A stretch of 43,565 bases of DNA from a virus: positions 1-43,565 of IMG/VR virus record IMGVR_UViG_3300012002_000135. The stretch is one strand, 5' to 3'. Below are positions 1-43,565 of this stretch, in pieces. The first letter of the stretch is position 1. Every line of letters begins with the position of its first letter. The position numbers and the translations under genes were made by a program. The notes under the pieces were generated by a model. That model was not told where the DNA came from and made no database searches. It saw only the letters and a list, made by a program, of their open reading frames with translations.

Positions 1-1
1 A

Positions 2-52
2 CGTGAGTACCCGGGGATCGACATCGTCGAGACGCACCTGCTAGACGACTAA
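2..52 (+). CDS. C-terminal end of an unidentified rightward protein (5' truncated)
   Basis: Sixteen sense codons run from the window edge to a TAA stop and would end a protein in ...GIDIVETHLLDD. The piece is open in this frame only and has an acidic, protein-like composition. It converges on the leftward M16 peptidase across a G-rich spacer. It is too short to assign to a family, and it could be chance. Confidence 0.35.
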   Translation, partial: REYPGIDIVETHLLDD

Positions 53-112
53 GGGCCCTCAGTGGCTTGGCGGGGTCGGTCCCCACTGGGCAGGCTCCGC
101 GGCCACCGGCGG

Positions 113-326
113 CGCCGTGGGGGTTGGGGGGGCCGGGGGGGTTGAGTTTTCAGCCAAAAGTTTTTTATAACGTAGCGATTTTGAAGCCCTTCGTTTTTTG
201 AGCTGGTTACGATACTTTTGCCGAAAACTTCCCCCCCACAACCCCCATAGCAAGCTTTTACCAATGATTACGGGGGTTTAGGCTGGGGGTTTGACTGGGG
301 GTTTGGGGGGTTGTGGGGGTTTGGGG
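113..326. repeat. Left copy of a ~210-bp imperfect inverted repeat
   Basis: The reverse complement of this stretch matches 34313-34520. About 39 identical bases (GTAATCATTGG...TTGTGGGGG) are followed by matching AGTTTTCGGCAAAAGTAT, AAAAAACTTTT and CTCAACCCCC blocks, and both copies are flanked by C5/G5 runs. It fills the non-coding gap downstream of the leftward gene block. There is no credible gene inside. Possible roles are a terminator, a replication or packaging site, or a recombination site; none is shown. Confidence 0.75.
272..326 (+). other. G-run array with G-quadruplex potential
   Basis: Six runs of four to six G, separated mostly by short T-rich spacers (TTTAGGCT, TTTGACT, TTT, TTGT, TTT), end exactly at the stop codon of the M16 gene. 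The + strand could fold as a G-quadruplex; the mRNA sense of the leftward genes is C-rich here. It is part of the larger inverted-repeat element. Confidence 0.6.
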
Positions 327-1442
327 TCAGACGAGGCCTGACCGAGACAGGATGCGCGACTTAAGCGGTCCTCGGATGCCGACCTGTGGAGGCTCCTCGA
401 AGAACTCCAGGTAGTCTTCGGGTTCTACCTGCATCACGTTGGGTTCAGGTGCCCCTGCGATCACGTTGTCTATGACAGACAAGACTCGATTCTCGGGCGA
501 TTCAGCTTCCATCCGACGGTGATGCTGGTACAGCGTGCGCGCCCGATGGAGGTCTTCGTAAGTCGGGGTCCAGTCCATCAATATCGACATCAGGTGGTCA
601 CACATGGGCGCGAACGATTCGGGACTGCACTCGAATCCCAAGTCAAAGCTGGCAACGTCGCCGTAATCATCCACCGCCGCGTGGATGTCGTAGGCGAACC
701 CATACTCGGATACGAGCGTGGACTGCAGCAGCGACGTGTATCCGTGGACCAGCAAGCTCGGGAGCAAGTAGACCGCAGGGTCTCGGGGCTCAACTGGCCA
801 GGACAAAATCGCGGCGTATGTTTCTTCGTCAACCTCCTCCAGAATTGGAGGATTGATAGAAGCTTCAGGCGTCCGACGCGGACGCGGCTGGGCGGGTCCC
901 GAGTCAAGTTTGATCGACGGCTCGAAAGGAGAGCACACGACCACGGTTAGGCGGTCGTCCACGAACAGATGCTCATACCAGCTTTCGACGTGGGCTAACT
1001 CAAAACCCAGCACGTCTTCGACTGACCCTGCGATAGGCTGTCCAATAGGATGGCCTCTCCACAAGGACTGTTTTACGGCCTGTTCAAGATGGTCCCAGCC
1101 TTCTGTGGACATGATCTCTTCTCGAACGACGCGCTTTTCCGCGCCGAACCTCGACTTGTCGAATATCGGAGACGAGACGACCTCGATAAGAACTTTCACC
1201 ATCTCATTCGTCTGTCGGACAGGGCCGGTTGCGGTGAAGCAGACGTTGTCGCGCTGCGTCGACCCCTGCACTTCGACCCCGAGACGCTCAACTTCGTATA
1301 TGCTGGGGTCGAGCATCATGTGCTCGACAAGATGGCTCAGGCCGTTTACGGGCGGTGCCTCCCAGCGCGGCCCGCCAGGAACAGCAACTGCTACAGCCGC
1401 GACTGAAGAATGGTAGTGAGGGAGATGTATAACCTGGGACAC
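327..1442 (-). CDS. M16 family zinc metallopeptidase (insulinase/PqqF-like, M16B size)
   Basis: This is a 371-residue zinc peptidase of the inverted HxxEH type. HLVEH at residues 37-41 supplies zinc ligands H37 and H41 and the catalytic base E40. E109 in VVREEI is the third ligand, and E102 seven residues earlier matches the second conserved glutamate of pitrilysin-type enzymes. Residues ~1-170 form the catalytic half. Residues ~205-371 match the second M16 domain (LVSEYGFAYDIHA..., then ...LHRARTLY...AESPENRV). Two domains in ~370 residues fit bacterial M16B peptidases, which work as dimers. No signal peptide is evident, so it probably acts in the cytoplasm. The start is GTG, placed at the end of a perfect hairpin. 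M16 peptidases are rare in phages; the substrate is unknown. Confidence 0.85.
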   Translation of the reverse strand: MSQVIHLPHYHSSVAAVAVAVPGGPRWEAPPVNGLSHLVEHMMLDPSIYEVERLGVEVQGSTQRDNVCFTATGPVRQTNEMVKVLIEVVSSPIFDKSRFGAEKRVVREEIMSTEGWDHLEQAVKQSLWRGHPIGQPIAGSVEDVLGFELAHVESWYEHLFVDDRLTVVVCSPFEPSIKLDSGPAQPRPRRTPEASINPPILEEVDEETYAAILSWPVEPRDPAVYLLPSLLVHGYTSLLQSTLVSEYGFAYDIHAAVDDYGDVASFDLGFECSPESFAPMCDHLMSILMDWTPTYEDLHRARTLYQHHRRMEAESPENRVLSVIDNVIAGAPEPNVMQVEPEDYLEFFEEPPQVGIRGPLKSRILSRSGLV

Positions 1443-1466
1443 GGCGCAGGATTGTCTGCGCCGTGT
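1439..1466. terminator. Perfect hairpin between a small membrane gene and the M16 gene
   Basis: ACACGGCGCA and TGCGCCGTGT form a perfect 10-bp stem around an 8-nt loop. No U-run follows. The downstream arm contains the GTG start of the M16 gene, so it could act as a weak terminator or as a structure that limits initiation of the peptidase. Confidence 0.5.
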
Positions 1467-1486
1467 TCAATAGCCATAGAGGAGTT

Positions 1487-1690
1487 TCAATGAGGAGGTG
1501 CAATCAGAGTAATTACGTACATGGCGGGAAAAATCACACCCGCTGCGGCCACCGTTGGGTCCGCGGGTGAAAGGCCCATCACCAAACACATCGCACCCAG
1601 CCCAAAAAGAATGGACCCTAGCGAAAACACGTAGCGCCCCAGCAATACGCCTAAACTGCCCAGAATCAGGCCCAAAATCATCATCACCAT
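1487..1690 (-). CDS. Small two-pass membrane protein
   Basis: This is a 67-residue hydrophobic protein with two or three membrane segments: residues ~3-20 (LGLILGSLGVLLG), ~24-41 (LGSILFGLGAMCLVMGL) and possibly ~46-64. Its ATG overlaps the TGA stop of the upstream secreted-type protein (TGATG), so translation is coupled. Small membrane proteins next to a signal-peptide protein can be lysis accessory or superinfection-exclusion factors, but nothing in the sequence proves that. Confidence 0.6.
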   Translation of the reverse strand: MVMMILGLILGSLGVLLGRYVFSLGSILFGLGAMCLVMGLSPADPTVAAAGVIFPAMYVITLIAPPH

Positions 1691-2094
1691 CAGTTACACC
1701 CTTTCATCAGTTTCGTCAGTGCTTTTGCGGACCCTCGTAGAGAAACCGACCTCTTCGAGAGTCCGATAATGTGAAAGTGGAGCCTTCGACCCCGCTTGAG
1801 CTGAGGCAAAAATCCTGTTGCGTCCCACATAATAGCCACGGGGCGTCCGCCCCGATGCGTGACCGCCCGACGCATCTCAACGGGTCCGTTATCTACACGG
1901 AACCGGACGACTATCTGTCGAGCGTCTCGGTGCATCGTGCCGTCGGAGACGTAGATGCGGGCCGTGCAGTCCGACTGCCGGAGCACCAGCAGCGCGGCGT
2001 GGCTAATGTCACCGATCATGACTGCAGAGCCTTCATCAGAGAACTGCGGCGGCATGGAAAGAGCGAAGCAGAGAGCGAGAGAATAACTGATCAT
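1690..2094 (-). CDS. Probable exported protein, weakly IalB/VasI-like
   Basis: The 134-residue protein begins with a short signal-peptide-like hydrophobic stretch (MISYSLALCFALSMPP). Its second half has the pattern VRF..DNGPV...(V)AIMWDATGFLPQLKRGRRLHFHI..., then a short 'GL' segment. This resembles the C-terminal pattern of invasion-associated IalB and VasI-type proteins (VRFD..P...F..QL+.A..+.+......F...GL). That likeness is from memory and weak. The ATG lies 2 nt after the stop of the upstream DUF6011-like gene, and the TGA is shared with the next ATG, so it sits in a short operon with the membrane protein. Confidence 0.55.
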   Translation of the reverse strand: MISYSLALCFALSMPPQFSDEGSAVMIGDISHAALLVLRQSDCTARIYVSDGTMHRDARQIVVRFRVDNGPVEMRRAVTHRGGRPVAIMWDATGFLPQLKRGRRLHFHIIGLSKRSVSLRGSAKALTKLMKGCN

Positions 2095-2096
2095 GA

Positions 2097-2531
2097 TTAC
2101 ACCTTATCTCTACAGATGGGACCCATGCCCACCTTGATTGACTGAGGGTCGGTCAGGTCGCGCCCGCAGCGAGCGCACGCGCCTTTGTGCCAAAACTCGA
2201 TCGCCTCGGGGAGTTCCTCAGAATGAGTCAGCACCTCCACCAAGTAATAGATGGCCTGAACTGATTTGGCGTCTTTAGACGCTTTGGACTTCTTTGTCCA
2301 GCGGAACACCGGCTTGGGGGTGTCGCGCCCAAAAAGGCAACCGATATACCGGTAGTTGTCCGGACCGGACAACAAGGACACGAAAGACAACGACGCGTTG
2401 TTCGACGCGTGCGCACATTTGTACGTGTACCGTACACCGGTCACCCGGCTCACCAGAGTGAACACCGCGTGACCTCCGCAGATGTAGTTCAGGACGTCTC
2501 GGGTGCGGGTCAACTGTGCTGGGTGCGCCAT
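2097..2531 (-). CDS. DUF6011-type zinc-motif protein
   Basis: This is a 144-residue protein whose C-terminus carries CARCGRDLTDPQSIKVGMGPIC. That motif is typical of DUF6011 proteins common in phages and actinobacteria, and is thought to bind metal through the CxxC pair and the final Cys. The N-terminal ~95 residues (LNYICGGHAVFTLVS..TG.RYTYK...) form the domain usually found before this motif. A TTG codon 36 nt upstream is also open, but it is the TTG of a promoter -35 box. The internal ATG (MAHPAQLT) lies exactly 30 nt after that box and is chosen as a leaderless start. Function unknown; nucleic-acid binding is only a guess. Confidence 0.75.
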   Translation of the reverse strand: MAHPAQLTRTRDVLNYICGGHAVFTLVSRVTGVRYTYKCAHASNNASLSFVSLLSGPDNYRYIGCLFGRDTPKPVFRWTKKSKASKDAKSVQAIYYLVEVLTHSEELPEAIEFWHKGACARCGRDLTDPQSIKVGMGPICRDKV

Positions 2532-2567
2532 GACTGAGACAATGCCAGAAGTACGGACAGTTGTCAA
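2532..2567 (-). promoter_or_regulatory. Promoter for the DUF6011 gene (TTGACA/CCGTAC class)
   Basis: TTGACA at 2562-2567, five bases, CCGTAC, a TG, then CATTGT as a weak -10 after a 17-nt spacer, and 7 nt to the ATG. The TGA in the -35 box is the stop codon of the upstream gene. Confidence 0.6.
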
Positions 2568-2887
2568 GACCCTTTTCTCATCAGGCTTCCGTCCTCCTCG
2601 AATCGGACCAGCTCCTCGTTGACCAAGTGGACAACGAGGGCGTGCGTCAGCTCCTGGTTGAGCCCGGACAGGTGGACCAGGTCAGGGTAGTAAATGTCCA
2701 CCCGCGGCGCCGACGGAAACGGGATGTAAGAGAGTAGCCTTGTCGCATGTGCCAAGAACGATTTCTGCCACTCCTTGTCGACCTGCGCCGGTTCCCCTGT
2801 CAGAGGGCACCTACCTTTCGGGTCGGTGTAGGAGTACACCCATCGGTTGTCTTCCGGGCACCGAACTCTGTACTGTGTGTGGATCAC
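2564..2887 (-). CDS. Hypothetical protein
   Basis: About 107 residues starting VIHTQYRVRCPEDNRWVYSY. The GTG chosen overlaps the TGA of the 48-residue upstream gene as GTGA; a GTG 15 nt further up is also open. The first part has a CPED...C pattern that could be half of a zinc knuckle. The rest is soluble and mixed alpha/beta (VDIYYPDLVHLSGLNQELTHALVVHL). No family recognised. Its stop lies inside the next gene's -35 box. Confidence 0.55.
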   Translation of the reverse strand: MIHTQYRVRCPEDNRWVYSYTDPKGRCPLTGEPAQVDKEWQKSFLAHATRLLSYIPFPSAPRVDIYYPDLVHLSGLNQELTHALVVHLVNEELVRFEEDGSLMRKGS

Positions 2888-3030
2888 GTGTCGAACTCCC
2901 ACTCCGGCGAGTAGACGCCCATCCGGATCTCCATTTCAAGGGCTTCGCGGTCTTCTTCAGACATTTCGCGGACGAGAGACTTCAAGACGTTGCGAAGCTC
3001 TTCTTTGTCCAGTTCGTCAATCACTTTCAT
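2884..3030 (-). CDS. Small acidic helical protein (48 aa)
   Basis: MKVIDELDKEELRNVLKSLV begins a 48-residue, strongly charged, predicted helical protein. Its ATG overlaps the TGA stop of the GHKL-zincin gene (ATGA), and its own stop overlaps the following start. Translational coupling on both sides makes it a real gene, probably working with its neighbours. No family recognised. Confidence 0.6.
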   Translation of the reverse strand: MKVIDELDKEELRNVLKSLVREMSEEDREALEMEIRMGVYSPEWEFDT

Positions 3031-4346
3031 CGCAGCAGACCAAGGATGATTCGACTTGCCAACTCTTCGATGCCTCGGCGATGCTCTACCGACCCGTCGC
3101 CTCCGTAAATGTGCGCCGCTTCGTGGATCAGCGTCGCCCACAATTCCTGAGGGTCACCGAGCAGACGGCGCGCGACGCAGATTTGCGACTCACCTTCAGC
3201 CGTCACGTGATGGGTCCCATCCACGGTGTCAGACACGAACTCGACCACTGCGATGTTGACTTTCTGGTCACAGTGCTTCGAGAGCAGGCGACTGCTGCGC
3301 AAAATGAGGTCGACTTGCTCAGTCGTAAGCTCGTCGGGCTGGACGTGTCGCTTGACCGACAACCCACGGTCTTGCATGCGCGCTTCGAAGGCACCGAGTT
3401 GTTGCTCCAGCAGTACTTTTTGTCCTTCGGATACCATGACGCTCTTCAGACCATGCTGACGCGCCATGACCGCTTGCTCCATGTCCACGCAAGGCACAGC
3501 CTCTTCACCGTGTTCTCGGCTGAAATCCGCCGCCAGGTCTTGGGCAACTCCAGACACGACGAAAGAGTACTCCCGCAACGCCTTGCCCTCACCCGAGTTC
3601 GAGCGGAACAGCTCGATGATGTCAGAGACTTCGACGAGTTTGCGCGTCCGCGCAGACTCGACTGCGGATGCCACAGCGTAGCGAAGCGACCACGGGTCGG
3701 CCATCTTTCGGTCGCGGTCAAGGCTCACCGAGTGCAGGTCATAGCCCCAGCGGTAGTTGTCGGGGAGGTTGCCCACAAACAGACCGCGCACGTAGAGCTT
3801 CCCCGCATATTTTTCATCCCGGAAGATGTATCCGTTCTGAACAGGCAACACCTCACCCCGAGGCTTGCGGAGCATCAAGCAGTTGTTTTGGACCGCTTCC
3901 CAGTCGTTGGGATGCACGTTGTCGATGATCCATTTGACGCTGCCTTCGGTCGTTCGGGGGCGAATATTCAATTTGAGCAAGTCGGCACCGCCGAACTTAT
4001 GGCTGGGCTCGATGCTAGGCGTCCAAGACTCAGTGCGCGTGTGGACACGGACTCTCATCCCAGCTCTGCAGAGCACCATCATGGCGAGCTTGTACCCTTC
4101 GCCGAACTGACCGCGTTGCGCTTCGTCGTGCGCTTTGGATGTGACGCCGAGCAGCAGCGTGTCGCGGGTGATGTCCCCGGCGGTCGACTCGATGATCAGC
4201 GAGTGGCCTTTGGTGTATTTCACGCGGACGTCGCCGCCGTTCTTGTCTGCCGCGTCGTACGCGTTCTGGAGAAGCTCTCGGATAGCCTCCCACGGTCCCC
4301 AGCCGCGCACGTAGTCAGAAGAGATGGTGAGTTCGAGCGTTGTCAT
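3027..4346 (-). CDS. GHKL ATPase fused to a C-terminal zincin-type metalloprotease domain
   Basis: This 439-residue protein has an N-terminal Bergerat-fold ATPase. E24 and N28 lie in AIRELLQNAYDAA (N-box), and the lid motif RGQFGEGYKLAMMV is at ~78-91. The DxGxG motif is degenerate (ESTAGD). The C-terminus carries LIHEAAH with H408, E409 and H412, and H422 (SVEH) as a plausible third ligand, i.e. a zincin active site. The middle (~130-390) is unassigned. The arrangement suggests an ATP-driven conformational switch coupled to proteolysis, which is inferred. The start is fixed by a strong promoter ending 1 nt before the ATG; an upstream in-frame codon lies inside the promoter. A second GHKL ATPase is encoded 1.1 kb upstream. 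Confidence 0.8.
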   Translation of the reverse strand: MTTLELTISSDYVRGWGPWEAIRELLQNAYDAADKNGGDVRVKYTKGHSLIIESTAGDITRDTLLLGVTSKAHDEAQRGQFGEGYKLAMMVLCRAGMRVRVHTRTESWTPSIEPSHKFGGADLLKLNIRPRTTEGSVKWIIDNVHPNDWEAVQNNCLMLRKPRGEVLPVQNGYIFRDEKYAGKLYVRGLFVGNLPDNYRWGYDLHSVSLDRDRKMADPWSLRYAVASAVESARTRKLVEVSDIIELFRSNSGEGKALREYSFVVSGVAQDLAADFSREHGEEAVPCVDMEQAVMARQHGLKSVMVSEGQKVLLEQQLGAFEARMQDRGLSVKRHVQPDELTTEQVDLILRSSRLLSKHCDQKVNIAVVEFVSDTVDGTHHVTAEGESQICVARRLLGDPQELWATLIHEAAHIYGGDGSVEHRRGIEELASRIILGLLR

Positions 4347-4380
4347 GCGTCTACTATACAGCATTCCGGGCGGATGTCAA
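4347..4380 (-). promoter_or_regulatory. Promoter for the GHKL-zincin gene (TTGACA/CCGGAA, TATAGT)
   Basis: TTGACA at 4375-4380, five bases, CCGGAA, then TATAGT as a near-consensus -10 and six bases to the ATG. It is the best -10 of the set, and the predicted transcript starts at about the ATG. The upstream gene's stop (TAG) lies inside the -10 box. Confidence 0.75.
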
Positions 4381-4686
4381 GGCCCGAACTCGGTATTGGT
4401 CCACAAGGACCTCGTAGACGACCATTTGCTTCGCGCGGACGAGCGTCCTCGCCGCGGGACCTGGAAGACCGTCGATCGTCGTCTCCCACCCACCGTTTTC
4501 GGCTCGGAACGCGCGCACTTGTACCCGTGCGGACCTGCCGCAGGGCGCGTCACGGATGACGTGCGCTAGATAAGACCCGTCTTCCGCCCGATTAAACTTC
4601 GGGACTGGCGTGTGAGCGTAGACGCGGTCCGGAGCTACAAAAGGAAGGATACGGGCGTCGAGTACGTTGTTGCGGTCTGGAGTCAT
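4354..4686 (-). CDS. Hypothetical protein
   Basis: About 110 residues starting MTPDRNNVLDARILPFV. It is soluble, with a central beta-rich stretch (RVQVRAFRAENGGWETTIDGLPG) and a final VYEVLVDQYRVRAL. The second of two ATGs spaced 6 nt apart is chosen because it lies 29 nt after the -35 box. It overlaps the promoter of the GHKL-zincin gene at its 3' end, so the two are transcribed in tandem. No family recognised. Confidence 0.6.
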   Translation of the reverse strand: MTPDRNNVLDARILPFVAPDRVYAHTPVPKFNRAEDGSYLAHVIRDAPCGRSARVQVRAFRAENGGWETTIDGLPGPAARTLVRAKQMVVYEVLVDQYRVRALTSARNAV

Positions 4687-4721
4687 AGTCATTGACTAGC
4701 GCAAATCCGGACACGTGTCAA
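4687..4721 (-). promoter_or_regulatory. Promoter (TTGACA/CCGGAT class)
   Basis: TTGACA at 4716-4721, five bases (CGTGT), CCGGAT, a 17-nt spacer to TAGTCA, then ATGACTATG. The TGA inside TTGACA ends the upstream Cys-rich gene. Confidence 0.6.
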
Positions 4722-5035
4722 GTCCCACTGGGGGTCCCGCTGGGGGTGGGGCGTCCGTTGACTCCAACCCACGCTGCGCTATTGCGCTGGAACACGTTGA
4801 GTTGACGTGCAGTGGGAGCAGGCTGCCATTGCGGACAGTTTGTCACGCCGGCAACGTCCGTCCCACGGGCCTTGATCGCTTCGGGGTCCGTACAGCGCCA
4901 GTCTGTCGTGCTGCGAACCGCCACACACTTGGCGCAGTCTCTGCACGACCGCCTTTTCTTGTCCGGGTATCCGGTCTTCACAAATACTCGCACAGGAGGG
5001 AAGAGTATGCACAAAGCAAGCCAGAAATCAACCAC
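4718..5035 (-). CDS. Cys-rich small protein with possible N-terminal membrane segment
   Basis: About 105 residues from a GTG. A hydrophobic start (VDFWLALCILFPPV) could be a membrane anchor. Then comes CRDCAKC, a later WRC and TNCPQW, a spacing suited to metal binding. A downstream GTG would give a shorter soluble form. The C-terminal GRPTPSGTPSGT comes from a small GGGGGT-type repeat. Its TGA lies in the next gene's TTGACA box, which supports the reading frame. No family recognised. Confidence 0.45.
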   Translation of the reverse strand: MVDFWLALCILFPPVRVFVKTGYPDKKRRSCRDCAKCVAVRSTTDWRCTDPEAIKARGTDVAGVTNCPQWQPAPTARQLNVFQRNSAAWVGVNGRPTPSGTPSGT

Positions 5036-5089
5036 ATGTAAGGGTACAACCCGCGTCGCGCTACTTCCAACTTCGACGTAGAGTTAAAA

Positions 5090-5308
5090 GTGTCCTCTAC
5101 TCCTCCGGTCTCCACCGAGACCCTGGCACTCACATTGGTCGGAAAGACGCTCGAAGACGCGATGTACTCCGCGTTCGCGATGGACCTGACGGTCATCGTC
5201 CGGGCTGAAGGCCGGCATACGTGGCCTGCCCCCACGCACTACGCCGAGGGTCGAGTCCAGCTGTTCGCGGACGCAAAAGGAATCGTCTTTAAGGTCCTCT
5301 GCGAGTGA
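5090..5308 (+). CDS. Peptidase inhibitor I78-like small protein
   Basis: This 72-residue protein has the layout of the I78 family: LVGKTLEDA at ~16-24, a central beta stretch (TVIVRAEGR), and a C-terminal GRVQLFADAKGIVFKVLC ending in Cys-Glu. I78 proteins are small serine-protease inhibitors of the potato-inhibitor-I type fold. The likely start is GTG with TAGAGT five bases upstream, so it may be leaderless. It runs against the flow of surrounding genes, close to two metalloprotease genes, so it could protect phage proteins or block a host protease. The assignment rests on pattern resemblance only. Confidence 0.5.
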   Translation: MSSTPPVSTETLALTLVGKTLEDAMYSAFAMDLTVIVRAEGRHTWPAPTHYAEGRVQLFADAKGIVFKVLCE

Positions 5309-5405
5309 TCAGGCGAGCGGTGTCGCACGTTCCTTTGTCGTGAGCGAGCGCGGTAAGCGCTAGGGTGTCGCGGCGCGCAAAAGCGTCCCCTTGCAGCTTA
5401 TCGAA

Positions 5406-5440
5406 CTGAGCGTAGAACTCAGCCCGCTAAGCTGGCGGGC
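5406..5440. terminator. Two adjoining hairpins between convergent genes
   Basis: CTGAG/CTCAG (5406-5422, loop of 7) is followed at once by GCCCGC/GCGGGC (5422-5440, loop TAAGCTG). They lie between the I78-like gene and the convergent end of the large GHKL gene, where a bidirectional terminator is expected. No T-run follows on either strand. The rest of 5309-5459 shows nothing else. Confidence 0.4.
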
Positions 5441-5459
5441 GTAATAGGACTGGAGCCCC

Positions 5460-12924: not shown

Positions 12925-13592
12925 TGACAGCGTGGGTCGTCGCTGCTTATCTTCAGCGCAATCCGGTCTGCAGTTACGGGCACCCTTTTACGCCCGTAAA
13001 CTTCCGACCCGTCCGCGCTACGCTGCATGCCTTTCGCTTCGACGATGAACACTCCGCGGTTTGCGTCGGCGCGAACGACGGTGCCGTGCTGCCCAGGCTC
13101 CACGCCGTCAGTCTCTGTCAAGAAAACGACACGGTCTCCGTGCTGGACCTGGTCGTAGTCCATCTGCCCGAAATGCTGCATGTCATCGTAGTACGATATC
13201 CTGCCTCCAACTTTTCGGCAGGACCCCGGTTCGTACTTCTTGGTGCCGGGCACGCGCTCGTAGCCGTCCCAGCACGGGTCGTCCGAGCCCTCCTTATTCG
13301 AGGAGGCGCGTTCGGACGCCCAAGACTTTCCCGAGTCACCGCCCCAAAGAAGCCAGGCGACATAGCCTGCGTCTTCGTACGGCTCTTTGCCCTCGGGCAC
13401 CTTCTGGTTGCCGTCGTGACGACTGAAAAACGAGTGCATCTTGTTGACCTCTTCCTGGGTCAGCTCGGTCCCGTTGATCAGCTTGGTGGCCATCCCAAGG
13501 CCTACGGACGTTCCGCCTTTGCCTCCGTTGCGCTCACGGTATTCTTTGCCACGCTTGGCGTTGTTCCTCATGGATTCGGTCGGCTTGTACAT
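12921..13592 (-). CDS. Conserved phage protein with 'NNAKRG...SFFSRH...LLWGGDSGKSWA' domain
   Basis: The 223-residue protein starts MYKPTESMRNNAKRGKEYRE and continues to GGTSVGLGMA, MHSFFSRH and AWLLWGGDSGKSWA. I recognise this as a short domain that recurs in phage proteins, often with XkdF-like or structural partners, but its function is unknown to me. The second half (~150-215) is a beta-rich segment (GDRVVFL...GTVVRADANRGVFIVEA) that looks like an SH3/KOW barrel. AGAGGA lies just before the start, and TGATG couples it to the PARG gene. Confidence 0.65.
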   Translation of the reverse strand: MYKPTESMRNNAKRGKEYRERNGGKGGTSVGLGMATKLINGTELTQEEVNKMHSFFSRHDGNQKVPEGKEPYEDAGYVAWLLWGGDSGKSWASERASSNKEGSDDPCWDGYERVPGTKKYEPGSCRKVGGRISYYDDMQHFGQMDYDQVQHGDRVVFLTETDGVEPGQHGTVVRADANRGVFIVEAKGMQRSADGSEVYGRKRVPVTADRIALKISSDDPRCH

Positions 13593-14161
13593 CAGGTCCT
13601 CTGTGTGGTGAGACAGTCTCGGAAGTGCCGGTCAGGACACGCGAACACCACGTTCGCACTCGACTCCTGCACTGCAGCACGTTGAATGTGAGCGACCATC
13701 TGAGGGTCGTTCTTGAAATGTCCGCATCCCCAGGCGCCCAATACGATTGGCTTGGGCGCCTCGGCTTCGGCGATTTCTAGTAATTTCTGGACCCGACGCC
13801 TGACCGCAGACGAAACCACAGACCGGTCTGCGTAAAAGTACTTAGCCTGCGGCGCCGAGCACAGCACCGCGTCAAACCGGTGTCCGGTTTTCAACTTGAG
13901 GTCGCGCAGATGCAGGACCTCGTCCGTGTTCAGGGGGCCTGCAGCTTCGCCTGCCCGGTAAAAGAGGCGCACTTCAGGGTCGCTGGATTCCAGACGCAGT
14001 CCAAGGTCTGACGCTCGGCACAAGTCTTCTTCTTGTCCTTTGACGCCCGAACGCCACCCGCCGCCTGGCGTTCGGGCCGACGCGAAGACGTGCACCAGCG
14101 GGTGGTCCAGGTTGGCGATGGCGTCCTGAACTGCCCAAGATGTTACGAGGAAACGGGTCAT
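13592..14161 (-). CDS. PARG-like ADP-ribose hydrolase (TIGR02452/bacterial PARG type)
   Basis: This 189-residue macro-domain-type hydrolase has the PARG signature GGG-x7-QEE: G33-G35 and Q43-E45 in ASARTPGGGW..., followed by DLCRAS. Later VLGAWGCGHFKNDPQMVA matches the second conserved loop of TIGR02452 proteins. Bacterial-type PARGs remove ADP-ribose from proteins or nucleic acids, with E44/E45 catalytic. It is shorter than many members, so the N-terminal cap is reduced. Its ATG overlaps the TGA of the 1943-residue polyvalent protein, whose C-terminus looks like an ADP-ribosyltransferase. This is a likely writer/eraser or counter-defence pair (inferred). Confidence 0.8.
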   Translation of the reverse strand: MTRFLVTSWAVQDAIANLDHPLVHVFASARTPGGGWRSGVKGQEEDLCRASDLGLRLESSDPEVRLFYRAGEAAGPLNTDEVLHLRDLKLKTGHRFDAVLCSAPQAKYFYADRSVVSSAVRRRVQKLLEIAEAEAPKPIVLGAWGCGHFKNDPQMVAHIQRAAVQESSANVVFACPDRHFRDCLTTQRT

Positions 14162-17100
14162 ATTTCAGCCTCGATGAACGGGCCCACGATGATCTCTTCC
14201 ATGCGTTCGGGACTCATCTCCTCCGAAGCGCGCCGTGGATTCACAAGCGCCACGCGCTGGTAATCGGTTGCGTGAGGATTGTCTTTACCAAACGGGGTTT
14301 CTGTCACATCGACCGGGTAGAACACGGCCACCGCGTTGGGCAGAGCCGACTTCGAGTTGTAGAACCCGAAGTATCCCAGGTCTTTCATGGCCTGATACAT
14401 CCCGCCGCGTCCGTCTTGCTTGAAGCCTTCTTTGACCTCCTGAGGAGCGCCCTGTCCGAGGTCGAGCAGATTGTCCGGGATCTCTGCTTCGTACCGAGCC
14501 TTGGACCGCTGAACGACCATCTGCTCGGGCTCGGTGCCTTCCAAGTAAAAGAACGTGACTGGCACGCGTGTGTCCTGCGACTCACGCCGAGACAACGCGT
14601 TCGAGCCGACCATCTTGGGGTCGAGCGTCGTCAATCCAGGCTGGCGACTGTAGTGCACCACCCGAGCCGCGGTCTTTCGCTTTGCCTTTCGGGCCTGAGA
14701 AGGCTTAGGCTTGACCTGACGCCACACCGACCAAGTGATCGCTTGGACTTCCTGCGGTTGAAGACCGTATTCCCGGGCCACCTGGTTGTACGCAGCTTCG
14801 ACTTGCTGTCGTTCCGAAAGACTCAGCGACGCCATGTTAGTCACCGGAGCGTTGTATTCGCCGCGGTAGATGTTGATCGCGTGTCCGTCGAGGACGATGT
14901 CGCGCCGCGTGCCTTGCGGGTCAACCATCGACTCGTAGAACACAGTGACTTTCGGTCCGCTGACCCCCGCATTCGGGTTGCCCGTATCGATGATACGCAG
15001 CGCTTTCTTGATGTTCGAGGAGTAGCTCGGGATTCCTCTAAACGGGTACTTGGCGTTCACCTTTGCGATCTCTGCGTTGACCTCTGCCGCGGCGTCTTCG
15101 AGTTGCGGACGGTAACGCTTGCGTACTTTCTCCATCGACTTCGACGCGCGGTTCATGATGGCGTCGCGCCGTCGCTTGGGAAGGTCGCTGGTCTTCTCAA
15201 CGCCCAGCTGCGCTTTTAGCTCGTTGAGTTCCTCCGTGCGTTGGTCTCGGATTTCGGCGATGGCTGTATCCATCTCTGCGCGAATTGGAGCTAAAATCTC
15301 CTCCCGACGCTGCTTCAGCTCAGAAGCTTCTTCCTCCCGGTTCGCGATTTGCTCTCGGTAGTACTCGGGGTTCAGTAACAGGTTTTCTGCAGCGTCGATG
15401 TTGATTTCCCACCTCAGATTCGGGCTCAGCGCTGCGATAACGCCCGCTACGACGTCGAGCGGCATTCCGAGGTTGTCTGCGAGTTCCGACGCTTCTTCGT
15501 GCGCGACATCGTACCAGTTCGCCCAGTAGTCGACTTCTTCGGGTGTCGCCAGGTCAAGAATGGCGCGGATGTTATCTGCGCCTGCCTTGTGCAGGTCAGG
15601 CGCGTCACGCTCCGGCGCTCGGACTTCTTGCCCGGCAGGCGCAGGAGCTTCTTCGGCGCCCGGGTCATCCCCAACCAGGTCGTCGGGCACTTGCGGGTCA
15701 GGAGCGTCGTCGTAAGCTAGCGGGTCCGGCTCAGGGTCAGAATAGAACTGCGCCCAGCGCTGCCCGAACTCGGCGACGGTCCACGCGAAGGGCTTGACGA
15801 TGGACGATGCGCGTCCCACGCGGACTTGCCGCCACCATCGGACCGCGGCAGCTGCAGCAAGTCGTTGTGCGCGCGACGCTGTTCTTCTTGCCGCCGCCTT
15901 CGCGCTCGCCGGCGGCGCTTCTTCAATCTGTTCACGGGTCAGGGGTCCTTTTTCTGGAGTCCAGTCGACTGCAGGCGATTCAGGTCCAAAGCGGAAGTCC
16001 AAGTTGAACGTGTGCGACCGCGACCCCGAGGTCAAGTCGTCACCGGTACTGGTCTGAACCCCCTGTCCGCCTGGGCTTGGGCTCGCCTCGACCCAGTCCT
16101 CGCCGTACATGGCCGTCGCGCCGTCTTCGCTTTTGAAAATGATCGAGTCCTGCCCATACTTCTTACGCAGGTCTTGGGCCTGCGCAAAGCTGAGACCGCG
16201 GACCATGACTGCGCCTTCCGCGACCTCTTTGCCGGTCTCTTCTTCAGTGTAGCGTCCGCGCAAAAACCGGATGTCTGACTGCTTGACTCCCATTTCGTGG
16301 ATGTCACGAAGTAGCTGCTGCATCCGTCGCTTGTTTTTGCGAAGCGACATCTTTTGGTTCGTTTCAGGGTCAACCTGCCGATACGGACTGATGAACGTGA
16401 CCGTGTCCTGGTCGCTCATCCATTTTTGCACGTCCTGTGGCGACATCGGCGACCGCGGAATCGCGATGTGCTTCATCGCGTAACGTAGAACCAGCGCTGC
16501 CTCGTCTTTGTTTTGCAGGTCGTACCCGGCAGTTCGGACTTGACGGGCGACCATGGAAGCCACCCGGTCCAAGTCGCCCCGAGGGTTTGCATCGCTCAAC
16601 GCCTGGATAATGTTGCCTGCAGCCGTGTCCAAAAGCTCAGGGTACCGACGTTCTACGTGGATACTTCCATGCCGCGACTGCTGGACACGCTGAATGAACG
16701 TGGAGAGGTCGGGAGCCGCCCGGTAATCGACAATGTGGTTCTGCAGGATTTGCGCGGCGGGCGCCTGAAAGTGCTGAGCTACCGCCTCTGCGTCGTCGAT
16801 GGAGTACGCGTCCATCACTTCTCGCCCGACGTTCAACCGGTGCCAGCGAGCCGCTTCTTCGAGCGGCATCCCCTCGGGGAAGTCTCTCACGTTGAGTCCG
16901 TGGTCGCGGAAATTCCGCCAGCGTTCCCAGTTCGACGCCACCGTCTCAACCTCACGATTTTTTACGTGAGCGGGGAAGGTGCTTTCGTGCTGACCCTTGA
17001 ACAGCTCAGGCGGCGCCGCTTTCAAGTACCGCGCGACTACGTCCGGGTCGACATCAGACCACGCAAACCCGACCACTTCACTGGGAGGCTTTCCCGCGCG

Positions 17101-19989
17101 CTGACCCAGGTCTTTGGCTCGTTCTGCCAGTTCACGCAGTCCTACGTCTTTGTACCTGAGAAGGCGATTTATTCCGGCCTCATCAAAGTCACCAACGATG
17201 TCTTTAACCGCTTCGATGTCGTCCAGTTCGATCAAAAGTCCAGCAACAGCCGTTGGGGATTGCCGGTTCTGTTCGATGACCTTTCCGAGTTCTTCGACCT
17301 CTTTGTAAGGACGTCCTGAGGCCTTTGCAAGAGCTTCGACAGTGTCGTTCCACTGCGCTTCCTCGTCAGGACGCCCGCCCATGTTATTTTGACGCCAAGC
17401 GCGCGCCGGCTGCCACCCTGCATCCCGCCACCGCTGCGCCTCTTCTGCGCGGAAGTACGGAGCCCACTTACTCGCTGACGACGGCGTAAACCTGGCTCGC
17501 TTCCAGGAGTCGATGTCTTCCGGAGAAATATCTTTGCTGGTCCAGGCACTGAAGTCAGAGACGACGTCGTCAGCAGATTCGCCGCTGTCAATCCTAGGCA
17601 CCGCGTACTGCTGCCACTGGTCCACAGTAAGACCCGACTCTGCGTACTCAACCTCCAAATCAGAGTCCACCCACTCTTCGATTTGGGCAGCGTCAAGGCC
17701 GCTCATCGCCAGGTTGAAAACTTCGTTCATCGACAAGAGACCTTCTTGGGGCCTGAGTGCCCGAACCATGGCGGCGACTTCGTCAGGTGACTTGCCCAAG
17801 TCTTCAACAACGTTAGCTACCGCGATGACCTTGTACGTCGGACTGCCGTCGCTGTAGTTCGGGTCTGACTGCTTCAAGTCTTGATGCGCCTTTGCGACGT
17901 CGGCGATACGCAGGTCGTCAACAACTTCTTCAACCAGCGATTTGATGAACGGCCAGTCGTCTTTTATGAAAGACGACAACTCTTCCTCGGTCAGTGTTTC
18001 AAGGTCCAACACTGCCGCGTCGTCGGGGTCGATTCCTTCGTCATGCAGCATCTTGGCTGCTCTGGCGCCGAAACCAATTTGGTTCCATGAGTGGGCCAGT
18101 TCTGGGTCGCGCCAGCCATTATCCCAGTAATCGCCTGCTTCTGCAGCGCTGAAGCCGTGATTGTCCCACTCAAGCGCATCTTCTGGGTCGTCGAAACCGG
18201 CGGCAATCCATTCTCGTCCGTTGAGGTTATAGTCTTGCCAGTCGCCACCCGCTTGGAGGTCAACGCCCAGCACTTCTCCTAGCACTTTGGCGATTTCTTC
18301 CTCTTCTACCTCGTCGACGCTGTCATTGTCGGCGTCTTTTATCTCACCGATCGTGTCACCTCCGACGACGTGCACGGCGAAACGGTTTCTGGCGTAAGGG
18401 ACCCGGCGTTTGCCAATTTTCTTGGTCGTGTCCGGCCCGTCCGGGAACACGATGTACAGCTTGCCGTTGTCGGTATACGTTTCGTAGAAATTCTGGTTCC
18501 ATTTACCAAAACACCAGGGAGTGTCGCCTCCGCAGATTAAAGCAGCTGCCGCTTTGGAGTCGAGGCGGATCACACTATCGTCCAGAACAGTGAACTTAGC
18601 GTTTTCGACCCGAGGTTCGGCATAGTACTGACGCTTTGCTTCCTGCGCGACCTGTTTAAGCTCGTCCAGGTCGTTGATTTCACCGAGGTCTTTGGTCGGG
18701 GCGTACTTCCGATACGGGTCGAAGTGTTTGACCGCTTCGAAAGCAGCGGATGCGAAGGCCTGGTCGGCAGCCTCGAAGTCTGGGTTGTTCGGGTCGCCTG
18801 CGGCAATTCGCGCGATGCGGACGGCCAGGTTAAGGTAGCCCTTTTTGCCGTCGGGGTCCGCCTGCTTCAGCATGTCCTTGCTCGATTGAAGCAGAGGTTT
18901 GCCGAGCATCCGCTCCAAGCCTTTGAGCTTTTTGTTGGCTACGCGAAAGTTGAACGACGCGATCCGCTTTCGCTCTTTCATGCGCATTTCCAGGGCTTTG
19001 ACCACGCGCCGCAAAAAGTCTGCTTTGTTCTCTTCACGGACCAGGCGGAGGACGTTGCCGGCGTAAGCTCGGGTCCGCTGCTCCAAGTTCGGTCCGTCGA
19101 GTTCGAGCACGTTCGGAACGCGGTCTATGAGAACGTCTGCGACCGACCCTGCCCAGGACTTCAGCTCCGTGGGCGTGTTGACGTACGCGTCTGGGTCGTT
19201 CTTCGACAGGTTCGGGTCTTTATTCGGGTTCTCGTCGACGAAGCCTTTCGGGTTGTACGCCCAGTCGGCCGCGTGACGCAGTTCGTGCGCGACGGTGTTC
19301 AGCGCGTAGCGGTACATCTGCCCGGGTGACTGGACCTCCAGCGGCAAGAGCTTGTTCAGGTTCAGGATGACTTCGGCGTGTGGGCCTGCGCGGAACGCGC
19401 CCCGAGCGCGGACTTGCGGGTGTGCAGCCCGCACCAAAACGCGGATGTCCTGAAACCGGTCATCGGCGTCTTTGTTCTGGAGCACCTGACCTTGGGACCA
19501 CTGGCTGACCTTGTTGCTCAGCCCTTCTGCAACATCGCGAAGGAACTGGTCGCGGCTCGGGTAGTTCCACTCCAGCGACATGGCCTTGTCGACAATCGCC
19601 CGCGCGATGCGTCCGTCCACGCCCCGAAGGTCCACGACGCCTGCTGCCGTTCGAGGGCTTCGACCTAGCGCAGATTCGAGGTCTTCCGGGTCGATGCCGA
19701 GGGTCGTCACGATGTTCTTGATCGTCTTCACGGATACGTCCTTGTCACAGGGCAGCGCCACCGAAGCAGGTCCCCGACGTAGGATTCCTTTTCCGCCCTT
19801 CGATTCGACGTCGACGCCGAACGTCTTGCGCAGGGCTCTGACCAGGTCTCGTCGCTGGATACCTTTCAGGTGCGCTTCGACGTAACGGAGTCGCGCCCCA
19901 GGAACATCGACGCTTTGCGCTCGGCTTCTTCGAGCGTACGTCCGCTGAAGGTCAGTTCGGGGAGCATGCTGAAAGCTGTTGTGTGGCAT
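14158..19989 (-). CDS. Giant polyvalent protein: HicA-like, zincin, repeats, ADP-ribosyltransferase-like domains
   Basis: 1943 residues, probably injected with the phage DNA. Regions in order follow. ~43-105 resembles a HicA toxin (RRDLVRALRKTFG..., SVKTIKNIVTTLG), but the active His motif is replaced by GGKG. ~225-280 is a zincin (HELRH at 235-239; E275 as possible third ligand). ~485-520 has DTPWCFGKWNQNFYETYTDN, a domain seen in phage proteins. ~590 to ~1150 holds degenerate repeats of the W...G(F/W)..(P/A)..A type. ~1400-1460 is an Ala/Pro/Asp-rich linker. ~1463-1758 has VIAALSPNLRWEIN, LDGHAINIYRG and EVQAITWSVWR, like DUF7178-type proteins. ~1775-1943 has VVHYSR, LDP..VGSNA and FFYLEG, like polyvalent ADP-ribosyltransferases. 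The start is uncertain: the first ATG overlaps the upstream gene by 124 nt, and no later ATG/GTG precedes the HicA-like part. Confidence 0.75.
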   Translation of the reverse strand: MPHNSFQHAPRTDLQRTYARRSRAQSVDVPGARLRYVEAHLKGIQRRDLVRALRKTFGVDVESKGGKGILRRGPASVALPCDKDVSVKTIKNIVTTLGIDPEDLESALGRSPRTAAGVVDLRGVDGRIARAIVDKAMSLEWNYPSRDQFLRDVAEGLSNKVSQWSQGQVLQNKDADDRFQDIRVLVRAAHPQVRARGAFRAGPHAEVILNLNKLLPLEVQSPGQMYRYALNTVAHELRHAADWAYNPKGFVDENPNKDPNLSKNDPDAYVNTPTELKSWAGSVADVLIDRVPNVLELDGPNLEQRTRAYAGNVLRLVREENKADFLRRVVKALEMRMKERKRIASFNFRVANKKLKGLERMLGKPLLQSSKDMLKQADPDGKKGYLNLAVRIARIAAGDPNNPDFEAADQAFASAAFEAVKHFDPYRKYAPTKDLGEINDLDELKQVAQEAKRQYYAEPRVENAKFTVLDDSVIRLDSKAAAALICGGDTPWCFGKWNQNFYETYTDNGKLYIVFPDGPDTTKKIGKRRVPYARNRFAVHVVGGDTIGEIKDADNDSVDEVEEEEIAKVLGEVLGVDLQAGGDWQDYNLNGREWIAAGFDDPEDALEWDNHGFSAAEAGDYWDNGWRDPELAHSWNQIGFGARAAKMLHDEGIDPDDAAVLDLETLTEEELSSFIKDDWPFIKSLVEEVVDDLRIADVAKAHQDLKQSDPNYSDGSPTYKVIAVANVVEDLGKSPDEVAAMVRALRPQEGLLSMNEVFNLAMSGLDAAQIEEWVDSDLEVEYAESGLTVDQWQQYAVPRIDSGESADDVVSDFSAWTSKDISPEDIDSWKRARFTPSSASKWAPYFRAEEAQRWRDAGWQPARAWRQNNMGGRPDEEAQWNDTVEALAKASGRPYKEVEELGKVIEQNRQSPTAVAGLLIELDDIEAVKDIVGDFDEAGINRLLRYKDVGLRELAERAKDLGQRAGKPPSEVVGFAWSDVDPDVVARYLKAAPPELFKGQHESTFPAHVKNREVETVASNWERWRNFRDHGLNVRDFPEGMPLEEAARWHRLNVGREVMDAYSIDDAEAVAQHFQAPAAQILQNHIVDYRAAPDLSTFIQRVQQSRHGSIHVERRYPELLDTAAGNIIQALSDANPRGDLDRVASMVARQVRTAGYDLQNKDEAALVLRYAMKHIAIPRSPMSPQDVQKWMSDQDTVTFISPYRQVDPETNQKMSLRKNKRRMQQLLRDIHEMGVKQSDIRFLRGRYTEEETGKEVAEGAVMVRGLSFAQAQDLRKKYGQDSIIFKSEDGATAMYGEDWVEASPSPGGQGVQTSTGDDLTSGSRSHTFNLDFRFGPESPAVDWTPEKGPLTREQIEEAPPASAKAAARRTASRAQRLAAAAAVRWWRQVRVGRASSIVKPFAWTVAEFGQRWAQFYSDPEPDPLAYDDAPDPQVPDDLVGDDPGAEEAPAPAGQEVRAPERDAPDLHKAGADNIRAILDLATPEEVDYWANWYDVAHEEASELADNLGMPLDVVAGVIAALSPNLRWEINIDAAENLLLNPEYYREQIANREEEASELKQRREEILAPIRAEMDTAIAEIRDQRTEELNELKAQLGVEKTSDLPKRRRDAIMNRASKSMEKVRKRYRPQLEDAAAEVNAEIAKVNAKYPFRGIPSYSSNIKKALRIIDTGNPNAGVSGPKVTVFYESMVDPQGTRRDIVLDGHAINIYRGEYNAPVTNMASLSLSERQQVEAAYNQVAREYGLQPQEVQAITWSVWRQVKPKPSQARKAKRKTAARVVHYSRQPGLTTLDPKMVGSNALSRRESQDTRVPVTFFYLEGTEPEQMVVQRSKARYEAEIPDNLLDLGQGAPQEVKEGFKQDGRGGMYQAMKDLGYFGFYNSKSALPNAVAVFYPVDVTETPFGKDNPHATDYQRVALVNPRRASEEMSPERMEEIIVGPFIEAEI

Positions 19990-20312
19990 CTATCGTCGTC
20001 CTCCGTCACGTTGACCAACTCGGGTCCCGCGTCGAACAGCCCTCGGCGCTTCGCGTTGACCACACGCATCGCGCGCTTCGAAAAGTCGTTCGCTTCCGGA
20101 GTCTCGAACGTGTACATCCCCGGTACGAAGGACTCGACTTGGTCTTTTGCATGCAAAACAGCCAGTTCGAGCGTCCGCCCCTGACCGACCACAGTCCCGA
20201 GCGATGATGGTGTTTCGACTTCGACGGTGAACCAGTTGTCCCAGGTCGCTGCGGACCACCGGTCCCACCAGACGTCGCCTGGACCGGTCGTATCGATCAT
20301 CATGAGCTTCAT
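19866..20312 (-). CDS. HicB-like small protein
   Basis: 148 residues starting MKLMMIDTTGPGDVWWDRW. Two segments follow the HicB pattern: FTVEVETPSSLGTVVGQGRTLELAVLHA at ~28-55, and better FSMLPELTFSGRTLEEAERKA near the C-terminus. HicB antitoxins carry PDLPG..T.GdTleEA. No DNA-binding tail is seen. It sits directly upstream of, and overlaps, the polyvalent gene that begins with a HicA-like domain. A HicAB-derived pair is inferred, not proven. The ATG is fixed by a TTGACG box 30 nt upstream. Confidence 0.5.
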   Translation of the reverse strand: MKLMMIDTTGPGDVWWDRWSAATWDNWFTVEVETPSSLGTVVGQGRTLELAVLHAKDQVESFVPGMYTFETPEANDFSKRAMRVVNAKRRGLFDAGPELVNVTEDDDRCHTTAFSMLPELTFSGRTLEEAERKASMFLGRDSVTSKRT

Positions 20313-20348
20313 GCGACGCATATTGACGTATAACCGTACTGACGTCAA
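20313..20348 (-). promoter_or_regulatory. Promoter for the HicB-like/polyvalent unit (TTGACG class)
   Basis: TTGACG at 20343-20348, TCAGT, ACGGTT, 17-nt spacer to CAATAT, seven bases to ATG. The TGA stop of the flavodoxin polyvalent gene lies inside TTGACG. Confidence 0.5.
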
Positions 20349-23077
20349 TCATTGTTGAGATACTCCGCCAAACGGCTCACGGTGTCTGTGGCAACCTGAA
20401 GCATCCCGTCCACGCCCGCGTCGTTTGCCTCTGCATATCCGAGGCCAACGTTGATGTTCAGGCCTTGAACCAGGTCTCCAGGGACGAAAACGCCGGAGTA
20501 CCGCAGTTGGTTCACCAACGGGAAAACAGCCAGCTTCGGGTCCCGGAGCACGTCCTCTTCGGGGTCGTAGGAGGGAGGGTAATTCCCATCATCATATTCG
20601 TCGGCGCCGTCGTCGCCGTGCACCAAGAACGCCGCATACCGACCTTTGAGATGGTTCCGCAGGAGGTGGTCGTAAGCGCCGGACTTCGAGGCTTCGCGGG
20701 TCTTCTCCGGGTCTTTGATTTTCCCGTCAAAGATTTCGATGGCCTCCTCGGTGGTCACGGTCAGGTTTGCACAGACCAGCCGGTCGAACATCGCCTTCAT
20801 TTGGGTGGATGCTGCGCCCCAGTGCACAGGCGTCACGAACACCATCCCCGCGCAGGCTTCGAGCTTCGCGTACACGTCCTGTTCGTACATCAAGTCTTTT
20901 AGGTCCTCCGCCGCAGACCCCGGCCCGAAGCAGCTGCAGTTATGCACCGGTACACCCTCTACGATAAATTCATGACTGTCTTCGACGGTCAGGTCGTATA
21001 CGTCAGCTGTACCCGCAGGAATGATTTCAACGACCTTACCCCAAGGCGCAGGCCAATTCGCCTGGCGCGACTGCGCAAGCACCGATAACCCTATGACGTC
21101 GCGGAAACGCGCTACGTCGCGCTTAATGACCGCCCGAGGTGTTGTAGTTCCGTCTCCGCGGTAAACGAACGACCGGATTCCTAGGCGCTGCAGGAGGATT
21201 TGTGCGTCGCGAAGGCAGTCGAATGATTTGCTGTAAAGCGTCACAGACGCGCGGTGGCACACAGAGCCAGCTGTAGCGAACCATCCGCGAAGGAACGCAA
21301 TCACTTCAGCTTTCGAAGCATCGCGCATCGTTTCAACAGGGACGCGGTCCGACTCCCACGTACCGTTTCCGAATGCGAGGCCCTCCATCAAAGCTAGTTT
21401 GACGTCCTCGTCAGCTCGGACAGGAAACGCGATTTCTTCGCGCGGGAACGGCACGCGCATTCCGGGTTTGAGGTCGCTTACCGGAACCCATTCGTCTCCG
21501 TACACCCTGCCTGAAGCGTTGCGCTTTACGACAGACCGTACACGCACAGGATGGTTGGCGGTAGCGCGCAAAACACGCCCGTCGCTTAAGACCAGGTCGA
21601 AGACTTCCGCGTTCGATTTCGTTTTCCAGGCCCGCGTCACGCGTCCCGTCGTAAGCTGGTCCCCTTCTCGTACCTCTTCAATAGGCAGGAGACCCCGAGT
21701 CGTCGCGACTCGCTGACCCTCTGCGATGCACGGCCAGTGGCAATGGAGCGAGGACGTCGACACGCACCCCTTGCATGGCCTGACGATGTCATCAGCGTCA
21801 TGTACCGCCAAATCGATGACGTCTACGTTGAATGCGAGCCGGTTCGTGAGGACCTCTTCAACGTGTTTGACGATGTCTACAGTCTTGCCGTCCTGACCTG
21901 GGCAGGATTGGGCGGACCGTGGACTGCCCTGGACTACCACAATGCGTGGGCGGGTCTGGGCTTTGCGCCGTGTTATCTTAACTAAGGGGCTCGCAGGTGT
22001 GCGGCGGGCAGTCCGTCCGGGCTTAGCGTAGTAGACGTAGCCGATTTGACCCTTGGCGTCCGGAAGGCCCCAGATTTCAGACTTGGTGTGCCCGCCGTCG
22101 AGTTTGTCACCTTCGTACAGGGGGACCTTCAGCAGGCCCGTAGCGCGGTCTTCGCGGCGTTCGTGCCAGCCCAACAAACCAAGCCCTCGATGTCGGAAGT
22201 TGAGCAGGGGCAGGACGCACTCGAAGTAAGCCTCCCGCGTGTACACGTCGAAACGTCCGAGCATCTCGTCGGGCCACAACTTCAGGAAGGCGGCAATCGG
22301 GTCGTCGAACCCCGCAATCGTCTTGAACTGGTACGTGGCGCCTGTGCGGGCGTCCAGCTGCTCGACAACCGTGACCGTTGGGTCTCGGCGCCACTCAGGT
22401 CCGAGGAGAAGGTCCACAGAGTCGCCGTCCATGGCGAGGGTGTTTTTGAGGTAACCGTACCAGCCTGGACATTCACGGTCTTCAGGGCCTCGGAGTTCGC
22501 CAGGGAAATGTTCGATGCAGAAGCAATGGTCGCCGAACGGCATCGACCCACGGGCCGGACCGTCTCCGACCAAGCGCCCTGCCCGGTGCCGAAATCCCCA
22601 TTTGCGCCGGTCCGGAGCCTGTTTGTTGAACCAGTCTTCCTTCCGGAACTTCAGCATGGTCCGGACGCGGAGGGTGTCCGGGTCCGGTTGCCCGAGCACG
22701 AAAAGCGGCTGGCCTGCAGGGAGTCGCCCTGCAGGCGTTTCGAGTCCCTCTTTGGGCACCTTCAGCTTGGCGCCCGTAGGGGGATTCAGGTTGTTGGAGT
22801 CTATCAGGACACCGAAGGCGACAAAGATCAGGTCTTCTTCGACCCCTTTGACCACTCCGTCGATGCCGTCTGGAACGACGATGGGGTCTTTCAGCGGACG
22901 ACGATTTGCGTCTTGTACCGCCACTGCGCCTGATTGGTTCGCCCCGGCAGCCACCACCACGTCGCCCACGTTGAACGCAGACGGCTGAGGGTCTGGCGCA
23001 CCGCGCTCGGGCGGAGAAGGCAGCGTAGGCTGGTCGTCAGGCGTCTTTGGACGAGTCCACGGCATCGGTGGCCTCAC
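20345..23077 (-). CDS. Polyvalent protein: PPase-like domain plus flavodoxin/NADPH-FMN reductase, interrupted by an intein
   Basis: The precursor has 910 residues. Residues 1-180 are Pro-rich then beta-rich and unassigned. ~183-290 resembles the pyrophosphatase-like domain of polyvalent proteins (GYLKNTLAMDGDSVDLLLGP, VTVVEQLDARTG). ~377-449 starts a flavodoxin-like fold (RIVVVQGSPRSAQ phosphate loop, then CKGC). It resumes at 714 with CSCFG and VFVTPVHWGAASTQMKAMFDR, the family signature for NAD(P)H-dependent FMN reductases. The intein (C450-N713) splits the Cys-rich loop. Probable start is GTG overlapping the previous TGA (GTGA); an ATG four codons later is possible. It is probably virion-delivered; its redox role in the host is inferred. 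Confidence 0.75.
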   Translation of the reverse strand: MRPPMPWTRPKTPDDQPTLPSPPERGAPDPQPSAFNVGDVVVAAGANQSGAVAVQDANRRPLKDPIVVPDGIDGVVKGVEEDLIFVAFGVLIDSNNLNPPTGAKLKVPKEGLETPAGRLPAGQPLFVLGQPDPDTLRVRTMLKFRKEDWFNKQAPDRRKWGFRHRAGRLVGDGPARGSMPFGDHCFCIEHFPGELRGPEDRECPGWYGYLKNTLAMDGDSVDLLLGPEWRRDPTVTVVEQLDARTGATYQFKTIAGFDDPIAAFLKLWPDEMLGRFDVYTREAYFECVLPLLNFRHRGLGLLGWHERREDRATGLLKVPLYEGDKLDGGHTKSEIWGLPDAKGQIGYVYYAKPGRTARRTPASPLVKITRRKAQTRPRIVVVQGSPRSAQSCPGQDGKTVDIVKHVEEVLTNRLAFNVDVIDLAVHDADDIVRPCKGCVSTSSLHCHWPCIAEGQRVATTRGLLPIEEVREGDQLTTGRVTRAWKTKSNAEVFDLVLSDGRVLRATANHPVRVRSVVKRNASGRVYGDEWVPVSDLKPGMRVPFPREEIAFPVRADEDVKLALMEGLAFGNGTWESDRVPVETMRDASKAEVIAFLRGWFATAGSVCHRASVTLYSKSFDCLRDAQILLQRLGIRSFVYRGDGTTTPRAVIKRDVARFRDVIGLSVLAQSRQANWPAPWGKVVEIIPAGTADVYDLTVEDSHEFIVEGVPVHNCSCFGPGSAAEDLKDLMYEQDVYAKLEACAGMVFVTPVHWGAASTQMKAMFDRLVCANLTVTTEEAIEIFDGKIKDPEKTREASKSGAYDHLLRNHLKGRYAAFLVHGDDGADEYDDGNYPPSYDPEEDVLRDPKLAVFPLVNQLRYSGVFVPGDLVQGLNINVGLGYAEANDAGVDGMLQVATDTVSRLAEYLNND
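20939..21730 (-). other. Intein in the flavodoxin domain (264 residues)
   Basis: Residues 450-713 form an intein. Block A starts at C450 (CIAEGQRVATTRGLLPIEEV), block B is ATANHP, block F is VYDLTVEDSHEFIVEG, and it ends VPVHN before +1 Cys714. Between them are two LAGLIDADG-like helices, ALMEGLAFGNG and FLRGWFATAGS. The usual catalytic Asp of each is replaced (Asn and Ala), so splicing is probably intact but homing is probably dead. Confidence 0.85.
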
Positions 23078-23862
23078 TGCCGGATGTCGACGGTGTCTTC
23101 GAGGCCAGAAAGTCCTTGGTCCGGACCTACCCCTTCAGACGGAGGAGGAGGGAGGCGCTCATTGCGCGTGCTCTGGTCCTGACGCCGCTGTACGGACCGC
23201 TCGTAGAAGTCTGGTTTGCGCTCCGGCTCTGCGCCGCGGACGTCAAAATGCACGTCCAGTTCGTCCGGGAGTACGTAGACTTCAAAATTGCCGCCTTCGG
23301 CCGGACGGAGCCGCACACGGAGGTACCGCGCCCGGTCCTTGTCGTCAGGCGGGTAGATCGGCTTCGGAACACCTTGGATCTGGTCGTTTTCCTCTGTCGG
23401 CGCGAAGAAGCCTGTCACTTTGTACAAGTCGCCTTCTCGCAGTTCGACCTGCCCGCCGTGAAGCATCGGCTCAAAGTCCCGCGCCACCGCTGCAATGTTT
23501 CCGGGTACAGCATCTTCGAGCTGCGCTTTTCGATACAGCGCCGCCGCAGAATACCTGAGCCCGTAGTTCACCTGCGCGTGCTTGGCCATCTTTTCCAAGA
23601 CCGTTGGAGAAGGCTCATCGCGCAGGCGGAGAAGGACATATCCGTCGCCGTCCTCGGCTTTCTTGATCGCCCATAGGGCGTGGGCGCGCTTCAGGAGGTC
23701 GCGACGACCGTCTACCAGCTCGAACCCGGACCGGAGCGCCGCCAAGCGGTCAGGCACACGCGGGAGGCTCCGCTCTGCTTGGATGCGCGCAATGCGGGTC
23801 AAATTGACACCAGCCGGAAGGGCTTGTCCGCGGGCGCGGTCCTTGTCGAAGATTGACGTCAT
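23074..23862 (-). CDS. Hypothetical protein upstream of the flavodoxin polyvalent gene
   Basis: 262 residues starting MTSIFDKDRARGQALPAGV. An N-terminal helical part (LTRIARIQAERSLPRVPDRL) is followed by a region with ALWAIKKAEDGDGYVLLRLR, then a beta-rich stretch with YLRVRLRPAEGGNFEVYVLPDELD, and a disordered Arg/Pro-rich tail. No family recognised. The start is set at the ATG six bases after TACTAT; the longer frame upstream is less protein-like. It overlaps the next gene by GTGA, so it is probably a co-expressed virion-type protein. Confidence 0.6.
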   Translation of the reverse strand: MTSIFDKDRARGQALPAGVNLTRIARIQAERSLPRVPDRLAALRSGFELVDGRRDLLKRAHALWAIKKAEDGDGYVLLRLRDEPSPTVLEKMAKHAQVNYGLRYSAAALYRKAQLEDAVPGNIAAVARDFEPMLHGGQVELREGDLYKVTGFFAPTEENDQIQGVPKPIYPPDDKDRARYLRVRLRPAEGGNFEVYVLPDELDVHFDVRGAEPERKPDFYERSVQRRQDQSTRNERLPPPPSEGVGPDQGLSGLEDTVDIRQ

Positions 23863-23874
23863 CGGTCCATAGTA
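23863..23874 (-). promoter_or_regulatory. -10-like box TACTAT before a probable leaderless start
   Basis: TACTAT at 23869-23874 is followed by GGACCG and ATG. No TTGACA lies 17 nt upstream. TACTAT also sits 5 nt before the starts at 9326 and 10902, suggesting a second promoter type. Confidence 0.4.
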
Positions 23875-23965
23875 CTGGCTTCCTGGCCCGCCGGCCTGCG
23901 CCGTCGGCATTGAGGATGTCTTCACCCGTACGCACTGGACCCCCGCACAAAAAACCGTACGCATG

Positions 23966-24001
23966 TTGCATCGTTTCATCTGAAGCGCTAGGGTTGAAGC
24001 G
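23966..24001 (+). promoter_or_regulatory. Promoter for the HTH regulator
   Basis: TTGCAT, 17-nt spacer, TAGGGT, seven bases, ATG: the same spacing as the leftward promoters but without CCGGAA. It lies in the divergent gap of 139 nt. Confidence 0.5.
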
Positions 24002-24424
24002 ATGAACGAGCGACTCGAAATCCGAATGAGTCCGGAAGAAAAGAAAGCCGCGCGGGAACTCGCAGCGGCAGACGGCTACCGAGGTCGACATTTTTCGGTT
24101 TGGGCCAGAGCGAAACTGACGGGCCAAGAACCCGACCCGCCTGTAGGGGGCGAAGACTCTCCGTATCTTACCGTGTCTGAGGCCGCTGAGGTCCTGCAGT
24201 GCAGCCGGCAGACTATCTACGCATGCATTCGCCGAGGTCACATCGTCGACGTCGTTACCTCTCCGCGCACTGCGATCCCACGCAAAAACTTTATTGCGCT
24301 GAGAGACGCAACCAACGAAGTTCGAGAAGATGCCCAAAAAGGACTGGTTACTGTGTGGGCGATGGACGACGAAAAAGACGTATGCTCGGGCGTCGTGCTT
24401 CTTGGAGAGCTAATGACTCGCTGA
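24002..24424 (+). CDS. Excisionase/MerR-like HTH DNA-binding protein
   Basis: This 140-residue protein has YLTVSEAAEVLQCSRQTIYA at ~57-76 and RRGHIVDVV...IPR, the helix-turn-helix of Xis/MerR-like 'helix_turn_helix_17' proteins. The N-terminus (LEIRMSPEEKKAARELAA) looks like a ribbon-helix-helix or mobilisation-type motif. It is the only clear transcription regulator in the window and is transcribed against its neighbours from a divergent promoter region, so it may control the flanking leftward genes or the shared promoter motif. Its last 15 nt overlap the convergent ThyX gene. Confidence 0.75.
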   Translation: MNERLEIRMSPEEKKAARELAAADGYRGRHFSVWARAKLTGQEPDPPVGGEDSPYLTVSEAAEVLQCSRQTIYACIRRGHIVDVVTSPRTAIPRKNFIALRDATNEVREDAQKGLVTVWAMDDEKDVCSGVVLLGELMTR

Positions 24425-25276
24425 ATGCTCGTACGCTTTGCGCAGCTGAGCCCAGCCAGGCCCCAAGTTTCCGCTCCGCTCGGACTTCGGGTCGTGATAT
24501 GCAATGTGTTCGAGCGGGCTGAGATGTCTGGGTTCGTCACCGCGGTCTACCAGACGGTCAAACAACGCCAGGTCTTTTTGAGGGTCGCGCTGTCCGTCGT
24601 GGGTCAAATAGCTCACCCGGGCACACCGAGCTGCGCAGACCTTGGCGACCAGGTCCCAGCCGCCTTCAGCGACGAGGTCCAAGTCTTGGTCGAGGTCGAA
24701 GTAAGGTAGGTGCCACTCTCCTGGATTTAAGGAGAACGGCTGACTCGCCGTGTAAGCTTGGCGAATGAGTCCCGCCAGATGTTGGAACTCAGGCTGCGCG
24801 TCCTTGTGGTCGCGCAAAAAGAGCAGGTTGTCCCAGCCTTCCTCGGTGGACGTCCAGATGCTCTCCATCCACATCCACGGCTCCAAAATCCTGTTGGACA
24901 CCTGCTTCGCTAAGCCCAGACGCTCCATCTGTAGATGGTAGTGAACGGCATGGCGGCGAGCCTGAAGCCAGGCGTCCTCAGCTCTCAATTGGTCATCGCC
25001 TGTCAGTTCCTCAAAGGCCTGCATTCCTTTCTGCGCCTTACCCCAGTGGACCGGCATGGCTGGGTCGTCCAGAACCTGCTTACGGAGCTTCCACGTCGGG
25101 ACGGCTCGGCTGCTGGACGCATTGCGGCTGAACTGCCGGTGGGTCAGACACTCCCCGTGGATGTACCTGCAGTAGCGCCAGCGCATAGTGGTGAGCCTAT
25201 GCGCACCCGGTGCGATAGAGTCTGCAAGAACTTCGACCTCGAAGCCTTTGTCTGTCCATACCACGTCATACATCAT
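24410..25276 (-). CDS. thyX: FAD-dependent thymidylate synthase (ThyX-like)
   Basis: This 288-residue protein carries THRQFSRNASSSRAVPTW at ~45-62, the ThyX signature in the large phage form (HR..SRN..SSRA.P). The first Arg of RHR is Thr here. ThyX converts dUMP to dTMP using FAD, methylene-THF and NADPH; phage variants may make hydroxymethyl-dUMP. Later AARCARVSYLTHDG and LSPLEHIAYHD are the usual C-terminal substrate motifs (C-ARVSY, S.LEH.A). The ATGATG start overlaps the cupin gene's stop. It lies with a cupin and a methyltransferase-like gene in one operon. Confidence 0.85.
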   Translation of the reverse strand: MMYDVVWTDKGFEVEVLADSIAPGAHRLTTMRWRYCRYIHGECLTHRQFSRNASSSRAVPTWKLRKQVLDDPAMPVHWGKAQKGMQAFEELTGDDQLRAEDAWLQARRHAVHYHLQMERLGLAKQVSNRILEPWMWMESIWTSTEEGWDNLLFLRDHKDAQPEFQHLAGLIRQAYTASQPFSLNPGEWHLPYFDLDQDLDLVAEGGWDLVAKVCAARCARVSYLTHDGQRDPQKDLALFDRLVDRGDEPRHLSPLEHIAYHDPKSERSGNLGPGWAQLRKAYEHSASH

Positions 25277-25743
25277 CCTTCGTACTCCGTCCAAGGCACC
25301 CATCCGTCTTCTGTGTGGAAGCCCCAAGACCGTTTATGTCGCGTTGCCAAGGCTATTGTCCAGACCGAATCACCTCCCAACGCTTCGATTTTGTGTGGAC
25401 GTTCTGCTGGGTGAAACCGTATTGACGGTAGCCATCGCAAACCGCGCCAGTGCGCTTTTTGTTGCCCGTCTTTCATCGTTGTTTCTAGGTAGCCGGGGCC
25501 GAACACGATGAAGACCGCATCCCACGGGTGGTCGTGCAGGTGTCGGTCTGCGTCGGGCTGCATTAAACGATGAATCAACACTCTGCCAAACCGCCCGTCA
25601 TACACAAAGTACCTGCGCAAGTACGGCGAACCGCGCTTGTAGACATTCGTCTGTGGAAAGATGCGACTGAGGACCCAGTCCACCCATCCTTTGTCATTGA
25701 TGACTTCACGCCCGTGCGTGGGGTGTAACGGCAGAAGTTTCAT
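25273..25743 (-). CDS. Cupin-fold phage protein
   Basis: This 156-residue protein fits a phage cupin-like family: YLRRYFVYDGRFGRVLIHRL, DADRHLHDHPW (metal-binding His), GPGYLETTMKDG, then FHPAERPHKIEAL, and a WGFHTEDGWVPWTEY end. The HDH and PH residues could hold one metal ion. Activity unknown; related proteins are listed only as cupins or 2OG-oxygenase-like. It overlaps both neighbours by 4 nt (ATGA), so it is tightly co-translated with ThyX. Confidence 0.7.
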   Translation of the reverse strand: MKLLPLHPTHGREVINDKGWVDWVLSRIFPQTNVYKRGSPYLRRYFVYDGRFGRVLIHRLMQPDADRHLHDHPWDAVFIVFGPGYLETTMKDGQQKAHWRGLRWLPSIRFHPAERPHKIEALGGDSVWTIALATRHKRSWGFHTEDGWVPWTEYEG

Positions 25744-26273
25744 AAGCCTTCAGGCCTCCGGATCCGCCGGTAGACCTCGACCACGTCCGGACCGTACATC
25801 TTCGAGCCTGCGGGCAGCAACACCCTGGACTCCGTGGGTCCGACCGGTCCCGTCGACTGGTAGACCCTTTTTTGGCGCTCGTAGAAGATGCCTACTGCAA
25901 AAATGTCGGTCAGGTTCGGGTTGTCTGTGAACAGCATGGCGTAGAGCGCCTGATTCGTCAGATAGCCGGCGGTCAGCTCCGTACTGAAAAACGAAACCGC
26001 CGCCATCCGACCCGGCAAGTCGAACTTCGTGACCTCTCGGTAGTTCGCCGTCAGGTCAGCCTGAGCCTCAGGGTCTGAGTCAACGCGGAGTATTACACCG
26101 GGTGTCGAGTAAAGGTACGGACCGAAAACAGCAGACCCAATACTCATCCGACCGCACCCGAGGTCGACCATGCTGTCCCAGCGCTCCGCGTCTACCAGCA
26201 TGCGGATCCCTTGTTGGTGCCGAGGTCGGGATTCGGTGGCCCACTGTTCGTCGGTGGCGTAGGTGGCGGTCAT
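25740..26273 (-). CDS. SAM-dependent methyltransferase-like protein
   Basis: This 177-residue protein has MVDLGCGRMSIGSAVF at ~35-50, a motif I glycine loop, and ILRVDSDPEAQADL as the following acidic strand. No DPPY or Cys catalytic loop is seen, so the substrate is not a standard DNA base and could be a small molecule or nucleotide. It could also be a degraded glycosyl/methyl transferase. It is coupled to the cupin and ThyX genes, which suggests nucleotide or base modification (inferred). Confidence 0.55.
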   Translation of the reverse strand: MTATYATDEQWATESRPRHQQGIRMLVDAERWDSMVDLGCGRMSIGSAVFGPYLYSTPGVILRVDSDPEAQADLTANYREVTKFDLPGRMAAVSFFSTELTAGYLTNQALYAMLFTDNPNLTDIFAVGIFYERQKRVYQSTGPVGPTESRVLLPAGSKMYGPDVVEVYRRIRRPEGL

Positions 26274-26542
26274 TACGCCTCCTTTCCGCGGTCTTGGATG
26301 ACGACTGCGGCAAGCCGCTGCCGAGCTCGCTGGGCTTTGATTCCGTCCGTGTACGGACCCTTCATCTCCTTGAGCTTCTCAGCCTGCGCTTCCAGCTCGA
26401 CGTCCGCGGCTCGGGCGTCTTCTATTTCACGGATGTTAGCTTCACACCGCGCAATCTCGTTGCGCAGCTCGTCAACCGTCTTGCTCTGGTAGTCCTCGTA
26501 GACCCCGTCGGGGAGCAGCTTCAAGAGCTTGTCGATGTTCAT
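26273..26542 (-). CDS. Coiled-coil protein (89 aa)
   Basis: MNIDKLLKLLPDGVYEDYQS begins an 89-residue, strongly helical protein with a heptad-like stretch (IARCEANIREIEDARAADVELEAQAEKLKEM). The basic end (AQRARQRLAAVVIQDRGKEA) could bind nucleic acid. Its stop forms TAATG with the next start. No family recognised. Confidence 0.6.
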   Translation of the reverse strand: MNIDKLLKLLPDGVYEDYQSKTVDELRNEIARCEANIREIEDARAADVELEAQAEKLKEMKGPYTDGIKAQRARQRLAAVVIQDRGKEA

Positions 26543-26580
26543 CGTGTCCGGACGATATGCAGGAGCCGTGCCCGGCGGCG

Positions 26581-26976
26581 CTAGATGATCTCGTCTTTCT
26601 CGGTCAGTTTGATCCGCGCTGCGATGATCGCTTCGTACACGACCCGGCCTACGGGCGGACAGATCACCTCGGACACGCCCGCGTTAACCAGGACGGGAAT
26701 CACGTCGTGTACTACAGGATGTGTACAGACCAGGATAGACCCTTCGGTGATCAGGCCCTGCCGCGCCGCGAACAGAACAGCATTGAGTTCAGCCCGCATC
26801 GCGCGCTGGCACTCGTCGTTTTTCAGGATGCAGCCTTGGTCTTTGCAGTGACTGTAGCCTGCGGGAGACCCTTCGTATCCCAGAGCGCGCTCATCGAACA
26901 CGGTGTAGAGTAACGCTCCTGCGGGCCGTGTCGGACAAGTTGATCGTCGGGCTACATCTTGAGCGGATTGAGTCAT
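26581..26976 (-). CDS. dCMP-deaminase homologue lacking the catalytic zinc ligands
   Basis: This 131-residue protein has the dCMP-deaminase layout: LGYEGSPAGYSHCKDQGC at ~32-49, RAELNAVLFAARQG at ~61-74, and NAGVSEVI. In active enzymes HAE and PCxxC bind zinc; here H is R61, and the two Cys positions are V89 and V92 (THPVVHDV). E63 is kept. The N-terminal Cys/His cluster, a structural zinc site in phage enzymes, remains. It is probably an inactive pseudoenzyme, perhaps a regulator or structural subunit. An alternative is use of other ligands such as H90. Confidence 0.65.
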   Translation of the reverse strand: MTQSAQDVARRSTCPTRPAGALLYTVFDERALGYEGSPAGYSHCKDQGCILKNDECQRAMRAELNAVLFAARQGLITEGSILVCTHPVVHDVIPVLVNAGVSEVICPPVGRVVYEAIIAARIKLTEKDEII

Positions 26977-27293
26977 CGGTCGTTGGAGGACGGGTATCTT
27001 CCTACGCGTGACATGGGGATCGGAGACTCTCGAAGCCGTCCCACCGTCACTCCGTCCGGGGTAATTTCGACACTTGTCCGGGACAAGTCAACCAGAAAGC
27101 TCAGACCGACAACTTGACGCCATTCTCGGTCGGTAAGCTTCACCTGCGCAGTCGCTGCATGCTTGAAGGAGAAGACCTGAACCGTCTGGTCCGGCTCCAT
27201 TTCGAGCACCATCACCTCGGACAGGTCGTCCTGTCGAAGGTCCAGTCGAGGAAGGTTTTGGTATGCGCTCAGCGCGTCTTCATTCAGTGTCAT
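26973..27293 (-). CDS. Hypothetical protein (106 aa)
   Basis: This soluble beta-rich protein has LSEVMVLEMEPDQTVQVFSFK, VKLTDREWRQVVGLSFLVDL and TSVEITPDGVTVGRL. The start overlaps the AAA+ gene by 14 nt and the stop overlaps the deaminase homologue start (ATGA). No family recognised; co-expression with the AAA+ ATPase suggests partnership. Confidence 0.6.
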   Translation of the reverse strand: MTLNEDALSAYQNLPRLDLRQDDLSEVMVLEMEPDQTVQVFSFKHAATAQVKLTDREWRQVVGLSFLVDLSRTSVEITPDGVTVGRLRESPIPMSRVGRYPSSNDR

Positions 27294-28356
27294 TGCCTAC
27301 CCGTGCTGCTTCATAAAGCTCGGCGAGCGTCCAAGACGGAGCAGATACGTCTGCGCCGAATCCCACGGACGTCGAGTGATTGTTCTCTGTCGGCTCCGGA
27401 AGGGACGCGCGCGGATTCAAACGCTGCAACACGCGACGCGCCTGGTCCTTCCTCAGGCCTTTGAGGTCCATTTTCCCGGCCAAGCGCCCTGCACGCAAGA
27501 TGGCCGGGTCGATCTCGTTCGATTTTCTATTTGTTGTGCATATGACGAACAGGTCAAGTGCCGCCCCGAGAAGACCGTCGCCCAAATTCAGCAAAGAGCT
27601 AATCAGGTGCATGTTCCCCTGGTCACGGGCAACCAGGGCGTCGTCGGCGTCTTCCAAGACAAAAACGAGCTTCCTTCTCATTTCCGCTGCATCGGCCAGC
27701 AGTCCGATCAGTGACGGTCCTCCGAGAGATTCGAGCATGCCGTGCGGCAAAACCACAAACCCGGCGCCTTGAATAGCGTGCATGAACCCACGCACCAAAT
27801 GCGTTTTTCCCGTTCCGGGCGGGCCGGTCAAGATCGCGACCCGTCCGTGCGTCGGCCCCTCTGTCCAGGACTTTACGACCGCGTCGAATTTCTGAAGCAC
27901 GTCGTCGGTGTAATTCTCTCGGACCAGCGGCTGCGCATCATACCCCAGGTGCCGAAGCACCGGGCCTTGGTGCGCGTTTTCGATCGACAGCACGGCGCTT
28001 TTCGCGTCGGTCGAAACGTTGGCGTCGCACCAATCTTTTAAGCGCGCGTAAACTTCAGGGTCAAAACCCGCGTATTCTATCACCGTGTGCCCGTCTTCAT
28101 GCGATTCAATCTGAATCGCGGTCCGCGGTCCGACGTATACTTTCGAAGCGTCGTCTCGCATGTCGCACAAGAGCGACATCTCCGCTAAGACGGGTGGGGT
28201 TTTCCCTGCGACCAGCGTTCCTTGCCACCGGTCTTGTACGACTGTGCTCCCTGTCCCGCTCTGCACCGCCCAGGACATCATGCAGTTAGCTGCATTGTAT
28301 ATGTTGTTGATTCCTACCGCGCGGACGTCTTTTGTCCATTCCCAGTCCATTGTCAT
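27280..28356 (-). CDS. AAA+ ATPase with unassigned N-terminal domain
   Basis: This 358-residue protein has an AAA+ core: Walker A GPPGTGKT at 178-185, Walker B KLVFVLEDADD at ~229-239, sensor 1 VICTTNR, and ILRAGRLAGKMDL with the arginine finger region. It resembles clamp-loader/FtsH/BCS1-type small AAA modules. Residues 1-150 (WAVQSGTGSTVV..., VLAEMSLLCDMR) are the substrate domain, and no homologue is recalled. It could remodel protein complexes or DNA. The ATG overlaps the RuvC stop, so it may act in recombination or repair with RuvC. Confidence 0.75.
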   Translation of the reverse strand: MTMDWEWTKDVRAVGINNIYNAANCMMSWAVQSGTGSTVVQDRWQGTLVAGKTPPVLAEMSLLCDMRDDASKVYVGPRTAIQIESHEDGHTVIEYAGFDPEVYARLKDWCDANVSTDAKSAVLSIENAHQGPVLRHLGYDAQPLVRENYTDDVLQKFDAVVKSWTEGPTHGRVAILTGPPGTGKTHLVRGFMHAIQGAGFVVLPHGMLESLGGPSLIGLLADAAEMRRKLVFVLEDADDALVARDQGNMHLISSLLNLGDGLLGAALDLFVICTTNRKSNEIDPAILRAGRLAGKMDLKGLRKDQARRVLQRLNPRASLPEPTENNHSTSVGFGADVSAPSWTLAELYEAARVGNDTE

Positions 28357-28877
28357 CCTCGCTTCAGAGCCAAAAAAGCGTGTCCAATCGCGTCAGCGGC
28401 GTGTTCTCGGTCGCCGGGAGGTGTTTGGTCCATTTTTTCACGCATCCCGTCCACCAAGTCGTACAGGGCGTGTTCGACTTCATACTTTCCTGCAGATTTA
28501 TTCTGCGTGACTCCCAATTTCAGCTCAGACGGCATGAAAGACATAACCTTTACGCCTTTACTGAACCCGAGGGCACAAGTCATAGAATACGCATAGATCG
28601 CCTTCCAACCAGCGCCGCGGCCCTGTCCGCCTTGAGTCCCTTTGAACACGGTGTACGCTTCTACTGCGATGGTCTGCGGTTGGTACTCCTCAAAAGTATG
28701 CGCGATGTTCGCCCATATCATTCGCATTCGTGAAACGTCATCGTCTGTTCGTTTACCCTTACCTTTTGTCGTGGCAGCGACGTAAGCCTCCAGTACGCAA
28801 GGTCGTGCGCCTTCTTCGAGGACCGCTACGCCAACCCGGGCAAGGCCGGGGTCTACGCCCATCACTCGGACCGTCAT
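28353..28877 (-). CDS. RuvC-like Holliday junction resolvase
   Basis: This 174-residue RNase-H-fold nuclease has VRVMGVDPGLARVGVAVLE at ~3-21 (first catalytic Asp), TIAVEAYTVF (Glu), and REHAADAIGHAFLA (final Asp). The layout is that of bacterial and phage RuvC, which cuts four-way junctions during replication or packaging. The start MTVRVMGV is chosen because its ATG overlaps the preceding TGA (ATGA). It is coupled to the AAA+ ATPase downstream. Confidence 0.8.
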   Translation of the reverse strand: MTVRVMGVDPGLARVGVAVLEEGARPCVLEAYVAATTKGKGKRTDDDVSRMRMIWANIAHTFEEYQPQTIAVEAYTVFKGTQGGQGRGAGWKAIYAYSMTCALGFSKGVKVMSFMPSELKLGVTQNKSAGKYEVEHALYDLVDGMREKMDQTPPGDREHAADAIGHAFLALKRG

Positions 28878-29191
28878 TGACAGCACGCCACGGCTTCAGC
28901 CTGTCCAAATTCGGGACTCAGGTCAGCCCAGACCAAGAACAGGCGATGGTTCTCCCAGCAGACGTCGCCCGCATGTTGTCTTGCCCCCTGCAAAGCCCGA
29001 TGTAAGTCAAGGTGACTTGCCGCGGCAAGTAGCGCGCCGTGGAGCCCCCACGCGACAGCTCGTTTATCCGCTGGGTGACAAGGTCTTCCGTCTTCTGTTA
29101 CGGCAAGCGCCGTTCCGTGGTGGTAGCCCTGCCGGAGCAGGGATGCGGCATGCCTTAGGATATCTTCGGGCATTGCCGCCCGGGCCTGCAC
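28874..29191 (-). CDS. DUF6197-like protein
   Basis: About 105 residues: ILRHAASLLRQGYHHGTALA and PADKRAVAWGLHGALLAAA match the pattern of DUF6197 proteins (helix, 'GW..G..a', A..W...GAL.AA). The first codon is GTG; an ATG six codons later is also good. Function unknown. The stop is shared with the RuvC start. Confidence 0.55.
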   Translation of the reverse strand: MQARAAMPEDILRHAASLLRQGYHHGTALAVTEDGRPCHPADKRAVAWGLHGALLAAASHLDLHRALQGARQHAGDVCWENHRLFLVWADLSPEFGQAEAVACCQ

Positions 29192-29239
29192 GTACCGTGC
29201 CGGTGACGCTCCGACCCGTAGGCAGAGCGACCGACCTGC

Positions 29240-29710
29240 TCACGTGTGGTGTGTAACGATTCTGAACTCTTCGTTGAGTACGTCCGCGGGGAGGACGTAG
29301 CAGTCGGGCCCGCCGACCTCTCTGAGTCGGACGCGCTGGTCGTTTTCGACGGACACGACTTCCAGGACGCGGCGTCCTGCTTCGTCGTCGGCTCGGACTC
29401 GGGACACCCAAAGCTGTCCAGGAGCGGGCCGAACAGACTCTGCGTGTCGACGAAGTCGGTCTCCGAGCAGGTCTTCAATCCTTGCGATCCGGTCAAGGAT
29501 TGCAAGGAGCGTAGCCTCTCCTGTACGGTTACGCTCCCACGGCCATCGTCGTCCAGTGCGTTTCCGGTAATCGACGGCTCTTCGCCGAAGTGTGGTCCCC
29601 GAAACGCCGTACTCGGCTCCAAGGGTTGTCCAGTCGCACGGCGCAGGAAAGGATTGGTAACCTTCCAATATCTTCCAGAGTTCGTCATATGCTTTGTCGT
29701 CCCATTTCAT
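29240..29710 (-). CDS. HTH-containing protein with C-terminal beta domain
   Basis: This 156-residue protein has an N-terminal homeodomain-like helix-turn-helix (TTLGAEYGVSGTTLRRRA at ~28-45), a basic helix, then helix IARIEDLLGDRLRRHAES. The C-terminal beta segment (LWVSRVRADDEAG..VLEVVSVENDQRVRLREV) is like a small SH3/PUA-type barrel. It overlaps the methylase stop (ATGA). It may be a transcription regulator or a specificity partner of the methylase. Confidence 0.6.
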   Translation of the reverse strand: MKWDDKAYDELWKILEGYQSFPAPCDWTTLGAEYGVSGTTLRRRAVDYRKRTGRRWPWERNRTGEATLLAILDRIARIEDLLGDRLRRHAESVRPAPGQLWVSRVRADDEAGRRVLEVVSVENDQRVRLREVGGPDCYVLPADVLNEEFRIVTHHT

Positions 29711-30519
29711 GGCGCGCCCTTGCCTACGTACACAAATTCCATAATTGGTCGCCTCTTTGCGGCCCGTGCAGCCATGGTCTGCCGAGCAGGAAAAGAATAG
29801 ATTTCCGCGTCCGGCCAGTGGCTTTTAACCATCTGTCCGTACTCGTAGTTGCCGACATTCGAGAGCACCACGTGCGCTCCGCGTTGATGCGCCCCTGCGC
29901 AGCACTTCAACAGGTCCTTGTGGTCTTCGTCTGAGAACCCCTGCCGTGTGTAAGACGCGAACTCGCCCCGGTACGGAGGGTCCGCGTAGACAACATCGCC
30001 TTCATCGATCTGCCCGAACGCGTCCCGAAAGTCTCGGTGCCGGATTTGAGCACCCTGTAACGATTCATGCCAACCACTGAAGTCAGGAACTGACATCTTT
30101 TCGTACTTACCCCAAGGAACGTTGAACCGTCCCGCCTGCGAGACCCGCCACAGGCCATTGAACGAAGACTGACGCAAAAAGATGTGCAGCGCCGCGCGGG
30201 GTTGCGCGTTGTACTCGTCCCGCATACGGAGGTAGAACTTCCCTTTGTCTTCAGACCCGTTGTACCTCTCGACCAATGCTTCTAAGTCCTGTTGGAGCGC
30301 GTCGACGTCGTTTTGGATAGACAGCATGGCCATGGTCGTGTGAGGGCAGGAATCGCTCAACGCCCACAGAGAGGCCTTGTCGCCGCGGGCACGCAGCGAC
30401 CTGTACACCGCGGCTCCGCCCATGAACGGCTCGAAGTACCGGCGCCCTGTGACGTCAGGGATCCGACCTGCAATATGCGCGGCAACGCGCGACTTGCTTC
30501 CGACTATTTTGAATGACAC
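29707..30519 (-). CDS. Second D12-class DNA adenine methyltransferase
   Basis: This 270-residue Dam-family enzyme has KSRVAAHIAGRI (motif X), FEPFMGGAAVYR at 29-40 (motif I) and DPPY at 180-183 (motif IV). RQSSFNGLWRVSQAG..NVPWGKYE is the target-recognition region seen in phage Dam proteins. The start is GTG with GAGGA six bases upstream, overlapping the previous gene by 16 nt; a longer upstream frame is rejected. It is more Dam-like than the 246-residue methylase, so it probably methylates a short palindrome. Confidence 0.85.
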   Translation of the reverse strand: MSFKIVGSKSRVAAHIAGRIPDVTGRRYFEPFMGGAAVYRSLRARGDKASLWALSDSCPHTTMAMLSIQNDVDALQQDLEALVERYNGSEDKGKFYLRMRDEYNAQPRAALHIFLRQSSFNGLWRVSQAGRFNVPWGKYEKMSVPDFSGWHESLQGAQIRHRDFRDAFGQIDEGDVVYADPPYRGEFASYTRQGFSDEDHKDLLKCCAGAHQRGAHVVLSNVGNYEYGQMVKSHWPDAEIYSFPARQTMAARAAKRRPIMEFVYVGKGAP

Positions 30520-30818
30520 GACGCTTCCTCGGTCTCGATAAACGTGGGAGAGCGTGCGCACTCTAAAATTTGGTAGATTTCGTTTTTCAGCTCGTCAATC
30601 TTGGACGCGTGGTACTCGGCCTGCTTCAACTGCCGAGCGGCGAATGCCGTTAAAGACGACACCGCCTCCTCTTTCGTATGCCCCCAAATCGAATAAGCTT
30701 CCGGAAGCCCGACACCGTCATTGAACACTACGGCATTCGATGTGATGTTTTCTTCGGGTACGTCAGCGCGGATGAACGTCCGCGCTGACGGGGCCCACAC
30801 CCAAACCAACTTGTTCAC
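30504..30818 (-). CDS. Hypothetical protein (104 aa)
   Basis: It starts (GTG) NKLVWVWAPSARTFIRADVP. A beta N-terminus is followed by YSIWGHTKEEAVSSLTAFAARQL and a coiled helix (AEYHASKIDELKNEIYQIL). GTGA overlap with the previous stop fixes the start. A perfect 11-bp stem (GTCAGCGCGGA) lies inside its coding start. No family recognised. Confidence 0.55.
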   Translation of the reverse strand: MNKLVWVWAPSARTFIRADVPEENITSNAVVFNDGVGLPEAYSIWGHTKEEAVSSLTAFAARQLKQAEYHASKIDELKNEIYQILECARSPTFIETEEASCHSK

Positions 30819-31117
30819 TTCATCCCCCCTAGCGTGCCGACGACGGTCCATTCGCGGCTAACAAGTTGGTCTCGCACTTCGACCAGGCGGCGGTGTTCAG
30901 CCCCGCCCGTAAGCTCCATTTTTCCCGCCACGACGACTTCTCCTGAACGGTAGTTGAAAGTCACGTCTGTCGCACGAAAGCCTGCCACGTCATCGACAAC
31001 AACCAGGTCGCCGGTTCGAGGCACCAACGCAGAAACTTCCAATGACTTGGTCAGGAATACTGAAGTTTCCGGGTGATTCTCAGTCGTGACCAGAAGATTG
31101 AACTTTACCTTATCCAT
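30815..31117 (-). CDS. Hypothetical beta-rich protein (100 aa)
   Basis: MDKVKFNLLVTTENHPETSV starts a 100-residue protein with alternating strands (GDLVVVDDVAGFRATDVTFNYR, EVVVAGKMELTGG) and a C-terminal EVRDQLVSREWTVVG. It overlaps its neighbours on both sides. Its composition is like the 58-residue gene upstream, so both may bind one partner. No family recognised. Confidence 0.55.
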   Translation of the reverse strand: MDKVKFNLLVTTENHPETSVFLTKSLEVSALVPRTGDLVVVDDVAGFRATDVTFNYRSGEVVVAGKMELTGGAEHRRLVEVRDQLVSREWTVVGTLGGMK

Positions 31118-31286
31118 TCGATTTCACCTTTCGAACAGTCAAAACGCAGACGTCGAGGTCCACGTTGTGAGTCACAGAAACAACCACAAAAAGGTCCGTT
31201 CCTCGTTGGATGTATTCGCCTTCGGCGACTGACACCGTCGTATTCAGCTCGCTTTCGAGTTCTCCTCGAACTTCGTATTTTGTCAT
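31110..31286 (-). CDS. Small beta protein (58 aa)
   Basis: MTKYEVRGELESELNTTVSV begins a 58-residue protein. The ATG overlaps the TGA of the RecD-like helicase (ATGA), and its TAA overlaps the next ATG. Strands YEVRGELESEL, LFVVVSVTH and DVCVLTVRKV suggest a compact beta fold. No family recognised. Confidence 0.6.
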   Translation of the reverse strand: MTKYEVRGELESELNTTVSVAEGEYIQRGTDLFVVVSVTHNVDLDVCVLTVRKVKSNG

Positions 31287-32617
31287 GCTGCCTCCAGCCG
31301 GGCCTGAAGCTTGGTCCGGCGATTTAAGCCACGCTCGTTCGAGGCGGCGGTGTGAAGCATTTTCTCTTGCCCTACAAGAAGGATGCCGTCCACGGCCCGG
31401 GTGACGGCCGTGTATAGGAGCTGGCGAGTCAACATGAACTCGTTCGCTTCGTGGACAGGAGTCACCACGTAGTCAAACTGAGACCCCTGAGACTTGTGGA
31501 TGGTGATTGCGTACCCGAGGTCCAGTTCGAAAACGTCCAGCTTGCGGTACAAGACCACCCGGTCTCCGTAGTCGACCGCCATCACGTACTGCCCATCGAT
31601 TGAAACATCGGGGGACAGTCGGGCTTCGAATCGTGCGGGGTTGATTCCTTTGAAGTCGGCGTCGAGCACGACGCCGATCTCACCGTTGGCCACTGCGATC
31701 TCATAGTTATTCTTCGTGTGAATGACACGGTCGCCCACGTGAAGGCGATAATCGGCACTTCCGCACTTCATCCCTTCATCTTTGTAGATGCGCGGGTTCA
31801 GCTTCCTTTGCAGGTCGCGGTTGAGTCGCTCCGCGCCAATATCGCCGACTTTCTGCGGGCAGAGCACCTGAACACCTGCGGGGTCTTTCGCGTTGACAAC
31901 CGCAGCCACGATGACCTGCGCCACGTGCTCGGCGTCTTCCTGTACCGAAAAACCCACTCCGCCCTCTTTCAGCTTCAGTTCCGTGACCGGTGTGTCAATG
32001 CGTCCGTCGCGGACCTCCTGCGCGATGTAGGGGATGCGGGACTCCTCTGCTTGGCGAAAGATTTGGGTCAGGCGAACCACCGGCACGCGCCCCGAATCGA
32101 TGAGGTCGCGAAGAACCTGGCCTGCGCCGATAGAAGGGAGCTGGTCCACGTCGCCCACCATGACCAGGCGCTGGGAAGGCGTCAGAGCGCGCATGACGCT
32201 CATCATCAACTCCGTGTCGATCATCGACACTTCGTCGAGCACGATGACGTCATGAGGCAAGGGGCCGCCGATGCGCTTTCCATCGGGCAGCTCCACGACC
32301 TCTTGCGTGGCGTCGTAGGTCCAGCCGTCAGGCGTCCACCCCAGGAGACGGTGAATGGTGGTCGCGTTCTCGCCGGTTTGCTCCCGCATCCGGATGGCTG
32401 CTTTGCCAGTCGGGGCGGCTAGTGCCACGTCCAATCCGTTCGACTTGAGCATCTGGACGATGCTGTTGGTGGTAAAGGTCTTGCCGGTGCCGGGGCCTCC
32501 GGTCAGGACCATGACGCGGTTCTTGGCGGCTGTCTCGACAGCCGCTCGCTGCGCGTCAGCGGGCGGACGGGCGGGGTCGAAAAGGTTGTCGGGGATGACC
32601 AGTTCGGCGCTTGCCAT
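31283..32617 (-). CDS. RecD2-type SF1B helicase motor (C-terminal half)
   Basis: This 444-residue helicase has Walker A GGPGTGKT at 40-47, VIVLDEVSMIDTELM (Walker B), MVGDVDQLPSIGAGQ (motif III), LTQIFRQAEES (motif IV), and AITIHKSQGSQFDYVV with YTAVTRAV (motifs V/VI). This is the RecD/RecD2/Dda family, 5'-3' DNA helicases. The N-terminal RecD2 domains are missing here and are encoded by the separate gene at 33148-34116. The ATG MASAELVIP is chosen by a TTGACA box 30 nt upstream. Confidence 0.85.
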   Translation of the reverse strand: MASAELVIPDNLFDPARPPADAQRAAVETAAKNRVMVLTGGPGTGKTFTTNSIVQMLKSNGLDVALAAPTGKAAIRMREQTGENATTIHRLLGWTPDGWTYDATQEVVELPDGKRIGGPLPHDVIVLDEVSMIDTELMMSVMRALTPSQRLVMVGDVDQLPSIGAGQVLRDLIDSGRVPVVRLTQIFRQAEESRIPYIAQEVRDGRIDTPVTELKLKEGGVGFSVQEDAEHVAQVIVAAVVNAKDPAGVQVLCPQKVGDIGAERLNRDLQRKLNPRIYKDEGMKCGSADYRLHVGDRVIHTKNNYEIAVANGEIGVVLDADFKGINPARFEARLSPDVSIDGQYVMAVDYGDRVVLYRKLDVFELDLGYAITIHKSQGSQFDYVVTPVHEANEFMLTRQLLYTAVTRAVDGILLVGQEKMLHTAASNERGLNRRTKLQARLEAA

Positions 32618-32653
32618 GAACAGGAGATTAACTCCGTTCCGGGCGGCTGTCAA
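32618..32653 (-). promoter_or_regulatory. Promoter for the RecD2 motor gene (TTGACA/CCGGAA, TAATCT)
   Basis: TTGACA at 32648-32653, GCCGC, CCGGAA, 17-nt spacer to TAATCT, seven bases to ATG. The upstream gene's TGA lies in the -35 box. Confidence 0.75.
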
Positions 32654-32844
32654 GGGACTTTTTCAAGGAGCCAAGCGCCAAAGCGAATTCCAGCGAACAC
32701 CGCCGCGGAGAGCATCAAACTCACGCCGATCACGATCCTCCAGTTGATTAGCTCATCACGGGGGACGTCCCGTGACGGTTCGAGCGTGTAGCTACACTCG
32801 ACATACTTCATTGGTTCGTGTTTGGGTTTGTGCGACTGTGTCAT
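32650..32844 (-). CDS. Small single-pass membrane protein (64 aa)
   Basis: This 64-residue protein has a polar N-terminus (MTQSHKPKHEPMKYVECSY) and one C-terminal membrane span (IVIGVSLMLSAAVFAGIRFGAWLL). It separates the two halves of RecD2. ATGA overlap with the upstream stop. Function unknown. Confidence 0.55.
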   Translation of the reverse strand: MTQSHKPKHEPMKYVECSYTLEPSRDVPRDELINWRIVIGVSLMLSAAVFAGIRFGAWLLEKVP

Positions 32845-33134
32845 AGCTTATCTTCCACAGCACGTACGAGCACTCGTACGAAATCAAGGGGTATCTTCAT
32901 TTCGACGTAGCCTGTCACGTGACCTGTCGATAGCACCTTGAGTGAGCCTAGCTCCACCTCGATTTCCGGGTTGACTTTCTGCAGCTTGCGCACAAGTCGT
33001 CCGTACTCTGCTGCAGCCTCGCTGTAGATTCGCGCCCACGACAAGGTCTCGTCGCGCGCAGGCAGCGGACCCAAGTCCGCTGTATCTGCGTCCCAACGCT
33101 CTTCTATCGGAAGAGTCGGCTCAGGAAGGTCCAT
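32841..33134 (-). CDS. Hypothetical protein (97 aa)
   Basis: MDLPEPTLPIEERWDADTAD starts a 97-residue acidic protein; helix IYSEAAAEYGRLVRKLQKV is followed by strands IEVELGSLKVLS and TGYVEMKIPLDF. The ATG lies 13 nt after the RecD2 N-terminal gene; the longer frame upstream overlaps that gene and is rejected. No family recognised. Confidence 0.55.
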   Translation of the reverse strand: MDLPEPTLPIEERWDADTADLGPLPARDETLSWARIYSEAAAEYGRLVRKLQKVNPEIEVELGSLKVLSTGHVTGYVEMKIPLDFVRVLVRAVEDKL

Positions 33135-33147
33135 GTCAGGCGTACAT

Positions 33148-34116
33148 TCATGCGGAAAGCATGCCAACCAGGCGCTCAGCGATACAACGCTCTGCGTCAC
33201 AAAGTGCGGCAAGAGAGTACAGGTTGTCTTCTTGTGCGATAAAGGGGCCTTCTGCGAGGCCTCGGACCAGCAAGTCTTCGGTCACTCTCATGTCTCGCAA
33301 CGTAGCTGCGTTGCGCCGTGTGTCCCTCACCTTACCCAAAATTTCGTCTGCGGTAACCCACGTGCACCCAAGGTCCTTGCAGGTTTTCTCCAAAAGGCAG
33401 ACTGCGGCTGCACCAATGCGTCGAGGGTCCGTGTCTTCGATGCCGAGATTTTGCGCTATGCCGTCGCAGACGCGGAACGGCGCTGCTTTCATGCCCACGT
33501 ATGGGTTGTCAGTGAGCACCGTCTTAGTGCGGTCGCCGAATGCGCGCATCAGCGGACCTACATACCGGGGCGGGACACCGGCAGACGCCAGGAATATCCA
33601 GCTGTCTCGAAGGGCGCTGTGCTCCGTCCACCATCTGGACACTTCGCGCGCCCGGTCTGCGGTGATACCCTCTACTGCGGTCAGACCTTCCGGGTTGTTG
33701 TCGAGCAAGTCCAAGACGCCTTCGAGCGACCCGGCCAGCTTGAAAATTTCTCGGGCCCGAAAGGCGCCGACCTGCGGCATTTGCTTCAGCAATGCGCGGA
33801 CGCTGCGCTCATCGCGGCGAGCGCAAACGCGCACATCCTTGACGTCGAGGGTGATACCCCACTTGTTGCGCTCGTAGCGCGTGAAGTGGACATCGAATAG
33901 GTCGCCCGCTTGCGGATAGACAGGGAATTGCCCCTTGATCCCAAAGTCGGACAATCGACGGAGCCACACCGGCACGTCCGCGTCTTGGTCCACGTCGAGG
34001 CGACACTTTGCGATGGCGAAGCCGCTGAACGCCCCCTTTGATTTGGGGAAATTCGTGCGCTGCACCTCGACCGTGACCGTCCCGGACTCTTCGGTAACCT
34101 GACCGCCGTTGCTCAT
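33148..34116 (-). CDS. RecD2 N-terminal domains as a separate gene
   Basis: The 322-residue protein matches the N-terminal part of RecD2. An OB-like start (TVTVEVQRTNFP...GFAIAKCRLD) is followed by helix-hairpin-helix repeats (LKQMPQVGAFRAREIFKLAG, LTAVEGITADRAREV). Then come DNPYVGMKAAPFRVCDGIAQ, RRIGAAAVCLLEKTC...CTWVTADEIL and YSLAALCDAERCIAERL, the pattern just before the helicase motor in RecD2. No Walker motif is present. With the motor gene downstream it forms a split RecD2. The ATG (MSNGGQV) is chosen by the TTGACA box; a GTG six codons up is also open. Confidence 0.75.
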   Translation of the reverse strand: MSNGGQVTEESGTVTVEVQRTNFPKSKGAFSGFAIAKCRLDVDQDADVPVWLRRLSDFGIKGQFPVYPQAGDLFDVHFTRYERNKWGITLDVKDVRVCARRDERSVRALLKQMPQVGAFRAREIFKLAGSLEGVLDLLDNNPEGLTAVEGITADRAREVSRWWTEHSALRDSWIFLASAGVPPRYVGPLMRAFGDRTKTVLTDNPYVGMKAAPFRVCDGIAQNLGIEDTDPRRIGAAAVCLLEKTCKDLGCTWVTADEILGKVRDTRRNAATLRDMRVTEDLLVRGLAEGPFIAQEDNLYSLAALCDAERCIAERLVGMLSA

Positions 34117-34154
34117 GTCCAAGTCTATTAGCACTTGTCCCGGACGGCTGTCAA
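34117..34154 (-). promoter_or_regulatory. Promoter for the RecD2 N-terminal gene (TTGACA/CCGGGA)
   Basis: TTGACA at 34149-34154, GCCGT, CCGGGA, 17-18-nt spacer to CTAATA/TAATAG, then ~9 nt to ATG. Confidence 0.65.
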
Positions 34155-34619
34155 GTAATAAATGCCAGGCGCGCGGGGGTTGTGGGGGTTGTGACTCGTT
34201 GCGTCATCAGCCTTAACTCAGGTTTGACGCAACGCGACAAAAGGTAAATGCTCTGTGTACACGTGTGTCACAGGGTAAGCCTCTGCGTAGATTGCCTCTG
34301 TAGGGTTTTCAGCTCAACCCCCACAACCCCCACAACCCCCAGCCCAACCCCCAGTCTAAGTACCTGTAATCATTGGTAAAAGCTTGCTATGGGGGTTGTG
34401 GGGGTTGAGTTTTCGGCAAAAGTATTACAACCGACCTAACTCCCTTCGTGATCGATCTTAGGGAAGAAAAAAACTTTTCAAAAAACTCAACCCCCCACCC
34501 ACCCCCAACCCCCATGCGGGCCCCTGCCCCCGTACGTATGGGGGTTGGCGCGCCGTGCCCACTTACGAAGGGACGGGGTCGGGGTTGGTCGGGGTCGCCC
34601 GCAGGGGGCTGGGACGGGG
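34155..34619. other. Non-coding control region with inverted repeats and G/C runs (candidate origin)
   Basis: No credible gene. It holds GTTGCGTCA (34198-34206) matched by TGACGCAAC (34225-34233), and CTGTG/CACAG arms around TACACGTGTG near 34251. It also holds a 20-bp perfect inverted repeat CTCAACCCCCACAACCCCCA (34313-34332 with 34390-34409), A-rich blocks, and many C5/G5 runs. It lies between the replication protein gene and the RecD2 gene. An origin, terminator or packaging role is possible; none is shown. Confidence 0.45.
34313..34520. repeat. Right copy of the ~210-bp inverted repeat
   Basis: It matches the reverse complement of 113-326, best over GTAATCATTGG...TTGTGGGGG (identical) and then over the A-rich core and the CTCAACCCCC end. 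The two copies face each other across the 34-kb leftward gene block. Confidence 0.75.
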
Positions 34620-34656
34620 TCAGTCGGGGTCGTCCGCAGGAGGCTGAGACGGGGTC
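34587..34656. repeat. Tandem 35-bp repeat (2 copies) at the stop of the replication gene
   Basis: Two adjacent 35-bp units (GTCGGGGTCG..CCGCAGG.GGCTG.GACGGGGTC) differ at four bases. The second encodes the final ...PSQPPADDPD of the replication protein; the first lies just past its stop. A slipped duplication that may have moved the stop codon. Confidence 0.65.
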
Positions 34657-37259
34657 CAAATGAGGTTGTAGGTCTGGACGTTGTTGTGGCCTTTTCCGAC
34701 GACTTCACGCGTCCATCCAGACGCAGCGAAGCTTGGGTCGTTCAGCAGCGCGCGCATCCGCCCGCTGAATGCCCGAGACTCGGTGTAGGGAAAATGCAGT
34801 GATTTGACCTTGGCCAAGTGACTCAGTGACGCCCACAGAGTGGACGTGGTCGTGGGCCCGATGACCACCTTCCCGGTCCGCGGGTCGTAACTGAAGCGCA
34901 CGTCGTATAACGAATGCGTGGGCGTCCACCCCCGATTGACTTCCGTCGTTAGGTTGTTCACGGCTGCAGCGCGGAAAACAGCGAGAATACCCAGGATAGG
35001 GTCAGAGTCGACGCGGGCTTCCGTGTACTGCGCTTCGTCCGACTTCACCCATTCGATGAACATCGAGTCTGCGTCCCAAGGACGTTGGTCTGGGGCCCAA
35101 AGCAAGTGACCGAGCTTCCGAGCCATGACCAACATCCAGACGTACCAGCTCTTGAAGCCGCTCTTGGACTGGATAAGGTGAGCTGCGTTCTCTTTGATCC
35201 AAGCGGCGGCGTGAGCGTAGTGGTCGTCGATTCCGGGCAGGACGTGGGTTGCCATCTTCGACAGAACCCCGCTCAGCATCCGGTCTGCGCCTTCCTCGAA
35301 CAGCTTGCTCCGCGCCAACTCGTCCAGTCGGGGACCATGCCACCTACGGTCGAACTGGAACTCGAACGTTCGGCGCAGCTCTTCGGGCTTCTGCATGGGT
35401 TCAATCGCGGTTACGAAGATGGACCCGTTGCATTTGAACAGAGCTTTGGAACTTGTCGTGTACAGCACCCGGAGCTGGAACTGCCCTCCCGTAGTCATGG
35501 TGTGGTACGCTGACTCGAATCGGCGACGTTGTTTGGCCTCGGCGTTGTCGTGGATAACGCAGGGGCCGCCCAGGTTGAGGTCGTCCACGAACGTGGCCAG
35601 AGAGTCGTACTGGGTGTCGCTCACACCTCCGTATACGACGGTGCCCCAGTCTCGGGCGGACTCGGTCTTCCCGGACCCCTCCCGCCCGTAGTGAAACTTG
35701 ATCGGGCGTCCTTTGTGCCCGGGCAGCAAGCTTACGAGATTCCAGCAGGTACTAAAGACCCGGTCTAGCGGAGACAACGCCTGCCCGTGGTGAACATGTT
35801 TGACGAATTCCTCCCAGCCGACCTGAACTTGCTCATGCGTGGCGGGCGTGAAAGCCCGGGTGCGAAGCGTCGCGCCCCTCAAAGTCACATCTGAGATTCC
35901 GTTGTCGACCAGCTCGACCCCCTTTACGGGCGTAACCCGCACCAGTTGTCGGTGGTTTGGGTCGAACGCGAAATACAAAGTCTCGCCAGACCTATACCCC
36001 CAGTGGTGTTCATTGCAGACCTTCGTTTCCGGGTCTGACGAGATCAAGGTCCGCAGAGAGTCAGTCAAGTGACGACCGTGCGCAGATTTGACGTCGAACA
36101 GTTCGACGTTCCGTAAAAACCACTTCTTGTACTCCGGGTCTTTTTCATCGACTATATGCGGAGTAGAGTCCAGCACGAAGACTGTCTCTTGGCTGGTCTT
36201 AAAGTGGTAGAACTGAGCGCCGTGGTGCTTCAGCCAAGCAAGCACAGTTTTGGCTTTGTGGATCAGCCGTATGCCTACCCTGTTAACGATGTCGCCGTTA
36301 CTGTTTTGCGTGTAGTAGTATCCGTATAACTTGTCAGACAGTGGTTCACCGTCGTTAAACTGAGGTACGACGAAGCCCACGGACTTCGTTTCGCCCAGGT
36401 TGTACGTTGATTCGTAGATTTCACTGACAAAGCGACGAAGAGCGCCGTAGCCGCGGCTGCTCAAAATCTCACTGCCCTTTCGCCAAACCAGCATCTTTGT
36501 CAGAGTCAGTTCGGACCAGGGCGTTTTACTCTTGGTCAGGAGTCTCTTGACCAGCTCCCGGTCGTATGCGTCCGGGGTTTTTTCGCGCTCGTTTCCGTGT
36601 TCATCCAGTCCAAGATTGCCTGTCCCTAGCCAGAGTTTTTTCATTTCGCCGCGGGACAAAGTTTCTCTCAACTTAGGGGGCAAGACCGGATTCAAGTGGT
36701 CCCCTGCGCCCGTCGTCCACAAGCGGTCTGGCGGGCGTTCGGTGACGTCGCGACCGTTGCTGATGGGAATGTCGTTAGACGCTACGTGCCACTCTTGCTT
36801 CGGCCAGCCGTCTTTATTAGCCAAAGAAAGGGTAGTCTGGTCGGCCATCCACTCTTCAATCTTTTCCAACCGGTCGTGGACATCAAAAGGTACGACAGGC
36901 CTGATCGTGTAGATGTTGTTTGTGTCTCGGCAGATCCACACATGGTCTAGTCCGCCATTCGCTTGAACAATCTCGGCGTATTCGTCTATGTCGTCTTCAT
37001 CGCTTTTGTAGTCACACCGCAGAACCATCGCGGTGTAACGGGTCCCAGGCACAACAGCCCGGTTGGGGTCGATGCAATTCGTAGCTTCTTTATTCGGGGA
37101 CACCAGCCGCGTGTGCACTCGACACATGGGAGTGCCGTCTACGGCGCGCCATGCGATATCCGCGTTATCGAACAGACCTACGCCGCTTGGTGTTTGGATT
37201 TGGAGGAGACCGTCAGCGGGGTCGCGCATCAAAGCGCGGAGAATGTTGTGCAATGTCAC
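34620..37259 (-). CDS. Replication ATPase, primase-helicase-like (P-loop at ~524)
   Basis: This 879-residue protein has a central P-loop: YGREGSGKTESA near 522-533, and CVIHDNAEAKQRRRFE as Walker B with an adjacent DN. CNGSIFVTAIEP (sensor 1-like) and EELRRTFEFQFDRRWHG (Arg finger region) follow. This fits the D5/SF3-like helicase domain of phage primase-helicases. The first ~500 residues (DHVWICRDTNNIYTI, TKVCNEHHWGYRSG) are unassigned and have no clear TOPRIM or AEP motif. The start is GTG; an ATG ten codons later is possible. It faces the rightward replication operon across an 81-nt divergent gap. Confidence 0.65.
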   Translation of the reverse strand: MTLHNILRALMRDPADGLLQIQTPSGVGLFDNADIAWRAVDGTPMCRVHTRLVSPNKEATNCIDPNRAVVPGTRYTAMVLRCDYKSDEDDIDEYAEIVQANGGLDHVWICRDTNNIYTIRPVVPFDVHDRLEKIEEWMADQTTLSLANKDGWPKQEWHVASNDIPISNGRDVTERPPDRLWTTGAGDHLNPVLPPKLRETLSRGEMKKLWLGTGNLGLDEHGNEREKTPDAYDRELVKRLLTKSKTPWSELTLTKMLVWRKGSEILSSRGYGALRRFVSEIYESTYNLGETKSVGFVVPQFNDGEPLSDKLYGYYYTQNSNGDIVNRVGIRLIHKAKTVLAWLKHHGAQFYHFKTSQETVFVLDSTPHIVDEKDPEYKKWFLRNVELFDVKSAHGRHLTDSLRTLISSDPETKVCNEHHWGYRSGETLYFAFDPNHRQLVRVTPVKGVELVDNGISDVTLRGATLRTRAFTPATHEQVQVGWEEFVKHVHHGQALSPLDRVFSTCWNLVSLLPGHKGRPIKFHYGREGSGKTESARDWGTVVYGGVSDTQYDSLATFVDDLNLGGPCVIHDNAEAKQRRRFESAYHTMTTGGQFQLRVLYTTSSKALFKCNGSIFVTAIEPMQKPEELRRTFEFQFDRRWHGPRLDELARSKLFEEGADRMLSGVLSKMATHVLPGIDDHYAHAAAWIKENAAHLIQSKSGFKSWYVWMLVMARKLGHLLWAPDQRPWDADSMFIEWVKSDEAQYTEARVDSDPILGILAVFRAAAVNNLTTEVNRGWTPTHSLYDVRFSYDPRTGKVVIGPTTTSTLWASLSHLAKVKSLHFPYTESRAFSGRMRALLNDPSFAASGWTREVVGKGHNNVQTYNLIWTPSQPPADDPD

Positions 37260-37340
37260 CGGCAGGCCCGCGTATGCGGGAATCAGGCCAACGCGGGGGT
37301 TTTGGGGGTTAGTGGCAAACCCTAAACCAAAAACAGTGCA
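37260..37340. promoter_or_regulatory. Divergent intergenic region of the replication genes
   Basis: 81 nt between two GTG-started divergent genes. It contains CCCGC/GCGGG with a GTAT loop at 37267-37280, GCGGGGGTTTTGGGGGTTAG, and AACCCTAAACC. No TTGACA box is seen, so regulation differs from the leftward block. Confidence 0.4.
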
Positions 37341-39314
37341 GTGTCGGCACGGAGCCTGCAGAGCGTCCCCGCGGTGCTAGGAGCCCGCGGACAGCGCCCG
37401 GCAGTCGTCGAAAGTGAAGACTACCGGGCCCTTACAGTTGCACTGAATTCGGTTCCCGGCCTGGACGCAGCGCCGTGGCCGAAAAAAGGAATTGCAGGGT
37501 CTTGGGACGCCGTTGCAGCCGTGCACAGGCTGACCGGCCTCGCCGTGCCTGAAGTCCCTGAGCATCCCGAAGGCGCTTTTGCAAACAAGGACGAGTTCGA
37601 GTGCCGGTTCGGCGAGTACCTGCGTCCGTACCAAAGAGCAGACGCAGTCTGGCTTGCCAACCGCCCGTGGGCCTACCTGGCAAACCCGATGCGAACAGGG
37701 AAGAGCTTCACCGCCCTTGCTGCCGCCACGCTGTCCAATCGGAAAAGAATATTGGTTATCTGCCCTTCCATGGTGAAGTGGGTCTGGGGCGATGAGTGCG
37801 CCCGGTGGCTGGACGAGTCGGCGCTGATTCTTGAAGGCCTGTCCGGACGAGACGCCAATCTGTACTGCACAGTGTGTAAGCAGTCTGGGCGGACTCCCGA
37901 AGGCGCCTGGTGTCCCGCGTGCCGGGCCCGTAACGGGTCCAGTTACGGGTATCGCATTCAGGATATTCGAGACACTGAGCCTCCAACCAAGCGCCAGGCT
38001 GAGCAAGGGCAGACCGATTGGGCTTGCCGAAAGCACCCGGATGTGAGATCCCCCGCAGGGTCGCCGGAAGTTTGCAGCAAGTGTAAGGACGAGATGGTCC
38101 AAGCGCTCATGTCGAGACGGATGACCGTAGTTAACTACGAGATTCTGAAGCCACAAGGCCGCGCAGACGAGTTCGGACGGATTCAGATGCCGGACAACAT
38201 GAGAGGCTGGGCCAGAATTTTGAAACTCGTTCCTTGGGATTTGGTGATTATCGACGAGGCGCACACCCTCCGAACTTTCGACACGGTGTACAAGAACCGA
38301 GGTAAACGCATCGCAGACTTCGTTAAGGCCATCGCGGACAGCGCGCCCTACGTCTGGGCTTTGAGCGGAACGCCGATCTTCGGCTATGTCCGCGACTTGT
38401 GGCCCCAGCTCGATTTGATTTCGAAGGGGTTGTGGGGCAGCGCAGTCCAGTTCACTGAGCGCTACTGCGAGGGTCACCACGGCGAGTGGGGATGGGAAGC
38501 CAAAGGCAAATCTAACGTTGAAGAACTGCAAACCCGGCTCAACGTCTGCATGAAGCAGCGAAAGCGAAAAGACCTCAACCTACAGCTTCCAGCAAAGCAG
38601 CGCCGTGTACATTACATCGAAGGCGCTAAGCCGCTTCAGCGCCGCAAAACCACGGGGGCGCCGTCGTCGGTCGTGGCGAAGCTCATCGACCAAGTCGCGC
38701 CAATGAAACACGACGTCGTCATTCCTTTCGTCTTGCAAGAACTGGCGGAAGGCATGAAGGTGTACGTTCTGACTTTCAGGCCCAAGCACGCAGAGCGGTT
38801 TCAGAAGAAGCTCACCGAACAGATGAACAAGAAGCAGTGGCGGTCTCGAATGAACGAAGCCCGCGCCGAGACCTTTCTTGGTCAGACCGAACGCGGCATC
38901 TCACCTAAAGCGCGGAAGATGATTTGCAAGTCATTCACAGACCACGCAGGAGCTGCGTGCTTCATCGCAACGATCGGCTCGATGCCCGGCGGGGCGAGTC
39001 TCAAAGGCGTTACGTCGACGCACTTCATCGACTTCGACGTGAATCCGTCAGCGATGGAGCAAGCCGAAGACCGAGGATACGAGGACGGGTCAACGGGCTA
39101 CGTGGTCACGCACTACGTGGCCAAAGGCAGCATCGACGACCACTTGGCATCAGTCGTGCTTCCGAAGTTCCGAGCGAAGGACGAAGTCCTTGGGGAGGAA
39201 AACTCTCGGAATATGGTCGAGGCGTTCGACCAAAAAGAAACGCTCGAAGAAGTCCTCCGGCGACACACCGCTCATCTGCGGAAGACGTCCGACGATGACG
39301 AGGAGACATATTGA
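37341..39314 (+). CDS. SNF2/SF2-type DNA helicase with zinc insertion
   Basis: This 657-residue protein has YLRPYQRADAVWLAN (Q-like motif), Walker A ANPMRTGKSFTAL at 114-126, ILVICPSMVKW (Ia), VIIDEAHTL at 302-310 (DEAH), and VWALSGTPIFGY (III). The C-terminal motor has VYVLTFRPKHAERF and FIDFDVNPSAMEQAEDRGY (V/VI with QAEDRxxR replaced by RGY). Between Ia and II is an insertion with CTVC, CPAC, C229 and CSKC, a likely zinc module. Phage SNF2-like helicases serve recombination-dependent replication. The GTG start is uncertain. It is the first gene of the rightward replication operon. Confidence 0.75.
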   Translation: MSARSLQSVPAVLGARGQRPAVVESEDYRALTVALNSVPGLDAAPWPKKGIAGSWDAVAAVHRLTGLAVPEVPEHPEGAFANKDEFECRFGEYLRPYQRADAVWLANRPWAYLANPMRTGKSFTALAAATLSNRKRILVICPSMVKWVWGDECARWLDESALILEGLSGRDANLYCTVCKQSGRTPEGAWCPACRARNGSSYGYRIQDIRDTEPPTKRQAEQGQTDWACRKHPDVRSPAGSPEVCSKCKDEMVQALMSRRMTVVNYEILKPQGRADEFGRIQMPDNMRGWARILKLVPWDLVIIDEAHTLRTFDTVYKNRGKRIADFVKAIADSAPYVWALSGTPIFGYVRDLWPQLDLISKGLWGSAVQFTERYCEGHHGEWGWEAKGKSNVEELQTRLNVCMKQRKRKDLNLQLPAKQRRVHYIEGAKPLQRRKTTGAPSSVVAKLIDQVAPMKHDVVIPFVLQELAEGMKVYVLTFRPKHAERFQKKLTEQMNKKQWRSRMNEARAETFLGQTERGISPKARKMICKSFTDHAGAACFIATIGSMPGGASLKGVTSTHFIDFDVNPSAMEQAEDRGYEDGSTGYVVTHYVAKGSIDDHLASVVLPKFRAKDEVLGEENSRNMVEAFDQKETLEEVLRRHTAHLRKTSDDDEETY

Positions 39315-39335
39315 TGAACAGAAAGTTGGCGGACA

Positions 39336-40304
39336 ATGGCTGACTCGGTCGGTACGCCGGCGCAGTCCGGTCCAACAGTCGCGTCTGGCGCGTCGAAGCG
39401 GGGGTCGCATAAGCTGGCCGACGCAGCCAACTGTCCTCGGAAGTGGGACCTGCGCTACAACCGACACCTTCGGCTGGCTCCGCACCTGGAGCCAAAATGG
39501 CGGATGGCCGGCACCATCATGCACGACTCTTTGGCGCACCGTTACGCGGAAGCTCTGATCGAAGAGGGCGTGTACGATACTCCGTCCTGGTGGGACGGTT
39601 CGACCATCCATGAGGTGCTGGCTAAGTCTGGCGAGGGATACCCAGACCTCATCGACTTGGCTCTCGACCTCTACGTCGAATATCCCGAACGCTGGTGGCG
39701 AGGGACGGTCAACGAACTGGACATGTGGCAGCCTGTGTCCGTCGAAGAGCAGTACCAAGCCCGTGTAGGCGACATCGATTACGAAAACCTTGACGGCGTG
39801 TACGACGACGAAATCATCACCTGCCGAACCGACCTGGTCATGCGGAACCGCAAGACGGGACACTTGTGGGTCGTTGACCACAAGTCGAAGTCGCACGCCT
39901 GGGGCCGTAAGCGGGACCGCCTCCCAGTCTGGAAGCCGGAAGAAGACTACGTGCTGTCTTGGCAAGCGATGGTCAACCTTCACATTCTGAGGCTCCACTT
40001 CAAGGACGAAGTCGTTGCAGGATTCAAAATCAATCGATTCACGCGGTCGAAGCCCTTCGACTTCGACCGCAACACCATTCACATTCACCCGCCTGCGTAC
40101 GACAAGGCCCGCTCGCTAGTGCGACTGGCGGTGCAGAAAGAGACGGAGTTGAATGGCATGGTGGCTGCAGGGAAGTCGGTGCCAGCGCACTTCTGGAACT
40201 GCCACGGGCCGTTCGGGCTGTGCGACTACGCGAAGCTTTGCAACGCGGAGAACGAGGCTGCCGCACTGGAAGTCGTAAAAAGCGACTACAAGGTGTCAAC
40301 CTGA
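39336..40304 (+). CDS. Cas4/RecB-like Fe-S exonuclease (PD-(D/E)XK)
   Basis: This 322-residue protein has an N-terminal Cys (C33 in ANCPRKWDLRY) and GTIMHDSLAHRY (59-70) as motif I helix. TDLVMRNRKTGHLWVVDHKSKS carries D166 and D181-x-K183, the PD-(D/E)XK catalytic core, followed by Q210. Three Cys at 289, 296 and 302 (NCHGPFGLCDYAKLC) complete a [4Fe-4S] site with C33. This is the RecB/Cas4-type layout. It is probably an end-resecting nuclease for recombination with the Sak4-like ATPase next to it. Confidence 0.85.
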   Translation: MADSVGTPAQSGPTVASGASKRGSHKLADAANCPRKWDLRYNRHLRLAPHLEPKWRMAGTIMHDSLAHRYAEALIEEGVYDTPSWWDGSTIHEVLAKSGEGYPDLIDLALDLYVEYPERWWRGTVNELDMWQPVSVEEQYQARVGDIDYENLDGVYDDEIITCRTDLVMRNRKTGHLWVVDHKSKSHAWGRKRDRLPVWKPEEDYVLSWQAMVNLHILRLHFKDEVVAGFKINRFTRSKPFDFDRNTIHIHPPAYDKARSLVRLAVQKETELNGMVAAGKSVPAHFWNCHGPFGLCDYAKLCNAENEAAALEVVKSDYKVST

Positions 40305-40321
40305 AAGAGAGAAAAGCCAAG

Positions 40322-41131
40322 ATGGACGTCAATTCACTGATCCTGTACGGAGGCCCCGGCACAGGGAAAACTTTCATGGCAGCCCAAGCTGCCACCCGCG
40401 CGGGAAAACCGCCTGTTTGGGTAGTGACCCGGAAGACCAACCTCGGAGGATTTAACACCTGGGTTGACCAGAACCCCCAGGAGGCGAAGCGACGCGGTTT
40501 GGCACGCGTTCCAGACGCCAACATCATTCCGATCAAGAAAATGACGACGGACAAGGAAGGCAACCTGGTCCGCGCCAACACGATGGCTACCATCGAGTCC
40601 GTTGTACGCAAGTATGTGCAAAAGGTCGTCAAGGGCGAGATCGACGCAAGCGGGATCGTGTTCGACGAACTGAGTGTCTTCGCCAAGTGGGCCCACGAAG
40701 AAATCTTCGCAAACGAGAAGAACGGGTTCGAGGCCATCAAGCAAATCAAGAACTGGGTCGGAGACCTCTGCGAAATCAGCGAAGCAACGGACCTTCCGAT
40801 GATTTTCATCTGCCACGCGAAGGACCCGAAATTTCACGAAGACGGTCCGCTCCGCGGTCGCGTGTTGTATCAGGGCGGACCGGCCATGCCTTTTGGATCG
40901 ATGGTTGCAGAAGTCTGCGCGCTCCCTGATGCTGTGCTGCATCTCGAATCAGTCCAGAAGCCAACCGGCGAATTGGTACGAGTCTTGAAGACTCACAACT
41001 CGCCCCAATGGCTTCGCAAAATCCGCATCGCCGGTGTACCGGCTGAGGTGGAAGACCCGGATATTCGCCAAATCCTTGCAAAGGCGGGATGGGAGTATCC
41101 GGAGCTTAACCAAAATCAGGCTCAAGCCTGA
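40322..41131 (+). CDS. RecA-fold ATPase, Sak4-like
   Basis: This 269-residue ATPase has SLILYGGPGTGKTFMAAQAA at ~5-24 (Walker A), SGIVFDELSVFAKWA (Walker B), and LPMIFICHAKDPKF (the H-motif strand). The layout is typical of phage Sak4/RecA-core proteins that promote single-strand annealing with an SSB. The start MDVNSL is preceded by GAGAGAAAAG, a modest Shine-Dalgarno. The probable SSB gene follows after 23 nt, which supports the recombinase role. Confidence 0.75.
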   Translation: MDVNSLILYGGPGTGKTFMAAQAATRAGKPPVWVVTRKTNLGGFNTWVDQNPQEAKRRGLARVPDANIIPIKKMTTDKEGNLVRANTMATIESVVRKYVQKVVKGEIDASGIVFDELSVFAKWAHEEIFANEKNGFEAIKQIKNWVGDLCEISEATDLPMIFICHAKDPKFHEDGPLRGRVLYQGGPAMPFGSMVAEVCALPDAVLHLESVQKPTGELVRVLKTHNSPQWLRKIRIAGVPAEVEDPDIRQILAKAGWEYPELNQNQAQA

Positions 41132-41154
41132 AACAACGAAAGAGGTAAATCACA

Positions 41155-41730
41155 ATGGCAATTACGATCAGCTCTGCGAAGATCGGAGAACATAGACCGT
41201 ATGATGGCGACGGCAAGTCGGCGCTTTTCCCGTTCGACGGGTTTGTTCGGTGCAAGCCGAAGCGCTTCAAGACCAAGCAGTCCAATGCGGGGAACGACCT
41301 TCTGGTAACGACGTTGGTCAGCATCGATGAGGATGCGCCCGGCACCCTGTACTACCAAAGCCATCTAAACGGCACTGATAAAAACGGAGACGACTTGGGT
41401 CGACAGACGGTCGACCTGTTCTTCTCCACCGGACAAGAGACCAAGGAGACTTGGGCTCAGAAGGTTGCGTCCGGTGCCGAAATCGACGTGGAGGCCATGC
41501 TGAACGAGGCAATCGCTCAGGGCATGGTCGTCTACGCCGAGGTGAAGGCGGAGCAGTACAAGGGCGACTGGTCGTCTAAGGTGCAGAACGTCGTGCCGAA
41601 GTCCGTCTACGACAAGAAGGTGTCCGACAATCTGCACCGCGTGCCGCGTCACGGCGGGCAGCCCAATGGTGCTGCGAAGCCCATGTCGGATGCTGAGGCT
41701 TCGGCCGCCGTTGGTGGCGTGCTGGGCTGA
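41155..41730 (+). CDS. Probable single-stranded DNA-binding protein
   Basis: This 191-residue protein starts MAITISSAKIGEHRPYDGDG and is beta-rich for ~150 residues (LLVTTLVSIDEDAPGTLYYQ, MVVYAEVKAEQYKGDWSSKV), suggesting an OB fold. The tail is Gly/Ala-rich (HGGQPNGAAKPMSDAEASAA), less acidic than E. coli SSB. A good AGAGGT lies nine bases before the ATG. Its place directly after the Sak4-like gene is the usual SSB place in phage annealing modules. Assignment rests mostly on context. Confidence 0.55.
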   Translation: MAITISSAKIGEHRPYDGDGKSALFPFDGFVRCKPKRFKTKQSNAGNDLLVTTLVSIDEDAPGTLYYQSHLNGTDKNGDDLGRQTVDLFFSTGQETKETWAQKVASGAEIDVEAMLNEAIAQGMVVYAEVKAEQYKGDWSSKVQNVVPKSVYDKKVSDNLHRVPRHGGQPNGAAKPMSDAEASAAVGGVLG

Positions 41731-41742
41731 CCCAAACAGCAA

Positions 41743-41776
41743 CACAGGAGGCGGTCAGTCACGGCCGCCTCCTGTG
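41743..41776 (+). terminator. Perfect 12-bp hairpin after the SSB gene
   Basis: CACAGGAGGCGG pairs with CCGCCTCCTGTG around TCAGTCACGG. There is no T-run. The 3' arm runs into GGAG, the ribosome-binding site of the next gene, so it could terminate or could mask that site. Confidence 0.55.
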
Positions 41777-41786
41777 GAGCTTACTT

Positions 41787-41999
41787 ATGGCATCCACATA
41801 CATTGTACACGTCCCGGTCACGGGCATTATCTATGCAGAGATCGAAGCCGAGTCGGAAGAAGAAGCGACCGACATCGCTCTCGCTCAGGAATACGACTCT
41901 TCGGACATCAAAGAGTTCGAGACACACTCAGTCATTGTTGAAGGCCGTGTTTTCTACGGCGTACTAAATCGAATCGACGTCGACCCTGTCCAAGAATGA
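41787..41999 (+). CDS. Small hypothetical protein (70 aa)
   Basis: MASTYIVHVPVTGIIYAEIE begins a 70-residue protein with a beta strand, an acidic helix (SEEEATDIALAQEY) and strands (HSVIVEGRVFYGVLN). This is the DpnD/PcfM-like 'AESEEEA' fold of small phage proteins. GGAG lies eight bases before the ATG. Its stop overlaps the UDG-polymerase start as ATGA. Role unknown, probably linked to polymerase expression. Confidence 0.65.
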   Translation: MASTYIVHVPVTGIIYAEIEAESEEEATDIALAQEYDSSDIKEFETHSVIVEGRVFYGVLNRIDVDPVQE

Positions 42000-43565
42000 A
42001 CACACCCCACACTACCGCCACACCCTGGCAGTATGAGCCGGTCGCTGACCCCGTCGCGTGGGCCAAGTCCCGCGGAGCGCAGTGCGACCGATGTCCTTTG
42101 AATAAATGTGGCAGAGGCCCAGTTCCGGACGAAGTCAAACCAAACTCCAAGCTCGTTCTGATTGGAGAAGCGCCGGGTGAAAACGAGGTCATGTACGGAC
42201 GCCCCTTCGTCGGAAAGACCGGCGAAATCACAAACCGCGCGCTGTTGGAAGGCGGTTTGTACCGAGAGAACGGGACAGACGTCTCGGTCACCAACACCAT
42301 TCTGTGCCAACCACCTCCGGGGTTTTCGTTTGAAGACTATATAGACCGTCTTCGACTGGTCGCCGAAAAAGAAAACCGTGAGTTTGTCAGCCCTGTAGAG
42401 TGCTGCGCTCCGCGACTCCAGCACTCTTTGAACGAAGCGAACTCAACAGTTGAGTACGCTCTCGGAAAGCAAGCACTGGCGTCTTTGGCCCGTCATCACG
42501 GCATCCCGCACGGCAAAGAAGCGAAAGTCGACGCTGGCGAAACGCGCATTGCTGCGCTGCGAAAGCAACACGGCGCTCCGATCCCACTCCAAGACTCAAA
42601 GGTCTTGATCGCCAGCTACCACCCAGCGTTCGCCATGCGGAGCAAGTCCTGGATGCCCGTGGTCAAAAAGGTCATCCGACGAGCGGCCCGAATTGCAGTC
42701 CGAGGTGGCAAGATAGACTGGTCTCTGCCTCCGTTCGACCTGGACCCGTCGGTCAGAGACGTCGAGCGCTTTGCCGACGACGCCATTGCAGCGGGTAACA
42801 TGGTGGAGGTCGACATCGAAACGGGACCGTCGGCGCCTGGACTCGCTGACGGTGGCTCCGTACATACCTGCGTGCTCCGGACAGTAGGCTGGGGGTTTGT
42901 TGACCGCATCGGACGAGAGCGCATCATGGTCATTCCTGTCCGTTCGATGACAGGGAAACTCATCGGTACGCCGGACGAGTACGAGCGAAAACGGGCCGCC
43001 TTTGCCCGTGTCGCAGAAAAATGCAAGCTGGGCTTCCAAAACGGACAGTTCGATACTGCAGTCCTCCTCCGCTTAGGCTGGATGACCGACCGAAAAAAGC
43101 GCTGGCTAGACTGCTACCTCGACTCAGAAACGGAGTTTCTCACGGAACACGGATGGCGTCGGTACGACGACGTCGAAGACGGGACGCGACTGGGAACAAT
43201 CAATTCGACCGGCGGTCTCGAATGGCAGGAGCCCACCGACCGCATCGCGAAAACAGTGAACGAGTCCTTGTTCGAAGTCGAAACGCGGTCGACGAGATGC
43301 GTGGTGACGCGCAACCACCGCATGTTTACGCGCCCGTTGTGGCGAGCGACCGGTCGACACGGAGACTGGGGTTTTACTCCCGTCTCTGAACTTCTGCGCG
43401 GAGCACCCGACTTGTGCGAGCACTACAGGGCACCCGCCTCGGTTCCGGTAAACGGCGAACAGTCCTACTCAGAAACGATGGCCCACTTGATAGGCCTGTT
43501 CATTTCCCTGGGAGCCCAGCTCCTGGCCTGGTGCGGGCGGTATTCACAAGAAATGCGCTTGCCCC
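41996..43565 (+). CDS. Uracil-DNA glycosylase (family 4-like) fused to DNA polymerase A 3'-5' exonuclease; intein-interrupted, 3' truncated
   Basis: 523 residues are visible. ~25-240 is a UDG-like domain: C30/C33, GEAPGENEV...GRPFVGKTG at 57-75, C104, C136/C137 (likely [4Fe-4S] ligands), and SYHPAFAMR at 207-215. ~268-372 is the polymerase exonuclease: VDIETG (D273, E275) and NGQFD (D353). At D372 the exo III region is interrupted by an intein (C373 onward). SPO1-like phage polymerases also have an N-terminal UDG domain. The polymerase palm lies beyond the window. The ATG overlaps the previous TGA. UDG may remove uracil from host or phage DNA during copying. Confidence 0.8.
   Translation, partial: MNTPHTTATPWQYEPVADPVAWAKSRGAQCDRCPLNKCGRGPVPDEVKPNSKLVLIGEAPGENEVMYGRPFVGKTGEITNRALLEGGLYRENGTDVSVTNTILCQPPPGFSFEDYIDRLRLVAEKENREFVSPVECCAPRLQHSLNEANSTVEYALGKQALASLARHHGIPHGKEAKVDAGETRIAALRKQHGAPIPLQDSKVLIASYHPAFAMRSKSWMPVVKKVIRRAARIAVRGGKIDWSLPPFDLDPSVRDVERFADDAIAAGNMVEVDIETGPSAPGLADGGSVHTCVLRTVGWGFVDRIGRERIMVIPVRSMTGKLIGTPDEYERKRAAFARVAEKCKLGFQNGQFDTAVLLRLGWMTDRKKRWLDCYLDSETEFLTEHGWRRYDDVEDGTRLGTINSTGGLEWQEPTDRIAKTVNESLFEVETRSTRCVVTRNHRMFTRPLWRATGRHGDWGFTPVSELLRGAPDLCEHYRAPASVPVNGEQSYSETMAHLIGLFISLGAQLLAWCGRYSQEMRLP
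43112..43565 (+). other. N-terminal part of a second intein, in the polymerase exonuclease
   Basis: Block A starts at C373 (CYLDSETEFLTEHGWRRYDD), and block B is CVVTRNHRMFTR. After a linker comes AHLIGLFISLGAQ, which fits the first LAGLIDADG helix of a homing endonuclease with altered acidic residue. Insertion lies after Asp372, in the conserved D-T region before exo III. The C-terminal splice site is outside the window. Confidence 0.8.

Follow-up and report, generated by a model that had tools for sequence, protein, structure and literature searches.

A TTGACA-N5-CCGGAA motif ahead of leftward genes in a large uncultured phage fragment suggests a family of leaderless promoters

Middle promoters of phage T4 consist of a MotA box and a -10 element, with MotA replacing the -35. 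The stoperators of L5-type phages follow a 13-bp consensus, GGTGGMTGTCAAG. Such L5-type operators and stoperators, found in cluster A mycobacteriophages, are asymmetric, share one orientation and lie near gene junctions (PMC9283540, PMC6550527). The cluster K mycobacteriophages carry start-associated sequences (SAS), GGGATAGGAGCCC, with a Shine-Dalgarno-like core (PMC3203893), and the middle and late transcripts of Thermus phage phiYS40 are leaderless according to a passage in PMC3594737 that cites this finding.

The stretch analysed here is the whole 43,565 nt of IMG/VR record IMGVR_UViG_3300012002_000135 (the window), a large uncultured phage fragment in which TTGACA-N5-CCGGAA is a real, confirmed motif. 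The likeness to phiYS40, as far as that passage describes it, lies in a large phage with many promoters giving leaderless transcripts, here predicted ones, but the phage lineage is another, the host is probably another, and we know of no TTGACA-N5-CCGGAA block in phiYS40. As in T4 middle promoters, a phage promoter would be combined with an added protein-binding block, but the perfect -35 is kept and the block lies in the spacer. The sites resemble L5-type sites in their asymmetry, single orientation, position at gene junctions and TTGACA-like core in reverse complement, and differ from them in a fixed distance to the ATG, an in-phase -10, a conserved CCGGAA and the absence of a known repressor. 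Like SAS, they are one-orientation repeats tied to start codons and kept ahead of orthologous genes, but they lie 34-38 nt from the start and are promoter-like, whereas SAS hold a Shine-Dalgarno-like core.

The original prediction described ten sites ahead of leftward genes, and re-examination of the sequence located all ten, with 28-32 nt between the end of TTGACA and the ATG and a mode of 30 (5 of 10 sites). The cassettes are as follows:

2532-2567, minus strand: cassette of gene 2097-2531 (DUF6011); TTGACA-N5-CCGTAC; -10 CATTGT at spacer 17, 7 nt to ATG; the upstream ORF ends at the TGA within TTGACA.
4347-4380, minus strand: cassette of gene 3027-4346 (HATPase-like); TTGACA-N5-CCGGAA; -10 TATAGT at spacer 16, 6 nt to ATG; the upstream ORF stops at a TAG inside the -10.
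4687-4721, minus strand: cassette of gene 4354-4686; TTGACA-N5-CCGGAT; -10 TAGTCA, 6 nt to ATG; the upstream ORF ends at the TGA within TTGACA.
7527-7562, minus strand: cassette of gene 5460-7526 (HATPase-like); TTGACA-N5-CCGGAA; weak -10 (TAAGGC/AAGGCT); the upstream ORF stops at a TAA inside the -10.
8501-8536, minus strand: cassette of gene 8285-8500; TTGACA-N5-CCGGAC; poor -10 GAAGGT; a short upstream frame of about 65-70 codons ends at the TGA within TTGACA.
12363-12397, minus strand: cassette of gene 11682-12362 (deoxynucleotide monophosphate kinase); TTGACA-N5-CCGAAG; poor -10; cassette inside the 3' end of the upstream gene.
12887-12924, minus strand: cassette of gene 12350-12886; TTGACA-N5-CCGGAA; -10 TAGTAT at spacer 17, 9 nt to ATG; the upstream ORF ends at the TGA within TTGACA.
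20313-20348, minus strand: marginal site before gene 19990-20312; TTGACG-N5-ACGGTT; -10 CAATAT at spacer 17, 7 nt to ATG; TGA of TTGACG is the stop of gene 20345-23077.
32618-32653, minus strand: cassette of gene 31283-32617 (RecD-like helicase); TTGACA-N5-CCGGAA; -10 TAATCT at spacer 17, 7 nt to ATG; the upstream ORF ends at the TGA within TTGACA.
34117-34154, minus strand: cassette of gene 33148-34116 (RecD2 HHH-domain protein); TTGACA-N5-CCGGGA; -10 TAATAG at spacer 18, 8 nt to ATG.

All ten sites have TTGAC and the N5 spacing, with TTGACA in nine and TTGACG in one, and CCG stands at +11 in nine, the exception being the ACG before gene start 20312; a fuller form of the spacer block is NN-Y-G-Y-CCGGA. 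The proposed combination of TTGACA or TTGACG, a constant N5 and a CCGGAA-type block is solid at nine sites and marginal at the tenth, the weakest, whose leave-one-out score is reached by 66 positions. With up to two mismatches the window holds 19 matches to TTGACA-N5-CCGGAA against a mean of 4.3 in shuffles, none of 100 of which equalled 19 (largest, 10). CCG at +11 follows all nine TTGACA copies that lie 34-38 nt ahead of an ORF's ATG and none of the eight others (17 copies in total; Fisher p = 4e-5), and this was the top fixed-distance pair (9 of 14) when every six-mer present at least six times on a strand was compared. A repeat finder run independently placed four copies of the motif at the head of its direct-repeat families. 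In the window a plain screen for start-anchored five-mers proved too weak, with TTGAC at -36 only in fifth place; the same screen gave a clear signal in two relatives described below, Virus Rctr197k and IMGVR_UViG_3300032315_000774. Equal frequency inside genes had been named as evidence against the motif, but the exact TTGACA and CCG pairs in the window all precede minus-strand ORF starts, with none inside genes away from a start. The motif is confined to part of the leftward genes, many others having a Shine-Dalgarno sequence or overlapping the preceding gene.

A -35 near TTGACA is present at all ten sites, which had been picked by that very feature. Downstream of it, a -10-like hexamer lies at spacer 16-18, with a score peak at 17, and ends 5-9 nt from the ATG. 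The -10 boxes had been called often poor, and they are degenerate, individually poor at 8500, 12362, 4686 and 7526, but as a group they are close to TATAAT, with a mean best score of 2.05 against an expected -4.4 that none of 20,000 resamples matched. A or T is found in 9 of 10 sites at -12 and likewise at -11, and TANNNT about 12 nt ahead of the start is an accepted mark of bacterial leaderless genes (PMC3160421). Shine-Dalgarno pairing is weaker before motif genes than before the other genes of the window (p = 0.025, with a hand-made start list), although 7526, 8500 and 32617 retain some purine-rich pairing (-5.9 to -8.8 kcal/mol).

The architecture would be that of a promoter fitted into a gene junction, the -35 doubling as a stop codon. 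The in-frame stop of the upstream ORF is a TGA inside the -35 in six cases and falls within the -10 in two, and the promoter is often the entire intergenic gap. Since the cassette is squeezed between neighbouring genes in this way, transcripts probably begin at the start codon, or within a few nucleotides of it, and the mRNAs would be leaderless.

Two distant syntenic phages, Rctr197k and IMGVR_UViG_3300032315_000774 (G002), carry different repeats, placed 28-32 nt ahead of gene starts. G002 was found through a polA profile search; neither a megablast search of phages with the first 25 kb, which had no match, nor earlier protein and profile scans across viral or genome contigs had turned up a syntenic relative. 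Rctr197k holds 19 copies of TGGCAY-N6-TGCTATMAAGTGAG, most of them exactly 28 nt from a start, and its motif genes have Shine-Dalgarno pairing of -4.1 kcal/mol against -9.7 in their neighbours (p = 1.6e-5). A reciprocal search found neither the Rctr197k motif in the window nor the window motif in Rctr197k, and the Rctr197k motif had no match in the viral contigs scanned. In both the window and Rctr197k the lineage's own block precedes the recD and recD2-like genes, and in G002 its own block precedes the recD2-like gene and recurs at the end of the contig, where recD would be expected next. The deoxynucleotide monophosphate kinase orthologues of both relatives have Shine-Dalgarno sequences instead of the block. 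Counted from the motif-defined ATGs, residue 25 of the window's DUF6011 protein aligns with residue 25 of that of Rctr197k. The relatives' repeats resemble those of the window in synteny, in distance to the start and in some of the orthologous genes they precede, but they read TGGCAY, lack TTGACA and do not resemble CCGGAA in sequence, and may therefore be elements of another kind. Shared promoters with constant spacing and leaderless starts, as originally predicted, are supported by the statistics, the Shine-Dalgarno contrast and the two relatives.

These observations are probably best explained by a family of sigma-70-type leaderless promoters, in which the rigid NNYGYCCGGA spacer block would be the site for an additional factor and the genes one regulon. 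The phage would place short promoters directly between co-directional genes, with TTGACA read by sigma region 4 and the degenerate TANNNT at spacer 17 ± 1 by region 2. The block may be recognised by a phage-encoded or host regulator, an activator or a repressor, and such a factor would join the ten genes under common control. From the sequence we infer that the sites are transcribed from, that transcripts start at the ATG, that a protein occupies the block and in which direction it regulates, and an operator, an activator site or a phage-sigma feature are candidate roles for the block. One gene had been proposed to encode the binding factor:

24002-24424, plus strand: HTH_17 protein.

This protein has no homologue in either relative and no motif before its own gene, and its proposed role as the binder gained no support; autoregulation was rejected on the same absence of a copy ahead of 24002. 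Other identities were also set aside: the block is not a dyad except for CCGG, as a palindromic operator would be; a peptide common to two upstream genes, ALTSAR, results from translating the motif in one frame, and elsewhere the sites fall in different frames or beyond the stop; and a search for a tRNA or Rfam element led to rejection of both.

The motif might instead mark ordinary host promoters whose main sigma factor or polymerase prefers a CCGGAA spacer without any extra factor, and the canonical sigma-70 -35, -10 and spacing would suit this. It is nevertheless unlikely, as the strict consensus before an ATG gave only 36 single, taxonomically scattered matches in 84,980 species genomes, about the chance level (roughly 45 by our own estimate), with a pattern too strict to catch a looser host variant. 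In viruses, a comparable scan returned 46 scattered matches, which we also read as chance, and neither scan pointed to a regulon built on the exact motif. That the block marks promoters for an alternative sigma factor or a phage-modified polymerase, acting with no extra DNA-binding protein, is quite improbable, although the sister-phage blocks have different -10-like parts and contain TGGCAYG, which equals the sigma-54 -24 box. For GG-N10-GC (-24/-12), the Rctr197k sites fit, the G002 sites fit in the -24 half alone and the window sites do not; sigma-54 promoters were considered for the blocks of both relatives and rejected for G002, where the -12 half is GA rather than GC. Searches of the three phage records, of which the window and G002 are fragments, for sigma-70 region 2, a sigma-54 DNA-binding domain and a multisubunit RNA polymerase beta subunit found none of them, and sigma-70 region 4 gave only sub-threshold HTH-like matches; the search for a single-subunit RNA polymerase was uninformative because its control found nothing.

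Stoperator-like sites, at which an asymmetric repressor-binding sequence stops elongation and TTGACA is merely part of the operator, are a distinctly poor prospect. The reverse complement of the L5 consensus, CTTGACAKCCACC, resembles CTTGACA(G/T)CCGCC at sites 32653 and 4380, but by eye that consensus nearly matches only two or three of the ten sites, and CCGGAA, the most conserved part here, lies outside it. The asymmetry, single orientation relative to transcription and short gene junctions recall L5-type sites (PMC9283540), but the tight 34-38 nt to the ATG, the -10 at spacer 17 and the weak Shine-Dalgarno pairing point to promoters, and the proteins scanned from this fragment included none recognisable as a repressor or an integrase. 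Very improbable is an element acting in the mRNA, at translation, with transcription from elsewhere: start-anchored, one-orientation repeats occur as cluster K SAS (PMC3203893), and the G002 version has purine-rich, Shine-Dalgarno-like letters after its block, but in the window a perfect -35 lies within the repeat together with a -10 at spacer 17, and the ATG coincides with the expected transcription start.

A broader and tentative possibility is that a lineage of large phages controls selected genes through minimal start-anchored cassettes, and that the factor reading their middle block is phage-encoded and changes fast; the block would therefore be replaced in each lineage while its position before the same genes is kept, and in the sisters the cassette may even be a leaderless sigma-54-like promoter. 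If orthologous genes do keep the cassette while its recognition block is wholly changed, co-evolution of regulator and site would be testable here. The motif would also correct start annotations, for example in Rctr197k. If the sigma-70-type reading with an additional factor is right, these uncultured phages would have a clearly legible regulon, in which start codons, transcription starts and co-regulated genes could be read from sequence alone.

The right part of the virus fragment (43,565 bases, 58% G+C) encodes a RecD-like helicase, a RecD2-like HHH protein, an ATPase-position protein, a helicase, an exonuclease, an ATPase, an SSB-position protein and an intein-bearing DNA polymerase I-like protein. 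This gene order recurs, at 23-40% protein identity, in Virus Rctr197k (KX853510, 197 kb) from a methane-oxidising bioreactor (PMC5099504) and is partly kept in IMGVR_UViG_3300032315_000774 (137 kb, hereafter G002). Searches of phages, viral contigs and genome contigs found no relatives nearer than these two. The window therefore probably belongs to a phage of ~140-200 kb. Other features of the window are as follows.

327-1442, peptidase M16 gene
7537-8277 and 29707-30561, two D12-class or phage-type DNA methyltransferases
13592-14161, PARG-like macrodomain protein
14158-19989, one protein of 1943 aa; its C-terminal third (DUF7178) has matches at several separate places in both relatives
20345-23077, intein with a LAGLIDADG domain inside a protein with InPase and FMN-reductase parts
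41996-43565, what by eye looks like the start of an intein in the DNA polymerase
1-340, 34160-34520 and 37290-37310, G-rich repeats GGGGGTTNNGGGGGTT (10 matches at up to two mismatches against 0.4 expected)
34.4 kb and 0.25 kb, a common stretch around CATTGGTAAAAGCTTGCTATGGGGG, which like the G-rich repeats is perhaps a G-quadruplex, or an origin or end element

The original prediction placed TTGACA-N5-CCGGAA-type promoters before ten leftward genes, and all ten sites were found as described. Column counts gave CTTGACA-N2-Y-G-Y-CCGGA with constant spacing, a motif matched 19 times at up to two mismatches against 4.3 expected (0 of 100 shuffles as high). Among all six-mers with at least six copies on one strand of the window, TTGACA had the strongest fixed-distance partner. 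CCG stood at +11 in 9/9 TTGACA located 34-38 nt before the ATG that opens an ORF of 60 codons or more, and in 0/8 of the others (17 in the window; p = 4e-5). A full matrix, derived from the same ten sites it ranks, placed them as the top ten window positions (at least 17.5 bits), followed at 14.7 bits by a true site read on the opposite strand. Under leave-one-out ranking eight sites stayed within the best 11, with those of the genes starting at 8500 and 20312 falling to about 33rd and 66th. Nine sites count as solid and one (20312) as marginal; all were first picked by eye, a choice guarded by the split in CCG and by the -10 test. A possible eleventh, variant site at 11672-11707 (minus strand) has TTGACT, CGGAC one base out of the usual register and TAGGGT at spacer 17, 35 nt before the ATG of a 57-aa ORF.

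The sites are probably leaderless sigma-70-type promoters with an extra recognition block in the spacer. Scoring of spacers 12-23 for a sigma-70-like -10 gave the highest mean at spacer 17, and the best hexamer at spacers 16-18 averaged 2.05 bits compared with -4.4 at random places (0 of 20,000 resamples as high). With 5-9 nt between the end of this hexamer and the ATG, transcription is expected to begin at about the ATG; TANNNT ~12 nt before the start codon is the accepted mark of bacterial leaderless genes (PMC3160421). Anti-SD pairing was weaker in motif genes than at comparison starts listed by hand (median -1.75 vs -5.6 kcal/mol, p = 0.025). The cassettes are highly compact: at six sites (2531, 4686, 8500, 12886, 20312, 32617) the upstream ORF ends in frame on the TGA within TTGACA, and at 4346 (TAG) and 7526 (TAA) the upstream stop lies inside the -10, some of these upstream ORFs being short and putative.

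No copy of the window motif was found by search in Rctr197k, which has its own repeat, TGGCAY-N6-TGCTATMAAGTGAG, in 19 copies (reversed sequence, 0), mostly exactly 28 nt before ATG or GTG. Fourteen of the starts so defined match the depositors' annotation, and SD pairing of the motif genes is far weaker than that of neighbouring genes (p = 1.6e-5, the motif genes sharing sequence and not being fully independent). The word "promoter" did not turn up in a text search of the Rctr197k paper (PMC5099504). In G002, TGGCAYGCGAAGTGAAG(T/A/G)AG recurs ~22 times in nearly identical form, in most cases 28-31 nt ahead of a start, and a recognisable -10 is absent. Each lineage's own block stands before orthologous recD and recD2-like genes (in G002, ahead of the expected place of recD), and in the window and Rctr197k also before the DUF6011 gene.

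Repeat copies and blocks before orthologous genes
KX853510.1 128621, 131039, 134242 and 15597, examples of the Rctr197k repeat
G002 16-51 kb (minus strand) and 136-137 kb (plus strand), repeat copies
recD, window 32653; Rctr197k 15597; G002 137137, at the contig end where recD should come next
recD2-like, window 34154; Rctr197k 16538 (ATG 16506, frame breaking further on); G002 136231 (ATG 136261)
DUF6011, window 2567; Rctr197k 141070

Counted from the motif-defined ATGs, residue 25 of the window DUF6011 protein aligns to residue 25 of that of Rctr197k, whose ATG lies 98 codons inside the annotated gene. Two annotated Rctr197k starts look wrong: for KX853510.1 140804-141559 the probable start of the DUF6011 gene is 141098, and for 15603-16268 that of the recD2-like gene is 16506, its frame breaking before 16268. 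At the dNMP kinase gene, by contrast, the window has the motif and each of the two relatives an SD sequence.

The -35-to-block distance is constant, against a shift of a few bases in the -10 and ATG. This suggests joint recognition of -35 and block, whether sigma acts with a factor in fixed register or a single factor spans both. The degenerate -10 boxes fit a helper factor; a repressor operator would be an equally good fit. Searches of the window, Rctr197k and G002 records for sigma-70 region 2, sigma-54 and the polymerase beta subunit found none of them, and one for sigma-70 region 4 gave weak matches only. The HTH_17 protein at 24002-24424, originally proposed as the binding factor, has no homologue in Rctr197k or G002 and is a candidate only by its presence in the window. 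The Rctr197k repeat fits both the sigma-54 pattern GG-N10-GC and an extended -10.

Among known systems, the closest are leaderless phiYS40 transcripts, L5 stoperators, cluster K start-associated sequences and T4 MotA promoters. The features tested place the window sites in neither the stoperator nor the sigma-54 class, and no regulon with exact CTTGACANNNGYCCGGAA before the ATG was found in the species genomes scanned. Since the relatives are very distant and the block sequences differ, the likeness of the three systems is limited to place and arrangement, and could reflect convergence. As read from the sequence of one fragment, the window sites would function like a phage promoter regulon.
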